A stretch of 64,000 bases of DNA from Microbacterium aurum (GTDB lineage Bacteria > Actinomycetota > Actinomycetes > Actinomycetales > Microbacteriaceae), in contig NZ_JAFBCQ010000001.1 of the NCBI RefSeq assembly GCF_016907815.1, forward strand, positions 2,604,001-2,668,000, in the 5' to 3' direction. The first letter of the stretch is position 1. Each line of letters starts with the position of its first letter. Made by a program: the position numbers and the translations under genes. Below the pieces are notes generated by a model. That model was not told where the DNA came from, searched no databases, and worked only from the letters and a program-made list of their open reading frames with translations. Positions 1 through 64,000 of this stretch are shown piece after piece.

Positions 1-68
1 CCGCGGGTCGCGCGCCTAGACTGTCAGTGGGCGCGACGCGTCTCGCGCGCCGCCGTTCCCACCCCGTC

Positions 69-140
69 AGTCTACAGTAGGCACCCCCTCCGGGGGCGTG
101 TCCCGCGCCCTTCGGGCGCCCACCCGGGAGGCGACCCCAC
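69..140 (+). promoter_or_regulatory. ctaA promoter and structured 5' leader
   Basis: A TACAGT hexamer at 73-78 is a plausible -10 for ctaA. The opposite strand carries TAGACT at 69-74, so a divergent promoter may serve a gene left of the window. Between the -10 and the start codon lie two tight hairpins with triloops: five C and five G at 84-96, and gcgccc/gggcgc at 105-119. A GGGAGG ribosome-binding site follows at about 126-131. The promoter assignment is inferred; the hairpins are direct sequence. Confidence 0.45.
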
Positions 141-1139
141 ATGTCCGCGCAGCAGACTTCCGCTCCCGCCGAGCCGGCGTCGACCGACGCCGGCGCCGGG
201 CTCGTCTCGCGCCTGCGGTCCCGACTGCCCGACCGCATCACACGCGCGACGCGCGTGCTGGCCTGGCTCGTGCTGATCAGCAACATCGTGATCGTCGGCA
301 CAGGCGGCCTCGTCCGCCTCACCGGCTCCGGCATGGGCTGCGAGACCTGGCCGTACTGCACGGCGGAATCCCTCGTCCCGACGCGCGAACTCGGCATCCA
401 CGGCCTCATCGAGTTCGGCAACCGCACCCTCACCGGCGTGCTCGTCGTCGTCGCGCTGCTCGCCTTCCTCTCCGTCGTGCGGATGTGGCACACCCGCCCG
501 GAGCTCCCCCGTCTCACCCTCGCCGTCGGTATCGGCATCATCCTGCAGGCCGTCATCGGCGGCGTGACGGTGTGGCTGCACCTGCACCCGAGCATCGTGG
601 GGCTGCACTACCTGGTGTCGGCGGCGCTCGTGGCGCTCTCGGCCGTCTACGTCGCGCGCGTCTACGCGCAACCCGGCCCACGGCGCCGCGCCGTCCCCCG
701 CCGGTACGCGATCCTCACGCACGTCACGAGCGCCGCCGTGCTCGTGACGGTGGTCATCGGCATCCTCCTCACCGGCTCCGGCCCCCACGCCGGCGACGAC
801 GCCGCGGCGCGCAACGGCCTGGACCCGATCTTCTGGCAGCACGTGCACAGCTGGCCCTCGTACGTGCTGTTCGCCCTCACGCTGGTGCTGTTCGCCGCCT
901 CGTTCCGGATGCCGCAGGTCCTGCGCCTGCCGCTGTGGACGGGACTGCTGCTCGGGATCGAGATCGTGCAGATCGCGGTCGGGCTGTGGCAGGCCCGCAC
1001 CGGCCTTCCGATCGTGCTCGTGAACATCCACATGGTGCTCGCGGTGTGCCTGGTCGCGGCGATGACCGCCGTCGTGATGAACCTGAAAGCGCCGCTCGCG
1101 GTGCTTCCGGTCGCCGACGGTTCCACAGCAGGCTCATAG
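141..1139 (+). CDS. ctaA: Haem A synthase (COX15/CtaA family)
   Basis: 332 aa, a usual length for the family. CtaA oxidises the C8 methyl of haem O to the formyl group of haem A, the cofactor of aa3 cytochrome oxidase, in the cytoplasmic membrane. The protein has about eight hydrophobic segments, and the glycine-rich opening helix carrying GTGGLVRLTGSGMGC is diagnostic. Histidines that could ligate haem lie in HGLIEFGNR, HLHPSIVGLHY, HVHSW and NIHMV. A strong GGGAGG site precedes the ATG. It acts after CtaB (haem O synthase), encoded nearby on the opposite strand, and feeds the ctaC-F oxidase encoded at about 38 and 45-48 kb. Confidence 0.95.
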   Translation: MSAQQTSAPAEPASTDAGAGLVSRLRSRLPDRITRATRVLAWLVLISNIVIVGTGGLVRLTGSGMGCETWPYCTAESLVPTRELGIHGLIEFGNRTLTGVLVVVALLAFLSVVRMWHTRPELPRLTLAVGIGIILQAVIGGVTVWLHLHPSIVGLHYLVSAALVALSAVYVARVYAQPGPRRRAVPRRYAILTHVTSAAVLVTVVIGILLTGSGPHAGDDAAARNGLDPIFWQHVHSWPSYVLFALTLVLFAASFRMPQVLRLPLWTGLLLGIEIVQIAVGLWQARTGLPIVLVNIHMVLAVCLVAAMTAVVMNLKAPLAVLPVADGSTAGS

Positions 1140-1223
1140 CGGGCGCATCAGCCGTACCCTGGTGGTTCGCAGATAGTCGATGAGTCGCCGTGTGCGCGGT
1201 GACGTGACAGAAGGAGCCCTTCC

Positions 1224-1685
1224 ATGCCCAACACCGCCCCCCGTCTGAGTCGCAGCATCCCGTTCTGGGTGCTCGTGGGCGGATCCGTCGTCGCGATCGG
1301 CGCCGGCACGTACCTGCTCGTCGACAAGCTCAGCACCATGGCCGCCACCCTCACCGACGGCACCGCGACCGGTGTCGAGGTGTACGCCGGTCAGATCTGG
1401 GCCGTGCTCGGCGCGATCCTCATCGGCGCGGGCCTCATCGGCCTCGCGCTCGCCCTGACCGTCGGCGCCGTGCGGACGCTGGTCCCCACCGCGCCCGTCG
1501 AGGTCGTCGAGCCGCCGGCGTGGGAGGACGAGGTCGTCGTGGCCGAAGCGACCACGGTCGAGAGCGCTGTCGCCGAGCCCGAGGCGCCCACGCCCGTCAT
1601 GACGGACACCGCCGCCGCTGATGCCGCCGCGAGGGACGCCGAGGCCCCGGCATCCGCCACCACCCCGGAGACGCCCGCGCGCTGA
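1224..1685 (+). CDS. Small two-helix membrane protein of unknown function
   Basis: 153 aa, preceded by AAGGAG seven bases before the ATG. It has a short cytoplasmic N-terminus, a hydrophobic segment at about residues 12-34 (from IPFWVLVGG), a loop, a second segment at about 55-85 (IWAVLGAILIGAGLIGLAL), then a long Glu/Ala/Val/Pro-rich acidic tail of about 65 residues likely to be disordered. No catalytic motif is visible. It follows ctaA by 84 bases and is probably cotranscribed, ending just before the strong hairpin at 1698-1767. Similar small proteins are sometimes labelled 'dinucleotide-utilising enzyme', which nothing here supports. A role near the oxidase is only a guess. Confidence 0.75.
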   Translation: MPNTAPRLSRSIPFWVLVGGSVVAIGAGTYLLVDKLSTMAATLTDGTATGVEVYAGQIWAVLGAILIGAGLIGLALALTVGAVRTLVPTAPVEVVEPPAWEDEVVVAEATTVESAVAEPEAPTPVMTDTAAADAAARDAEAPASATTPETPAR

Positions 1686-1697
1686 CCCGCCCGCAGT

Positions 1698-1767
1698 ACG
1701 ACGGAGATCTGCAGTTCTTCGGACGATCGCATTCGATGCGGTCCGAAGAACTGCAGATCTCCGTTGT
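1698..1767. terminator. Very long inverted repeat ending in a short T-run
   Basis: Arms 1701-1724 and 1741-1764 are perfectly complementary over 24 bp (left arm starts acggagatctgcag). They extend to 27 bp with one G-U pair. The loop itself folds into a 5-bp helper stem (cgcat/atgcg, 1728-1740). GTTGTTTT follows on the plus strand, so it can terminate the ctaA-side transcript. The stem is much longer and more AT-rich than an ordinary terminator, so it may be a mobile palindromic element or a bidirectional terminator. Confidence 0.75.
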
Positions 1768-1791
1768 TTTCAGCCCGGTCGTAAGACCTGC

Positions 1792-1945
1792 TCAGTGGGC
1801 CAGGTGGAGTCCCGCGGCGATCGCGCGCATGACGGCATCCTGAACCGACGGCCACTGATCGACGACCTGAGCGTAGGTGAAGTGCAGCACGTGGTAGCCA
1901 CGCGCGAGCAGAGCGGCGTCGTGGCTGTTGTCCGAGGCGCGCCGT
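1792..1945 (-). pseudogene. 3' remnant of a DUF559-type endonuclease/AbiEi-like gene
   Basis: Reading the minus strand to the stop at 1792-1794 gives SHDAALLARGYHVLHFTYAQ followed by VVDQWPSVQDAVMRAIA and a short tail. This matches the C-terminus common to actinobacterial DUF559 (very-short-patch-repair-like) proteins, where ALLARGYxVLRFTYxQV forms the last strands of the nuclease fold. Upstream, in the same frame, only an Arg run and unrelated sequence are seen. No start codon or catalytic core is present, so it is a decayed fragment. The family name comes from pattern recognition, not a search. Confidence 0.6.
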
Positions 1946-2022
1946 CGTCGACGGCGCGCTCCACCGTGTAGCGGGAGTGGCCCGCGCTCAGGAGCGACCG
2001 GACACGCGCGACGCGGCCGGAC

Positions 2023-2949
2023 TCAGAAGGGCAGCAGCGGGTCGATCGCGATCGCGAGGAACAGGAGCGTCAAGTACGTGATCGAGGCGTGGAAGACACG
2101 CATCGGCTTGATCTGCTCACCGCGTACGGCGCGGGCGTACAGCACGTGCGACTCGAAGATGAACCAGCCGCCGAACACGACGGCCGAGACGGTGTAGACG
2201 AGACCCATGCCGGCGACCGGAACGAGCAGCAGCGACGATGCGACCGTTGCCCACGCGTACAGGATGACCTGCAGACCGACCTGCAGGCCGTCCCGCGTCG
2301 CGCCGAGCATCGGGACGTCGGCCTCCTGGTAGTCGCCCTTGTACTTCATCGACAGCGGCCAGTAGTGCGGCGGGGTCCACAGGAACACCAGCAGGAACAG
2401 GATGACCGGCGGCCAGTCCAGCGACCCGGTGACCGCGGACCAGCCGATCAGCACCGGGAAACACCCGGCGATGCCGCCCCAGACGATGTTCTGCTCGGTG
2501 CGGCGCTTGAGGACGATCGTGTAGATGACGACGTAGAAGAAGATCGCGACGACGCTGAGGGTGGCCGCCAGCCAGTTCGTCGTCAGCAGCAGCCAGACGG
2601 TGGATGCCGCCGCGAGCGTCCATGCGAAGATCAGCGCGCCGCGGGGCGAGACCTCGCCGGTCACGAGCGGCCGGTTCTCGGTGCGGTGCATGTGCGCGTC
2701 GATGTCACGGTCGATGTACATGTTGAACGTCGCCGCCGACCCGGCGCTCATCGCGCCGCCGATCACCGTCGCCAGCACCAGCCACAGGTTCGGCATGCCG
2801 TTCTGCGCGAGGATCATCACCGGGACGGTCGTCACCAGCAGGAGTTCGAGGACGCGGGGCTTGGTGAGGGTGATGTAGGCCCGGACGGTGCGGCCGATGC
2901 TCTGCCGGGTCGCGGTGACCTCGCTCGCCCGTGTCGTCGTGATGTCCAT
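2023..2949 (-). CDS. ctaB: Protohaem IX farnesyltransferase (haem O synthase)
   Basis: 308 aa, full length for this UbiA-family prenyltransferase. It transfers a farnesyl group to haem B, giving haem O, in the cytoplasmic membrane. The first Asp-rich motif is in [18 protein letters not shown] (Mg-diphosphate binding). The second conserved loop is [13 protein letters not shown]. About nine hydrophobic segments are visible, and the N-terminal [15 protein letters not shown] signature is typical of CtaB. It is divergent from tkt, as in many actinobacteria. A TAGACT hexamer at 2977-2982 on the minus strand is a likely -10, leaving a leader of about 20-25 nt with an AGGGG site. Confidence 0.96.
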
Positions 2950-2976
2950 CGCCCCTGCCGTCCGATCGTCGCCCCA

Positions 2977-2982
2977 AGTCTA
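2977..2982 (-). promoter_or_regulatory. Likely -10 hexamer of ctaB
   Basis: TAGACT on the minus strand, about 28 nt upstream of the ctaB ATG. No clear -35 is visible, as is common for actinobacterial sigma-A promoters. A TATGCT at 3050-3055 on the plus strand could be the tkt -10, making this a divergent promoter region. Confidence 0.35.
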
Positions 2983-3140
2983 GGTCATCCGCCCTCGTCA
3001 GACGGCGTCATGAAGCGGTGCGCATGGCCACCGGGGTATGCCGCTTCGATATGCTGAAGGCACCTGCGCGCGCGACGCCGACTCCTCCCCCCCCGGAAAA
3101 GATCCTGCGGCCGCGCACGTGCCCCGACGAAAGGCGAAGC

Positions 3141-5219
3141 GTGTCAGATCTGCTGTGGGAAGAGATCGATCGGCGCGCGGTGGACACCGCGCGGGTGCTG
3201 GCGGCGGATGCCGTGGAGAAGGTCGGCAACGGCCACCCCGGCACTGCGATGAGCCTGGCCCCGGCGGCCTACCTGCTGTATCAGCGGGTGCTGCGCCACG
3301 ACCCGGCCGACACGCACTGGATCGGTCGCGACCGGTTCATCCTCTCGGCGGGTCACTCGTCGCTGACGCAGTACGTGCAGCTGTACCTGGGCGGGTTCGG
3401 TCTGGAGCTGAAGGACCTCAAGGCGCTGCGCACGTGGGGTTCGCTCACTCCGGGTCACCCGGAGTACGGGCACACGAAGGGCGTGGAGATCACGACCGGC
3501 CCGCTGGGGCAGGGACTGTCCTCCGCGGTCGGGTTCGCGTACGCGGCGCGCTACGAGCGCGGTCTGTTCGACCCGGAGGCGCCGGCGGGTGAGAGCCCGT
3601 TCGACCACTTCGTGTACGTGATCGCCAGTGACGGCGACCTGCAGGAGGGTGTGACCAGTGAGGCGTCGAGCCTGGCGGGTCACCAGGAGCTCGGCAACCT
3701 GATCGCGATCTACGACTCCAACCAGATCTCCATCGAGGACGACACCAACGTCGCGTTCACGGAGGATGTCGCCCAGCGTTACGACGCGTACGGCTGGCAC
3801 GTGCAGACAGTGGACTGGAAGCGGACCGGCGAGTATGTCGAGGACGTCGCCGAGCTGTACGCGGCGATCCAGGCTGCGCAGGGCGTGACCGACAAGCCGT
3901 CGCTGATCATCCTCAAGACCATCATCGGGTGGCCCTCGCCCGGCAAGCAGAACACCGGCAAGATCCACGGCTCCGCACTCGGCGCCGACGAGCTCGCCGC
4001 GACGAAGAAGGTGCTCGGGTTCGACCCGGAGCAGTCGTTCGTCGTTGCCGACGACGTCATCGCACACACCCGCAAGCTCGCCGAGCGTGCCGCCGAGGCG
4101 CGCGCCGCGTGGCAGGCGGACTTCGATGCGTGGGCTGCGGCGAACCCGGAGCGCAAGGCGCTGCTGGACCGCCTCGAGGCGGGCGCGCTGCCCGCGGACC
4201 TGTCCGCACCGACGTTCGAGGCCGGCAAGGACGTGTCCACCCGCGCCGCATCGGGTCAGGTCATCAACGCCCTCGCCGCGCAGCTCCCGGAGCTGTGGGG
4301 CGGGTCGGCGGACCTCGCCGAGTCGAACCTCACGACGATCAAGGATGCCAAGAGCTTCATCCCCGCGAAGTGGTCGACCCGCGAGTGGTCGGGCGACCCG
4401 TACGGCCGGGTGCTGCACTTCGGCATCCGCGAGCACGCCATGGGCGCGATCGTCAACGGCATCAAGCTGCACGGTCCGACCCGCCCGTTCGGCGGCACGT
4501 TCCTGATCTTCAGCGACTACATGCGGCCCGCGGTGCGCCTGGCGGCGCTCATGGACATCCCGTCGGTGTTCGTGTGGACGCACGACTCCGTCGCGCTCGG
4601 CGAGGACGGCCCCACCCACCAGCCCATCGAGCAGCTGTCCACGCTGCGCCTCATCCCGAACTTCACCGTCGTCCGCCCCGCGGACGCGAACGAGACGTCC
4701 GCGGCGTGGCTGGAGATCGTCCGCCGCACCACGGGCGGCCCGGTCGGGATCGCGCTCACCCGTCAGAACATCCCCGTCTTCCCCCGCGGCGAGGACGGCT
4801 TCGCCACGACGGAGGGCGTCGCGAAGGGCGCATACGTGCTCATCGACGCCGACGGCGGCCAGCCCGACGTCATCCTCATCGCCACTGGCTCCGAGGTGCA
4901 GCTCGCCGTCCAGGCGCGCGCGACCCTCGCCGCCGAGGGCATCAAGGCCCGCGTCGTGTCGGCGCCGTCGCTGGAGTGGTTCGCGGAGCAGGATGCTGCG
5001 TACCGCGAGAGCGTGCTCCCGGCATCCGTCACCGCCCGCGTCTCGGTCGAGGCCGGCTCCACCCCGCTGTGGAAGACCGTCGTCGGCGACCGCGGCCGCT
5101 CCGTCGGCATCGACCACTTCGGTGCGTCCGCCGACTACAAGACCCTGTTCGAGAAGTTCGGCGTCACCGCCGACGCGGTCGTGGAAGCGGCTCGCGCAAC
5201 TGTCAAGGAGAACGCATGA
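3141..5219 (+). CDS. tkt: Transketolase
   Basis: 692 aa from the GTG at 3141, chosen because GAAAGGCGAAG lies just upstream and the protein then starts at the family's usual point ([19 protein letters not shown]). An in-frame ATG at 3018 would add an unrelated leader. The enzyme moves two-carbon units between ketose and aldose phosphates using thiamine diphosphate. The N-terminal half carries [19 protein letters not shown] and the ThDP/Mg region [20 protein letters not shown] with YDSNQ. The pyrimidine-binding half has [18 protein letters not shown] and [15 protein letters not shown]. It opens the tkt-tal-pgi-zwf-opcA-pgl operon, and its stop overlaps the tal start. Confidence 0.97.
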
Positions 5220-6334
5220 GCACCCCCACGCAGGACCTCGCCGACGCCGGCGTCAGCATCTGGCTGGACGACCTGTCGCGTCAGCGCATCACCACCGGCA
5301 ACCTGCAGGAGCTCATCGAGACCCGCAACGTCGTCGGCGTCACCACCAACCCGACGATCTTCCAGGGCGCCATCTCGGCAGGCGTCGGCTATGAAGAGGC
5401 CATCGCGGCGCAGGCGAGCGCCGGCGCCACGGCCGATGACGCGATCTTCGCGCTGACCACCACCGACGTGCGCGACGCGTGCGACATCTTCCGGCCGATC
5501 TACGACGCGACCGACGGCATCGACGGCCGCGTGTCGATCGAGGTCTCCCCCGACCTCGCCCACGACACCGCCGCGACCGTCGCGGAGGCCAAGAAGCTGC
5601 ACGCCGCCGTCGACCGCCCGAACGTCCTCATCAAGATCCCCGCCACGAAGGCCGGCCTTCCCGCCATCACCGAGGTGATCGCGGCGGGCATCTCGGTCAA
5701 CGTGACGCTCATCTTCTCGCTCGAGCGCTACGCCGCCGTCATCGACGCCTACCTGGCCGGGCTCGAGCAGGCCCGCTCGGCCGACGTCGAGCTGTCGACG
5801 ATCCACTCGGTCGCGTCGTTCTTCGTCTCCCGCGTGGACACGGAGGTCGACAAGCGTCTCGCCGCCATCGGCACCGACGACGCCCTCGCGCTGAAGGGCC
5901 TCGCCGGCATCGCCAACGCGCGTCTCGCCTACGAGCTGTTCGAGCAGCGCTTCGCCGACAAGCGCGCGCAGGACCTCGTATCGGCAGGCGCGAACCTGCA
6001 GCGTCCGCTCTGGGCGTCCACGGGCGTCAAGGACCCGGCCCTCCCCGACACGCTCTATGTCACCGAGCTCGTCGCGCCCGGCACCGTGAACACGATGCCC
6101 GAGAAGACGCTCCAGGCCACGTTCGACCACGGCGTCATCGCCGGCGACACCGTGACCGGCACGTATGCCGCGTCGCACCAGGTCTTCGACGACCTCGCCG
6201 CGGCCGGTGTCGACCTCGAGGACGTGACGCAGCTACTCGAGGACGAGGGCGTGGACAAGTTCATCGCCTCGTGGCACGAGCTGCAGCAGACTGTCGCCAC
6301 CGCGCTGGACGCCGCCGCGGAGAACGACCGGTGA
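5216..6334 (+). CDS. tal: Transaldolase (actinobacterial long form)
   Basis: 372 aa, the longer transaldolase type found in actinobacteria and cyanobacteria. It transfers a dihydroxyacetone unit between sugar phosphates in the non-oxidative pentose-phosphate pathway. The Schiff-base lysine lies in [28 protein letters not shown] near residue 40 and [18 protein letters not shown] are further family motifs. The start ATG overlaps the tkt stop as ATGA, indicating translational coupling. Its own TGA overlaps the GTG of pgi. Cytosolic; position after tkt is the conserved actinobacterial order. Confidence 0.96.
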
Positions 6335-7959
6335 GTTTCGAGATCCACGTCTCGGGTCACGTGCGGGATGTCGTCGAGCGGGAGCTGCCCGGCCTCGTCG
6401 ACAGCCTGATCGCCAGCGGCATCACCGCCGGCGACGCGGACCTGTGGGGCCCCGACGCCGCCGCAGAAGCGGCGCGGCGTCTGGGCTGGGTGGACGCCGT
6501 CACGGTGTCGCGCCCCCTCGTGCCCGAGATCCTGGCGCTGCGTGAGGACCTGCTCGCCCGGGGTCTCACCCGCGTCGTGCTCGCCGGGATGGGCGGGTCG
6601 TCGCTCGCACCCGAGGTCATCGCGCAGACCGCCGGAGTCCCGCTGGTCATCCTCGATTCGACCGACCCCGGCCAGGTGCTGGCCGCCATCGACGGTGACG
6701 CCGAATCGGGCGGGCTCGCCCAGACGGTGCTCGTGGTGGCCTCCAAGTCCGGCTCGACCGTCGAAACCGACTCGGCGCGTCGCGCGTTCGAGGCGGCGTG
6801 GAGCGACCTCGGCATCGACCCCGCCGAGCGCATCGTCGTGGTCACCGACCCCGGCTCGCCGCTCGAGGAGTCCGCGCGTGCCGCGGGCTACCGCGTCTTC
6901 ACGGCGGATCCGAACGTCGGCGGGCGGTACTCCGCCCTGACGGCGTTCGGCCTCGTTCCGTCGGGACTGGCCGGCGTCGACATCGACGAACTGCTCGACG
7001 AAGCGGAGGCGACACTGCTCGAGGTCGCCATCGACGACCCCCGCAACCCCGCGCTGGTGCTCGCCGCCGCGATCGCCGGCACGGCAGCGAACGGCGCACG
7101 CCGCGACAAGCTCGGCCTCGTCAGCGACGGCACCCACATCGTGGGCCTGCCCGACTGGATCGAGCAGCTCGTGGCCGAGTCGACCGGCAAGAACGGCACC
7201 GGCATCCTGCCCGTCGTGCTGCTGCCGGTCTCCCCCGAGGTCGAGCAGACGCCGCACGACGTGCAGATCGTCCGTCTCGTCGACGACGCGGTGCACTTCC
7301 GGATCCTCGAGCAGTATCCGGGTGAGGTGCTGATCAGCGGCTCGCTCGGCGCGCAGTTCGTCGTGTGGGAGTACGCGACGGCGATCGCGGGACGGATGCT
7401 GGGGATCAACCCGTTCGACCAGCCCGACGTCGAGTCGGCGAAGGAGGCCGCGCGCGGGCTCCTCGACGCCCGCCCGCCGGCGCGGCCGGCGGCGTTCGCC
7501 GCCGACGGCGTCGAGGTGCGCGTCTCCGACCCCGCCCTCGCCGCCTCCGGCACCCTCGCCGGCGTGCTCGAGGCGCTGTGGCAGCGCCTGGGCGACGGCG
7601 GCTACGTCGCGGTGCAGGCCTACCTCGATCGCACCGCCGTGCCGCAGCTGGCCGGCATCCGCGAACTGATCGCCGCCGACACCGGCCGCCCCACCACCTT
7701 CGGCTGGGGTCCCCGGTTCCTGCACTCCACCGGCCAGTACCACAAGGGCGGACCGGCGACCGGCGTGTTCGTCCAGATCCTGGGCTCGGGCGAGATCGAT
7801 CTCGAGATCCCCGGCAGGCCCTTCACCTTCGGACAGCTGATCGCCGCTCAGGCCGCCGGCGACGCCGACGTCCTCGTCGCGCACGGCCGCCCCGTCATCA
7901 CCCTGACCCTGACCGACCCGCAGGCCGACGTGCTGTCGCTGTTCGAAGCAGCGCAGTAG
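6331..7959 (+). CDS. pgi: Glucose-6-phosphate isomerase
   Basis: 542 aa from a GTG that overlaps the tal TGA (GTGA). It interconverts glucose-6-phosphate and fructose-6-phosphate. It is the divergent bacterial PGI class linked to tal in actinobacteria. The sugar-phosphate binding SIS fold is recognised by [28 protein letters not shown] and [25 protein letters not shown] and [12 protein letters not shown] hold the later active-site residues. Tight coupling with tal and the downstream zwf-opcA-pgl genes places it at the branch between glycolysis and the oxidative pentose-phosphate pathway. Confidence 0.93.
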
Positions 7960-7985
7960 TCGCACCCCGCTAGGAGCTCCCCTCG

Positions 7986-9536
7986 ATGACTGCCGAAATC
8001 TCGCGCGGCCACAATCCGCTGCGCGATCCCGAGGATCGGCGCCTGAACCGCATCGCCGGTCCCAGCGCGCTCGTGATCTTCGGCGTGACGGGCGACCTGT
8101 CCCGCAAGAAGCTCATGCCCGCCGTGTATGACCTCGCGAACCGGGGTCTGCTGCCACCCGGGTTCGCGCTGGTCGGCTTCGCGCGCCGCGACTGGGAGGA
8201 CCAGGACTTCGCGAACGTCGTCCACGACGCCGTCCGCCAGCACGCGCGCACGCCGTTCCGTGAGGAGACGTGGAAGCAGCTGCTGCAGGGCATCCGCTTC
8301 GTCTCCGGCGAGTTCGGCGACGACGACGCGTTCCGCCGGCTGCGCGAGACGGTCGAGAAGCTCGACGTCGAACGCGGCACCATGGGCAACCACGCGTTCT
8401 ACCTCTCGATCCCGCCGCGCGACTTCCCCATCGTCGCGAAGCAGCTGAAGGACTCCGGACTTGTCGACGACCGGTCCAACAACCCCGACGCGTGGCGTCG
8501 CGTCGTCATCGAGAAGCCGTTCGGCAGCGATCTGCAGACGGCGCGTGAGCTGAACGCCGCGCTCGAGGTCGCCTTCCCGGCCGACTCGATCTTCCGCATC
8601 GACCACTACCTCGGCAAGGAGACGGTGCAGAACATCCTCGCGCTGCGCTTCGCCAACGAGCTGTACGAGCCGATCTGGAACGCCAACTACGTCGACCACG
8701 TGCAGATCACGATGGCCGAGGACATCGGCGTCGGCGGCCGCGCGGGCTACTACGACGGCATCGGCGCGGCACGCGACGTCATCCAGAACCACCTCCTGCA
8801 GCTTCTGGCGCTGACCGCCATGGAGGAGCCGATCTCCATGGACGCGAAGGACCTGCGCGCCGAGAAGGAGAAGGTGCTGGCCGCCGTCCGGCTGCCGGAG
8901 GACCTGTCGACCGCCACCGCCCGCGGGCAGTACGGCGGCGGCTGGCAGGGCGGCGAGAAGGTCACCGCCTTCCTCGAGGAGGACGGCATGAACCCGCAGT
9001 CCACGACCGAGACGTATGCCGCGGTCAAGCTCGAGATCGCCACGCGCCGCTGGGCGGGCGTGCCGTTCTACCTGCGCACCGGCAAGCGCCTCGGTCGCCG
9101 CGTCACCGAGATCGCCGTCGTCTTCAAGCGAGCGCCGCAGCACCTGTTCCAGCGCAACCAGACGCTCGAGCTCGGCCAGAACGCGCTCGTCATCCGCGTG
9201 CAGCCCGACGAGGGCGTGACGATCCGCTTCGGCTCGAAGGTGCCGGGCGCGGCGAACGAAGTGCGCGACGTGACGATGGACTTCGGCTACGGCCACGCCT
9301 TCACCGAGTCGAGCCCGGAGGCGTACGAGCGCCTCATCCTCGACGTCCTGCTCGGCGACCCGCCGCTGTTCCCCCGCCATGAGGAGGTGGAGCTGTCGTG
9401 GAAGATCCTCGATCCGGTCGAGGAGTTCTGGGCAGCCCAGGGCGGCCCGCTCGAGCAGTACTCCCCCGGATCGTGGGGTCCCCCGTCCGCCGATGAGCTC
9501 TTGGCCCGTGACGGCCGCGTCTGGAGGCGCCCGTGA
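7986..9536 (+). CDS. zwf: Glucose-6-phosphate 1-dehydrogenase
   Basis: 516 aa, full length, with TAGGAG upstream of the ATG. It oxidises glucose-6-phosphate to 6-phosphogluconolactone while reducing NADP. The Rossmann fingerprint is VIFGVTGDLSRKKLMPAVYDL near residue 30. The substrate and catalytic signature RIDHYLGKETVQNILALRF is at about residue 200, preceded by VIEKPFGSDL. YDGIGAARDVIQNHLLQLL and PFYLRTGKRL are further conserved blocks. It is followed, with a 4-base overlap, by opcA, whose product is needed for its assembly or activation in actinobacteria. Confidence 0.97.
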   Translation: MTAEISRGHNPLRDPEDRRLNRIAGPSALVIFGVTGDLSRKKLMPAVYDLANRGLLPPGFALVGFARRDWEDQDFANVVHDAVRQHARTPFREETWKQLLQGIRFVSGEFGDDDAFRRLRETVEKLDVERGTMGNHAFYLSIPPRDFPIVAKQLKDSGLVDDRSNNPDAWRRVVIEKPFGSDLQTARELNAALEVAFPADSIFRIDHYLGKETVQNILALRFANELYEPIWNANYVDHVQITMAEDIGVGGRAGYYDGIGAARDVIQNHLLQLLALTAMEEPISMDAKDLRAEKEKVLAAVRLPEDLSTATARGQYGGGWQGGEKVTAFLEEDGMNPQSTTETYAAVKLEIATRRWAGVPFYLRTGKRLGRRVTEIAVVFKRAPQHLFQRNQTLELGQNALVIRVQPDEGVTIRFGSKVPGAANEVRDVTMDFGYGHAFTESSPEAYERLILDVLLGDPPLFPRHEEVELSWKILDPVEEFWAAQGGPLEQYSPGSWGPPSADELLARDGRVWRRP

Positions 9537-10474
9537 TCGTCGACCTGCCCGACACCACGGTGTCGAAAATCGCCCGCTCGCTCGTCAGTGTGCGTGAAGA
9601 GGGCGGCGCCGTCGCTCTCGGCCGCGTGCTGACGCTCGTCATCGTGACGGCCCAGGGCCTGCAGGAAGAAGCCATCGAGGCCGCCAACGACGCCTCCCGC
9701 GAGCACCCGATGCGCGTCATCGTGCTGATCGCCGATCCCACGGGCGAGCCGAAGCTCGACGCGCAGATTCGCGTGGGCGGCGACGCCGGCGCGAGCGAGG
9801 TCGTCGTGCTGCGCGCCTACGGCGAAGCGGCCAGCAACCAGGAGGGTCTCGTCACGGGGCTGCTCCTCCCCGACGCCCCAGTGGTGGCGTGGTGGCCGGA
9901 CTTCCCGCCGGCGGTGCCGGCGGCATCCGACATCGGCCGCATGGCACAGCGTCGCATCACCGACGCGTCGACCAAGCCCTACACGAGCGACCGGCTCTCG
10001 CAGCTGGGCGCCTCGTACGCCCCCGGCGACACCGACCTCGCATGGACCCGGCTCACCCACTGGCGCGAACAGCTGGCGGCGGTGCTGGACCAGCCCCCGT
10101 ACGAGCCGGTGACGGCCGTCGAGGTCGTCGGCGCCGGCAGCTCGCCCTCGACGGGCCTGCTCGCGGCATGGCTGCGCCTGAAGCTCGACGTGCCCGTGGC
10201 GTGGCGCTACTCGCCGCCCGAGGAGTGGGAGCACGGCATCCAGAAGGTGCGACTGACGCGCGCGAGCGGCGACATCGTGCTGGAGCGCAGCAACGACATC
10301 GACGCGACGCTGACCCAGCCCGGTCAGCCCTCGCACGACATCGTGCTGCCGCGACGGACGCTCCGGGAGTGCCTCGCCGAAGAGCTGCGCCGACTCGATC
10401 CCGACCTCCTGTATGGTCGAGTGATCACGGAGGGATGGGGGCTCATCGGGCCCCCGGCCACCGCCGAATCCTAG
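9533..10474 (+). CDS. opcA: Glucose-6-phosphate dehydrogenase assembly protein OpcA
   Basis: 313 aa, starting at a GTG that overlaps the zwf stop (GTGA). OpcA is a non-enzymatic partner of G6PD in cyanobacteria and actinobacteria. The sequence begins MIVDLPDTTVSKIARSLVSV and holds the family's conserved VVAWWPDFPP and RRITDAST blocks in the middle, with a C-terminal domain containing RLDPDLLYGRVI. No catalytic residues are expected. The fixed order zwf-opcA-pgl supports the name, and coupling to zwf fits a subunit-like role. Confidence 0.94.
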   Translation: MIVDLPDTTVSKIARSLVSVREEGGAVALGRVLTLVIVTAQGLQEEAIEAANDASREHPMRVIVLIADPTGEPKLDAQIRVGGDAGASEVVVLRAYGEAASNQEGLVTGLLLPDAPVVAWWPDFPPAVPAASDIGRMAQRRITDASTKPYTSDRLSQLGASYAPGDTDLAWTRLTHWREQLAAVLDQPPYEPVTAVEVVGAGSSPSTGLLAAWLRLKLDVPVAWRYSPPEEWEHGIQKVRLTRASGDIVLERSNDIDATLTQPGQPSHDIVLPRRTLRECLAEELRRLDPDLLYGRVITEGWGLIGPPATAES

Positions 10475-10482
10475 GAGTTCCG

Positions 10483-11262
10483 ATGGCGCAATTGTGGACG
10501 GCGAAGCGGGTCGTGATCAGTCCCGATGCGCCGACTCTGGCGGATGCGGTGGCCTCCCGCCTGCTCTCGCGACTGGCCAAGCGGTCCGCGGCGGGCAAGA
10601 CCTCCCACCTCGCGCTCGCGGGTGGCGCCATCGGCACCGCCGTGCTGCGCGCCGCGGGCGATCATGCGTCCGGTCATGACATCGACTGGTCGCTCGTCCA
10701 TTTCTGGTGGGGCGATGAGGTGTTCGCGCCGCGCGCCGACGCGGGGCGGCACGAGCAGGCGGCGCGCGCCGCGCTGATCGATCGGATCGATGTGCCCGCG
10801 CGGAACGTGCACGCCATCGCCGGTGCCGATGAGGCGACGGATCAGGATGCCGCGGCCGCCGCCTACGCCGCCGAGCTCGCTCGCTTCGGCGAGGACGATC
10901 GGCCCTGGCCGGATTTCTACGTCTGCTTCCTCGGCGTCGGATCCGACGGGCACATCTCGTCGCTGTTCCCCGACCGCTCGGCGATCCAGGTGACCGACCG
11001 CAGCGTCGTGGCGGTGCGCGAAGCGCCCAAGCCCCCGGCCGAGCGGATCACCCTGACCCGGCCGGTCATCAACTCGGCGCGCTGCGTGTGGCTCGTCGTC
11101 TCGGGCAGTGACAAGGCGGCGGCGCTGGGGCTCGCCCTCGCGGGGGCGAGCTACGAGACGGTGCCCGCCGCGGGCGCGAAGGGACGCAAGCGCACGCTCT
11201 TCTTCGTCGACGAGGCCGCGGCCGTGGGTGTCCCGCCCGAGCTCATCGACCAGGACTTTTGA
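10483..11262 (+). CDS. pgl: 6-phosphogluconolactonase
   Basis: 259 aa, starting at the ATG eight bases after opcA's stop, with TAGGAG just ahead. It hydrolyses 6-phosphogluconolactone, the product of Zwf. It shares the NagB/Pgl fold: HLALAGGAIGTAVLRAA near the N-terminus binds phosphate, VHFWWGDEVFAP forms the next conserved strand, and CFLGVGSDGHISSLFPD carries the catalytic His. The final part has the usual KAAALGLALAG helix. It is the last gene of the operon and meets rbpA tail to tail; no clear terminator is seen in the 48-base gap. Confidence 0.95.
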   Translation: MAQLWTAKRVVISPDAPTLADAVASRLLSRLAKRSAAGKTSHLALAGGAIGTAVLRAAGDHASGHDIDWSLVHFWWGDEVFAPRADAGRHEQAARAALIDRIDVPARNVHAIAGADEATDQDAAAAAYAAELARFGEDDRPWPDFYVCFLGVGSDGHISSLFPDRSAIQVTDRSVVAVREAPKPPAERITLTRPVINSARCVWLVVSGSDKAAALGLALAGASYETVPAAGAKGRKRTLFFVDEAAAVGVPPELIDQDF

Positions 11263-11310
11263 GCCGAAACCCCTCGAGTCGAAGCCGCCGCTGCGCCGAG
11301 GAGCGCGTGA

Positions 11311-11667
11311 TCAGCTCTGGCCGCGACGGTCGCGCAGCTGCTGCAACGCGTCCTCGAGGAGGGCGTCGGCCTCTTCCTCGGTGCGACGCTCCTTCACGTA
11401 GGCCAGGTGCGTCTTGTACGGCTCGGTCTTGGCGAGCGCCGGCGGGTTCTCCTTGTCGCGCCCGGCGGGAAGGCCGGAGTGCGGCGAGTCGATGACCTCG
11501 GGGATCTCCTCCTCGGCGATGCCCGCCGCAAAGTAGCGGACGGTCTCGTTGCCGAGGGCGTCCCAGTACGACACCGCGATGCGGTCGGCGTGGTGCCCGT
11601 GGTCCTGCTCGCCCATGGGTCCGGCACCGACACGGGTGCCGCGGATTGCGTTTCCTCCGGTGGCCAT
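11311..11667 (-). CDS. rbpA: RNA polymerase-binding protein RbpA
   Basis: 118 aa. RbpA binds RNA polymerase and the principal sigma factor and stabilises the open complex; it is specific to actinobacteria. Visible features are the N-terminal MATGGNAIRGTRVGAGPMGE, the core region with YWDALGNETVRYFAAG, and the basic linker and sigma-interaction helix TEEEADALLEDALQQLRDRRG at the C-terminus. The ATG overlaps the secG stop (TGATG), so it is translated from the end of the gap-pgk-tpiA-secG unit. The core lacks the Cys ligands of some homologues, consistent with zinc-free variants. Confidence 0.92.
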   Translation of the reverse strand: MATGGNAIRGTRVGAGPMGEQDHGHHADRIAVSYWDALGNETVRYFAAGIAEEEIPEVIDSPHSGLPAGRDKENPPALAKTEPYKTHLAYVKERRTEEEADALLEDALQQLRDRRGQS

Positions 11668-11915
11668 CAGATCCCCTGGAACTTGGTGATGAGGCCCAGC
11701 GCGACGATCGCGACGAACCAGATGAGAGCGAGGACGACCGTGAAACGGTTGAGGTTGCGCTCGGCCAGACCCGACGACCCCAGCGCGGAGCTCATGCCGC
11801 CGCCGAACATGTCTGAGAGACCGCCACCGCGTCCCTTGTGCAGCAGGATCAGGAGGGTCAGCAGGAGGCTGGTGATGCCCAGCAGCACCTGCAGCACGAA
11901 CTCGAGGATGTCCAC
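11667..11915 (-). CDS. secG: Preprotein translocase subunit SecG
   Basis: 82 aa from the GTG at 11915, preferred because GAAAGG sits about 11 bases upstream and the product then starts MDILEFVLQVLLG like other SecG proteins; the longer reading from 11954 adds an unlikely leader. SecG is the small accessory subunit of the SecYEG channel. Two transmembrane helices (about residues 2-22 and 56-76) flank a glycine- and serine-rich cytoplasmic loop with LLHKGRGGGLSDMFGGG, the family signature. It lies between tpiA and rbpA, the conserved actinobacterial order. Confidence 0.93.
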   Translation of the reverse strand: MDILEFVLQVLLGITSLLLTLLILLHKGRGGGLSDMFGGGMSSALGSSGLAERNLNRFTVVLALIWFVAIVALGLITKFQGI

Positions 11916-12014
11916 AGTCGATGAAGCCTTTCGCGGCGCCGCGTCAGGGCGCACAAAGGTCGAGTATACCGGTCGGGGGCACCTCGACGGATGAGGCGCC
12001 CCCGACCGACGGCG

Positions 12015-12796
12015 TCAGACGCCGACGTGCTTCTGGTAGCGGATGATCGCGGCGAACTCGTCGGCGACGAGGCTCGCTCCCCCCACCAGCGCGCCGTCGA
12101 CGTCGGGCTCGCGCATGAAGCTCGCGATGTTGCCCGACTTCACGGACCCGCCGTACAGGATGCGCGTGCGCGCCGCCGCATCCGCACCGAGCTTGTCGGC
12201 GACGACCTGGCGCACGGCGGCACAGACCTCCTGCGCCTGCTCGGGCGAGGCCACCTGACCGGTGCCGATCGCCCAGACGGGCTCGTAGGCCACGACGATG
12301 TCGGCGTCGGCCGGCACGCCCTCAAGCGCCACCTGCAGCTGCGCAACCGACACCGCGGTGGGGCCCGACTCCTCACGCTGCTCCAGCGTCTCGCCGACGC
12401 AGATGACGGGGACGAGCCCGTGCCTCAGTGCGGCCTGCACCTTGGCGGCGACGATCTCGTCGGTCTCGTGGTGGTACTGACGGCGCTCGGAGTGGCCGAT
12501 GATCACGTAGCGGCAGGCCAGCTTGCTGAGGAACGCGCCGGAGATCTCCCCGGTGTAGGCACCCGCATCGTGCATCGAGAGGTCCTGCGCGCCCAGCGCG
12601 AACGGGATCTTGTCGGCGTCGAGCAGCGTCTGCACGGTGCGCAGGCCGGTGTACGGCGGGAAGACCGCCACCTCGACCGAGCCGTCTTCGTGACCGGCAT
12701 CCTTCAGCGTCCAGTGCAGCTTCTGCACGAACGCGACCGCCTGCAGGTGGTCGAGGTTCATCTTCCAGTTGCCGGCGATGAGCGGTGTGCGCGCCA

Positions 12797-12797
<1 letters not shown>
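12015..12797 (-). CDS. tpiA: Triosephosphate isomerase
   Basis: 260 aa starting at the ATG ([13 protein letters not shown]) that overlaps the pgk stop as TGATG. It interconverts glyceraldehyde-3-phosphate and dihydroxyacetone phosphate. All key blocks are visible: Asn and Lys in GNWKMN, the electrophilic His in [10 protein letters not shown], the catalytic Glu in [13 protein letters not shown], and the phosphate-binding [11 protein letters not shown] near the C-terminus. It is the third gene of gap-pgk-tpiA. The 99-base gap before secG is the largest in the unit but shows no obvious terminator. Confidence 0.97.
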
Positions 12798-14014
<1,217 letters not shown>

Positions 14015-14022
14015 GGGGTGCC

Positions 14023-15152
<1,130 letters not shown>

Positions 15153-15172
15153 ACCTGGTCACGACACTACTA

Positions 15173-15799
15173 CTAGACAAGTCCCGCCGTCTTGTCGCGA
15201 GCCGTCGAAAAGCGCTCCGCGACGTTGGACCAGTTCGCGATGTTCCAGACCGCCTTGACGTAGTCCGCCTTGACGTTGAGGTAGTCGAGGTAGAAGGCGT
15301 GCTCCCACATGTCGAGCTGGAAGATCGGCACCGTCCCCTGGGCGGTGTTGGACTGCTGGTCGAACAGCTGCTGGATGATCAGCTGCTGGCCGATGACGTC
15401 CCAGCTGAGCACGGCCCAGCCGGAGCCCTGGATGCCGGTCGCGGCGGCCGTGAAGTGGGCTTGGAAGGTGTCGAAGCCGCCGAAGAACTCGTCGATCGCG
15501 GCCGCCAGCTCGCCCTCGGGCTGTCCGCCGCCGCCGTCGTTCGCGGGGGCCAGGTTCGTCCAGAAGATCGAGTGGTTGACGTGACCGCCGAGGTTGAACG
15601 CGAGGTCCTTCTCGAGCTTGTTCACGTTCGCGAGGTTGCCCGTCTCGCGGGCCTCCGCGAGCTGCTCCAGCGCGGTGTTGGCGCCGGTGACATACGCCTG
15701 GTGGTGCTTGTCGTGATGCAGCTGCATGATCTTTCCGCTGATGTGCGGTTCGAGCGCCGCGAAGTCGTAGGGGAGGTCGGGCAGCGTGTAGATCGCCAT
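15173..15799 (-). CDS. sodA: Superoxide dismutase (Mn/Fe family)
   Basis: 208 aa, ATG preceded by AGGAAGAAGAA. It dismutates superoxide in the cytosol. Metal ligands are all visible: His in MQLHHDKHHQAYV, His in GGHVNHSIFW, and Asp and His in LDMWEHAFYLDYLN. The metal preference (Mn, Fe or either) cannot be settled by eye; Gly-Gln positions in the AATGIQGSGWAVLSWD block are consistent with Mn-type enzymes. It sits between whiA and gap, where many relatives have these genes directly adjacent, and has its own terminator-like hairpin. Confidence 0.96.
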   Translation of the reverse strand: MAIYTLPDLPYDFAALEPHISGKIMQLHHDKHHQAYVTGANTALEQLAEARETGNLANVNKLEKDLAFNLGGHVNHSIFWTNLAPANDGGGGQPEGELAAAIDEFFGGFDTFQAHFTAAATGIQGSGWAVLSWDVIGQQLIIQQLFDQQSNTAQGTVPIFQLDMWEHAFYLDYLNVKADYVKAVWNIANWSNVAERFSTARDKTAGLV

Positions 15800-15938
15800 G
15801 TTCTCTTCTTCCTGTCGTCGGCGCCGCAGCAGACACTGCAGCGATGGGACGTTGCCATCCTATTGAGGTGCAACGCCCGCGTCAGGGGGTTGTTCCCGTC
15901 ATCGCGGCGGATGCCGGGAATGCGCGATGGCGGCGCGG

Positions 15939-16925
15939 TCAGTCCTCGAGGCCCTCGGGCACGGCGGCGTCGGTGCCGGGGATGCCGTCCTGGGTCGCCT
16001 TCTTGTCGGCCATGGCGAGCAGCCGGCGGATGCGACCGGCCACGGCATCCTTCGTCAACGGCGGGTCGGCGTGGTGACCGAGCTCGTCCAGGCTCGCGTC
16101 GCGGTGGGCCAGGCGCAGCTCCCCCGCCTCGCGCAGGTGCTCGGGCACCTCGTCGCCGAGGATCTCCAGGGCGCGTTCGACACGCGCGCAGGCGGCCACG
16201 GCGGCCTGCGCCGAACGGCGCAGGTTCGCGTCGTCGAAGTTCACCAGGCGGTTGACGCCGGCGCGCACCTCGCGGCGCTGCCGCTGCTCCTCCCACGCCT
16301 GCGCCGTGCGGGTGGCCCCCATCTCGGCCAGCGCGACGCGGATCGCCTCGCCGTCGCGGACGACGACGCGCGGAACGCCGCGCACCTCGCGCGCCTTCGC
16401 CGCGATGCCCAGGCGATGACCGGCACCGACGAGCGCCATGGCGGCCTCACCGGACGGGCAGGAGATCTCCAGTGCCGCCGAGCGGCCAGGATCGGACAGG
16501 GCGCCGGCGGCGAGGAACGCTCCGCGCCAGACGGCCGCCAGATCGTGCCGGGCGCCGGTGGTCAGCTTGTTGGGCAGGCCGCGCACCGGGCGACGGCGCG
16601 CGTCGAGCAGACCGGTCTGGCGGGCGAGGGTCTCGCCGCCGTCGATCACGCGGACCGCGTAGTGGCCGCCGACGCGTCCGCTCGCCCCGCCCGACGCCTG
16701 CACGCGGTGCAGCTCGGGACGCACGCCGTACAGTTCCATGATGTCGCGCGCGACGCGGCGGGCCAGCGGGTCGGTCTCCAGTTCGGCCTCGACGGCGACG
16801 CGTCCGGCGATGGAGTGCAGGCCCCCGGAGAAGCGCAGGATCGCGGTCAGTTCCGCCACGCGAGCCGTGGGACGAGGGTCGCGGATCGCGGCCAGCTCGG
16901 TCTTCACGTCTGCAGTGGGCGACAC
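15939..16925 (-). CDS. whiA: DNA-binding protein WhiA
   Basis: 328 aa from a GTG with AAGGATC upstream. WhiA joins a degenerate LAGLIDADG homing-endonuclease-like domain to a C-terminal helix-turn-helix. In Streptomyces it acts with WhiB to start sporulation septation; in other Gram-positives it affects division and metabolism. The N-terminus has [25 protein letters not shown]. The C-terminal HTH region includes [34 protein letters not shown]. It follows rapZ by 40 bases in a uvrA-uvrC-rapZ-whiA run. The YvcK/CofD-like gene often found between rapZ and whiA is not present here. Confidence 0.95.
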
Positions 16926-16965
16926 GGCGATCCTTCGGTCGAAGCGGGGGGAACGAGAGACCAGC

Positions 16966-17841
16966 CTACTCGCGCCCGAGGTCCCGATGCTTCACGCGGA
17001 CGGCGACCCCGGGCAGCTCCGCCAGCCGGTCGGCGAGTTCCAGGGTCGTCACGACGGAGCGATGCTTGCCGCCGGTGCATCCGATCGCGAGCACGGAGTG
17101 CCGCTTGTTCTCGCGCTGGTACCCCTCCAGCACGGGGCGCAGCGCGAGGGCGTACGCGTCGATGAACTCGCGTGCGCCGGGCTGCGCCAGCACATAGTCG
17201 CGCACCGACTCCTCCTCGCCGGTGTGGCCCTTCAGCTCCGGGATCCAGAACGGATTCGGGAGGAACCTCATGTCGGCGACGAGATCGACGTCGGTGGGCA
17301 GTCCGTACTTGAACCCGAAGCTCATCACCGTGATGGTGTGCCGCGCGGCGCCCTCTTCGCTGAACAGGTCGACGACGCGCGTGGCCAGCTGGTGGATGTT
17401 CATGGCACTCGTGTCGATGATGACGTCGGCGCCTTCGCGGATCGCGGCGACCCGCTCGCGCTCGCGACGGATGCCGTCGAGGATCGTTCCGTCGCCCTGC
17501 AGCGGATGCGGGCGGCGCACCGACTCGAACCGGCGCACCAGCACGTCGTCGGACGCATCGAGGAAGAGCACGCGCACGGGGCGACCACCGCGCAGCGCGC
17601 TGGTGACCGCGGGCAGCGCCCGGAACAGCTCCCGTCCGCGGACGTCGACGACGGCGGCGATCTTCGGCAGGGCGCCGCCGGCCATCTCCGTCAGCTCCAG
17701 CAGCGGGCCGAGCATCTGCGGCGGGAGGTTGTCGACGACGTACCAGTCGAGGTCCTCCAGGGCGTTGGCGGCCGTCGTCCGCCCCGCGCCCGACATGCCC
17801 GTGACGATGAGGACCTCGCCGGCCGGCTGGTCGTCTGCCAC
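16966..17841 (-). CDS. rapZ: RapZ/YvcJ-family nucleotide-binding protein
   Basis: 291 aa, GTG start with GGGAGGG about three bases upstream. The family has an N-terminal P-loop and a C-terminal domain that in enterobacteria binds small RNAs and adapts RNase E; in Gram-positives the role is less clear. The P-loop is [10 protein letters not shown] at residues 15-24, with Arg in place of the usual Lys. [31 protein letters not shown] and the conserved [12 protein letters not shown] near the C-terminus are all present. Located between uvrC and whiA, the standard order. Confidence 0.92.
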
Positions 17842-17923
17842 GTTCCCTCCCCAGATCGGTCGGCTCCCCGACCATCGGCACGGTGGCCGACGCGGACGGA
17901 CCGAACCGGCCCGCTCCCCCAGC

Positions 17924-19941
17924 CTACCGACCGGAGGATGACTCCCGGACGGCGGGTGCCTCCCGGCCGGCGGAGGCGTTCCCGCCTGCGGATGCCTCCC
18001 GTCCGGACGACCCCTCCCGGTCGGCGAGCCGCTGGGCGATCGCGGCCGCCAGCTTGGGTCCGATGCCGGGCAGCGCCGTCATCTCCTCCGCCGACGCCTG
18101 GCTCAGCGCGGCGACGGAGCCGAAGTGGCGCAGCAGCGCCTTGATGCGCGCCTGCCCGAGGCCGGGCACCTCGCCGAGCACCGTGGTGATGTCGCGCCGG
18201 CGGCGCTTGCGCTGATGCGTGATCGCGAACCGGTGGGCCTCGTCGCGCAGCCGCTGCAGCAGGTACAGCGCTTCGGAGGTGCGCGGCAGGATGACCGGGT
18301 ACTCCTCGCCCGGGAGCCAGATCTCTTCGAGCCGCTTCGCGATGCCGCACAGAGCGATCTCGGTGTGCCCGGCATCCTCCAGGGCGCGGGCGGCCGCGGC
18401 GACCTGCGGCGCGCCGCCGTCGACCACGAGAAGCTGCGGGCGGTAGGCGAAGCGGGGGCGCTTGCGTTCGGTGACGACGGGCGCCTCCGCGCCGTCCGGT
18501 CCGGCGGGGGCGGATGCCGCGGCATCCGCCGCCCCGCTCTCGCCCGCAGCATCGTCACGGTCCACGTGCGCCAGCCGCCGGGTCAGCACCTGATAGATCG
18601 AGTCGGTGTCGTCGGTGGTCTCGCCGACCCCGAACGAGCGGTACTGGTCCTTGCGCGGCAGACCGTCCTCGAAAACCACCATCGAGGCGACCACGTTGGT
18701 GCCCGACAGGTGCGACACGTCGTAGCACTCGATGCGCAGCGGCGCCTCGGCGAGCCCCAGCGCGACCTGCAGGTCGGTGAGCGCCTTGGTGCGTGCGGTG
18801 TAGTCGGACGTGCGGCGCGTCTTGTGCAGCAGCAGGGCCTGCTGAGCGTTGAGGGTCGCCGTCCGCATCAGGTCGGCCTTGCGCCCACGCTGTGCCACCT
18901 GGATCGACACCCGCTTGCCGCGACGCTCCTGCAGCCACTGCTCCAGGTCGGCGGCATCGTCCGGCAGCGACGGGACGAGCACCTGCCGTGGGATCTCGCC
19001 GGGCCCGGCCGGTCCATAGGTGCGCTGGAGCACCTGGTCGACGAGGTCGGCGCCGGAGATGTCCAGCTCCTTGTCGATCGTGGTCGCCCTCACGCCGCGC
19101 ACGCGTCCGCCGCGCACCACGAAGTGCTGCACGGCGGCGGAGAGCTCGTCCTCCGCGATGCCGAACAGGTCGGCATCGGTGTCTTCGGCGAGCACGAGCG
19201 AACTGCGGCTGAGGACCGCGTCGATCGCCTGCAGCCGGTCGCGATACAGCGCCGCCGACTCGTAGTCCATCGCGGCGGACGCCTCGCGCATGCGCCGCGT
19301 GAGGTCTCGTGTGAACCGCTGGTCACCGCCGGCCATGAACGCGACGAAGTCGTCGACGATCGCGCGGTGCTCCTCGATCGTGACCTTCATGGAGCACGGG
19401 CCGCCGCAGCGGCCGATCTGACCGGGGAAGCAGGGGCGCCCCGAGGCCATCGCCTTCTTGTACGACGAGTCCGAGCACGTCCGGATGGGGAACACCTTGA
19501 TCATCAGATCGATGGTGTCGTGCACCGCCCACACCTTGGGGTACGGACCGAAGTAGCGCGCACCGGGGATGCGGCGGTTGCGGGTCACGATGACGCGCGG
19601 CGCCTCGTCGGCGAGCGTGATCGCCATGTACGGGTAGGACTTGTCGTCCTTGTACCGGACGTTGTACGGCGGATCGAACTCCTTGATCCACATGTACTCC
19701 AGCTGCAGCGAGTCGACGTCCGTCGGGACGACCGTCCACTCCACCGACGACGCCGACGTCACCATGCGCCGCGTCCGCTCGTGGAGCGTGTGCAGCGGCG
19801 CGAAGTAGTTCGACAACCGCGCCCGGAGGTTCTTCGCCTTGCCGACGTAGAGAACCCGCCCGTCCGCGTCGCGGAAGCGGTACACACCCGGCTGGGTGGG
19901 GATCTCGCCCGGTCTCGGCTTGTACGGCAGGGCTGCGGCCA

Positions 19942-19942
<1 letters not shown>
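17924..19942 (-). CDS. uvrC: Excinuclease ABC subunit C
   Basis: 672 aa. UvrC makes both incisions in nucleotide excision repair. The GIY-YIG nuclease domain is at about residues 15-95 ([26 protein letters not shown]). A UvrB-binding UVR region follows ([17 protein letters not shown]). The RNase H-like half holds [22 protein letters not shown] and LLVVDGG. Tandem helix-hairpin-helix motifs are at about 590-640. Two extras are seen: an Ala/Gly/Glu-rich insert at about 460-494, and a repetitive Ser/Gly/Arg/Glu tail from about 642 to the end. The ATG overlaps the uvrA stop (TGATG). Confidence 0.96.
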
Positions 19943-22854
<2,912 letters not shown>

Positions 22855-22860
22855 CGGACA

Positions 22861-22882
22861 AGTCTAGGCGGGGCCTCCGACA
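22861..22882 (-). promoter_or_regulatory. PafBC-type (RecA-independent) damage promoter of uvrA
   Basis: On the minus strand TGTCGGAG, 8 nt, then TAGACT, then 6 nt to the GTG of uvrA. This matches the consensus TGTCRGTG-N8-TAnnnT known for the RecA-independent DNA-damage promoters of mycobacteria, with A for T at the seventh motif base. The short distance implies transcription starting at the start codon. The motif is seen directly; control by a PafBC homologue is inferred. Confidence 0.65.
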
Positions 22883-22893
22883 CCGCGGCCGGC

Positions 22894-23400
22894 TCAGGGC
22901 GTCGCAGCCGTTCCGGCGTGCGCTCTGCGCGAACTCGCACCGGCCGCGACCGGGTCTCCCGCGGCCGGTGGTCGGCGCCCGGCGAAGGGAGCGAGGGCGT
23001 CGCGGAGGGCGGCGAGCTCACCGGCATCCATCCCGACACGAGCCATGATCTGCTCCGGCACGCCCAGCGCGCGTTCGCGCAGGGCGCCGCCGGCTGACGT
23101 GATCGTGATGTCGAGCTGCCGTTCGTCGTCGGCGTTGCGCGCGCGGGAGACGAGCCCCTGCGCCTCCAGGCGCTTCACGAGCGGGGAGAGCGTCGCCGGC
23201 TCCATCGCCAGCTCCCCCGCGAGGTTCGCGAGCGAGCGCGGGGCATGCTCCCACAGCGCCAGCATGACGAGGTACTGCGGGTGCGTGAGCCCGAGCGGCT
23301 CGAGCACCGGGCGATAGATCGAGACGACGTTGCGGGCCGCGGTGACCAGGGCGAAGCAGAGCTGGTTGTCGAGCTTCAACAGGTCATCGCGGGGGTCCAT
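22894..23400 (-). CDS. MarR-family regulator, OhrR-like
   Basis: 168 aa winged-helix regulator. The N-terminus KLDNQLCFALVTAARNVVSI followed by YRPVLEPLGLTHPQYLVML closely follows the OhrR pattern, with Cys15 at the position of the peroxide-sensing cysteine of Bacillus OhrR. The winged helix spans SLANLAGELAMEPATLSPLVKRLE and VSRARNADDERQLDITIT. The tail past residue 140 is Ala/Arg-rich. No ohr gene is adjacent; instead it is divergent from a small CxxC protein. A TAGAGT lies six bases before the ATG, suggesting a leaderless mRNA, and the palindrome at 23423-23434 would allow self-repression. Confidence 0.85.
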   Translation of the reverse strand: MDPRDDLLKLDNQLCFALVTAARNVVSIYRPVLEPLGLTHPQYLVMLALWEHAPRSLANLAGELAMEPATLSPLVKRLEAQGLVSRARNADDERQLDITITSAGGALRERALGVPEQIMARVGMDAGELAALRDALAPFAGRRPPAAGDPVAAGASSRRAHAGTAATP

Positions 23401-23406
23401 GTCAGC

Positions 23407-23434
23407 ACTCTATCCGGTTTTGTTAGTACACTAA
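23407..23434. promoter_or_regulatory. Divergent promoter with OhrR/MarR-type operator
   Basis: The palindrome TTAGT-AC-ACTAA occupies 23423-23434. On the minus strand TAGAGT (23407-23412) ends six bases before the regulator's ATG, so the palindrome falls near its -35. On the plus strand TACACT (23427-23432) lies inside the palindrome, seven bases before the ATG at 23440. One bound regulator could therefore block both promoters. The arrangement is seen in sequence; binding is inferred. Confidence 0.55.
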
Positions 23435-23439
23435 TGATC

Positions 23440-23679
23440 ATGACACGAAACGATCCCGAACGCCCGCCGCTGCGGGAGCGCGTGCGGGCGGCCGGTGGGT
23501 GGTACGCCTACTGGAACAGTCGGCTGATCCGCCTCGCCGGTCCCGCATCGGTGGGCCCGTTCGACACCGAGCCCGAGCCCGTGCGCACCGAACGATCGTG
23601 TCCACTGTGCGGCCACCCGATGTCGGCGCACACGTTCGACCGCAGCGGCCCCAAACCGCTCATGCACTGCCCGTCCTGA
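23440..23679 (+). CDS. Small zinc-ribbon-like protein of unknown function
   Basis: 79 aa. Start placed at the second ATG (23440), seven bases after TACACT, fitting a leaderless mRNA; an ATG at 23434 would add two residues. The N-terminal half has an aromatic stretch, GGWYAYWNSRLIRLAGPASV. The C-terminal half has CPLCGHPMSAHTFDRSGPKP followed by LMHCPS, a probable metal-binding or redox Cys2-His-Cys arrangement. It is divergent from the OhrR-like regulator and shares its operator region, so it may respond to organic peroxide. I do not recognise a named family. Confidence 0.7.
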   Translation: MTRNDPERPPLRERVRAAGGWYAYWNSRLIRLAGPASVGPFDTEPEPVRTERSCPLCGHPMSAHTFDRSGPKPLMHCPS

Positions 23680-23706
23680 CGCGCCGCCGCGCCGCGCTCG
23701 CGCGCG

Positions 23707-23827
23707 TCAGCGCAGGCGCGTCGAGCCGTCGGCGCCGAGCGTCCAGCCGGGGTTGACCGCGACCTCCCACGCGTGCGAGGTCGGCGACGCCCAGCGTCAC
23801 AAGGCTCAGTCTCTGCTCCATCGGCAT
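23707..23827 (-). pseudogene. VOC/glyoxalase-family gene reduced to its two ends
   Basis: Starting three bases after the uvrB stop, the minus strand encodes MPMEQRLSLVTLGVADLAR, the usual opening of a VOC (glyoxalase/bleomycin-resistance) protein. Directly after it, in another frame, comes HAWEVAVNPGWTLGADGSTR and a stop, which is the usual end of the same family (WEVAxNPxWxLxADG). About 90-100 central residues are missing. The simplest reading is one internal deletion joining the two ends out of frame near 23770. No functional product is expected. Confidence 0.7.
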
Positions 23828-23829
23828 CC

Positions 23830-25911
<2,082 letters not shown>

Positions 25912-25917
25912 CACTCC

Positions 25918-25939
25918 AGCGTAGGCGGGGCCTCCGACA
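25918..25939 (-). promoter_or_regulatory. PafBC-type damage promoter of uvrB
   Basis: Minus strand TGTCGGAG, 8 nt (gccccgcc), TACGCT, then 6 nt to the uvrB ATG. The block from TGTCGGAG through the spacer is identical to that of uvrA. This again implies a leaderless mRNA and shared damage control. Confidence 0.65.
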
Positions 25940-25995
25940 CCGGCATCGGCGTTCGCCGTGGGCGTGGTCCACGACGGCACGCCGACGGCGTCGGT

Positions 25996-26598
25996 TCAGC
26001 CGGTCGCCTGGAGCCGACGCCACAGCGCGTCGGTCTGCGCGATCGTGTGCTCGAGCGTGCCGGCGGTGTCGATCACGACATCGGCGACCGCCAGACGGGC
26101 GGCGTCGTCGACCTGCGAGGCGATGCGGGCGCGGGCGTCGTCCTCGGTCAGCCCCCGCAGCGAGACGAGACGCGCGATGCGGACGGATGCCGGGGCATGC
26201 GCCACGACGATGAGATCCCAGGGATCGTCGACGCGCGCCTCCACCAGCAGCGGCACGTCGTAGACGACGACCGCGCCCGGATCGGCGGCGAACGCCGCCG
26301 CGAAGCGCCGCGCCGACTCCTCCCGTACGGCGGGGTGCACGATGCCGTTCAGGCGCGCGAGGGCGTCGGGGTCGCCGAAGACGACGCCGCCGAGCGCGGC
26401 ACGGTCGAGCGCGCCGTCCGCAGTGAGCATCTCGCCGCCGAAGGCCGCCGCGATCCGCTCCAGCACGGGCGAGCCCGGTGCCTGCACGTCGCGGACGATC
26501 GCGTCGGCGTCGACGATCACCGCACCGTGCTCGGCGAGACGACGCGCGATCGTCGACTTGCCGGAGGCGATCCCTCCGGTCAGCGCGATGAGAGGCAT
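25996..26598 (-). CDS. coaE: Dephospho-CoA kinase
   Basis: 200 aa from the ATG at 26598. It phosphorylates dephospho-CoA in the last step of coenzyme A synthesis. The P-loop LTGGIASGKSTIARRLAEHG is at the N-terminus, followed by VDADAIVRDVQ (acidic residue near the active site). GIVHPAVREE and VYDVPLLVEA are the usual CoaE blocks, and LRGLTEDDARARIASQ is the lid region. Between uvrB and rpsA, as in many actinobacteria, where coaE, uvrB and rpsA cluster; here two signalling genes sit between coaE and rpsA. Confidence 0.95.
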   Translation of the reverse strand: MPLIALTGGIASGKSTIARRLAEHGAVIVDADAIVRDVQAPGSPVLERIAAAFGGEMLTADGALDRAALGGVVFGDPDALARLNGIVHPAVREESARRFAAAFAADPGAVVVYDVPLLVEARVDDPWDLIVVAHAPASVRIARLVSLRGLTEDDARARIASQVDDAARLAVADVVIDTAGTLEHTIAQTDALWRRLQATG

Positions 26599-26611
26599 GG
26601 TCGACAGCCTG

Positions 26612-27790
26612 TCACGACGACGGCGACGACGGCGCATCGAGGAGCACCGAAGCACCGGGCGTCTGTGCGGCACGCTGCGCCGCGTCGCGCGCACCATCCA
26701 GCAGTCGGTCGATGTCATAGCCGGCATCCTCGGTGAAGGCGACACCGACGCTGACGTACGGGAACAGGCCCGACTGCGAGCGGGCGAGCTCCTCGGTGCA
26801 GCCGCGGTAGATCGTCGCGCCCAGGCGTCGCGCGTCGGCGGCCGTCGTCGCCAGCGCGCACACGGCCAGGCGATCGGCCCCGTCCTCGCCGACGATCGCC
26901 GAGGCGGGCGCGTAGCGGCGCACGGCCTGCCGGCAGGCCCCGGTGATGTCATCGGCGACCTCGGGACCGAACGCCGTGCGGATCTCCGAGATGCCCTCGA
27001 CGCGGATGACCACGAGCGCCACCCCCTCCGACCGCCACTGCGCCCGCTCGACGATGTCGGCGCTCGCGCCGGCGAACGTCCCGGCGAGCATGACGCCGTC
27101 GAAGGCCACGCCGCCCTCCGTGAGCCATTCGTAGCGCTGCTCGGAGGTGTGGTGCGAACGCAGCACCGAGGTGACGATGGCGGCGACAACGGTCAGCGTG
27201 ACCGTGACGAAGTTGGCACTGATCGACCCGAGCCATTCCGAGAACAGCGCGCTGTCGTGACCCAGGACGAGGAAGACCGTCAGCCGGACGGCGTAGAAGA
27301 CCGCGGCGATCAGCAGCACCGCCGCCAGCGCCCACGAACTGTGGATGTGCCGCAGCGGCGGGCGCAGGGTCTCGATGGCGCCCGCGACGAACAGCGCCAC
27401 CAGGCACGCCGCCATGGTCGTCCAGCCGCCCCAGCTGCCGAGCGCGTCCGCCTGGAGCAGCGCCGCGACGAAGGTCGCCGCGGCCAGCACCGCGAGCAGA
27501 CCCGCTGCGTAGCCGATCGGACGGTCGTTGAACCGGCGCGTGCCGACCCACATGAACCCGGGCACGAGCACGAACAGGGTGTTGCCGACGGCGACCGACA
27601 GTGCGCCACCGACGCCGGAGGACCAGGCCATGTACGCGACCGTCGTCGCCAGGCCGCAGAAGAACGCGACCGCCCAGAGCCGACCCGGCCCCACGTCGCG
27701 GCGGATGACGGTGTCGAGGATGAAGGTGAGGCTGGCGACGGATGCCACGAGCGCGGTCATCACCGTGACGGTGAACAGATCCAGGGTCAT
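26612..27790 (-). CDS. Membrane protein with degenerate GGDEF domain
   Basis: 392 aa. About seven or eight hydrophobic segments fill residues 5-215, then a cytoplasmic domain of about 170 residues follows. That domain has GGDEF-family layout: WRSEGVALVVIRVEGISEIRTAFG resembles the first strand and helix, but the signature position reads VGEDGADRLAVCAL instead of RxGGDEFxxL. The metal and substrate residues of a diguanylate cyclase are therefore missing, so it is probably a sensor or scaffold rather than an active cyclase. The gene overlaps the upstream histidine kinase by 4 bases (ATGA), suggesting they work together. Confidence 0.75.
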   Translation of the reverse strand: MTLDLFTVTVMTALVASVASLTFILDTVIRRDVGPGRLWAVAFFCGLATTVAYMAWSSGVGGALSVAVGNTLFVLVPGFMWVGTRRFNDRPIGYAAGLLAVLAAATFVAALLQADALGSWGGWTTMAACLVALFVAGAIETLRPPLRHIHSSWALAAVLLIAAVFYAVRLTVFLVLGHDSALFSEWLGSISANFVTVTLTVVAAIVTSVLRSHHTSEQRYEWLTEGGVAFDGVMLAGTFAGASADIVERAQWRSEGVALVVIRVEGISEIRTAFGPEVADDITGACRQAVRRYAPASAIVGEDGADRLAVCALATTAADARRLGATIYRGCTEELARSQSGLFPYVSVGVAFTEDAGYDIDRLLDGARDAAQRAAQTPGASVLLDAPSSPSS

Positions 27791-29457
27791 CGCGTCACCC
27801 GCGTCCCCGCCTTGGCCGGCAGCGCGACGGTGAACGTCGAGCCGACCCCGGGCTCGGAGGCCACCGTCAGCTCACCGTCGTGGGCCCGGACGATCTCGTG
27901 GCTGATGGCAAGTCCCAGGCCGTTGCCGGCGATGTCCTCGGAGGCGCGGAAGAACCGTTCGAAGACGCGACCGCGATCCTCTTCGCCGATCCCGATGCCG
28001 GTGTCGCGCACCGCGATCGTCGTCGTGTCCCCATCGGTGTGGACGGTGACCTCGATCGACCCGCCGTCGCGGTTGAACTTGATCGCATTGCCCAGCAGGT
28101 TGTCGATCACCTGTCGCAGCCGTCCCGGATCGGCGTAGGCGACGGCGCTCTCCGCCCCGTCGACGGTGACCTTGATGACGCGGTCGTCCGCGAGCGGGCG
28201 GAGCGCGAGGATCGACGCGCGCACGATCTCGACCACGTCGATCTCGCGCGGATGCACCGACGACTCCACCGACTGCAGCGAACGCCGCGACGCGGTGAGG
28301 ATGTCGGCGACGATCGCGAGGAGGCGCTCGCTGCTGCTGAGCGCGGTGTCGACGTAGCGGCGGGCGCGCTCCGGCAGGTCCTCCTCGTCGAGCGCGAGTT
28401 CGAGGTAGCCGAGCACCGATGTCAGCGGCGTGCGCAGTTCGTGCGACACCGAGGCGACGAGGTCGTCGCGGGCGCGCAGCGCCTCGCGCTCCGCCGTCAC
28501 ATCGCGTGCCACGAGCACGGCCCCGCCGTCCTCGCCGCGATGGTCGATGAGCCGCCGTGCCGTGAACGTCAGCGCCGAGCGGCGACCCTCGGCATCCTGC
28601 GACCACACCACGACATCGTCGAACGTCTCGCCGCGCCGGGTGCGCGCCAGCGGGTGGTCGTTCGCCGGCAGCGGCGTGCGGCCGTCCTCGGCGAGCAGAG
28701 TCGTCCGCCCCGACGCCGGGTGCAGTTCGGGAATCGCGCTGCTGAGGCGACCGACGGCGTCGTTCTCGTAGACGATGTCACCGCCGACCGACAGCCGCAC
28801 GACGCCGAAGTCGACGGTGTCGAGCACCTCGGTCACCAGCTGCTCCTGGCGCACGGCGGCGGAGCGGGCGAACGCGAGCCGCGCCGCCTGCGCATCGAGC
28901 AGGTCGCGCTGTGCGGTGAACCGGCGTGTGGCCACGTAGCCCGCGCTGCTGATCGCGATGATGACGATCGGCAGCAGCAGGGTCGAGAAGGTGAAGGCGG
29001 ATGCCGGGCCGACCACCAGCAGCACCCAGTACAGCAGCGGGATCAGCACGCAGCTGACGATGAGGCCGGCCAGCCCGAGCGACGCGAGCCACATCGCCGG
29101 GAACGCCCAGAGCAGGCCGAGACCCGCCGGCGGCTCCGCGACGCGCAGCACCGCGATCGCCACGATGTCGACCAGCGGCACGAGAGCGACCCACGCGGGC
29201 GCGACCCTCGTCCACGGGACGGCGAGCGTCGCGATCGTCGCGACGGCGATGAGGAGGGTGCCGATCGCGAACACGCCGGGGCTGCTCAGCACCCCGGCGA
29301 GGGTGCCGCCGACGAACAGGACGACGACGATGCCGCACAACAGCAGTTGGTTGCCGACGGCGACCCGGTCGCGCAAGTCGAACCGCAGTGTCGTGCGCCG
29401 ACGCGTGCGCGGCGTCGCGGACGGCGCACCCGCCGCTGTCGCTCGTCTCATCCGCAC
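27787..29457 (-). CDS. Membrane sensor histidine kinase with PAS-like domain
   Basis: 556 aa. Several hydrophobic segments between about residues 35 and 175 form the membrane part. A PAS-like region at about 205-320 ends in LVARDVTAEREALRARDDLV. The HisKA box VASVSHELRTPLTSVLGYLE places the phosphoacceptor at His339. The ATPase domain has the N box (IDNLLGNAIKFN, about 451), G1 DTGIGI (about 485) and G2 GNGLGLAI (about 511). No response regulator gene is nearby, so this is an orphan kinase. It overlaps the degenerate GGDEF gene downstream. The exact start is uncertain because of a basic, low-complexity N-terminus. Confidence 0.88.
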   Translation of the reverse strand: MRMRRATAAGAPSATPRTRRRTTLRFDLRDRVAVGNQLLLCGIVVVLFVGGTLAGVLSSPGVFAIGTLLIAVATIATLAVPWTRVAPAWVALVPLVDIVAIAVLRVAEPPAGLGLLWAFPAMWLASLGLAGLIVSCVLIPLLYWVLLVVGPASAFTFSTLLLPIVIIAISSAGYVATRRFTAQRDLLDAQAARLAFARSAAVRQEQLVTEVLDTVDFGVVRLSVGGDIVYENDAVGRLSSAIPELHPASGRTTLLAEDGRTPLPANDHPLARTRRGETFDDVVVWSQDAEGRRSALTFTARRLIDHRGEDGGAVLVARDVTAEREALRARDDLVASVSHELRTPLTSVLGYLELALDEEDLPERARRYVDTALSSSERLLAIVADILTASRRSLQSVESSVHPREIDVVEIVRASILALRPLADDRVIKVTVDGAESAVAYADPGRLRQVIDNLLGNAIKFNRDGGSIEVTVHTDGDTTTIAVRDTGIGIGEEDRGRVFERFFRASEDIAGNGLGLAISHEIVRAHDGELTVASEPGVGSTFTVALPAKAGTRVTR

Positions 29458-29513
29458 TCCATGACGCTACCGCTCGCGGCGGGCTCGCCGGGACACGACG
29501 CCCGCAGAACGGC

Positions 29514-29561
29514 GAACGGGCCGCCACCGGCGACGAGAAGGTCGACGGTGACGGCCCGTTC
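29514..29561 (-). terminator. rpsA terminator hairpin
   Basis: Arms gaacgggccgccaccg (29514-29529) and its near-complement (29546-29561) pair over 16 bp with one mismatch and a 16-base loop. It lies just beyond the rpsA stop and before the histidine kinase gene on the same strand. Confidence 0.7.
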
Positions 29562-29575
29562 GGAAGGGGTTCGGC

Positions 29576-31024
29576 TCAGCGACCCGAGAGCTTCTCGCGG
29601 AGCGCCGCGAGCGCCTCGTCGTCGGCGAGGGTGCCGCCGCCGACCGTCTCCGAAGAGAAGGAGGAGGCACCGGTCTCGACCGGAGCGGCCGCCTCAGCCT
29701 CGAGGGCCTTCGCGACGGCAGCCTTGTGCTGCTCCCAGCGCGCCTGAGCGGCGGCGTACTCCTGCTCCCACTTCTCACGCTGCGCGTCGAAGCCCTCGAG
29801 CCAGGCACCCGACTCGGGGTCGAAGCCCTCGGGGTACTTGTACTCGCCGTTCTCGTCGTACTCGGTCGCCATGCCGTACAGCGCCGGGTCGAACTCGGTG
29901 CCGTTGGGGTCGACCGACTCGTTGGCCTGCTTGAGCGACAGCGAGATGCGGCGACGCTCGAGGTCGATGTCGATGATCTTGACGAAGACCTCTTCACCGA
30001 CCGACACGACCTGCTCGGCGAGCTCGACGTGCTTGCCGGAGAGCTCGGAGATGTGCACGAGGCCCTCGATGCCGTCCGCGACGCGGACGAACGCACCGAA
30101 CGGGACGAGCTTGGTGACCTTGCCCGGCGCGACCTGACCGATCGCGTGGGTGCGGGCGAAGACCTGCCACGGGTCCTCCTGCGTCGCCTTCAGCGACAGC
30201 GAGACGCGCTCGCGGTCGAGGTCGACCTCGAGGATCTCGACGGTGACCTCCTGGCCCACCTCGACGACCTCGGAGGCGTGCTCGATGTGCTTCCACGACA
30301 GCTCGGAGACGTGCACGAGGCCGTCCACGCCGCCGAGGTCGACGAACGCACCGAAGTTGACGATCGACGAGACGACACCCTTGCGGACCTGACCCTTGTG
30401 CAGGTTGTTGAGGAACGTGGTGCGCGACTCCGACTGCGTCTGCTCGAGCAGGGCGCGGCGGCTCAGCACGACGTTGTTGCGGTTCTTGTCGAGCTCGAGG
30501 ATCTTCGCCTCGATCTCCTGACCGAGGTACGGCGTGAGGTCGCGGACGCGACGCAACTCGATGAGCGATGCCGGGAGGAACCCGCGCAGGCCGATGTCGA
30601 CGATGAGGCCACCCTTGACGACCTCGATGACGGTGCCGGTGACGACCCCGTCGTTCTCCTTGATCTTCTCGACGTCGCCCCAGGCGCGCTCGTACTGCGC
30701 CCGCTTCTTGGAGAGGATGAGGCGGCCTTCCTTGTCCTCCTTCTGGAGGACGAGGGCTTCGACCTCGTCGCCGACCTTGACGACCTCGTTCGGGTCGACG
30801 TCGTGCTTGATGGAGAGCTCGCGCGAGGGGATGACGCCCTCGGTCTTGTACCCGACGTCGAGGAGGACCTCGTCGCGGTCGATCTTCACGACGGTGCCTT
30901 CGATGAGGTCTCCGTCGTTGAAGAACTTCAGGGTCTTCTCGACCGCGGCCAGGAAGTCCTCAGCAGATCCGATGTCGTTGATGGCGACCTGCTTGGTGGC
31001 CGGGGCGGTCGTTGCGGTAGTCAT
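29576..31024 (-). CDS. rpsA: 30S ribosomal protein S1
   Basis: 482 aa. S1 helps bind mRNA to the 30S subunit. Four S1 RNA-binding repeats are seen, beginning near residues 36 (GDLIEGTVVKIDRDEVLLDVGY), 122 (NDGVVTGTVIEVVKGGLIVDIGL), 210 (KGQVRKGVVSSIVNFGAFVDLGG) and 295 (GQVAPGKVTKLVPFGAFVRVADG). This is the four-repeat actinobacterial form. The C-terminal hundred residues are acidic and Ala/Glu-rich, ending ALAALREKLSGR. An AAGGACAA site precedes the ATG. The gene has a long leader and its own terminator, so it is likely a single-gene transcript. Confidence 0.97.
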   Translation of the reverse strand: MTTATTAPATKQVAINDIGSAEDFLAAVEKTLKFFNDGDLIEGTVVKIDRDEVLLDVGYKTEGVIPSRELSIKHDVDPNEVVKVGDEVEALVLQKEDKEGRLILSKKRAQYERAWGDVEKIKENDGVVTGTVIEVVKGGLIVDIGLRGFLPASLIELRRVRDLTPYLGQEIEAKILELDKNRNNVVLSRRALLEQTQSESRTTFLNNLHKGQVRKGVVSSIVNFGAFVDLGGVDGLVHVSELSWKHIEHASEVVEVGQEVTVEILEVDLDRERVSLSLKATQEDPWQVFARTHAIGQVAPGKVTKLVPFGAFVRVADGIEGLVHISELSGKHVELAEQVVSVGEEVFVKIIDIDLERRRISLSLKQANESVDPNGTEFDPALYGMATEYDENGEYKYPEGFDPESGAWLEGFDAQREKWEQEYAAAQARWEQHKAAVAKALEAEAAAPVETGASSFSSETVGGGTLADDEALAALREKLSGR

Positions 31025-31185
31025 GTAGTGGGTTGTCCTTGTTGGGTTAGATGTCGGGCTCCGGCGAGGCGGTGCCGCCTCAGCATCCGTCCGAAGACGA
31101 GCGAATGCCGCCGCCGGAGCGGTCGGTCAGGGATTGCGTGTCACGATTGCACGGCGAAGAGCCACACGAGTGACAGTCCAGGGTA
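31025..31185 (-). promoter_or_regulatory. rpsA promoter and long 5' leader
   Basis: TACCCT on the minus strand at 31180-31185 is a plausible -10, giving a leader of about 145-150 nt before the rpsA ATG. The leader ends with a Shine-Dalgarno site (aaggac). The rest, to 31238, holds no gene. A long leader on rpsA is compatible with autoregulation by S1, but no specific fold was established. Confidence 0.35.
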
Positions 31186-31238
31186 TCAGAGATCGCGGGA
31201 GCGCCGCCGGCGATGTCATCCTCCCCCGGCGGGCGCCG

Positions 31239-32230
31239 TCAGCCCATCAGCGGGTCGGCGGGGTGCTGCGGATCCAGCGCAGGGGCGCCGGGGCGTGACA
31301 GGGTCAGCACCGCCCACGCCACCCGCGGGCTGCGAGCCAGCTCATCCTCGATCGCGTTCAGCCGCGCGGCGACGGTGTGCTCCGCGGTGTCGCCCTCGAG
31401 ATCGACGGCCGCGACGAGGGAGACACGTCCGGGGCCGACGTATTCGATGTGCAGATAGGTGATCTGGGCGATCTCCGGCTGGGCGAGCAGCCACTGCACC
31501 GCGGCGGCGCGGACCTCGGGCTCGACCACCACACCGACGAGGAACCGCCGGTTCTGCCGGATGAGCACGACGGCGACGACCGCGAGCAGCACGCCCACGA
31601 GGATCGAGCCGACAGCGTCGGGCACCGCGGACCCGGTCACCTGGTGCAGCAGAATCCCGCCGAAGGCGATGACGAGGCCGATGAGCGCCGCGGCATCCTC
31701 GAAGAACACCGCGCCCGGCGTCGGGTCGGACGTGCCCATCACATAGTCGAGCAGGTCGCGATGACTCTCCCGAGCGTCACGACGCGACTGCCGCAGCGCC
31801 TGCAGGAACGAGGTCCCCTCGAGGACGAACGCCACCGCCAGCGCGGCGTAGGAGACGCCGAACAGCTCGGCGGGCGCCGGGTTCAGCAGTTCCTGATGCC
31901 GTGCATGATCGAGACCCCGGCGCCGACGGCGAACAGGCCGAACGCCGCGAACAGCGACCACACGTACGCGTCGCGCCCGTAGCCGGCCGGATGCCGCGGG
32001 TCGCGCGGCCGCACCGCGCGTCGCGCGGCGACGTAGAGGAAGACCTCGTTGCCGGTGTCGGCCCAGGAGTGCGCCGCCTCGGCGAGCATGCTGGCGGCGC
32101 CGGTGAGCACGGCGGCGACGGTCTTCGCGATCGCGATGAGCAGGTTCGCGCCGAACGCGATCAGCACCGTGAGCATCGACTCGGGTTGCGGCGCGGCGCG
32201 GTCCGGGCGGGTCGGCGACGTGGGCATCAC
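31239..32230 (-). pseudogene. Cation-efflux (CDF) transporter gene with a single-base frameshift
   Basis: Two minus-strand reading frames together make one cation diffusion facilitator of about 330 aa. The first (from 32230, or the ATG at 32227) has two helices with the metal-site motif MLAEAAHSWADTGNEVFL and ends GAGVSIMHGIRNC-stop. The second resumes at QELLNPAPAELFGVSYAALA and continues through VFFEDAAALIGLVIAFGGIL to the cytoplasmic ferredoxin-like domain. Restoring one base near 31895 (ATCAG to ATCCAG) gives HGIQELLNP, the expected family sequence. CDF proteins export Zn, Fe, Mn or Co. This is either a genuine recent mutation or a sequencing error. Confidence 0.8.
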
Positions 32231-32255
32231 GTTACGCCCGCGCGCCGGATCGGCG

Positions 32256-32684
32256 TCACCGGTCGGCGTCGACCTCGCCGTCGAGGTAGTACCACCGGCC
32301 GAGCGCGAACCGGAACCGGCTCACCTCGTGCAACCGCCCGCTCTCCGCGGTGCGGGGGTCGCGCCACGACGCGACGAACTCGACGACGCCGCGGCGATCG
32401 CCGGGTCGGCCTTCGTCGGCGCGCACGATGTCGAGCCGGTCCCAGCGCAGTCCGTCGTCCAGGTCGACGGATGCCGGGGCTGTCGAGGGATGCCAGGAGT
32501 CGCGAACGTGGCGGGCATGGCCGAGCGCGAAGGCGGTGAACCGCGATCGCATGAGCTGCTCCGCCGTCGCCGCCGGGGCGCCGGCCAGGACCGGGCCGCA
32601 GCAGTCGCCGTACGCGCCGCCACCGCACAGACAGGGCGCGTCGGCCGAGGGCGTTCTCCCCTGCGCGGCGACTCCGAAGGACAT
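32256..32684 (-). CDS. YchJ-family (UPF0225) SEC-C protein
   Basis: 142 aa from the ATG at 32684. The N-terminal SEC-C-like zinc motif reads PCLCGGGAYGDCCGPVL. It is followed by the YchJ core AEQLMRSRFTAFALG with HVRDSWHPS, and the final RFRFALGRWYYLDGEV. The biochemical role is unknown; SEC-C modules bind zinc and often mediate protein interaction. TACGAT at 32692-32697 (minus) lies seven bases before the ATG, so a leaderless mRNA is likely. A perfect DnaA-box 9-mer lies at its -35 region. Confidence 0.88.
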   Translation of the reverse strand: MSFGVAAQGRTPSADAPCLCGGGAYGDCCGPVLAGAPAATAEQLMRSRFTAFALGHARHVRDSWHPSTAPASVDLDDGLRWDRLDIVRADEGRPGDRRGVVEFVASWRDPRTAESGRLHEVSRFRFALGRWYYLDGEVDADR

Positions 32685-32699
32685 GGGCTCGATCGTACG

Positions 32700-32708
32700 T
32701 GTGGATAA
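32700..32708 (-). promoter_or_regulatory. Perfect DnaA-box 9-mer
   Basis: TTATCCACA on the minus strand, identical to the consensus DnaA box, between divergent ychJ and the lipoprotein gene and just upstream of the ychJ -10. A single box in GC-rich sequence is notable but could be chance or a titration site. Confidence 0.35.
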
Positions 32709-32747
32709 CCTGATCGCGCGTCGGCGGAGGTGGCTAACGTGGGGCGC

Positions 32748-33284
32748 ATGGCAGAGGGACGGTGGCGTCTGACGGCGCACGCGGCGGCGGCGCTGCTGGC
32801 GCTCGCCGCGCTGACGGCGTGCACCCCCGACCCGACGCCGACGCCCTCCCCGACCGGCTTCGCCTCAGAGGAGGAGGCCTTCGCCGCCGCTGAAGACACG
32901 ACTCGCGCCTACGTGGCAGCAACCAACGCCATCCAACTCGCCGACCCGTCGACGTTCGAGCCCTTATTCGAGCTGACAACTGGGGAACAGAATGCCTTCG
33001 ACCGCAAACGATTGTCTGAGTACCACGCGGCGGGCTACACCATGTCAGGCGTTACGACGATCAACGCGCTGGAGCCAGAGGCGTGGGACGAGGCGTCCGC
33101 GAGTGTGACTCTTCTCGCCTGCTTTGATGTGTCCGGTCTCGAGATCGAGGACAACTCCGGTTCATCGATAATCGCGCCTGACCGGCCACCGGAGCAGAGT
33201 CTGATGATCTCTCTTGTAAGAGTTGGGGCCGATCTCTTGATTGACTCCATTGCCGGAGCTGAAGAGAGCAACGTATGCGCGTGA
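32748..33284 (+). CDS. Putative lipoprotein of unknown function
   Basis: 178 aa from the ATG at 32748, seven bases after TAACGT, consistent with a leaderless mRNA. A signal peptide (RWRLTAHAAAALLALAALTAC) ends in the lipobox ALTAC, so the mature protein would be lipid-anchored at the Cys, followed by a Thr/Pro linker. The rest resembles small export-associated proteins with FASEEEAFAAAEDTTRAYVA and a later VTLLACFDVSG strand, and may form a cystatin- or NTF2-like fold, but no family is certain. From about 32885 the codon use is visibly less GC-rich than flanking genes. It overlaps the next gene by 10 bases. Confidence 0.75.
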   Translation: MAEGRWRLTAHAAAALLALAALTACTPDPTPTPSPTGFASEEEAFAAAEDTTRAYVAATNAIQLADPSTFEPLFELTTGEQNAFDRKRLSEYHAAGYTMSGVTTINALEPEAWDEASASVTLLACFDVSGLEIEDNSGSSIIAPDRPPEQSLMISLVRVGADLLIDSIAGAEESNVCA

Positions 33285-34036
33285 TGCTCGTCCTCGTAGT
33301 TCTTGTCGCGGGACTAAGTACGGCCGCTTCAGCACAGTCGCCATGCGACTACATGATCGAGAACTGCAATACCAAGAGCACCGGTGCGTCCGTCGAGGTC
33401 TCGGGGACGATTCCGGGCGGGCGGGACACCACGGGCGGAGGTGGCGAGCGCGGCGGTAACGCTCGGGACCCGGGCGCAGCGGCTCCCGACGCGGATGACG
33501 AGTGTGTCGGCGCGCTCTGCTATCGGATACCGATCACGTACGAGGTCGGGATACTCCGCCCGACGCTGACCGACGTCGCCTCCTTCGCGCCGGCGGACCT
33601 CGGGCTCACCGACGAGCCCGACGGAGTGGGCATCGTGGGCATGCCGGTGAACTTCGTCGTCACCGCGACGAGCCACGAGCAGACCGGCGAACTGTTCGAT
33701 CTCCCGGTGACCGTGCGGTTCACACCGGACTCCGTCGTCTTCGTCTACGGCGATGGGGCGACGCGCACCGCCGCTGACGGCGGCCGGTCCCTGTCTGCGC
33801 TCGGCCTCCCTCAGTTCAGCGCGACGCCCACGAGCCACGCCTATGCCGCGCGCGGCACGTACACGGCATCCGCCCTCGTGCGGTATGCGGCGGAGGTCGA
33901 CTTCGGCAGTGGATGGGTGCCCGTTCCCGGGCTCCTCGCGATCCCCACCGCCAACGCGACGATCGACGTCCTCGAGGCGCGCACGGCGCTCGTCGACCGG
34001 ACCTGCATCGAAGACCCCGCCGGCGTCGGCTGCTGA
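33275..34036 (+). CDS. Secreted protein with PKD-like domain
   Basis: 253 aa. Signal peptide MRVMLVLVVLVAGLSTAASA with probable cleavage before QSPCDY. A Gly/Arg/Asp-rich low-complexity linker follows, then DDECVGALCYRIPITYEVG. The C-terminal half contains VRFTPDSVVFVYGDGATRTA and, later, SHAYAARGTYTASALVRYAA, the 'YGDG...H.Y...G.Y' pattern of a PKD fold. It is probably exported and binds a surface partner or polymer. Six cysteines could form disulfides. The first 150 bases share the lower GC of the lipoprotein gene, with which it overlaps by 10 bases. Confidence 0.75.
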   Translation: MRVMLVLVVLVAGLSTAASAQSPCDYMIENCNTKSTGASVEVSGTIPGGRDTTGGGGERGGNARDPGAAAPDADDECVGALCYRIPITYEVGILRPTLTDVASFAPADLGLTDEPDGVGIVGMPVNFVVTATSHEQTGELFDLPVTVRFTPDSVVFVYGDGATRTAADGGRSLSALGLPQFSATPTSHAYAARGTYTASALVRYAAEVDFGSGWVPVPGLLAIPTANATIDVLEARTALVDRTCIEDPAGVGC

Positions 34037-34073
34037 CCGCGCTGCCGCAGCCGTCCGCGGATAGACTCCGCGC

Positions 34074-34997
34074 ATGCCCGACCGTCTCATGCTGCTCGAC
34101 ACCGCGTCGCTCTACTTCCGCGCGTTCTACGGCGTACCCGACACCGTGCGCGCTCCCGACGGGACGCCGGTGAATGCGGCGCGGGGCCTGCTCGACATGA
34201 TCGCCAAGCTCGTGGCGACGTACGAGCCGACGCATCTGGTCGCGTGCTGGGACGACGACTGGCGCCCGCAGTGGCGCGTCGATCTCATCCCCAGCTACAA
34301 GACGCATCGCGTCGCCGAGGTCGTCGCCGCCGGTCCCGACGTGGAGGTCGTGCCCGATCCCCTCGAGGCCCAGGTTCCGCTCATCCGGGCAGAGCTCGGC
34401 GCCCTCGGCATTCCCATCGTGGGTGCCGCTGACCACGAGGCCGACGACGTCATCGGGTCACTCGCTGCCCAGTCCACCATGCCGGTCGACGTCGTCACGG
34501 GCGACCGCGACCTGTTCCAGCTCGTCGACGACGACCGCGGCGTCCGCGTCGTCTACACCGGACGCGGAATGAGCAACCTCGAACTGCTCGACGCAGCGGC
34601 CATCGTCGGACGGTACGGCGTGCTCCCCGAGCAGTACGCCGACTACGCCGTCATGCGCGGCGACGCCTCTGACGGGCTGCCGGGCGTCGCCGGCATCGGG
34701 GAGAAGACGGCCGCGAGCCTGCTCGCCGCGCACGGCGACCTGGCCGGCATCATCGCGGCGGCGGCATCCGGCACGGGGATGACCGCCGGCATCCGCGCGA
34801 AGATCCTCGCCGCGGCGGACTATCTCGCCGTCGCGCCCCGCGTCGTCGAGGTGGTGCGCGACCTGGACCTCGGCGAGATCGACGCGCGCATCCGGGCGAC
34901 GGATGCCGGTGAGCTCGACGCACTGGCCGAGCGCTGGGGTCTGGGTGCGTCCGCCGGCCGCGCGGCCGCCGCGCTCGCCGCCCGCGCCGACGCCTGA
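34074..34997 (+). CDS. Stand-alone 5'-3' exonuclease (PolA N-terminal-like)
   Basis: 307 aa. It resembles the 5'-nuclease domain of DNA polymerase I without a polymerase part. Motifs: LMLLDTASLYFRAFYGVPDT (first Asp), HLVACWDDDWRPQWR, ADHEADDVIGSLA and VVTGDRDLFQLVDD (acidic metal site), and the helix-hairpin-helix GDASDGLPGVAGIGEKTAASLLA. It likely removes RNA primers or flaps. The ATG lies six bases after TAGACT (34062-34067), so translation is probably leaderless. Actinobacteria often carry such an extra copy beside the true polA. Confidence 0.9.
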   Translation: MPDRLMLLDTASLYFRAFYGVPDTVRAPDGTPVNAARGLLDMIAKLVATYEPTHLVACWDDDWRPQWRVDLIPSYKTHRVAEVVAAGPDVEVVPDPLEAQVPLIRAELGALGIPIVGAADHEADDVIGSLAAQSTMPVDVVTGDRDLFQLVDDDRGVRVVYTGRGMSNLELLDAAAIVGRYGVLPEQYADYAVMRGDASDGLPGVAGIGEKTAASLLAAHGDLAGIIAAAASGTGMTAGIRAKILAAADYLAVAPRVVEVVRDLDLGEIDARIRATDAGELDALAERWGLGASAGRAAAALAARADA

Positions 34998-35004
34998 CCA
35001 TGCG

Positions 35005-35991
35005 TCAGCGCGCGAGCCACTCCCGCAGGCGCGCGAGCGGCCACGTCGTGACGATGCGCTCGACCGGGACGCCGAGGCGCTCGGCCCGCGCCGCGCCCTC
35101 GTCGATCAGCCCCAGCTGACCGGGCGCGTGCGCGTCGGAGTCGATCGAGAACAGGCATCCGCGCTCCAGTGCCAGCGCGATGAGGTCGTCGGGCGGGTCC
35201 TCGCGCTCCGGCCGGGAGTTGATCTCGACAGCGACCCGGTGCGCGGCGCACGCATCGAACACGGCGCCGGCATCGAACGTCGACGGCGGGCGCGTGCCCC
35301 GCGAGCCGGTGATGAGGCGCCCCGTGACGTGGCCGAGCACATCCACCTGACCGCTGGAGACCGCCGTCACGAGCCGGCGTGTCATCGGCGCCGCCTCCAT
35401 CCGCAGCTTCGAGTGCGCCGAAGCCACCACGACGTCGAGCGCCTGAAGCAGCTCAGGCTCCTGGTCGAGCTCGCCGCCGTCGAGGATGTCGACCTCGATT
35501 CCGCTCAACAGGGTGAAGCCGTCGTCGGAGTATGCCGGGATCTCCTCCAGCTGCGCCCGCAGCCGCTCCGGCGAGAGCCCGTTCGCCACCCGCAGCCGTG
35601 GTGAGTGGTCGGTGAGAGCGAGGTACTCGTGCCCCAGCCCGCGCGCCGCGGCCGCCATCTGCGCGATCGAGGTCATGCCGTCCGACCACTCGGAGTGGCA
35701 GTGCAGGTCTCCCCGCAGTGCCGACCGCAGTGCCGACCGCGCGGGGGCGTAGCGTTCGCGGAGTTCCACGAGGTAACGCGGCACCTGTCCCGCCAGCGCC
35801 TCCTGGATGACCGCGAACGACGAATCGCCGATCCCCTTGCGCCGACGCAGGCCCGCGGCATCCGCCCGCTCCGCCGGGGTCAGCCGCTCGACGACGGCGG
35901 CGGCGGTGCGGAAGGCGGACGAACGATATCGCGACGCCCGCTCGCGTTCGAGCAGGGTCGCGATCTCCAGGAGCGCGTCGACGGGATCCAC
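35005..35991 (-). CDS. PHP-domain metal-dependent hydrolase
   Basis: 328 aa from GTG. An N-terminal helix-hairpin-helix-like region (about 1-75; ALLEIATLLERERASRYRSSAFRTAA, then LRRRKGIGDSSFAVI) precedes a PHP domain. Metal ligands are visible in GDLHCHSEWSDGMTS, YLALTDHSPRL, SGIEVDILDGG, VVASAHSKL, GHVTGRLI, and CLFSIDSDAHAPGQLG near the C-terminus. The layout matches the C-terminal part of family X polymerases (PolX) without the polymerase, suggesting a phosphoesterase or 3'-nuclease in repair. It is convergent with the exonuclease at 34074. Confidence 0.87.
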   Translation of the reverse strand: MDPVDALLEIATLLERERASRYRSSAFRTAAAVVERLTPAERADAAGLRRRKGIGDSSFAVIQEALAGQVPRYLVELRERYAPARSALRSALRGDLHCHSEWSDGMTSIAQMAAAARGLGHEYLALTDHSPRLRVANGLSPERLRAQLEEIPAYSDDGFTLLSGIEVDILDGGELDQEPELLQALDVVVASAHSKLRMEAAPMTRRLVTAVSSGQVDVLGHVTGRLITGSRGTRPPSTFDAGAVFDACAAHRVAVEINSRPEREDPPDDLIALALERGCLFSIDSDAHAPGQLGLIDEGAARAERLGVPVERIVTTWPLARLREWLAR

Positions 35992-36003
35992 GATGACGGA
36001 TGC

Positions 36004-36037
36004 CGGAGGGGCCTGCGCAATCGCGCAGGCCCCTCCG
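36004..36037 (-). terminator. Strong GC hairpin after the small membrane-protein gene
   Basis: Perfect 15-bp stem (cggaggggcctgcgc and its complement) with an AATC tetraloop at 36019-36022. It lies seven bases beyond the stop of the membrane-protein gene and just before the PHP gene on the same strand. Confidence 0.85.
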
Positions 36038-36043
36038 ATCGCG

Positions 36044-36538
36044 TTACGAGCGGGTGACGGCCGACCGGCGGACGATCACCGGCACGGCGGCCAGTCGGTT
36101 CAGCGCGAGACCGAAGAGGATCGACAGGATGCCGATGCCGATTGCGAATGCCGCGACACCGAACGAGACGACCGACGTGAACAGCGACGCGCGGAGGAAC
36201 GACGCGTTCATCATCGTCGCGCGCACCGGGTCGTCCTGCGGCAGCTCGGCGTAGGTCTTGCCGCCCGAGGCCTCGAGCGCGTGGTGCTGGATGATGTCGG
36301 CCTGCACGTAGGCGGTGAAGGGACCGGCGACGGTCTGACCCTGGAAGGCCATCGCGTCGTCGGGGACGGTGATGTTCTCGGCGCGCAGCTGGCTGGAGAC
36401 CATCACCCAGACGACGACGCCGACGACGATGAGGGCGATGCCGCCGAGGATGCCGAGAATGCCGGCGACCTTGACGACCCCCACCTTCTTCTGCGGGGGC
36501 TCGAGAGTGTCCGCGGTGGCGACGACTTCTTCTGACAT
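36044..36538 (-). CDS. Two-helix membrane protein of unknown function
   Basis: 164 aa with GGAAGG upstream of the ATG. A first transmembrane helix lies at about residues 20-48 (VAGILGILGGIALIVVGVVVWVM), an extracytoplasmic loop of about 75 residues follows (TVAGPFTAYVQADIIQHHAL, then TYAELPQDDP), and a second helix lies at about 122-150. No enzymatic motif is visible. Proteins of this kind are widespread in actinobacteria and sometimes mislabelled as dioxygenases. It is flanked by trpD upstream and a strong terminator downstream, so it is probably its own transcript. Confidence 0.8.
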   Translation of the reverse strand: MSEEVVATADTLEPPQKKVGVVKVAGILGILGGIALIVVGVVVWVMVSSQLRAENITVPDDAMAFQGQTVAGPFTAYVQADIIQHHALEASGGKTYAELPQDDPVRATMMNASFLRASLFTSVVSFGVAAFAIGIGILSILFGLALNRLAAVPVIVRRSAVTRS

Positions 36539-36631
36539 GGGGGGCGTTCCTTCCTGGAGCGGCTGTTGAGTTCAACGTAGCCGTCGCCGCGGAAGGCGCA
36601 CCAGAGGACGCGCCGGAGAGAACCCTAGTGG

Positions 36632-37693
36632 TCAGACCACGTCTGCGGAGGTGGCTTCCACCCAGGCCGCGAGCTTCGCCGCCGCCGCCCCGCTGTCGAT
36701 CGCCGCCGCCGCCGTGTCGCGCGCGCGTGCCAGGCGCTCGACGATGGGGAACTGCACCTGGGCGGCATCGCGGAACAGCTCGTACGACACGATGCCGGCG
36801 GCCGCGTTCAGCAGCACGATGTCCCGCACCGCCCCGGCTTCGCCGTCGAGCACGCGGTGGACGACCGCGGCGTTGTGCGCCGCGTCGCCGCCGAGCAGAT
36901 CGCCGATGTCGGCCAGCGGGATGCCGAGGTCACGCGGATCGAGGTCGTGCTCGTGGATGTCGCCGCGGCTGATCTCCCACACCCGGCTGTGCCCCGTCGT
37001 CGTCAGCTCGTCCAGACCGTCATCGCCGCGGAAGACGAGCGCCGTGGCGCCGCGGGTCTGGAACACCCCCGTGATGAGCGGCACGCGGTCGAGGTTCGCG
37101 ACGCCGACGGCGTTCGCCTCGGCCCGCGCGGGGTTGCACAGCGGCCCGAGGAAGTTGAAGACGGTGGGCACGCCGAGCTCGGCGCGCGTCGGTCCGGCGT
37201 GACGGAAGCCGGGGTGGAACGCGGACGCGAAGGCGAAGGTGATCCCGACCTCCGCGAGTACCTCAGCGACTCGCTCCGGCGACAGCGACAGATCGATGCC
37301 GAGCGCTCCGAGCACGTCGGAGGAGCCGGATGCCGAGCTGGCGGCCTTGTTGCCGTGCTTGACGACCGGGATGCCCGTCGCGGCGGCGACGATCGCCGAC
37401 ATCGTCGACACGTTCACCGTGCCGAAGCGATCGCCTCCGGTGCCGACGATGTCGAGCACCTCGGCCGGCACCGGGAGCGGCAGCGCTGCTTCGAGGATGG
37501 CGTCGCGGAAGCCGACGATCTCGTCGACCGTCTCGCCCTTCGCCCGCAGGGCGAGGAGGAACCCGGCCAGCTGCGATGGCGTCGCGTCGCCGCGCATCAC
37601 CTGCCGCATCGCCCACGTGGATTCGGACACGCTGAGGTCTCGTCGATCGAGCACCGCGGTGAGGATCTCGGGCCAGGAATAGAGCTCCGCCAT
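36632..37693 (-). CDS. trpD: Anthranilate phosphoribosyltransferase
   Basis: 353 aa from the ATG at 37693; a longer reading to 37798 is less likely. It joins anthranilate and PRPP in tryptophan synthesis. The phosphate-binding VLDIVGTGGDRFGTVNVSTM, the lysine in PVVKHGNKAASSASGSSDVL, and the anthranilate-site arginine region FHPGFRHAGPTRAELG with FNFLGPLCNPA are all intact. No other trp gene is nearby. It is divergent from ctaE; adjacency of trpD with ctaE-qcrCAB is common in this group. TAGGAT lies eight bases before the ATG. Confidence 0.95.
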   Translation of the reverse strand: MAELYSWPEILTAVLDRRDLSVSESTWAMRQVMRGDATPSQLAGFLLALRAKGETVDEIVGFRDAILEAALPLPVPAEVLDIVGTGGDRFGTVNVSTMSAIVAAATGIPVVKHGNKAASSASGSSDVLGALGIDLSLSPERVAEVLAEVGITFAFASAFHPGFRHAGPTRAELGVPTVFNFLGPLCNPARAEANAVGVANLDRVPLITGVFQTRGATALVFRGDDGLDELTTTGHSRVWEISRGDIHEHDLDPRDLGIPLADIGDLLGGDAAHNAAVVHRVLDGEAGAVRDIVLLNAAAGIVSYELFRDAAQVQFPIVERLARARDTAAAAIDSGAAAAKLAAWVEATSADVV

Positions 37694-37845
37694 GAGCGTC
37701 GATCCTATCGGGAGTTGCTCGGCGAACTCCCGGCGCTCACACGGCCTGCTCCGATCCCTCCGAAAGTGGAATGCGGACGATGGAATTGTCGGCCGCACCT
37801 TCAGTGATGCGAAAACCTGGCGCCGAATCCGCCATAATGGGGAGC

Positions 37846-38481
37846 GTGACGACCTCTTCAGCGACCTATTCCCAAGCCTTGCGCTCCGTCAAGCGGCCGG
37901 ATCCGGTCGCCGTCGGCACCATCGTCTGGCTCGGCAGCGAGGTCATGTTCTTCGCGGGCCTGTTCGCGATCTACTTCACGCTGCGCAACGCCTCCCCCGA
38001 GCTGTGGGCAGAGCGCACCGAGCTGCTGAACATCCCGTTCGCCGCCGTGAACACCGTCATCCTGATCCTGTCGTCGTTCACGGCCCAGGCCGGCGTGTTC
38101 GCCGCCGAGCGCTTCCAGCCCTACCGTCGCGGCTCGTTCTGGCAGTTCCGCCAGTGGGGCATGGTCGAGTGGTTCTACCTGAGCTTCATCATGGGCGCCG
38201 TCTTCGTCTCCGGCCAGGTGTGGGAGTACGCGACGCTCGTCGCGGAAGGCATGCCCATCAGCGCGGACTCGTACGCCTCGGCGTTCTACATCACCACCGG
38301 CTTCCACGCGCTGCACGTCACCGCCGGCCTCATCGCGTTCCTGCTCGTCATCGGTCGCGCCTTCGCCGTCAAGAACTTCGGCCGCAAGGAGATGACCTCG
38401 GCGATCGTCGTGTCCTACTACTGGCACTTCGTCGACGTCGTGTGGATCGTCCTGTTCGCCGTCATCTACTTCGTCAAGTGA
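37846..38481 (+). CDS. ctaE: Cytochrome c oxidase subunit III
   Basis: 211 aa from the GTG at 37846, placed by a CATAAT hexamer (37833-37838) seven bases upstream and by alignment of the start with other CtaE proteins; earlier in-frame ATGs exist at 37771 and 37837. Five transmembrane helices, with [21 protein letters not shown] near the start, [15 protein letters not shown] in helix IV, and [19 protein letters not shown] closing the protein. It stabilises proton pumping by subunit I in the aa3 oxidase. It is the first gene of ctaE-qcrC-qcrA-qcrB, which builds the bc1-aa3 supercomplex. Confidence 0.96.
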
Positions 38482-38501
38482 GAGCGGAGCTGAATACCTC
38501 C

Positions 38502-39302
38502 ATGGCACCCAAGAACTCGCGCCCCAAGGCCGGCCGCCGCAGCAAGTGGGCCGCAGCCGCCCTCATCGGCATCGGCCTGCTCGTCACGGGGGGCGTCTAC
38601 GCCGGCGCCTCCGCCGCCATGGCGGCCACCGAGCCGACCACGGCATCCAGCGCCCTCACCGTCGAAGACGGCAAGAAGCTCTTCCAGGCCAACTGCGCCA
38701 CCTGTCACGGGATGAACCTGGAGGGCACCGCCGACGGCCCGTCGCTGTACGGCGTGGGCGAGCTGGCGGTGGAGTTCCAGATGTCCACCGGCCGCATGCC
38801 GCTGCAGATGCAGGGCCCGCAGGCGCCGCAGAAGCCCGTGCAGTTCACCGAGGACCAGATCAAGGCGATCGCCGCCTGGGTGCAGTCTGTTTCCCCCGGT
38901 CCGACCTACCCGCCGGCGGAGATCATCGACGGCAAGGGCGACGTGGCCAACGGTGCCGAGCTCTTCCGCATCAACTGCGCGATGTGCCACAACGTCGCCG
39001 CCGCCGGTGGTGCGCTGACCGAGGGCAAGTACGCGCCCGCCCTGACCAACACCAGCGCCCTGCACATGTACGCGGCGATGGTCACCGGCCCGCAGAACAT
39101 GCCGGTCTTCAACGACATGACCCTCACCCCCGAGGAGAAGCGCGACATCATCTCGGCGCTGCTCTACCTGCAGGAGAACGAGTCTCCCGGCGGCTTCTCG
39201 CTCGGCTCGCTCGGCCCGGTCTCCGAGGGTCTGTTCATCTGGATCTTCGGCATCGGATCGCTCATCGGCCTCACCGTGTGGATCACGGCGAAGTCGAACT
39301 GA
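38502..39302 (+). CDS. qcrC: Cytochrome bc1 complex di-haem cytochrome c subunit
   Basis: 266 aa. N-terminal hydrophobic segment (about residues 15-40), then two cytochrome c domains with haem-binding CATCH (in FQANCATCHGMN) and CAMCH (in FRINCAMCHNVA), and a C-terminal transmembrane anchor (EGLFIWIFGIGSLIGLTVWI). Actinobacterial QcrC has two haems in place of separate cytochromes c1 and c, passing electrons from the Rieske centre straight to the CuA site of CtaC. Axial methionines may lie in STGRMPLQMQ and GPQNMPVF. Twenty bases follow ctaE. Confidence 0.96.
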   Translation: MAPKNSRPKAGRRSKWAAAALIGIGLLVTGGVYAGASAAMAATEPTTASSALTVEDGKKLFQANCATCHGMNLEGTADGPSLYGVGELAVEFQMSTGRMPLQMQGPQAPQKPVQFTEDQIKAIAAWVQSVSPGPTYPPAEIIDGKGDVANGAELFRINCAMCHNVAAAGGALTEGKYAPALTNTSALHMYAAMVTGPQNMPVFNDMTLTPEEKRDIISALLYLQENESPGGFSLGSLGPVSEGLFIWIFGIGSLIGLTVWITAKSN

Positions 39303-39363
39303 CCGGGCACGCCGACCCAAAGAATCTGTGGTTATCGGAACTGACGTAGGAAACGGACGCACC

Positions 39364-40443
39364 ATGGCACACGAGGAAGACGCGCTCGAGCACGAGAGGG
39401 CGTCATGGAAGCCCTCCCCCGGGCTCGCCGTCGCCGTTCCCGACCCCGTGCACAACCCGGGCCTCCCGCCGCACCGGGAGCGCATCACGGACAAGGACCC
39501 GGCCGCCATGAAGCGCGCCGTCCGCACGGTCTACACGCTGTTCTACCTCTCGCTGGCCGGCAGCATCTGGGCGATCGCCGCCTACATGCTCTTCCCCATC
39601 GAGAGCGGCCGGATCGTCGACATCCGACACAACAACCTGTTCATCGGCCTCGGCATCGGTCTCGCCCTGCTGGCCATCGGCATCGGTGCGATCCACTGGT
39701 CCAAGGCCATCATGAGCGACAAGGAGTTCATCGAGCCGCGGCATGCCACCCGTGGTCGCGACACGACGCGTGAGGCGGCCGTCCAGGTCTTCCGCGACGC
39801 CAACGAGGAGTCCGGCTTCGGTCGCCGCACGGCCATCCGCGGTTCGCTGATCGCCGCGCTCGTCGCGTCGATCCTCCCCGGCATCACCCTCTTCCGCGGT
39901 CTGGCCCCCCACAGCAGCGAGGCCAACCCGATCGCGGGCGACCCGGTCGCGCTCCTCAGCCACACCATGTGGAAGAAGGGTGAGCGCCTTGCGCACGACC
40001 CCAGCGGTAGGCCCATCCGCGCCGCGGATCTGACGCTCGGCTCCGCCGTGCACGTCATCCCGGAGTCGCTCGCCGAGCTCAGCCACCACGACGGCTACCT
40101 CGAGGAGAAGGCGAAGGCGATCGTCCTGCTGATGCGCCTGCTCCCCGAGCAGCTGCCGGCCGACCAGAACAAGCTGGAGTGGTCCTACAACGGCATCGTG
40201 GCCTACTCCAAGGTGTGCACGCACGTCGGCTGCCCCGTCGCCCTGTACGAGCAGCAGACCCACCACCTCCTCTGCCCCTGCCACCAGTCGCAGTTCGACG
40301 TGTCGCGCTCGGCTGCGGTCATCTTCGGTCCGGCCGCGCGGCCGCTGCCGCAGCTGCCCATCACCGTCGACGACGAGGGCTACCTCATCGCGCAGAGCGA
40401 CTTCACCGAACCTGTCGGCCCGAGCTTCTGGGAGCGCCATTGA
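39364..40443 (+). CDS. qcrA: Cytochrome bc1 complex Rieske iron-sulfur subunit
   Basis: 359 aa. Three transmembrane helices: about residues 57-76, 90-110 and 160-180, the actinobacterial arrangement. The Rieske [2Fe-2S] ligands are in KVCTHVGCPV and LLCPCHQSQFD, with the cluster loop ending FGPAARPLPQLPI. It takes electrons from quinol and passes them to QcrC. ATG at 39364. Its stop overlaps the TTG of qcrB. A twin-arginine-like pattern (FGRRTAIRGSLI) precedes the third helix, as in related proteins whose last helix is Tat-inserted. Confidence 0.95.
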   Translation: MAHEEDALEHERASWKPSPGLAVAVPDPVHNPGLPPHRERITDKDPAAMKRAVRTVYTLFYLSLAGSIWAIAAYMLFPIESGRIVDIRHNNLFIGLGIGLALLAIGIGAIHWSKAIMSDKEFIEPRHATRGRDTTREAAVQVFRDANEESGFGRRTAIRGSLIAALVASILPGITLFRGLAPHSSEANPIAGDPVALLSHTMWKKGERLAHDPSGRPIRAADLTLGSAVHVIPESLAELSHHDGYLEEKAKAIVLLMRLLPEQLPADQNKLEWSYNGIVAYSKVCTHVGCPVALYEQQTHHLLCPCHQSQFDVSRSAAVIFGPAARPLPQLPITVDDEGYLIAQSDFTEPVGPSFWERH

Positions 40444-42257
40444 GCACCGCGACTGTCACCGAGACAGGACCTGACACCGCCGCCGGCGCGAAGACCTCCG
40501 AGAAGCCCCTCGGCGGCCGGTTCGTCGCGGGCGCCGCGAACTACATCGACGAGCGCACCAGCATCTCCGGCTTCGTCAAGGAGCTGGGCCGGAAGATCTT
40601 CCCCGACCACTGGTCGTTCATGCTCGGCGAGATCGCCCTGTGGAGCTTCGTCGTCGTCCTGCTGTCCGGCACGTTCCTGACGTTCTTCTTCCAGGCGTCC
40701 ATGGTCGAGACGCACTACGCCGGCGCGTACCTGCCGCTGCGCGGCGTGGAGATGTCCGCGGCCCTCGACTCGACGCTGCGGATCTCCTTCGACATCCGCG
40801 GCGGACTGCTCGTGCGCCAGATCCACCACTGGGCCGCGCTCGTGTTCGTCGCCGGCATCGGCGTGCACATGCTGCGCGTGTTCTTCACCGGCGCGTTCCG
40901 CAAGCCGCGCGAGCTCAACTGGGTGATCGGCTTCGTCCTGTTCATCCTCGCGATGGCGGAGGGCTTCACCGGCTACTCCCTGCCCGACGACCTGCTCTCC
41001 GGCAACGGTCTGCGCATCATCGACGGCATGATCAAGGGCATCCCGCTGATCGGCACCTGGACCTCGTTCCTCCTCTTCGGCGGCGAGTTCCCCGGCACGC
41101 AGATCGTGGGACGCCTGTACACGCTGCACATCCTGCTGCTGCCGGCGATCCTGGTGGCGCTGCTCGCGGTGCACCTGATGCTGATGATCGTCAACAAGCA
41201 CACGCAGTTCGCCGGCCCCGGCCGCACGAACAGCAACGTCGTGGGCTACCCGATGATGCCGGTGTACATGTCCAAGATGGGCGGCTTCTTCTTCATCACG
41301 TTCGGTGTGATCGTGTTGATCGCGTCGCTGTTCACGATCAACCCGATCTGGAACTACGGCCCGTACGACCCGTCTCCGGTTTCCGCGGGCACCCAGCCCG
41401 ACTGGTACATCGGCTTCGCCGACGGCGCGCTGCGTCTCGTGCCGCCGCACCTGGAGTTCGTGCTGTGGGACCGCACGTGGTCGTTCAACATCCTCATCCC
41501 GCTGCTGGTGCTCGGCCTGTTCATCGTGCTCGTCGCGATCTACCCCTTCATCGAGGCGTGGATCACCGGCGACAAGCGGGAGCACCACATCGCCCAGCGT
41601 CCGCGCAACGCGGCGACCCGCACGGCGATCGGCGCAGCCGGTGTGACCTTCTACGCCGTCCTGTGGGCCGCGGCATCCTCCGACATCATCGCGACCCACT
41701 TCTGGCTCACGATGGAAGGCGTCATCCACACCCTGCAGGCGCTGCTGTTCGTGGGTCCCGTGCTCGCGTACTTCATCACGAAGCGCATCTGCCTGGCCCT
41801 GCAGAAGAAGGATCGCGAGATCGCACTGCACGGCTACGAGTCGGGACGCATCGTCCGCCTGCCCGGTGGCGAGTACATCGAGGTTCACCAGCCCGTCGAC
41901 CAGTACGAGGTCGTCAAGCTCGTCGACTTCGAGACCAACGAGCCGCTCGTGGTGCGCCCCAACGACAAGGGCCGGATCCCGTGGCACGAGAACCTCCGCG
42001 CGTCGATCTCGCGCTGGTTCTTCGAGGACCGACTGTCGCCGGTGACGCAGGCCGAGCTCGAGGCGGCCCGTGCGCACCAGCACCACACGCTGGACCACGT
42101 CACCGAAGAAGAGGATGCCGAGATCCAGGGCATGCACGAGCGCGCTGGTGTGCCGGATGCCCCGCATCACCCCATCGACGACGGCCACAACAGTGAGACG
42201 GCGAACCGCCCGTCGAACGTGATCATCCCGGATGAGGACGGCAGCGCGAAGCGCTGA
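40440..42257 (+). CDS. qcrB: Cytochrome bc1 complex cytochrome b subunit
   Basis: 605 aa from a TTG that overlaps the qcrA stop (TTGA), with GGGAG upstream. It holds haems bL and bH and both quinone sites. Paired haem-ligand His residues are in RQIHHWAALVFVAGIGVHML and YTLHILLLPAILVALLAVHL. GFTGYSLPDDLLSGNGL and the PEWY-equivalent QPDWYIGF frame the Qo site. A cytosolic tail of about 110 residues beyond the last helix is acidic and His-rich, as in other actinobacterial QcrB. It is the last gene before a strong hairpin at 42275. Confidence 0.95.
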   Translation: MSTATVTETGPDTAAGAKTSEKPLGGRFVAGAANYIDERTSISGFVKELGRKIFPDHWSFMLGEIALWSFVVVLLSGTFLTFFFQASMVETHYAGAYLPLRGVEMSAALDSTLRISFDIRGGLLVRQIHHWAALVFVAGIGVHMLRVFFTGAFRKPRELNWVIGFVLFILAMAEGFTGYSLPDDLLSGNGLRIIDGMIKGIPLIGTWTSFLLFGGEFPGTQIVGRLYTLHILLLPAILVALLAVHLMLMIVNKHTQFAGPGRTNSNVVGYPMMPVYMSKMGGFFFITFGVIVLIASLFTINPIWNYGPYDPSPVSAGTQPDWYIGFADGALRLVPPHLEFVLWDRTWSFNILIPLLVLGLFIVLVAIYPFIEAWITGDKREHHIAQRPRNAATRTAIGAAGVTFYAVLWAAASSDIIATHFWLTMEGVIHTLQALLFVGPVLAYFITKRICLALQKKDREIALHGYESGRIVRLPGGEYIEVHQPVDQYEVVKLVDFETNEPLVVRPNDKGRIPWHENLRASISRWFFEDRLSPVTQAELEAARAHQHHTLDHVTEEEDAEIQGMHERAGVPDAPHHPIDDGHNSETANRPSNVIIPDEDGSAKR

Positions 42258-42274
42258 GGCCGGATCTGGCAGGC

Positions 42275-42314
42275 AAGCGGCGAGGAGTGACCGTCACGGT
42301 CCTCCTCGCCGCTT
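42275..42314 (+). terminator. Terminator of the ctaE-qcrCAB unit
   Basis: 13-bp perfect arms (aagcggcgaggag at 42275-42287 and its complement at 42302-42314), with an inner accgt/acggt stem. It follows the qcrB stop by 17 bases and precedes the rhodanese promoter. Confidence 0.8.
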
Positions 42315-42337
42315 CGTCGTTGTCGTAGCGTGAGGTC

Positions 42338-42766
42338 ATGCCCGACGCCCTCGCCTACTTCTCCGCCAAACTCGACCACGAGTCCGACCCGTCCGACGTC
42401 TATGCCGCCCAGCGCGCCGGCGAAGACGTCGTCCTCGTCGACGTCCGCAGCGACGACGCGTGGGCGCAGGGGCACGCGCGCGGCGCGGTCCACATGCCCT
42501 ACCGCGACATCGCCACCCGTGCACCGCGCGAGATCGACCGATCGGCCACGGTGGTCGTCTACTGCTGGAGCCCGGGCTGCAACGCCGGAGCCAAGGGCGC
42601 GATCGAGTTCGCCCGGCTCGGGTACGCCGTCAAGGAGATGATCGGCGGCTACGAGTACTGGGTGCGGGAAGGCCTGCCGACCGAGAACGCCACCGGCCCC
42701 CTCCCCCGCGTCTTTGACCCGCAGGTGATGGTCGTCGCGAGCAGAGCTGACCGCGGCGGTCCCTGA
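42338..42766 (+). CDS. Rhodanese-like domain protein
   Basis: 142 aa, single rhodanese domain. DVVLVDVRSDDAWAQGHARG and AVHMPYRDI are the typical opening. The active-site loop is VVYCWSPGCNAGAKGA with the catalytic Cys at about residue 76, and GYAVKEMIGGYEYWVREGLP follows. It may carry persulfide sulfur; the partner is unknown. TAGCGT (42326-42331) lies six bases before the ATG, suggesting a leaderless mRNA. The last bases (CCTGA, containing the TGA stop) are the 5-bp target duplication of the adjacent insertion sequence, so the stop is preserved. Confidence 0.88.
   Translation: MPDALAYFSAKLDHESDPSDVYAAQRAGEDVVLVDVRSDDAWAQGHARGAVHMPYRDIATRAPREIDRSATVVVYCWSPGCNAGAKGAIEFARLGYAVKEMIGGYEYWVREGLPTENATGPLPRVFDPQVMVVASRADRGGP
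42716..42757 (+). repeat. Left copy of an imperfect duplicated tract flanking the IS site
   Basis: The 3' end of the rhodanese gene contains gacccgcaggtgatggtcgt and, further on, gcagagctgaccgcgg. The same pattern recurs at 44435-44489 beyond the insertion sequence. The exact shared core is caggtgatggtcgt (42722-42735 and 44441-44454). Confidence 0.6.
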
Positions 42767-44415
42767 CCTGGATCGTGTCACCGTCGGGTGATTTCGCGGG
42801 TTGAGGATCGTTGAGGCTTGATTTTCCGGGGGTGTTGGTGCCTCGTGCGGGGCACTAACGGCGTCGATCTAGACTCGCTCGGTGGGGTGGTTCGTGCGGA
42901 AGGTGCGCACCGCGTCGGGTGCGACGGCGGTGCAGATCGCGTCGAAGACCCGTGGTGTGCGGACGATCGTGGAGCACCTCGGCTCCGCGCACGACGATGA
43001 GCAGCTCGCGGTGCTGGTCGCGATCGCGCGGGAGCGGATCGCGGAGCTGGCCGGGCATGTCCCGTTCGATCTGGACGGGCTGGGCGCGACGCCGCCGGCC
43101 ACGACCGCGCCGACGGTGACCGGGTCGAGGTCCAGGTTGTTGTGGGATGTCCTCGAGGACGCCTACGCCCGTCTCGGGTTCGACGCGGTCGGCAACGACA
43201 CATTCAAGAAGCTGGTCCTGGCCCGCGTCGTCGAGCCGACCAGCAAGGCGGACACGCTGCGGGTGTGGGACGAGCTCGGTGTCCCGGGTGCGCCGTCGCT
43301 GTCGACCGTGTGGCGGACCCTCGCCCGCAGCGTTGAGCAGGACTGGCGGTCGAAGATCGCCGCCGCAGCCTACGCGCATGCGACCCGATCTGGCCCGCTC
43401 ACCGTCGTGCTCTACGACGTCACCACCCTCTACTTCGAGGCGGAGCGTGAAGACAAGCTCCGCAAGGTCGGGATGAGCAAAGAGCGCCGCGTCGACCCGC
43501 AGATCCTCGTCGGCCTCCTCGTGGACCAGGGCGGGTTCCCCCTCGAAGTCCACGAGTTCGCGGGCAACAGGGGCGAGACTCTCACCCTGCTGCCCGTCCT
43601 CGACCAGTTCCGCGAACGTCACTCCGCGACCGAGGTCGTGGTCGTCGCGGACGCCGGCATGCTGTCCGCAGCGAACCTGAACCGGCTGGAGGACGCCGGG
43701 TTCGGTTTCATCGTCGGCTCCCGCACCTCCTCCGCGCCATACGATCTCGCCGAGCACTACGCGACCGTCGGGAACATCGTCACCGATGGGGAGACGGTCG
43801 AGACCACCCGAACCATGGGTGCGGGTGTGAACGCGCGGGAGCGGCGAGTGGTGTGGCAGTACTCCCACAAGCGGAAGATCCGCGACAACATCACGTTGAA
43901 CAAGCAGATCGAACGCGCCGAGCAGATCGCTGCCGGCACCCGCCCGGCGAAGAAGGACCGGTTCGTCACCCTCGGCACCAAGCCCGGCGTGAACTGGGCA
44001 AGAGTCGAGAAGGCCCGCGAATACATCGGCCTCAAGGGGTACGTCACCAACCTCAGCACCGCGACGGCTTCCGCTGCAGAGATCGTGGCGGCCTACCATG
44101 ACCTGTTCCAGGTCGAGGCGACGTTCCGGATGGCAAAGACCGACCTGCGGGCGAGGCCGATGTTCGCGTCGACCGCGGACTCGATCCACGCGCACCTCAC
44201 CGTCGTGTTCTGCGCTCTCGCGATCAGCCGGCACCTCTACAAGACCACCGGCGTGACGGTCCGCCGTATCGTCCGCGCGCTGCGCCCGCTGCGTGACGTC
44301 ACGATCACCATCGACGGACACGAACTCACCGCGACCACCCCGCCAACGGGGGAAGCCGCCGACATCATCGCCGCACTCCGGCCGGGCGTGGGGCACTAAA
44401 CTGACACGATCCAGG
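42767..44415 (+). mobile_element. Complete insertion sequence, IS1634-like, 1649 bp
   Basis: Perfect 14-bp terminal inverted repeats: cctggatcgtgtca at 42767-42780 and its complement at 44402-44415. It is flanked by the 5-bp direct repeat CCTGA at 42762-42766 and 44416-44420. It encodes one intact transposase, with a leaderless-type promoter (TAGACT at 42870-42875, six bases before the GTG). Both ends, the gene and the target duplication are intact, so the insertion looks recent and the element possibly active. Removing it restores a CCTGAGCCTGTCGAAGGG sequence. Confidence 0.9.
42882..44399 (+). CDS. IS1634-family-like DDE transposase
   Basis: 505 aa, GTG start. The N-terminus FVRKVRTASGATAVQIASK is characteristic of this group. 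A DDE catalytic triad is proposed: Asp179 in VVLYDVTTLYFEAE, Asp257 in VVVADAGMLS, and Glu412 in FQVEATFRMAKTD; the Y(x6)E(x6)K spacing around Glu412 fits the YREK signature of IS4-superfamily enzymes, although the Arg is not obvious. The stop TAA lies just inside the right inverted repeat. The family assignment (IS1634/IS1549 group) is by recognition; the length is typical. No frameshift or truncation is visible. Confidence 0.88.
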   Translation: MGWFVRKVRTASGATAVQIASKTRGVRTIVEHLGSAHDDEQLAVLVAIARERIAELAGHVPFDLDGLGATPPATTAPTVTGSRSRLLWDVLEDAYARLGFDAVGNDTFKKLVLARVVEPTSKADTLRVWDELGVPGAPSLSTVWRTLARSVEQDWRSKIAAAAYAHATRSGPLTVVLYDVTTLYFEAEREDKLRKVGMSKERRVDPQILVGLLVDQGGFPLEVHEFAGNRGETLTLLPVLDQFRERHSATEVVVVADAGMLSAANLNRLEDAGFGFIVGSRTSSAPYDLAEHYATVGNIVTDGETVETTRTMGAGVNARERRVVWQYSHKRKIRDNITLNKQIERAEQIAAGTRPAKKDRFVTLGTKPGVNWARVEKAREYIGLKGYVTNLSTATASAAEIVAAYHDLFQVEATFRMAKTDLRARPMFASTADSIHAHLTVVFCALAISRHLYKTTGVTVRRIVRALRPLRDVTITIDGHELTATTPPTGEAADIIAALRPGVGH

Positions 44416-44489
44416 CCTGAGCCTGTCGAAGGGTGACGCACAGGTGATGGTCGTTCGCGAGCTGAGCTTGAGCAGAGCTAAGTCCGCGG
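44416..44489 (+). repeat. Right flank of the IS: CCTGAGCCTGTCGAAGGG repeat and right copy of duplicated tract
   Basis: Begins with the target duplication CCTGA, continues GCCTGTCGAAGGGTGACGCA, then carries a diverged copy (44435-44489) of the tract at 42716-42757. Joined to the left flank without the IS, it reads GGTCCCTGAGCCTGTCGAAGGG, a short sequence dispersed through many bacterial genomes. Confidence 0.6.
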
Positions 44490-44495
44490 GCACAG

Positions 44496-45296
44496 CTAGC
44501 CGGCGACGGCGTCGAAGCTCTCCCTGAAGCGGTCTGCGGCGGCCCCGCCGAATAGCGGCGGCTCGCCCGTCGGGGGTCCGTCGACAACGTCGGCCACGAC
44601 TGCCGTGACGTTGTCGCGTGACCCGGCCTGCAGCGCGGCGGCGACCACCAGCTGAGCCGCGACAGCGGGATCGTCGGCGCTCGCGACGACGGCCGCGATC
44701 GCGTCATCCGGCAGGTAGTCGCTCACCCCGTCGCTGCAGAGCAGCCAACGGTCGTGGCGCACCGGGATGCGCGTGCTGATCCGCACCAGGTCATCGGCGT
44801 CGCCGCGGAGCGACGCGGTGATGATGTTGCGGCGCGGGTGCGTCATGGCATCCTCTTCGCGGACGATCCCGTGCTCGACGAGAACCTGCACGAACGAGTC
44901 GTCACGGGTCTGCCGCGTCAGGTGTCCTTCCCGCAGGAGGTACGCGCGAGAGTCGCCCGTGTGCGCGAGGAGGAGCGCACCGGCACGGGTGAACCACACG
45001 CCGGTGAACGTCGTGGCCATACCGGCCAGTGCCGGATCACGGCGCACGTGCGCGGCGAGGTCCCAGTTGGCGGCGCGGATGCGGACGGCGAGCTCGGCGG
45101 CATCCGCCACCGACGCCCCGCCGGAGACGAGACGGTGCACGAGCGCCGCCGAGGCGAGATCACCGGCCGGGCCGCCGCCGACACCGTCAGCGACACCCGC
45201 TCCCCACGAGGCCGCGAAGGCGGCATCCTGATTCGTCTCGCGATACTCGCCGACGTCGCTGGCGATGCCTGCGCGCAGCGACAGACCCATCACCAC
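44496..45296 (-). CDS. PP2C-type serine/threonine protein phosphatase
   Basis: 266 aa. Motifs of the PPM family: IASDVGEYRETNQDAAFAAS near the N-terminus, GAGVADGVGGGPAGDLAS (first metal Asp), LLLAHTGDSRAYLLREGHL, WLLCSDGVSDYLPDD, and GSRDNVTAVVADVVDG with the last metal Asp. Catalytic metal ligands are all present. No membrane segment is seen, so it differs from the PstP type. Start could be either GTG at 45296 or 45293, or the ATG at 45290. It lies between ctaF and the insertion sequence, splitting the two halves of the respiratory cluster. No kinase gene is adjacent. Confidence 0.9.
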   Translation of the reverse strand: MVMGLSLRAGIASDVGEYRETNQDAAFAASWGAGVADGVGGGPAGDLASAALVHRLVSGGASVADAAELAVRIRAANWDLAAHVRRDPALAGMATTFTGVWFTRAGALLLAHTGDSRAYLLREGHLTRQTRDDSFVQVLVEHGIVREEDAMTHPRRNIITASLRGDADDLVRISTRIPVRHDRWLLCSDGVSDYLPDDAIAAVVASADDPAVAAQLVVAAALQAGSRDNVTAVVADVVDGPPTGEPPLFGGAAADRFRESFDAVAG

Positions 45297-45342
45297 GATG
45301 GTTCCTGCACCGTTCCCGTCGAAGCCTCGACCCGCCGACCGA

Positions 45343-45777
45343 TCAGCGTGCGAAGTATCCGCGGTAGTACTCGTACACCCAGCCGACGATCGCGACGACG
45401 AAGAGGGCGAGGCCGATGGGCAGCAGGAAGGTGCCCACCGCGAGGCCGAGGATGCCGAGGGATGCCGACAGCGCGAGCACGAGCGGCCACCACGACCACG
45501 GGCTGAACTCGCCCATCTCGGGGTCGCCGTCGTCGATGTCCGCCGTCAGGACGTCCTCGGGCAGCTCACCGCCCTGCGCGCGGTGCACACGGTCGACGTA
45601 GAAGGCGATCATCACCGACATGAACGCCGTGAACAGCAGGGCCACGGTGCCGACCCACTCGATCGCGTGGAACCACGGACGGTCTGAGTGCTCGATGATG
45701 TTCCAGCCGGTGTAGATCCCGGTCACCAGCAGGAAGAACGCGGCGAGGATCCACCAGAGGTTGACGTTGGTCTTCAC
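45343..45777 (-). CDS. ctaF: Cytochrome c oxidase subunit IV
   Basis: 144 aa, GTG start directly abutting the ctaD stop (TAAGTG). It is the small actinobacterial subunit IV with four hydrophobic segments: WWILAAFFLLVTGIYTGW, VALLFTAFMSVMIAFYVDRV, then after an acidic loop LVLALSASLGILGLAV and LALFVVAIVGWVYEYYRGYF. The aromatic-rich end and acidic DIDDGDPEMGEFSPWSWWP loop are typical. It has no redox centre and probably stabilises the aa3 complex. It ends the ctaC-ctaD-ctaF unit. Confidence 0.93.
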   Translation of the reverse strand: MKTNVNLWWILAAFFLLVTGIYTGWNIIEHSDRPWFHAIEWVGTVALLFTAFMSVMIAFYVDRVHRAQGGELPEDVLTADIDDGDPEMGEFSPWSWWPLVLALSASLGILGLAVGTFLLPIGLALFVVAIVGWVYEYYRGYFAR

Positions 45778-47544
45778 TTACTTGACCTCTCCATCGGCCA
45801 CATCGACCACGGGCGCGTCGGGGGCGTCCTTGGCAGGACCGACACCGACCGGCACGGCCGCCTCAGGGTGGTTCAGGTCGAACGCGGGACGCTCGCTGCG
45901 GATCCGCGGGATCGACGTGAAGTTATGGCGCGGCGGCGGGCAGCTGGTCGCCCACTCGAGCGATCCGCCGTAGCCCCACGGGTCGTTGACGGTGACGCGC
46001 GGCGCCTTGCGGGCCGTCAGCCACACGTTCAGGAAGAACGGGATCATCGACGCGCCCAGCAGCATCGCACCCACGGTGGAGACCTGGTTCTGCCAGGTCC
46101 AGCCGTCGGCCGCGGCATAGTCCGCGTAGCGGCGCACCATGCCGTCCACGCCCAGCCAGTGCTGGATGAGGAAGGTCATGTGGAAGCCGATGAACAGCAT
46201 CCAGAAGTGGACCATGCCGAGACGCTCGTTGAGCATGCGGCCCGTCCACTTCGGCCACCAGAAGTAGAAGCCCGCGAACATCGCGAACACGACCGTGCCG
46301 AACACGACGTAGTGGAAGTGGGCGACCACGAAGTACGAGTCGGACAGGTGGAAGTCCAGCGGCGGCGAGGCGAGGATGACACCGGTGAGGCCACCGAAGA
46401 CGAACGAGACGAGGAAGCCGAGCGCGAACACCATGGGCGTCTCGAACGTCACCGATCCTCGCCACATCGTACCGATCCAGTTGAAGATCTTCACACCCGT
46501 CGGCACCGCGATGAGCATCGTCATCAGCGCGAAGAACGGCAGCAGCACCGACCCTGTGACGTACATGTGGTGAGCCCACACCGACACCGACAGCGCCGCG
46601 ATGGCGATCGTCGCGTAGACGAGGGTCTTGTACCCGAAGATCGGCTTGCGGCTGAACACCGGGAAGATCTCCGAGACGATGCCGAAGAACGGCAGCGCGA
46701 TGATGTACACCTCGGGGTGGCCGAAGAACCAGAACAGGTGCTGCCACAGCAGGACGCCGCCGTTGGCCGGGTCGTAGATGTGGGCACCCAGCACGCGGTC
46801 GGCGGCGGCAGCCAGCATCGCCGCGGCCAGCACGGGGAAGGCCATGAGGATCAGGATGCTGGTGACCAGCGTGTTCCACGAGAAGATCGGCAGGCGCCAC
46901 ATGGTCATGCCGGGGGCGCGCATCGTGATGATCGTCGTGATGAAGTTGACGGCACCCAGGATGGTTCCGAAGCCGGACATGCCGAGCCCCAGCATCCACA
47001 GGTTGCCGCCGGCACCCGGCGAGAACGTCGCCCCGGCCAGCGGCTGGTAGGCGAACCAACCGAACGCGGCAGCGCCCTGCGGGGTGAGGAAGCCGGCCAC
47101 CGCGATCAGCGAGCCGAAGAGGAACAGCCAGAAGGCGAACGCGTTCAGACGCGGGAAAGCGACGTCGGGCGCACCGATCTGCAGCGGCAGGATCGCGTTG
47201 GCGAAGCCCGCGAACAGCGGCGTCGCGAACATCAGCAGCATGATCGTGCCGTGCATCGTGAACAGCTGGTTGTACTGCTCCTTCGTGGGAAGGATCTGCA
47301 TGCCCGGCTCGAACAGCTCGGCGCGGATGATGAGCGCCATCACACCGCCGAGCAGGAAGAACAGCACCGACGCGATGAGGTACATGTACCCGATCGTCTT
47401 GTGGTCAGTGGAGGTGATCCACTTGACGATGATGTTGCCCTTCTGCTCCACGCGGGTCGAGCTCATGAGCGCGGCCTGGCGGGGCGGAAGAGTGGTGGGA
47501 CGCCCCGAGGTATCCGCCTGAAGGGGGATCGTCGTCGTCGCCAT
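45778..47544 (-). CDS. ctaD: Cytochrome c oxidase subunit I (aa3 type)
   Basis: 588 aa, twelve transmembrane helices expected. It carries haem a, haem a3 and CuB. The low-spin haem His is in [13 protein letters not shown]. CuB ligands are in [19 protein letters not shown] (His-Tyr pair) and YVTGSVLLP with the HHMY His pair just before. [22 protein letters not shown] holds the haem a/a3 His pair. [20 protein letters not shown] contributes the K-channel side. Oxygen is reduced here with proton pumping. ATG overlaps the ctaC stop; the next gene ctaF follows without spacing. Confidence 0.98.
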
Positions 47545-48449
47545 CAGTGTTCTCCCTCGGAGGTTGAGGATGCGCCCGTGCCGGGCAAGTTCTGCAGACG
47601 GTCGTACGCGTCGTTGATGTCGCCGGTCTGGTCAGCCGCCCGCAGCGACTCCAGGTACTGCTCGTACTCGGCGGGCTCGACGACCTTGACCTTGAACAGC
47701 ATCATCGAGTGGTACTGGCCGCACAGCTCCGCGCACTTGCCGTCGTACTCGCCCACGCGCGTCGGCGTGAAGGACCAGTAGTTGTCCTTGCCGATGTACA
47801 TGTCCTTCTTGTAGAGGAAGTCGATGATCCAGAAGGAGTGGATGACATCGCGCGAGACGAGCTTGAGCTTGACGGTCTCGTTGACCGGCAGCACCAGCGT
47901 CGGCAGCTCGGTGGTGATGTTGCCCTGCGCGTCGGTCTGCGCCTGGACACCCATGGTCCACACCGCGTCGTCACCGGCCTCGCAGTTGGCGGTGTCGTCG
48001 TTGTACTGGAAGTCCCAGGCCCACTGCTTGCCGATCGCGGTGACGCAGACGTCGGGGTCGTCGTACTGCGTCTCGAGGATGGCCTGGTCGCGCGCCGTGA
48101 AGGCGAAGAAGCCGAGCACGAGGATCAGCGGCACGACCGTGTAGAAGATCTCGACCGGCATGTTGTAGCGCAGCTGCACCGGCAGACCGGTCTGGCCGCG
48201 GCGGCGACGGTAGACGATCGCCGCCCAGCCCATCAGCGCCCACGTGATGACACCGACCGCGAGGAGCACGATCCATGAGTTCACCCAGAGGCCCGACACC
48301 ATCTCGGTGTGGTTGGTCGCCTGGGTACCGTCGTCCGTGAAGCCGGGCAGATAGCCGTTCAGCTCGGTCGGCGTGCAGGCAGCGAGCGCGATCGCGGTGG
48401 CGATCCCGATCGGGATGACGGCGAGCCGGAGTCGGCGTTTGACGCGCAC
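47544..48449 (-). CDS. ctaC: Cytochrome c oxidase subunit II
   Basis: 301 aa from the GTG at 48449, chosen because GAAAGG lies six bases upstream and the product then opens with a lipoprotein signal ending LAAC. Two transmembrane helices follow ([21 protein letters not shown] and [19 protein letters not shown]). The CuA site is in [20 protein letters not shown], with the upstream His in [10 protein letters not shown]. It receives electrons from QcrC. Downstream ctaD and ctaF are tightly coupled. The unit faces ctaE-qcrCAB, with the IS and PP2C genes between. Confidence 0.97.
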
Positions 48450-48594
48450 GGTGCACCTTTCGGGGTCATGAAGGTCGAACACCTTCAGTCTAGGGCAACC
48501 TCCCACCCGATTCAGGCCATCCGCCCAGGATGTCAACCACTATCGGAGGGGCCGGAGGCCCGGATCCGCGCGTGCGCGGCGGAGCGGGAGCCGC

Positions 48595-48963
48595 TCAGTG
48601 GAAGCTGTCGCCGCAGGCGCAGCTGCCGGCCGCGTTGGGGTTGTCGATCGTGAACCCCTGCTCCGAGATGGTGTCCTTGAAGTCGATCGTGGCGCCGTCC
48701 AGATACGGCACCGACATGTCGTCGACGATGACCTCGACGCCGTCGAAGTCGACCGCCTGGTCGCCGTCGAGGAACCGCTCGTCGAAGTAGAGCTGGTAGA
48801 TGAGCCCCGAGCATCCGCCGGGCTGAACGGCCACGCGCAGACGCAGATCGTCGCGGTTCTCCTGCTGCAGCAGGCTCTTGACCTTCTCGGCTGCCGCATC
48901 GGTGAGCAGCACGCCGTGCGCCTTGGCGTCGGTCGTCGGGATGGGCGTCGCGATGTCGGTCAT
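48595..48963 (-). CDS. erpA: Iron-sulfur cluster insertion protein (HesB/IscA/ErpA family)
   Basis: 122 aa. A-type carrier that delivers Fe-S clusters. The three conserved Cys are in GGCSGLIYQLYF and the C-terminal SCACGDSFH. Length is slightly above the usual because of a short N-terminal extension (TDIATPIPTTDAKAHG). GGAGG lies before the ATG. It is upstream of ctaC on the same strand, a conserved neighbourhood in actinobacteria, perhaps linked to maturation of the Rieske centre. Confidence 0.93.
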   Translation of the reverse strand: MTDIATPIPTTDAKAHGVLLTDAAAEKVKSLLQQENRDDLRLRVAVQPGGCSGLIYQLYFDERFLDGDQAVDFDGVEVIVDDMSVPYLDGATIDFKDTISEQGFTIDNPNAAGSCACGDSFH

Positions 48964-49041
48964 GGGTGCCTCCGCAGGGTGTCAGGCCGCACGTCCGGAA
49001 CCGGGCGCGCGCGGTGCGATGTGCTCGATTCTACCGCCGCG

Positions 49042-50469
49042 TCACGACGCCGTGGCGGAATCGAGGCTCTCCAAGAGCAGCGCTTCCGAGACGAGCGCAT
49101 GCCGGAAGGTGTCCAGGTGCAGCGACTCGTTGGGGCTGTGGGCCCGCGCGTGCGGATCTTCGACGCCGGTCACGAGGATCTGCGCGCCGGGGAACTCGCG
49201 CACCAGGTCGGCGATGAACGGGATTGAGCCGCCGACCCCGATGTCCACCGGCGGCACGCCATAGCCCTCTTCCAGCGCCGCGCGGGCGTGGGCAACGGCC
49301 GATCCGCCGGTGTCGACGAGGAACGCGTTGCCGCAGTCGATGTCGCTGAAGCTCAGCTGCGCGCCGAACGGCGCGCGCGCACGGAGGTGCTCCTCGATCG
49401 CCGCGAACGCCTCGCGGGCATCCTGGCCGGGCGCGACCCGCATGCTGATGACGACGGAGACCTCGGGCGAGAGCGTGTTGGAGGCGTTTCGCACGCTCGG
49501 CGCGTCGATGCCGGTGATCGTGATGGAGGGCTTGTTCCAGATGCGACTGAGGATCGTCCCCCTCCCGATGGGGCTGACCCCGTCGGGAAGCCCCGCCTCG
49601 TCGCGGAGGGTCTGCTCGGTGTACTCGGGCGTCTCGGCGTCGCGCTCGTGCACGCCCGCGACCGCCACGGCACCGTCGTCGTCCCACAGCGTGGACAGCA
49701 GCTTGACGGTCGCGAGCATGGCGTCGGGCACGGCACCACCGAACATGCCGGAGTGCGAGGCGTGCTCGAGCGTGCGCACCGTCAGGGTGAAGCGCGCGTT
49801 GCCGCGCAGCGAGACCGTCAGTGCGGGCGTCGCGGCATCCCAATTGCCGGAGTCGGCCACGACGATGACGTCCGCCCGCAACGCGTCGGCGTTCTCGGCG
49901 AGGAACGCAGCGAAGGAGGCGGAGCCCGCCTCCTCCTCCCCCTCGATGAACAGATTGACGCCCAGGTCGAAGTCGGTGCCGACCGCCTCGATCAACGCGC
50001 GCAGCGCGCCCACATGGGCCATGACGCCCGCCTTGTCGTCAGCGGCGCCGCGGCCGTACAGGCGGCCGTCGCGCACCGTCGGCTCGAACGGCGCCGACTC
50101 CCACAGCGATTCGTCGCCCACCGGCTGCACATCGTGGTGGGCGTAGAGCAGGATCGTGGGGCGCCCGTTGCGCGCCGCGCGCGAGGCCAGCACCGCCGGC
50201 ATCCCCTCGGCACCGGTTTCGGGGATCACCGCCGTCGTCACCTCGACGCGGTCGAAGATGCCGAGGTCCGCCAGCAGCGCCTGCACCGCGGTAGCGCTGC
50301 GTTCCACCTCGGCGCGGTCGAAGCCCGGGAAGGCCACCGACGGAATGCGCACCAGGTTTCCGAGGTCTGCCAGCGCCGCGGGCACGGCGGCCTCCGCCGC
50401 GGCGCGCACGGCGGCGCGGCGCGATGCGCCAGGGGTGGACGGGTCGGGCCGGGACGAGGATGCGGACAT
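49042..50469 (-). CDS. M20-family dipeptidase
   Basis: 475 aa from the ATG at 50469. A zinc metallopeptidase of the M20/ArgE/CPG2 type. Metal ligands and catalytic residues: ILLYAHHDVQPVGDESLW (His, Asp), LYGRGAADDKAGVMAHVGAL (bridging Asp), FIEGEEEAGSASF (Glu pair), VIVVADSGNWD, and a His in EFPGAQILVTGVEDPHARAH near the C-terminus. The lid domain begins at about TVSLRGNARFTLTVRTLEHA. TAAGAT (50477-50482 minus) lies seven bases before the ATG, consistent with leaderless expression. Divergent from the DUF3043 gene. Confidence 0.93.
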   Translation of the reverse strand: MSASSSRPDPSTPGASRRAAVRAAAEAAVPAALADLGNLVRIPSVAFPGFDRAEVERSATAVQALLADLGIFDRVEVTTAVIPETGAEGMPAVLASRAARNGRPTILLYAHHDVQPVGDESLWESAPFEPTVRDGRLYGRGAADDKAGVMAHVGALRALIEAVGTDFDLGVNLFIEGEEEAGSASFAAFLAENADALRADVIVVADSGNWDAATPALTVSLRGNARFTLTVRTLEHASHSGMFGGAVPDAMLATVKLLSTLWDDDGAVAVAGVHERDAETPEYTEQTLRDEAGLPDGVSPIGRGTILSRIWNKPSITITGIDAPSVRNASNTLSPEVSVVISMRVAPGQDAREAFAAIEEHLRARAPFGAQLSFSDIDCGNAFLVDTGGSAVAHARAALEEGYGVPPVDIGVGGSIPFIADLVREFPGAQILVTGVEDPHARAHSPNESLHLDTFRHALVSEALLLESLDSATAS

Positions 50470-50555
50470 GCGGGTAATCTTATGGGGCACGAACCGCGCG
50501 CCGCCCGCGGATCGCACCCCGCTCGCAACGCGCCCAGACATCGAGGTTCCACCCC

Positions 50556-51116
50556 GTGGCCAAGAACTCCGCAGCCCCCGACGCCGCCCCCGAGGTCCCC
50601 GCCGGACCCGGCAAGAACCGTCCGACGCCCTCGCGCGCCGAGCAGGAGGCCGCCCGGAAGCGTCCCCTCGTCGCCGACACCAAGGAGGCGCGCGCCCGCG
50701 CGAAGGCCGAGCTCGCCGCCCAGCGCGAGAAGGCCCGCATCGGCATGGCCAACGGCGACGAGAGGTATCTGCCGGTGCGCGACAAGGGCCCGCAGCGCCG
50801 GTTCGTGCGGGACTGGGTCGACTCGGGGTGGCACGCCGGCGAGCTGCTGATGCCGCTCATGCTCGTCGTGATCCTGCTGAACCTCGTGCCCAACACCGCG
50901 ATCGTCTATTACGGCTTCGTCGGGCTGTGGCTGTTCATCATGTTCGTCGTCGTCGACATGATCTTCACCAGCATCCGGGTCAAGAAGCTGGCGCGCGCGA
51001 AGTTCGGCGAGCGCACCGAGAAGGGCCTCGGCTGGTACGCCGCGATGCGCACGATCCAGATGCGCTTCATGCGCCTGCCCAAGCCGCAGGTCAAGCGCGG
51101 CCAGCGCCCGGCCTGA
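50556..51116 (+). CDS. DUF3043 membrane protein
   Basis: 186 aa, GTG start. The N-terminal 60 residues are basic and coiled-coil-like (PTPSRAEQEAARKRPLVADT then KEARARAKAELAAQREKARI). The conserved DERYLPVRDKGPQRRFVRDWVDSGW precedes two transmembrane helices (LLMPLMLVVILLNLV and VGLWLFIMFVVVDMIF). A basic tail follows with FGERTEKGLGWYAAMRTIQMR. The family is actinobacterial and of unknown function. Divergent from the M20 peptidase and convergent with pyrD. Confidence 0.9.
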   Translation: MAKNSAAPDAAPEVPAGPGKNRPTPSRAEQEAARKRPLVADTKEARARAKAELAAQREKARIGMANGDERYLPVRDKGPQRRFVRDWVDSGWHAGELLMPLMLVVILLNLVPNTAIVYYGFVGLWLFIMFVVVDMIFTSIRVKKLARAKFGERTEKGLGWYAAMRTIQMRFMRLPKPQVKRGQRPA

Positions 51117-51278
51117 GCGCCCGCTCCCCCGTCGCGGTGGCCGCGGCATCCGTCGCCGCCTCCCTCGCCGCCGGGATCATGCGCGGCGCGGCGCGCTCAA
51201 CCGACGCACAGCGCGCCTACCCGCCGCTACAACAGCAACGTGCGACGGACGACGGCAGCGCAGGCGACCGCGACGCCG

Positions 51279-52307
51279 TCAGTCGCGCGCGGCGAGCAGC
51301 CCTCGGTTGATCTGACGCGCCCACAGCGGCCCGCGGTAGATGAAGGCGGTGTAGCCCTGGACGAGGGTCGCCCCGGCATCCAGCCGCTCCTGGACATCGG
51401 CGGCGGTCTCCACTCCCCCGGCTGCGATGACGCAGAAATCCTCCGGCACCGCGGCGCGGACGATGCGCAGCACCTCCAGCGCGCGCGCCTTCAGCGGCGC
51501 ACCCGACAACCCACCCGCCCCCATCGCCGCGACGGCGGCCGCCGGGGTGCGCAGCCCCTCGCGCTCGATCGTCGTGTTGGTCGCGACGATGCCCGACAGC
51601 CCCGCATCCACCGCGAGGCGGGCGATGGCGGACACCTCGTCGTCGGGCAGGTCAGGGGCGATCTTCACGAGCAGCGGCGTCGTACCCGCGGCATCCCGCA
51701 CCGCCTCCAACAGGGGCCGGAGCGTCTCGACCGCCTGCAGGCCGCGCAGCCCCGGCGTGTTCGGCGAAGACACGTTCACGACGAGGTAGTCGGCCACGGG
51801 CGCGACGAGCTTCGTGCTCGTGACGTAGTCGGCCGTCGCGTGCTCGACGTCGACGATGCGGCTCTTGCCGATGTTCGCGCCCAGCACGGCGCGACGCGGA
51901 TGCCGACGCGAGCGGCGCAGGCGCTGTGCGGCCGCCGCGGCCCCGGCATTGTTGAATCCCATCCGGTTGATGAGCGCGCGATCGGCCACGAGACGGAACA
52001 GCCGCGGCTTGGCGTTTCCGTCCTGCGGCACCGTCGTCACCGTCCCCGCCTCGACGTGACCGAATCCGAGCGCGTACAGCCCCTCGCTCATCACCGCGTT
52101 CTTGTCGAACCCGGCCGCCACGCCGAACGGCGAGTCGAACGCGAGCCCCAGCGCCTCGGTGCGCAGGCGCGGGTCGGGCCGGGTCAGCGCGCGCACGATC
52201 GGGCGCAGCGGCCAGACTCCGAACGCGCGGATCACCGGCACGACGAGATGGTGGGCGCGCTCGGGATCCATGCGCGAGAAGACGGTGCGGAAGATGAGCG
52301 GATACAT
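51279..52307 (-). CDS. pyrD: Dihydroorotate dehydrogenase (quinone), class 2
   Basis: 342 aa. Oxidises dihydroorotate to orotate with FMN, passing electrons to membrane quinone. The N-terminal helix pair (YPLIFRTVFSRMDPERAHHL) is the class 2 membrane-contact extension. FMN and substrate blocks: LAFDSPFGVAAGFDKNA, NRMGFNNAG, LGANIGKSR, VNVSSPNTPGLR (catalytic Ser region), PLLVKIAPDLPDDEV, and VIAAGGVETAADV. TAGGCT lies seven bases before the ATG, so the transcript may start at the gene despite following nrdR by 52 bases. Confidence 0.96.
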   Translation of the reverse strand: MYPLIFRTVFSRMDPERAHHLVVPVIRAFGVWPLRPIVRALTRPDPRLRTEALGLAFDSPFGVAAGFDKNAVMSEGLYALGFGHVEAGTVTTVPQDGNAKPRLFRLVADRALINRMGFNNAGAAAAAQRLRRSRRHPRRAVLGANIGKSRIVDVEHATADYVTSTKLVAPVADYLVVNVSSPNTPGLRGLQAVETLRPLLEAVRDAAGTTPLLVKIAPDLPDDEVSAIARLAVDAGLSGIVATNTTIEREGLRTPAAAVAAMGAGGLSGAPLKARALEVLRIVRAAVPEDFCVIAAGGVETAADVQERLDAGATLVQGYTAFIYRGPLWARQINRGLLAARD

Positions 52308-52359
52308 CGCCTCCAGCCTACGGCGCGGCGGGCATCGGGCCCTGCCGCACCGGCCGTCG

Positions 52360-52821
52360 TTATTCCGCGACGCGCTGGTGGTCGGCGCGCAGCTGCGCGA
52401 TGGAGGACTCGAAGTCCTCCAGCGAGTCGAACGCCTGATACACGCTCGCGAAGCGCAGGTACGCGACCTCGTCGAGCTCGCGCAGCGGGCCGAGGATCGC
52501 CAGCCCGATCTCGTTGGTGTCGATCTGCGACGATCCGGTCTGGCGGACCGCCTCCTCGACGGCCTGCGCGAGCATCGCGAGATCGGCTTCGGTCACCGGG
52601 CGCCCCTGGCAGGCTTTGCGGACGCCGGACATCACCTTCTCGCGGCTGAACGGCTCGATGACGCCGGAGCGCTTGATGACGTTGAGGCTGGCCGTCTCGA
52701 TCGTCGAGAACCGGCCGCCGCACTCCGGGCACTGCCGGCGGCGGCGGATGCTGAGACCGTCGTCGCTCGTGCGGGAGTCGATCACCCGCGAGTCGGCGTG
52801 GCGACAGAAGGGACAGTGCAT
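52360..52821 (-). CDS. nrdR: Transcriptional repressor NrdR
   Basis: 153 aa. NrdR binds NrdR boxes to repress ribonucleotide reductase genes, sensing ATP/dATP. The zinc ribbon is [20 protein letters not shown] with the second Cys pair in [15 protein letters not shown]. An ATP-cone domain follows ([20 protein letters not shown]), continuing through [20 protein letters not shown]. The ATG overlaps the hisD stop by one base. No nrd genes are present in the window. Confidence 0.96.
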
Positions 52822-54149
52822 CAGCGCGCTCCGTCCTGTGCGAATCGCGCCACGACGGCCTCGCCGTGCGCGGGCAGGGCCTCGGCCGTCGCGAGGGCGA
52901 CGATCCCATCCTGCACGTCGGCCAGTGCGGCGCGATCGTAGGCGATGATCTGCTGCGGACGCAGGAAGGTGGATGCCGACAGGCCGGCCGCGTAGCGGGC
53001 CTGACCCCCCGTAGGCAGGACGTGGTTGCTGCCGGCGAGGTAGTCGCCGAGACTCACCGGCGAGTGACCGCCGACGAACACCGCGCCCGCGTTGACGAAA
53101 GCGTCCACGCGGGGGTCCCCCAGCTCGAGCCCGTCGAGGTGCAGCTCCAGGTGTTCCGGGGCGTAGGCGTTGCTGAAGGCGGTGGCCGCGGCGATGTCGT
53201 CGACGAGCACGATCGCGGATTGCGGGCCGCCCAGGGCGGCGGCGACGCGGTCGGCGTGCCGCGTCGTGGCGGCGCGCGCGGCCACACGCGTGGCGACCGC
53301 GTCGGCGAGCTCTGCCGAATCGGTGACCAGCACGGCGGCGGCCTGCTCGTCGTGCTCGGCCTGGCTCACGAGGTCGGCGGCGACCCAGTCCGCGTCGGCG
53401 GAGGCGTCGGCGACGACGAGGATCTCGGTGGCGCCGGCTTCGGAGTCGGTGCCCACGACGCCGGCGACGACCCGCTTCGCGAGCGCGACGAAGTTGTTGC
53501 CCGGGCCGGAAATGACGTCGACCCGCTCGAGGCCGAGCCCCGGCACGCCGTACGCGTACGCGCCGATCGCGCCCGCGCCGCCCATGGCGTACACCTCCTC
53601 GACGCCCAGCAGCCGGGCTGCGGCGAGGATCACGGGGTGCACGCGGCCGGCGAACTCGGCCTGCGGCGGCGAGGCGAGCACGACGTGCGTGACACCGGCG
53701 ACCTGCGCCGGCACGACGTTCATGACGACGCTGGACGGATAGACGGCCTTGCCGCCGGGGACGTAGACGCCGACGCGCTCCGCGGGGCGCCAGCGCTGCT
53801 CGACGCGCGCGCCGGCGCCGAGCTCGGTGACGCGCACCGGCGGGATCTGCGCGGCCGAGGCTTCCCGCACCCGGCGGATGGCTTCTTCGAGCGCGGCGCG
53901 CACGGCGCGATCCAGCCCGCCGAGCGCCTCGTCGAGGTGGTGCTGCGGCACCCGGATGTCGTGACCCTGAACATTGTCGAACTGGGCGGCCTGCTCGCGC
54001 AGCGCCTCTTCGCCGCGTGCGGCGACGTCGTGGACGATCCGTGCGGCGACGGTCAGCGCCTCGTCACGGGCAGCGGTCGCCCGCGGCACGGCGGCGAGCA
54101 GCTCGGGCGTGCTCAGGGCGCGACCGCGCAAGTCGATGGTGCGGAGCAT
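52821..54149 (-). CDS. hisD: Histidinol dehydrogenase
   Basis: 442 aa. Catalyses the last two NAD-dependent steps of histidine synthesis. Characteristic blocks: [40 protein letters not shown], the Glu/His metal and base residues in [15 protein letters not shown], and [21 protein letters not shown] near the C-terminus. Other his genes are absent from the window. It lies between a membrane-protein gene and nrdR, with a 9-base gap upstream, which suggests cotranscription from the dnaE side. A TAACCT six bases before the ATG might also give a local start, but it overlaps the upstream stop. Confidence 0.96.
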
Positions 54150-54158
54150 CCGTCCAGG

Positions 54159-55214
54159 TTACCCGCGCGTCACGCCGGAGACGTCGCGGAGGTAGCCGAT
54201 GCGGCCGTCCTCATGACGCACGACGAAACTGTCGCCACGATCCTCGATCACGAGCGCCCACGCGGTGGGTCCGATCGTGAACAGGGGCACACCGTTCTCA
54301 TCGACGACGTCGCGCTCCACGGGCGCGAGCGCCCAGAACGCCTGCGACGCGGACGGCGCGGGCTCGACATCGGCGATCACCGTCGTCTCGGGGGCCGCAG
54401 TCTCCGCCACCGGAGCCGCCGCGTACGCGCCGGCATCCGTCGCCTGCGGAGTCTGAGCCGCGTACGGGCTCGCAGTGTGCGGTGCGGCGGCAGGCGCCGG
54501 CCGGGGCGCCGCGGGGCGCGCGACGACGGGGCGGGCGGGGCGCGCGAAGCGATGTGCGGGCACCTCGGGGCGGTGGCGGAAGTCCTCGCCGATGGTGGGG
54601 AACAGCGGCGCGAACACCGTCAGCAGGACGCCCGCGAGCATGAGGATGAACTCGACCCACACGACCCACGTCGACAGGAAGATGCCCGTGCCCGAGACGG
54701 AGACGAACGAGCTCCACAGCAGGCCCAGCCAGATGATCGCCGAGACCGAGAAGGCGACGGAGGCGAACTGGTCGATGCCGAGCGAGCCGACGCGGCGGAT
54801 GCCCTGCGGGGACAGCCGGCGCAGACCCAGCAGGAACACCGCGATCGTCGGCGTGCCGATCGTCAGCAGCCAGTCGATGCCGGTCCACACCGACGGCCCG
54901 GCTCCGGCGCGGCCGTAGTCGTAGATCGGGAAGAACGAGAAGACGAACGCGAGCAGCCAGACGCCCGCGAGCGCGACCTCGCGAATGGAGAACGGCCCGA
55001 CGCCGTACTGCGGCGGCGCCGACGCGTCGACGCCCTCCGGTCCGTCGGTGAGGGCCTCGAAGGCCTCGGCGAACGACGCGTAGGTCACGTCGTCATCGTG
55101 CCCGGATGCCGGGGCCTCACCCTCGCGGGACTCATCAGCCGCCGCGTCGGTGGCGGGAGCGATGACGGGCTCGGCCGCCGGTTCGGTCTCGGGGGTGTTC
55201 TTCTCGTCGGTCAC
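54159..55214 (-). CDS. Membrane protein of unknown function between dnaE and hisD
   Basis: 351 aa from the GTG at 55214, preferred because GGAAGG is nine bases upstream; an ATG at 55223 directly follows the same site. The N-terminal 70 residues are acidic and disordered. Four to five hydrophobic segments lie between about residues 85 and 215 (VALAGVWLLAFVFSFFPIYD and IFLSTWVVWVEFILMLAG). An Ala/Pro-rich linker follows, then a small C-terminal domain (FTIGPTAWALVIEDRGDSFV) of about 60 residues that looks like an SH3- or GYF-like fold. No family is certain. Codon use matches neighbours. Confidence 0.8.
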   Translation of the reverse strand: MTDEKNTPETEPAAEPVIAPATDAAADESREGEAPASGHDDDVTYASFAEAFEALTDGPEGVDASAPPQYGVGPFSIREVALAGVWLLAFVFSFFPIYDYGRAGAGPSVWTGIDWLLTIGTPTIAVFLLGLRRLSPQGIRRVGSLGIDQFASVAFSVSAIIWLGLLWSSFVSVSGTGIFLSTWVVWVEFILMLAGVLLTVFAPLFPTIGEDFRHRPEVPAHRFARPARPVVARPAAPRPAPAAAPHTASPYAAQTPQATDAGAYAAAPVAETAAPETTVIADVEPAPSASQAFWALAPVERDVVDENGVPLFTIGPTAWALVIEDRGDSFVVRHEDGRIGYLRDVSGVTRG

Positions 55215-55273
55215 GGTGCGCATCCTTCCGGAACGGGAAACTCCACAGCGATCCTACTCTTCGGTCGCCGGCC

Positions 55274-58200
55274 TCACCCGAGACATTGCGGACCGAGAAG
55301 CCCCTTCAGCTCGCCGTACAGGTCGACCGTGACGCCCACCTGGGCAGGCACCTCGAACACCTTCGCGACGCCGCCCTTGTGCAGCTTCAGCGTCACCTCG
55401 GTGGTGCCGGGGTGACGCCCGAACACCTCGACGAGCTGACCGATCGTCGATTCGGTGGCGCGGTGCTCGGGCATGAGCAGGACGAGGGGTCCCGCGGCAT
55501 CCATCGACCCGAGGTCCGGCGAGAAGGCGGACTGGCCGTGCAGGTTCAGGCCGTCGTCGCGTCGCGACACGCGCCCCCGCACGACGAGGATCGAGTCGGC
55601 GACGAGCATCGACGAGAACTCGGTGTAGGTCTTGCCCATGAACATGACGGTCACCTCGCCGTCGAAGTCCTCGACCGTGATCATGCCGTAGGGGTTGCCG
55701 CTCTGCTTCGCGACGCGGTGCTGCACGCTCGTGACCAGACCCGCGACGGTGACGATGTCGCCGTCGTTCACGTCATCCGAGGCGAGGAGGTCGTGGATCG
55801 AGGTCGACGCGTGCTTGGCGAGCGGGATCTCGAGCCCGGCCAGCGGATGGTCCGAGACGTAGAGGCCGAGCATCTCGCGCTCGAAGGCGAGCTTGTCCTT
55901 CTTCGTCCACTCCGGCCGGTCGGGAACCTTCTGCACCGCCTGCGGCTCGTCGTCGCCCCACAGGCTGTCGAAGTCGAAGCCGACCTCGCCGTTCGCCTCG
56001 CGTCGCTTGTCGAGCACCGCCTGCTCGGTGGCGTCCTCATGGATCTCCATCAGCGCGCGGCGCGTGGAGCCGAGCGAGTCGAACGCGCCCGCCTTGATGA
56101 GCGATTCGATCGTGCGCTTGTTCGCCACCTGCGCGGGCACGCGCGTGAGGAAGTCGTGGAACCCGGTGTAGGGGCCGGACTCGCGGGCCGCGACGATCCC
56201 GTCGACGACGTTGGCGCCGACGTTGCGCACGGCGCCCAGGCCGAAGCGGATGTCGTCGCCGACGGCGGCGAAGTAGCGGATCGACTCGCTGACGTCGGGC
56301 GGCAGCACCTTGATGCCCATGCGGCGGCACTCGTTGAGGTACACCGCCATCTTGTCCTTCGAGTCGCCGACGCTCGTGAGGAGCGCGGCCATGTACTCGG
56401 CGGGATAGTGGGCCTTCAGGTACGCCGTCCAGTACGACACCAGGCCGTAGGCGGCGGAGTGCGCCTTGTTGAAGGCGTAGTCCGAGAACGGCAGGAGGAT
56501 GTCCCACAGCGCCTGGATCGCGCCCTCCCCGAAGCCGCGCTCCTTCATGCCGCCGGAGAAGCCCTCGTACTGCTTGTCCAGCTCGGACTTCTTCTTCTTG
56601 CCCATCGCGCGGCGCAGGATGTCGGCCTGACCGAGGGAGAACCCGGCGACCTTCTGCGCGATGGCCATGACCTGCTCTTGGTAGATGATCAGGCCGTAGG
56701 TCGTGTCGAGGATGTCGCGCAGCGGCTCTTCGAGCTCGGGATGGATCGGGGTGATCGGCTGCTGCCCGTTCTTGCGCAGCGCGTAGTTGGTGTGCGAGTT
56801 CGCGCCCATCGGACCGGGACGGTACAGCGCGATGACGGCGGAGATGTCCTCGAAGTTGTCGGGCTTCATGAGGCGCAGGAGCGCCCGCATCGGGCCGCCG
56901 TCGAGCTGGAAGACGCCCAGGGTGTCGCCGCGGGTCAGCAGATCGTACGCGTCGCGATCGTCGAGGCTGAGGTGCTCGAGGTCGATCTCCTCGCCACGGT
57001 TCATGCGAATGTTGTCGAGGGCGTCGGAGATGATCGTGAGGTTGCGCAGCCCCAGGAAGTCCATCTTGATGAGACCGAGCGCCTCGCACGACGGGTAGTC
57101 GAACTGCGTGACGATCTGGCCGTCCTGCTCGCGGCGCATGATGGGGATGATGTCCAGCAGCGGCTCCGAGGACATGATGACCCCGGCCGCGTGCACGCCC
57201 CACTGGCGCTTCAGGCCCTCGAGCCCGAGCGCCCGGTCGAAGACCGTCTTCGCCTCGGGGTCGGTCTCGATGAGGCTGCGGAACTCGCTCGCCTCCTTGA
57301 ACCGCGGATGCTCGGGGTTGAACATGCCGCCGAGCTCCATGTCCTTGCCCATGACGGGCGGCGGCATGGCCTTGGTGAGGCGCTCGCCCATGCTGAACGG
57401 GAAGCCGAGCACGCGCCCGGCATCCTTCAGCGCCTGCTTGGACTTGATGGTGCCGTACGTGACGATCTGCGCGACCCGCTCGGAGCCGTACTTCTGCGTC
57501 ACGTAGTCGATGACCTCGCCGCGGCGCCGGTCGTCGAAGTCGACGTCGAAGTCGGGCATGGAGACACGGTCGGGGTTGAGGAAGCGCTCGAAGATGAGGC
57601 CGTGCTCGAGCGGGTCGAGGTCGGTGATCTTCATCGCGTAGGCGACCATGGATCCGGCGCCGGAACCACGTCCGGGTCCGACGCGGATGCCGTTGTCCTT
57701 AGCCCAGTTGATGAAGTCGGCGACGACGAGGAAGTACCCCGGGAACCCCATCTGCAGGATGATCCCGGTCTCGTACTCCGCTTGCTTTCTGACCTTGTCG
57801 GGGATGCCGGCGGGGTACCGGTAGTGCAGGCCCTTCTCGACCTCTTTGATGAGCCAGCTGTCCTCGGTCTCGCCGTCGGGCACCGGGAAGCGGGGCATGT
57901 AGTTCGCGGCGGTGTTGAACTCGACCTGGCACCGCTCCGCGATCAGGAGCGTGTTGTCGCACGCCTCCGGATGGTCGCGGAAGAGCTGGCGCATCTCCTG
58001 CGCCGTCTTGATGTAATAGCCGTCGCCGTCGAACTTGAACCGGTTCGGATCGTCCAGCGTCGACCCCGACTGCACGCAGAGCAGCGCCTCGTGGGCGTCA
58101 GCCTCGTGCTGGTGCGTGTAGTGGGAGTCGTTGGTGGCGACCAGCGGGATGTCGAGATCCTTCGCGAGTCGCAGCAGGTCGGTCATGATGCGGCGCTCGA

Positions 58201-58792
58201 TCGAGAGGCCGTGATCCATGATCTCGGCGAAGTAGTTCTCCTTGCCGAAGATGTCCTGGAACTCCGCGGCGGCGGCGCGCGCGGCGTCGTACTGCCCCAG
58301 TCGCAGCCGGGTCTGCACCTCACCGGACGGGCACCCGGTCGTCGCGATGAGGCCCTTGCCGTAGGTCTGCAGCAGTTCCCGGTCCATGCGGGGCTTGAAG
58401 TAGTACCCCTCCATGCTCGAGCGGGAGCTCAGCCGGAACAGGTTGTGCATGCCCGCGGTGTTCTCGCTCCACAGCGTCATGTGCGTGTACGCGCCCGAGC
58501 CGGACACGTCGTCGCTCTTCTGGTCGGGCGAGCCCCACGCGACCCGGGACTTGTCGCTGCGGTGCGTGCCGGGGGTGACGTAGGCCTCGAGCCCGATGAT
58601 CGGGTTCACGCCCGCGGCCTTGGCCGCGTTGTAGAACTCGAACGCCGCGAACGTGTTGCCGTGGTCGGTGACGGCGATCGCCGGCATCCCGTATTCGGCT
58701 GCCGCCTTCGTCATCGCACCGATCTTCGCGGCTCCGTCGAGCATCGAGTACTCGCTGTGCACGTGCAGGTGTACGAAGGAGTCGGATGCCAC
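55274..58792 (-). CDS. dnaE: DNA polymerase III alpha subunit
   Basis: 1172 aa, the replicative DnaE1 type. The N-terminal PHP domain has an intact metal site start (FVHLHVHSEYSMLDGA, His8/10/12). In DnaE1 proteins of actinobacteria this domain supplies proofreading. Catalytic Asp residues lie in VSMPDFDVDFDDRRRG (Asp416 and Asp418), preceded by RVGPGRGSGAGSMVAY. The C-terminal part has the helix-hairpin-helix region and an OB fold (TVAGLVTSVQHRVAKQSGNP). The GTG lies six bases after TAGACT in a PafBC-like promoter, suggesting damage-responsive and leaderless expression. Confidence 0.97.
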   Translation of the reverse strand: MASDSFVHLHVHSEYSMLDGAAKIGAMTKAAAEYGMPAIAVTDHGNTFAAFEFYNAAKAAGVNPIIGLEAYVTPGTHRSDKSRVAWGSPDQKSDDVSGSGAYTHMTLWSENTAGMHNLFRLSSRSSMEGYYFKPRMDRELLQTYGKGLIATTGCPSGEVQTRLRLGQYDAARAAAAEFQDIFGKENYFAEIMDHGLSIERRIMTDLLRLAKDLDIPLVATNDSHYTHQHEADAHEALLCVQSGSTLDDPNRFKFDGDGYYIKTAQEMRQLFRDHPEACDNTLLIAERCQVEFNTAANYMPRFPVPDGETEDSWLIKEVEKGLHYRYPAGIPDKVRKQAEYETGIILQMGFPGYFLVVADFINWAKDNGIRVGPGRGSGAGSMVAYAMKITDLDPLEHGLIFERFLNPDRVSMPDFDVDFDDRRRGEVIDYVTQKYGSERVAQIVTYGTIKSKQALKDAGRVLGFPFSMGERLTKAMPPPVMGKDMELGGMFNPEHPRFKEASEFRSLIETDPEAKTVFDRALGLEGLKRQWGVHAAGVIMSSEPLLDIIPIMRREQDGQIVTQFDYPSCEALGLIKMDFLGLRNLTIISDALDNIRMNRGEEIDLEHLSLDDRDAYDLLTRGDTLGVFQLDGGPMRALLRLMKPDNFEDISAVIALYRPGPMGANSHTNYALRKNGQQPITPIHPELEEPLRDILDTTYGLIIYQEQVMAIAQKVAGFSLGQADILRRAMGKKKKSELDKQYEGFSGGMKERGFGEGAIQALWDILLPFSDYAFNKAHSAAYGLVSYWTAYLKAHYPAEYMAALLTSVGDSKDKMAVYLNECRRMGIKVLPPDVSESIRYFAAVGDDIRFGLGAVRNVGANVVDGIVAARESGPYTGFHDFLTRVPAQVANKRTIESLIKAGAFDSLGSTRRALMEIHEDATEQAVLDKRREANGEVGFDFDSLWGDDEPQAVQKVPDRPEWTKKDKLAFEREMLGLYVSDHPLAGLEIPLAKHASTSIHDLLASDDVNDGDIVTVAGLVTSVQHRVAKQSGNPYGMITVEDFDGEVTVMFMGKTYTEFSSMLVADSILVVRGRVSRRDDGLNLHGQSAFSPDLGSMDAAGPLVLLMPEHRATESTIGQLVEVFGRHPGTTEVTLKLHKGGVAKVFEVPAQVGVTVDLYGELKGLLGPQCLG

Positions 58793-58798
58793 GGATCG

Positions 58799-58821
58799 AG
58801 TCTACGGCGGGGCCACCGACA
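58799..58821 (-). promoter_or_regulatory. PafBC-type damage promoter of dnaE
   Basis: Minus strand TGTCGGTG, 9 nt (gccccgccg), TAGACT, then 6 nt to the GTG of dnaE. The first motif is an exact match to TGTCRGTG; spacing is one longer than for uvrA and uvrB. The plus strand has its own TAGGCT at 58830-58835 for the NUDIX gene. Confidence 0.6.
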
Positions 58822-58841
58822 CCGGCTTCTAGGCTGGACGC

Positions 58842-59312
58842 ATGCCCACTCCCGACTTCATCCTGGAACTCCGCCGCCACGTCGGCACGATGCCGCTGTC
58901 CCTGTCCGGGGTGACCGCCGTCGTGCTGCGCGGCGATGAAGTGCTGCTCGGCCGGCGCAGCGACACCGGGGCGCTGACGCCGATCACCGGGATCGTCGAC
59001 CCGCAGGAAGAGCCCGCAGACGCCGCGGTGCGCGAGACGCTCGAGGAGGCGGGAGTCGTCGCGCGGGCGACCCGGCTGACGTGGGTGCATCAGATTCCGC
59101 GGGTCATCTACGACAACGGCGACCAGAGCGACTACCTCGACCTCGTGTTCCGCTGCGAGTGGGTCTCGGGCGACCCGTACCCCGCCGACGGCGAGATGAC
59201 CGAGGTGGGCTGGTTCCCGCTCGACCACCCGGACCTCACCGGCGACATGCGCCGGCGCGTCGAGTCCGCCCTGGACGAGGCGGGCGAGGCGCGTTTCGAA
59301 GGCGGGCGCTGA
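58842..59312 (+). CDS. NUDIX hydrolase
   Basis: 156 aa. The Nudix box is GIVDPQEEPADAAVRETLEEAGV, where the usual G-x5-E-x7-REUxEExGU pattern is met (metal Glu residues in RETLEEA). The protein starts PTPDFILELRRHVGTMPLS and has a later FRCEWVSGDPYPADGEMTEVGW block seen in ADP-ribose or nucleoside-diphosphate type enzymes; the substrate cannot be told. TAGGCT lies six bases before the ATG, so it is likely leaderless. Divergent from dnaE. Confidence 0.92.
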   Translation: MPTPDFILELRRHVGTMPLSLSGVTAVVLRGDEVLLGRRSDTGALTPITGIVDPQEEPADAAVRETLEEAGVVARATRLTWVHQIPRVIYDNGDQSDYLDLVFRCEWVSGDPYPADGEMTEVGWFPLDHPDLTGDMRRRVESALDEAGEARFEGGR

Positions 59313-59388
59313 CCGCCTCGGACCGTGCGCCGCGCCGTGCGCGGCCGCCGTGCGCGGCCGCCCCGCCCGCCCGCGACGGCCGTGACCG

Positions 59389-59455
59389 CGAGAGAACAAC
59401 GGGGTGCCGAGAGCGTGGGTGATGCCCGTTCTCTCGGCGCGCAGTTGTTCTCTCG
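59389..59455. repeat. Nested palindrome between convergent genes
   Basis: Outer arms cgagagaacaac (59389-59400) and gttgttctctcg (59444-59455) are perfectly complementary. An inner pair gccgagag (59406-59413) and ctctcggc (59431-59438) nests within. The 12-mer gttctctcggcg also occurs twice as a direct repeat. It may end both the NUDIX and rluD transcripts. Nothing else is seen in the 178-base gap. Confidence 0.65.
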
Positions 59456-59490
59456 GCGAATGGGGCCGGGTGCCGGGCGCGGGGCGCGGG

Positions 59491-60408
59491 TCAGCCGCGC
59501 AGCACCTCGAGGGCGTGCGCGAGGTCGGCCGGGTACGCGCTCGTGAAGGTCACCCAGTCGGTCGTGACAGGGTGCGCGAACGACAGCTCATGGGCGTGCA
59601 GCCACTGCCGTGTCAGTCCGAGGTGGGCCGACAGCGTCGGGTCGGCCCCGTACAGCGGGTCGCCGACGCAGGGATGCCGGTGCGCGGCCATGTGCACGCG
59701 GATCTGATGCGTGCGCCCGGTCTCGAGGTGGATCTCCAGCAGCGATGCGCGCGGGAACGCCTCGAGCGTCTCGTAGTGGGTGATGGAGTCCTTGCCGTCG
59801 GGCGTGACGGCGGACTTCCAGGAGTGCGAGGGGTGGCGCCCGATCGGCGCGTCGATCGTGCCGGCGAGGGGGTCCGGGTGTCCCTGCACGACGGCGTGGT
59901 AGATCTTGTCGACCTCGCGCTCCTTGAACGCGCGTTTGAGCGCGGTGTAGGCCCGCTCGCTCTTGGCGACGACCATCAAGCCGCTCGTGCCGACGTCGAG
60001 CCGGTGCACGACGCCCTGCCTCTCCGGCGCACCGGTCGTCGCGATGCGGAAGCCGGCGGCGGCGAGGGCGCCGAGCACCGTCGGACCCTCCCAGCCGACG
60101 GACGGATGCGCCGCGACGCCAGCAGGCTTGTCGACCACGACGATGTCGTCGTCGTCGTGGACGATCCCGAGGTCGGGCACGGCGATCGGGACGATCTCGG
60201 GCTCGCGACGCTCGGACCACTCGACCTCGAGCCAGCCGTCGGCGCGCAGCTTGTCGGACTTGCCGACGGCACGGCCGTCCAGCCGCACCCCGCCGGCCTC
60301 GGCGACCTCGGCGGCGAAGGTGCGCGAGAAGCCGAGCATCTTCGCGAGGGCGGCGTCCACGCGGACGCCGTCGAGTCCGTCGGGGACGGGCATGCTGCGG
60401 GACGGCAT
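59491..60408 (-). CDS. RluA/RluD-family pseudouridine synthase
   Basis: 305 aa. An N-terminal S4 RNA-binding region is seen at about residues 10-75 ([20 protein letters not shown], then [17 protein letters not shown]). The catalytic Asp is in [17 protein letters not shown]. Further blocks are [27 protein letters not shown] and VGDPLYG. It isomerises uridine in ribosomal RNA, by likeness to RluD. It follows lspA by one base and shares its transcript, the common lspA-rluD pair. Start ATG could be internal (MPVPDG, five codons later). Confidence 0.93.
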
Positions 60409-60409
60409 G

Positions 60410-61024
60410 TCAGTCGTCGTCGCGGGACTCGCGCGCGGGCTCGGCAGACGCGCTCACGTCGGCATCCTCTGCCGGCGCGTCGTCTCCCTCACGGCTGCCG
60501 TCCAGGCGACGGCCGCGCAGCACCAGCAGCGCCACGCCGATCATCATGGTCACGATGAACATGTCGGCGACGTTGTAGATCGCCGGGTTCATGCCCAGCC
60601 ACATCCATGGCGTGTTGATGAAGTCGACGACGTGCCCGACGAGGAATCCGGGATCACGCAGCAGTCGGTCGGTGAGATTGCCCAGGATGCCGCCGAGAAG
60701 CAGCCCCAGCACGATCGCCCATGTCCGGGACCGGACGCGCGTCACCGCCAGCACGACGATCGTCACCGCGGCGGCGGCGAGCACCAGCGTGAAGACCCAG
60801 GTGACCTCCTCGCCGAACGAGAACGCGGCGCCGGGGTTGCGGGTCAGATACAACTGCAGGAACTGGCCCCAGACCTCCACCGGCTCCTGATAGGGCAGGT
60901 TCGTCAGCGCGAGGTGCTTGGAGAACTGGTCGGCGGCCAGCACCAGCGCCGCGAGGATCGCGACGAGGGTGCCGGCCGCCGGCCGGGACAGCAGGGTGGT
61001 GCGCCGAGAGGTGCGGGGCTCCAC
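60410..61024 (-). CDS. lspA: Lipoprotein signal peptidase (signal peptidase II)
   Basis: 204 aa with four transmembrane helices. It cleaves signal peptides before the lipid-modified Cys. The catalytic Asp pair lies in [20 protein letters not shown] and in [24 protein letters not shown] is another hallmark. An acidic tail of about 30 residues (with [13 protein letters not shown]) is typical of actinobacteria. The GTG start is five bases after the divIVA stop. Its substrates would include CtaC and the lipoprotein at 32748. Confidence 0.95.
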
Positions 61025-61029
61025 CGGGT

Positions 61030-61647
61030 TCAGGATGCCGAGACGGGCGTCGCACCCGAGGTCGAGCCGGCGACGTCGAGGTCGCGAAGCTTCTCCTCGA
61101 TGAAGCCGCGCAGCTGCGAGCGGTAATCACGCTCGAACTGACGCAGCTCGCTGATGCGGCCCTCGAGCGTCACGCGCTCGCTCTCCAGGCGCGCGATCTC
61201 CTCGCGGCCCTTGGCCTCGGCCTCGGCGAGGATCGCGGCGGCCTTGGCCTGCGCCTCGGAGATGAGCTTGTCGCGCTGCGTGACGCCGTCGGCGACGTGC
61301 TCGTCGTGCAGGCGCTGCGCGAGCTCGATGATGCCGGCGGAGGCGGCGGCGCCGCCGGTGGCGGCGGGAGCGGCCGCGACGGGCGCGGGAACCTCTTCGA
61401 CGACCTCGTGCTCGGGCGCGGAGTGCTCGACCGCCGGCTCCTCTGCCGGGGCAGCGGCCTGCGCGGGCGCCTCGCCCGACTCGTAGGCGGCGAGCTTCGC
61501 CTTCAGCTCCTCGTTCTCGGCGATGGTCTTGCGCCACTCGACGACGATCTCGTCCAGGAAGTCGTCGACCTCATCCGGGTCGAAGCCCTCCTTGAAACGG
61601 ACGTGCTGGAACTGCTTGGTGACGACGTCTTCGGGGGTCAAAGCCAT
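61030..61647 (-). CDS. divIVA: DivIVA/Wag31 polar-growth protein
   Basis: 205 aa from the ATG at 61647, with GAGGAA upstream. The N-terminal lipid-binding crossed helix is LTPEDVVTKQFQHVRFKEGF followed by DPDEVDDFLDEIVVEW. A coiled coil follows to about residue 60. An Ala/Pro/Glu-rich linker (about 65-115) separates it from the C-terminal coiled coil (KLISEAQAKAAAILAEAEAK, then SERVTLEGRISELRQFERD). It marks curved membrane at the cell pole and directs wall growth. Its place between yggT and lspA is the standard order. Confidence 0.95.
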   Translation of the reverse strand: MALTPEDVVTKQFQHVRFKEGFDPDEVDDFLDEIVVEWRKTIAENEELKAKLAAYESGEAPAQAAAPAEEPAVEHSAPEHEVVEEVPAPVAAAPAATGGAAASAGIIELAQRLHDEHVADGVTQRDKLISEAQAKAAAILAEAEAKGREEIARLESERVTLEGRISELRQFERDYRSQLRGFIEEKLRDLDVAGSTSGATPVSAS

Positions 61648-61756
61648 GGTGTTTCCTCTTTCGGGGCTCACGACGCGGGCCGATTGGGGGTGACCCGCTT
61701 CGGCGAGTCGTACTGACACAGCATAGTCCGCACGCCGGGGCGGTGCGAGGAGCCCG

Positions 61757-62059
61757 TCACAGGCGCTCGAAGATGCGGACGACCGACAGCAGCACGAAGC
61801 AGGCGATCATCGTGACGGGGAAACCGAGGTCCAGCGCGACGGGTCCGAGCCGCAACGGAGGCAGCAGGCGACGGAAGAACCGCAGCGGAGGATCGGTGAC
61901 GGTGAAGACGAGTTCGGCAAGCACGAGCCCGAATCCCCGAGGCCGCCACTCGCGGTTGAACATCGGGATGTACTCGAGGATGAGCCTCGCGAGCAGCAAC
62001 AGGATGTAGACGAGAAGCAGGACGTCGACGACGGATGCCGCCAGGCGCACGAACTCCAC
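61757..62059 (-). CDS. YggT-family membrane protein
   Basis: 100 aa, GTG start. Two hydrophobic stretches are present: SVVDVLLLVYILLLLARLIL at about residues 10-30 and LDLGFPVTMIACFVLLSVVRIF at the end. The middle has FNREWRPRGFGLVLAELVFTVTDPPLRFFRRLLPP, where TDPxLRxxRRxxPP is the family signature. YggT proteins are found in the division cluster next to sepF; the function is not known with confidence. It follows sepF by two bases. Confidence 0.92.
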   Translation of the reverse strand: MEFVRLAASVVDVLLLVYILLLLARLILEYIPMFNREWRPRGFGLVLAELVFTVTDPPLRFFRRLLPPLRLGPVALDLGFPVTMIACFVLLSVVRIFERL

Positions 62060-62061
62060 GA

Positions 62062-62541
62062 CTACTGCGAGAAGGGCGCGGCCTCGGGATCGGCCTGCGC
62101 GACCGAGCCGTCACCGGAGATCGCGACGTTCTCGGGCGAGAGCAGGAAGACCTTGCTCGTCACCCGCTCGATGCGTCCGTACAGACCGAGCGAGAGACCG
62201 CTGGCGAAGTCGATGAGGCGACGTGCGTCCGCGTCGCTCATCTGCGAGAGGTTGATGATGACGGGGATGCCGTCGCGGAAGTTCTCGGCGATCAGCTGCG
62301 CGTCGCGGTACTGCTTGGGGTGCACCGTGAGGATCTCGCTGACGGTGCCGGCGGTGGGCTGACGCACCACGGCCGGACGGTGCAGCGGGACCACGGGCGC
62401 GGCCTTCTCGACGGTGCGCTCCGCGCCCCGCTCGCTCGTGCGCTCGCGGCGGGCCGGGGTCTCGGCGACCGGCTCGTCGTAGACCTCTTCCTCATCGGCG
62501 AGGCCCAGGTACACCATGGTCTTCTTGAGCGGGTTCGACAT
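62062..62541 (-). CDS. sepF: Cell division protein SepF
   Basis: 159 aa, preceded by GGAGG. SepF bundles FtsZ filaments and anchors them to the membrane in bacteria lacking FtsA. The N-terminus is amphipathic (SNPLKKTMVYLGLADEEEVY). A charged linker leads to the core domain at about residues 70-150: ILTVHPKQYRDAQLIAENFR, PVIINLSQMSDADARRLIDF and ASGLSLGLYGRIERVTSKVFLL. It ends with an acidic tail. It sits between yggS and yggT, next to ftsZ, as in all actinobacterial division clusters. Confidence 0.95.
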   Translation of the reverse strand: MSNPLKKTMVYLGLADEEEVYDEPVAETPARRERTSERGAERTVEKAAPVVPLHRPAVVRQPTAGTVSEILTVHPKQYRDAQLIAENFRDGIPVIINLSQMSDADARRLIDFASGLSLGLYGRIERVTSKVFLLSPENVAISGDGSVAQADPEAAPFSQ

Positions 62542-62574
62542 CGCATTCCTCCGTTTGCTCGTCTGTGTTTGAGG

Positions 62575-63273
62575 CTAGCCGTCAGCGGGCCGCGGACCCG
62601 TGATTGCCGTGCCGATCCGCAGGTGTGTCGCGCCCGCGGCGATCGCTTCGGCGAAGTCGCCGGACATTCCGGCCGACATCCACGCGGCATCCGGCACGAC
62701 ACGCCGCACCGCGTCGGCGGCCGCCGCGAGGCGCTCGAAGGCCGCGGCCGGCGCCTGCGTGAGCGGGGCGACCGCCATGACTCCGCACACGCGCAGCGAC
62801 GGACAGCGCGCCGCGACGTGCTCCGCGAGGGTCTCCACCTCGCCCGGCGAGATCCCGCCGCGGCCCGGGTCGTCGGTGAGGTTCACCTGCAGGAAGACAT
62901 CCAGCACGCTGCCGTCGGGGTCGGCGGCGTGCAGCGCATCGGCCACGCGATCGCGGTCGACGGAGTGCACGCAGTCGGATGCCGCGCGCACCGCACGGGC
63001 CTTCTTGCTCTGCAGCTGCCCGATGAAGTGCCATCGGACATCCGCGGCCGGTCCCTCGACCTGCTGCAGCGCGGCGCGCTTGGCGGTCAGCTCCTGCTGG
63101 CGGTTCTCCCCCACGTCGCGCACGCCCAGGGCGGCGAGGTCGGCGACGACCTGCGCGGGGTGGAACTTCGTGACGACGATGCGCGTCAGGGCGCCGGGGT
63201 CGCGACCGACCGCCCTGGCCGCATCCGCGATGCGGGCGTCCAGGGCGGTCAGTCGTTCGGCCAGATCGGTCAC
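62575..63273 (-). CDS. YggS-family pyridoxal-phosphate homeostasis protein
   Basis: 232 aa, GTG start overlapping the ftsZ stop (GTGA). Single-domain alanine-racemase-like TIM barrel that binds PLP. The PLP lysine is in LTRIVVTKFHPAQVVADL, the conserved region GVRDVGENRQQELTAKR follows, and WHFIGQLQSKKARAV, the phosphate-loop SAGMSGDFAEAIAAGATHLR and IGTAITG are present. It maintains PLP levels and has no known enzymatic activity. Between ftsZ and sepF, standard order. Confidence 0.94.
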   Translation of the reverse strand: MTDLAERLTALDARIADAARAVGRDPGALTRIVVTKFHPAQVVADLAALGVRDVGENRQQELTAKRAALQQVEGPAADVRWHFIGQLQSKKARAVRAASDCVHSVDRDRVADALHAADPDGSVLDVFLQVNLTDDPGRGGISPGEVETLAEHVAARCPSLRVCGVMAVAPLTQAPAAAFERLAAAADAVRRVVPDAAWMSAGMSGDFAEAIAAGATHLRIGTAITGPRPADG

Positions 63274-64000
63274 TTCAGGAAATCGGGGATGTCCAGGTCG
63301 TCATCGCCGAACACCGAGTCGTACGAGTCGCTGGATGCCGTGACCGAGACGGTCTCCTTGGGGGCGCTGTGGTCGGCCTCGGCGATCTCGCGAGCGGCCT
63401 CGTCGGCCGGCACCGCGGGGACCAGCGGAGCGGACACGGGGCGCTGCGCCGTGATGGGCTCGATGCGCGCCTGCGGCTCACCGCCGTCGAAGCCGGCGGC
63501 GATGACCGTCACGCGCACCTCGTCTCCGAGGGTGTCGTCGATGACCGTGCCGAAGATGATGTTGGCCTCGGGGTGCGCGGCCTCCTTCACCAGCTGCGCG
63601 GCGTCATTGATCTCGAAGATGCCGAGGTTCGACCCACCCTGAATCGACAGCAGCACGCCGTGGGCGCCCTCGATCGAGGCTTCCAGAAGCGGCGACTCGA
63701 CGGCCAGCTCGGCCGCCTTTATCGCCCGGTCGGCGCCGCGCGCCGAGCCGATTCCCATGAGCGCCGACCCCGCCCCCTGCATGACCGATTTGACGTCGGC
63801 GAAGTCGAGGTTGATGAGACCGGGCGTCGTGATGAGGTCGGTGATGCCCTGCACACCGGCCAGGAGCACCTGGTCGGCCGTGGCGAACGCCTCGATCATC
63901 GAGATGCCGCGGTCGCTGATCTCGAGCAGCCGGTCGTTGGGGACGACGATGAGGGTGTCGACCTCTTCCTTGAGCTTGGAGACACCCTGCTCGGCCTGCT
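63270..64000 (-). CDS. ftsZ: Cell division protein FtsZ, 3' part (runs off the right edge)
   Basis: About 243 residues of the C-terminal part; the 5' end and GTP-binding tubulin signature lie outside the window. Visible are QGVSKLKEEVDTLIVVPNDRL, ADVKSVMQGAGSALMGIG, TDLITTPGLINLDFADVK, LLSIQGGSNLGIFEINDAAQ and EANIIFGTVIDDTLGDEVRV, all from the core GTPase and T7-loop region. A variable linker of about 65 residues leads to the C-terminal peptide DDDLDIPDFLK, which binds SepF and other partners. FtsZ polymerises into the Z ring. Confidence 0.97.
   Translation of the reverse strand, partial: QAEQGVSKLKEEVDTLIVVPNDRLLEISDRGISMIEAFATADQVLLAGVQGITDLITTPGLINLDFADVKSVMQGAGSALMGIGSARGADRAIKAAELAVESPLLEASIEGAHGVLLSIQGGSNLGIFEINDAAQLVKEAAHPEANIIFGTVIDDTLGDEVRVTVIAAGFDGGEPQARIEPITAQRPVSAPLVPAVPADEAAREIAEADHSAPKETVSVTASSDSYDSVFGDDDLDIPDFLK

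Follow-up and report, generated by a model that had tools for sequence, protein, structure and literature searches.

A putative PafBC-type DNA-damage promoter shared by uvrA, uvrB and dnaE in Microbacterium aurum

The excision-repair genes uvrA and uvrB and the gene for the replicative DNA polymerase, dnaE, begin in Microbacterium aurum just downstream of similar sequence elements, for which a common PafBC-type damage promoter is a well-supported reading. The genes lie in a 64,000-nt stretch (positions 2604001-2668000 of a 3.41-Mb genome in a single contig; hereafter the window), and we put the probability that their promoters are PafBC-dependent, of the RecA-NDp type, at roughly 0.8. The first-pass annotation of this DNA had proposed the same reading, which is now backed by strict spacing of the motif, leaderless placement, sites rich in repair genes, the presence of PafB and PafC, the lack of enrichment in family f43 and the recurrence of the site at dnaE. 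Promoters of this kind are known; what appears new, as far as we have checked, is the lineage and the reach, namely a predicted PafBC-type regulon in Microbacterium without a Pup ligase and a putative dnaE site recurring in 10 of the 17 order families compared.

Promoter layout in the window

At all three genes, exactly 6 nt separate a TANNNT hexamer from the start codon, and all are read from the minus strand (Table 1). The complete strings are TGTCGGAG-GCCCCGCC-TAGACT-N6-GTG for uvrA, TGTCGGAG-GCCCCGCC-TACGCT-N6-ATG for uvrB and TGTCGGTG-GCCCCGCCG-TAGACT-N6-GTG for dnaE. The letters and coordinates originally assigned to these sites all proved correct, and Pfam agrees with the gene names. 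TGTCGG stands 10 nt from TANNNT at uvrA and uvrB and 11 nt from it at dnaE. In the available portions of PMC8151990 the mycobacterial motif is given as TGTCGG-N10-TANNNT, with TGTCAG and TGTCAC as reported variants. The suggested fit to a mycobacterial damage-promoter consensus is thus borne out, with the 10-nt distance present at both uvr genes and, at dnaE, only the rarer 11-nt form, which is found in relatives too.

Without mismatches, TGTCGGNG-N8-TANNNT matches only the two uvr sites in the window and TGTCGGNG-N9-TANNNT only the dnaE site. Even the reduced pattern TGTC-N12/13-TANNNT, searched over the 64 kb on both strands, returned just these three, in line with the earlier statement that the window holds no other full match. 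When two mismatches were allowed, the N8 form occurred 61 times, above the shuffle mean of 34.6, and the N9 form 34 times against 33.6 in shuffles, which is no excess. uvrC begins within the stop codon of uvrA, so both genes are probably transcribed together from the promoter of uvrA.

A NUDIX gene (58842-59312, plus strand) diverges from dnaE and has its own leaderless-looking TAGGCT-N6-ATG at 58829-58842 (plus strand). The start codons of the two genes are about 50 nt apart, so their promoters overlap back to back.

Table 1. Predicted promoter elements, the genes behind them and the PafB and PafC reading frames.
Feature	Position	Strand	Remarks
-26 element, PafBC-type, uvrA(-uvrC)	22875..22882	-	TGTCGGAG; predicted from sequence
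-10 element of uvrA	22861..22866	-	TAGACT; GTG start at 22854, 6 nt on; leaderless layout
-26 element, PafBC-type, uvrB	25932..25939	-	TGTCGGAG; predicted from sequence
-10 element of uvrB	25918..25923	-	TACGCT; ATG start at 25911, 6 nt on
-26 element, PafBC-type, dnaE	58814..58821	-	TGTCGGTG; predicted from sequence
-10 element of dnaE	58799..58804	-	TAGACT; spacer 9 nt instead of 8; GTG start at 58792, 6 nt on
uvrA	19942..22854	-	970 aa; Pfam UvrA_inter, UvrA_DNA-bind
uvrC	17924..19942	-	Pfam; start codon overlaps uvrA stop (TGATG)
uvrB	23830..25911	-	693 aa counted from ATG at 25911; Pfam
dnaE, replicative DNA polymerase III alpha	55274..58792	-	1172 aa, PHP domain; Pfam
PafB	L037:6752-7753	-	PafB (N-)half of PDB 6sj9, E 1.3e-40; M. 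smegmatis chains of PafB type
PafC	L037:5793-6755	-	PafC (C-)half of PDB 6sj9, E 3.6e-35; M. smegmatis PafC

Genomic sites and the genes behind them

Across the genome, TGTCGGNG-N8/9-TANNNT occurs at 33 sites (31 N8 and two N9), against three for the reversed pattern. Because the reversed pattern differs in its dinucleotides, we added controls with wrong spacings: TGTCGG-N10-TANNNT occurs 48 times, compared with 26 for the ten spacings N13-22 taken together (2.6 per spacing). An ATG or GTG that lies 4-9 nt downstream and opens at least 100 codons follows 22 of the 33 motif sites and 2 of the 26 wrong-spacing sites (Fisher p = 3.5e-6). The background rate of such leaderless-like placement is not small, as 18 of all 65 TANNNT hexamers in the window have it, the three sites included; the motif sites exceed this rate as well (Fisher p = 0.0004). 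One of the 22, in a piece of an ABC transporter (L014), looks intragenic.

Behind 14 of the 33 sites lie genes of repair, recombination or replication (32 were scanned, L006 being left out). These encode a SprT-like protein, two exonucleases III (xth), SbcD, a TM0106 RecB-like nuclease, an AlkZ-like glycosylase, two UvrD-type helicases (one PcrA-like), an SRAP protein, UvrA, UvrB, DnaE, RecA and a DnaQ-like exonuclease that NCBIfam PRK07942 names Pol III epsilon. Twelve of the 14 are leaderless in layout, the exceptions being the RecB-like nuclease and recA, which start 18 and 104 nt after the hexamer. One more of the 33 sites is followed by nrdH, nrdI and then an nrdE-like frame (L016:1501-2507), the leader being some 260 nt long; the nrdE assignment and the distance were judged by eye.

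The remaining sites lie before DUF222, DUF222/HNH, MFS, GNAT, hydrolase, ABC, peptidase, other or Pfam-unmatched genes, or inside genes, so not every site can be taken for a repair promoter. Among the wrong-spacing sites, the 18 of 26 with a scanned reading frame showed no clear repair gene, a DEAD-box helicase and an N6-methylase coming nearest. This contrast of 14 against 0 is uneven, since the genes behind the motif sites were picked by hand from reading frames of at least 60 aa and those behind the controls were the longest frame of at least 100 aa, present at 18 of 26. The first-pass annotation had asked whether the motif might be equally common inside genes or before unrelated genes; the outcome speaks against this, albeit with 19 of 33 sites not clearly before repair or replication genes.

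Two details that had been taken for signatures of the lineage were not upheld. Position 7 of the motif, A at both uvr genes, is A at 12, C at nine, G at five and T at five of the 31 N8 sites. The supposedly fixed spacer GCCCCGCC is found at just 2 of these 31, plus dnaE, and the dnaE spacer differs from that of the window in all seven other sampled genomes of the genus.

PafB, PafC and the motif in relatives

The check for pafB and pafC homologues found both. The genome holds three WYL-domain matches, two of them in adjacent, overlapping reading frames at about 2551.8-2553.8 kb, which match PDB 6sj9 and 7p5x (Table 1) and have no NCBIfam model match. In their neighbourhood (L037, G000:C1:2546000-2560000), an FKBP-like frame comes before the pair and tatA, tatC and a helicase-like frame after it; the eight frames scanned here, five named through NCBIfam and the two WYL frames unnamed, include no pupylation gene. 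The Pup_ligase family (PF03136), to which PafA and Dop belong, matched in none of the 59 genus genomes searched, of which 52 are at least 90% complete, and did match in the positive control, Corynebacterium glutamicum. PafBC thus appears to persist in this genus without pupylation, as far as the Pup_ligase family tells.

In 149 order genomes we compared the abundance of the motif with the presence of PafC. Motif counts, taken as log ratios to those of the reversed control, rose with the PafC profile score (Spearman rho 0.59, kinship ignored). The motif/control count was 335/31 in ten genomes of the window's own family, and 13 of the 18 order families with PafC matches had ratios from 5.8 to 28. 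PafC was unmatched in a single family, f43 (11 of 11 genomes), on which absence within the order therefore rests, and the motif was not enriched there (53/84). Two families match PafC and yet show no enrichment (f6, 67/92; f52, 82/75), in which recognition may have shifted or the regulon shrunk. Enrichment is weak despite PafC in three more (f2, 120/63; f42, 153/49; f46, 7/2 in one genome), and several enriched genomes have only weak PafC matches (G264, 34/1; G351, 20/0; G253, 17/2; G246, 42/9).

For the class as a whole, a single-sequence PafC search matched 243 of 246 genomes, paralogous WYL proteins likely among them, and as it does not discriminate, the order was searched with a PafC alignment instead. 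The three genomes unmatched in this search (G025, G060 and G068) carry the motif 15, 9 and 13 times, where wrong spacings predict 1.5, 1.4 and 5.5. With 71 of the 246 genomes summed, enrichment over wrong spacings was 13.2-fold in the window's family (13 genomes), 7.8-fold in genus g28 (23 genomes of 5.8-11 Mb), but only 1.2-fold in family f28 and 1.5-fold in family f34.

For dnaE we collected 116 upstream regions, from the 113 of 149 order genomes that match a degenerate dnaE-start pattern and three further members of the window's family; G250 and G273, with two copies each, are represented by one, one region (L114) is shortened by a contig end, and the set excludes the family without PafC, in which the start pattern is unmatched. 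TGTC precedes TANNNT by 12 nt in 40 regions and by 13 nt in three; the remaining spacings between 4 and 26 give 0-1 regions each, and spacings 27 and 28 three and four; ten wrong spacings summed matched two regions. CGTC at 12 nt adds a further 21 regions, and 52 have neither tetramer at the required spacing. At the 67 leaderless dnaE -10 sites, TGTC lies at 12 nt in 29, at 13 nt in three and at neither in 35. Kinship between genomes makes counts by family more reliable than counts by genome, and 10 of 17 families have at least one dnaE site (for example f45, 9/10; f48, 8/10, farther upstream; f4, 7/10; f1, 6/13). In the eight sampled genomes of the window's genus, TGTC (six) or CGTC (two) lies 12-13 nt before the dnaE -10, with the start codon 6-7 nt after it; the family's other genera have no dnaE site (0 of 5 genomes).

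A scan of named genomes for the dnaE site gave at least 116 loci, of which 80 are listed by name. Because the loci were picked by the motif itself, they show how widely the site is distributed and not how common it is, and an individual record may match by chance. Among the matches listed are Microbacterium, Demequina, Cellulomonas, Cellulosimicrobium, Arthrobacter, Paenarthrobacter, Kocuria, Nocardia, Rhodococcus, Mycobacterium/Mycolicibacterium and others. Of the loci, at least 116 in all, 106 have N12 and ten N13; TGTCGG is present at 76, and TAGACT is the most frequent -10 (60). Microbacterium sp. K24 (L189) has the same dnaE promoter and start as order genome G148. Three records labelled Spirochaetaceae, Stenotrophomonas maltophilia and Acidobacteria (L190, L198 and L231) have actinobacterial-type dnaE starts and promoters, and are probably mis-binned or contaminating contigs.

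Alternative readings, mechanism and known systems

The same sites could be constitutive or otherwise regulated extended promoters, independent of PafBC, with TGTCGG recognised by RNA polymerase itself or by another factor. uvrA, uvrB and dnaE need basal expression, many leaderless dnaE -10 sites (35/67) have no TGTC at 12-13 nt, f6 and f52 have PafC without enrichment, and G025, G060 and G068 are enriched with PafC unmatched in the single-sequence search. The distance from TGTCGG to the -10, however, is too short for a sigma-A -35 element. It matches that of the PafBC motif in the text available of PMC8151990; the 14 sites before repair or replication genes and the lack of enrichment in the family without a PafC match argue in the same direction, and we consider PafBC-independent promoters improbable. 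A little less so, although still unlikely, is that uvrA and uvrB are PafBC targets and that dnaE has, with a 9-nt spacer, a weak or decayed element which supports basal transcription only. Such spacers are indeed a minority (3 of 43 dnaE sites in the 116 regions, 10 of at least 116 named-genome loci and 2 of 33 genomic sites), but TGTC or CGTC at the dnaE promoter in all eight sampled genomes of the genus and the 9-nt form in 4 of 7 listed Arthrobacter/Paenarthrobacter records (L182, L223, L232 and L249) suggest that its function has been retained.

A near-identical stretch of 16-17 nt at three sites within 36 kb might also reflect chance resemblance or a dispersed DNA repeat. Other genomic sites and the relatives, however, share the motif blocks and spacing only, with a varying spacer, and wrong spacings are rare; on these controls we rejected that origin, the likelihood of which we regard as negligible. 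Shared SOS control of the three genes was rejected as well, because SOS boxes are missing: GAACNNNNGTTC, the SOS-box consensus used here, has no exact match in the window and 17 matches with one mismatch against 19.4 by chance, the nearest about 230 nt from the uvrA site and 320 nt from the dnaE site.

Read as PafBC-dependent promoters, the three sites would fit a mechanism for which ssDNA activation, sigma adaptation and the -26 element come from work in M. smegmatis, as excerpted from PMC11804915. DNA damage would yield ssDNA that is bound by the WYL domains of a PafB-PafC heterodimer; the activated PafBC would let housekeeping RNA polymerase (sigma A) open promoters with a TANNNT -10 and without a -35, the HTH of PafB reading the -26 TGTCGG element 10-11 nt upstream of the -10. 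Transcription would begin at or beside the start codon, giving leaderless mRNAs of uvrA(C), uvrB and dnaE, and a joint rise could be expected in excision, recombination, AP-site and crosslink repair together with the replicative polymerase, the DnaQ-like exonuclease and nrdHIE. PafBC binding, damage induction and 5' ends at the three promoters are all predictions from the DNA sequence.

That the replicative polymerase is tied to the excision-repair regulon, as the first-pass annotation proposed, agrees with the same element at dnaE, uvrA and uvrB and with recurrence of the dnaE site across the order, induction being the predicted part. The breadth of this site suggests that many relatives share a dnaE damage switch that would raise normal replication capacity upon DNA damage. 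We lean slightly towards a broader view, in which the PafBC response in many families of the order, and in some Mycobacterium and Nocardia, raises a high-fidelity replication core (Pol III alpha and, in this genome, also the DnaQ-like exonuclease and nrdHIE) along with excision repair, and in Microbacterium does so in the absence of Pup ligase, which elsewhere contributes to turning the response off. If so, an essential replicative polymerase would be linked to the damage response, and damage-induced replication capacity would be an old part of the PafBC response, beside error-prone bypass. PafBC has so far been worked out in mycobacteria, and a motif-defined Microbacterium regulon with a sharp spacing rule would make it testable in soil bacteria. 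In the available parts of PMC5656591, the proteins that decrease in M. smegmatis without pafBC include HolB, a Pol III subunit. The literature searched, which excludes the primary regulon papers, yielded no mention of dnaE1 as a PafBC target in the parts available, and an earlier report is possible; it also yielded no paper on PafBC in Microbacterium.

The LexA/RecA SOS regulon has overlapping repair targets such as uvrA and recA, according to the excerpted literature, and differs in that the three promoters here have no SOS box by the consensus given above. DriD of Caulobacter is likewise a WYL-domain, SOS-independent damage activator that binds ssDNA (excerpts of PMC12340889 and PMC11804915); unlike PafBC, it is a homodimer with a small regulon and no PafB/PafC pair (excerpt of PMC11804915). 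For Streptomyces venezuelae, the accessible text of PMC9380542 reports a negative motif search and leaves open whether such a pathway works in Streptomyces. The closest counterpart is the mycobacterial PafBC regulon with its RecA-NDp (P1) promoters, which shares TGTCGG-N10-TANNNT, PafB and PafC orthologues and, in the published passages available, repair targets including recA, uvrA and uvrC. The available part of PMC8223512 describes pafBC and Pup ligase as tightly associated in one locus and the promoter as spread beyond mycobacteria, whereas pafBC is kept here in a genus in which Pup ligase matched in 0 of 59 genomes. The Microbacterium set further differs from the mycobacterial one in the predicted element on the DnaQ-like exonuclease and on nrdHIE, may differ from it in that on dnaE, and has a leaderless layout at 22 of its 33 sites.
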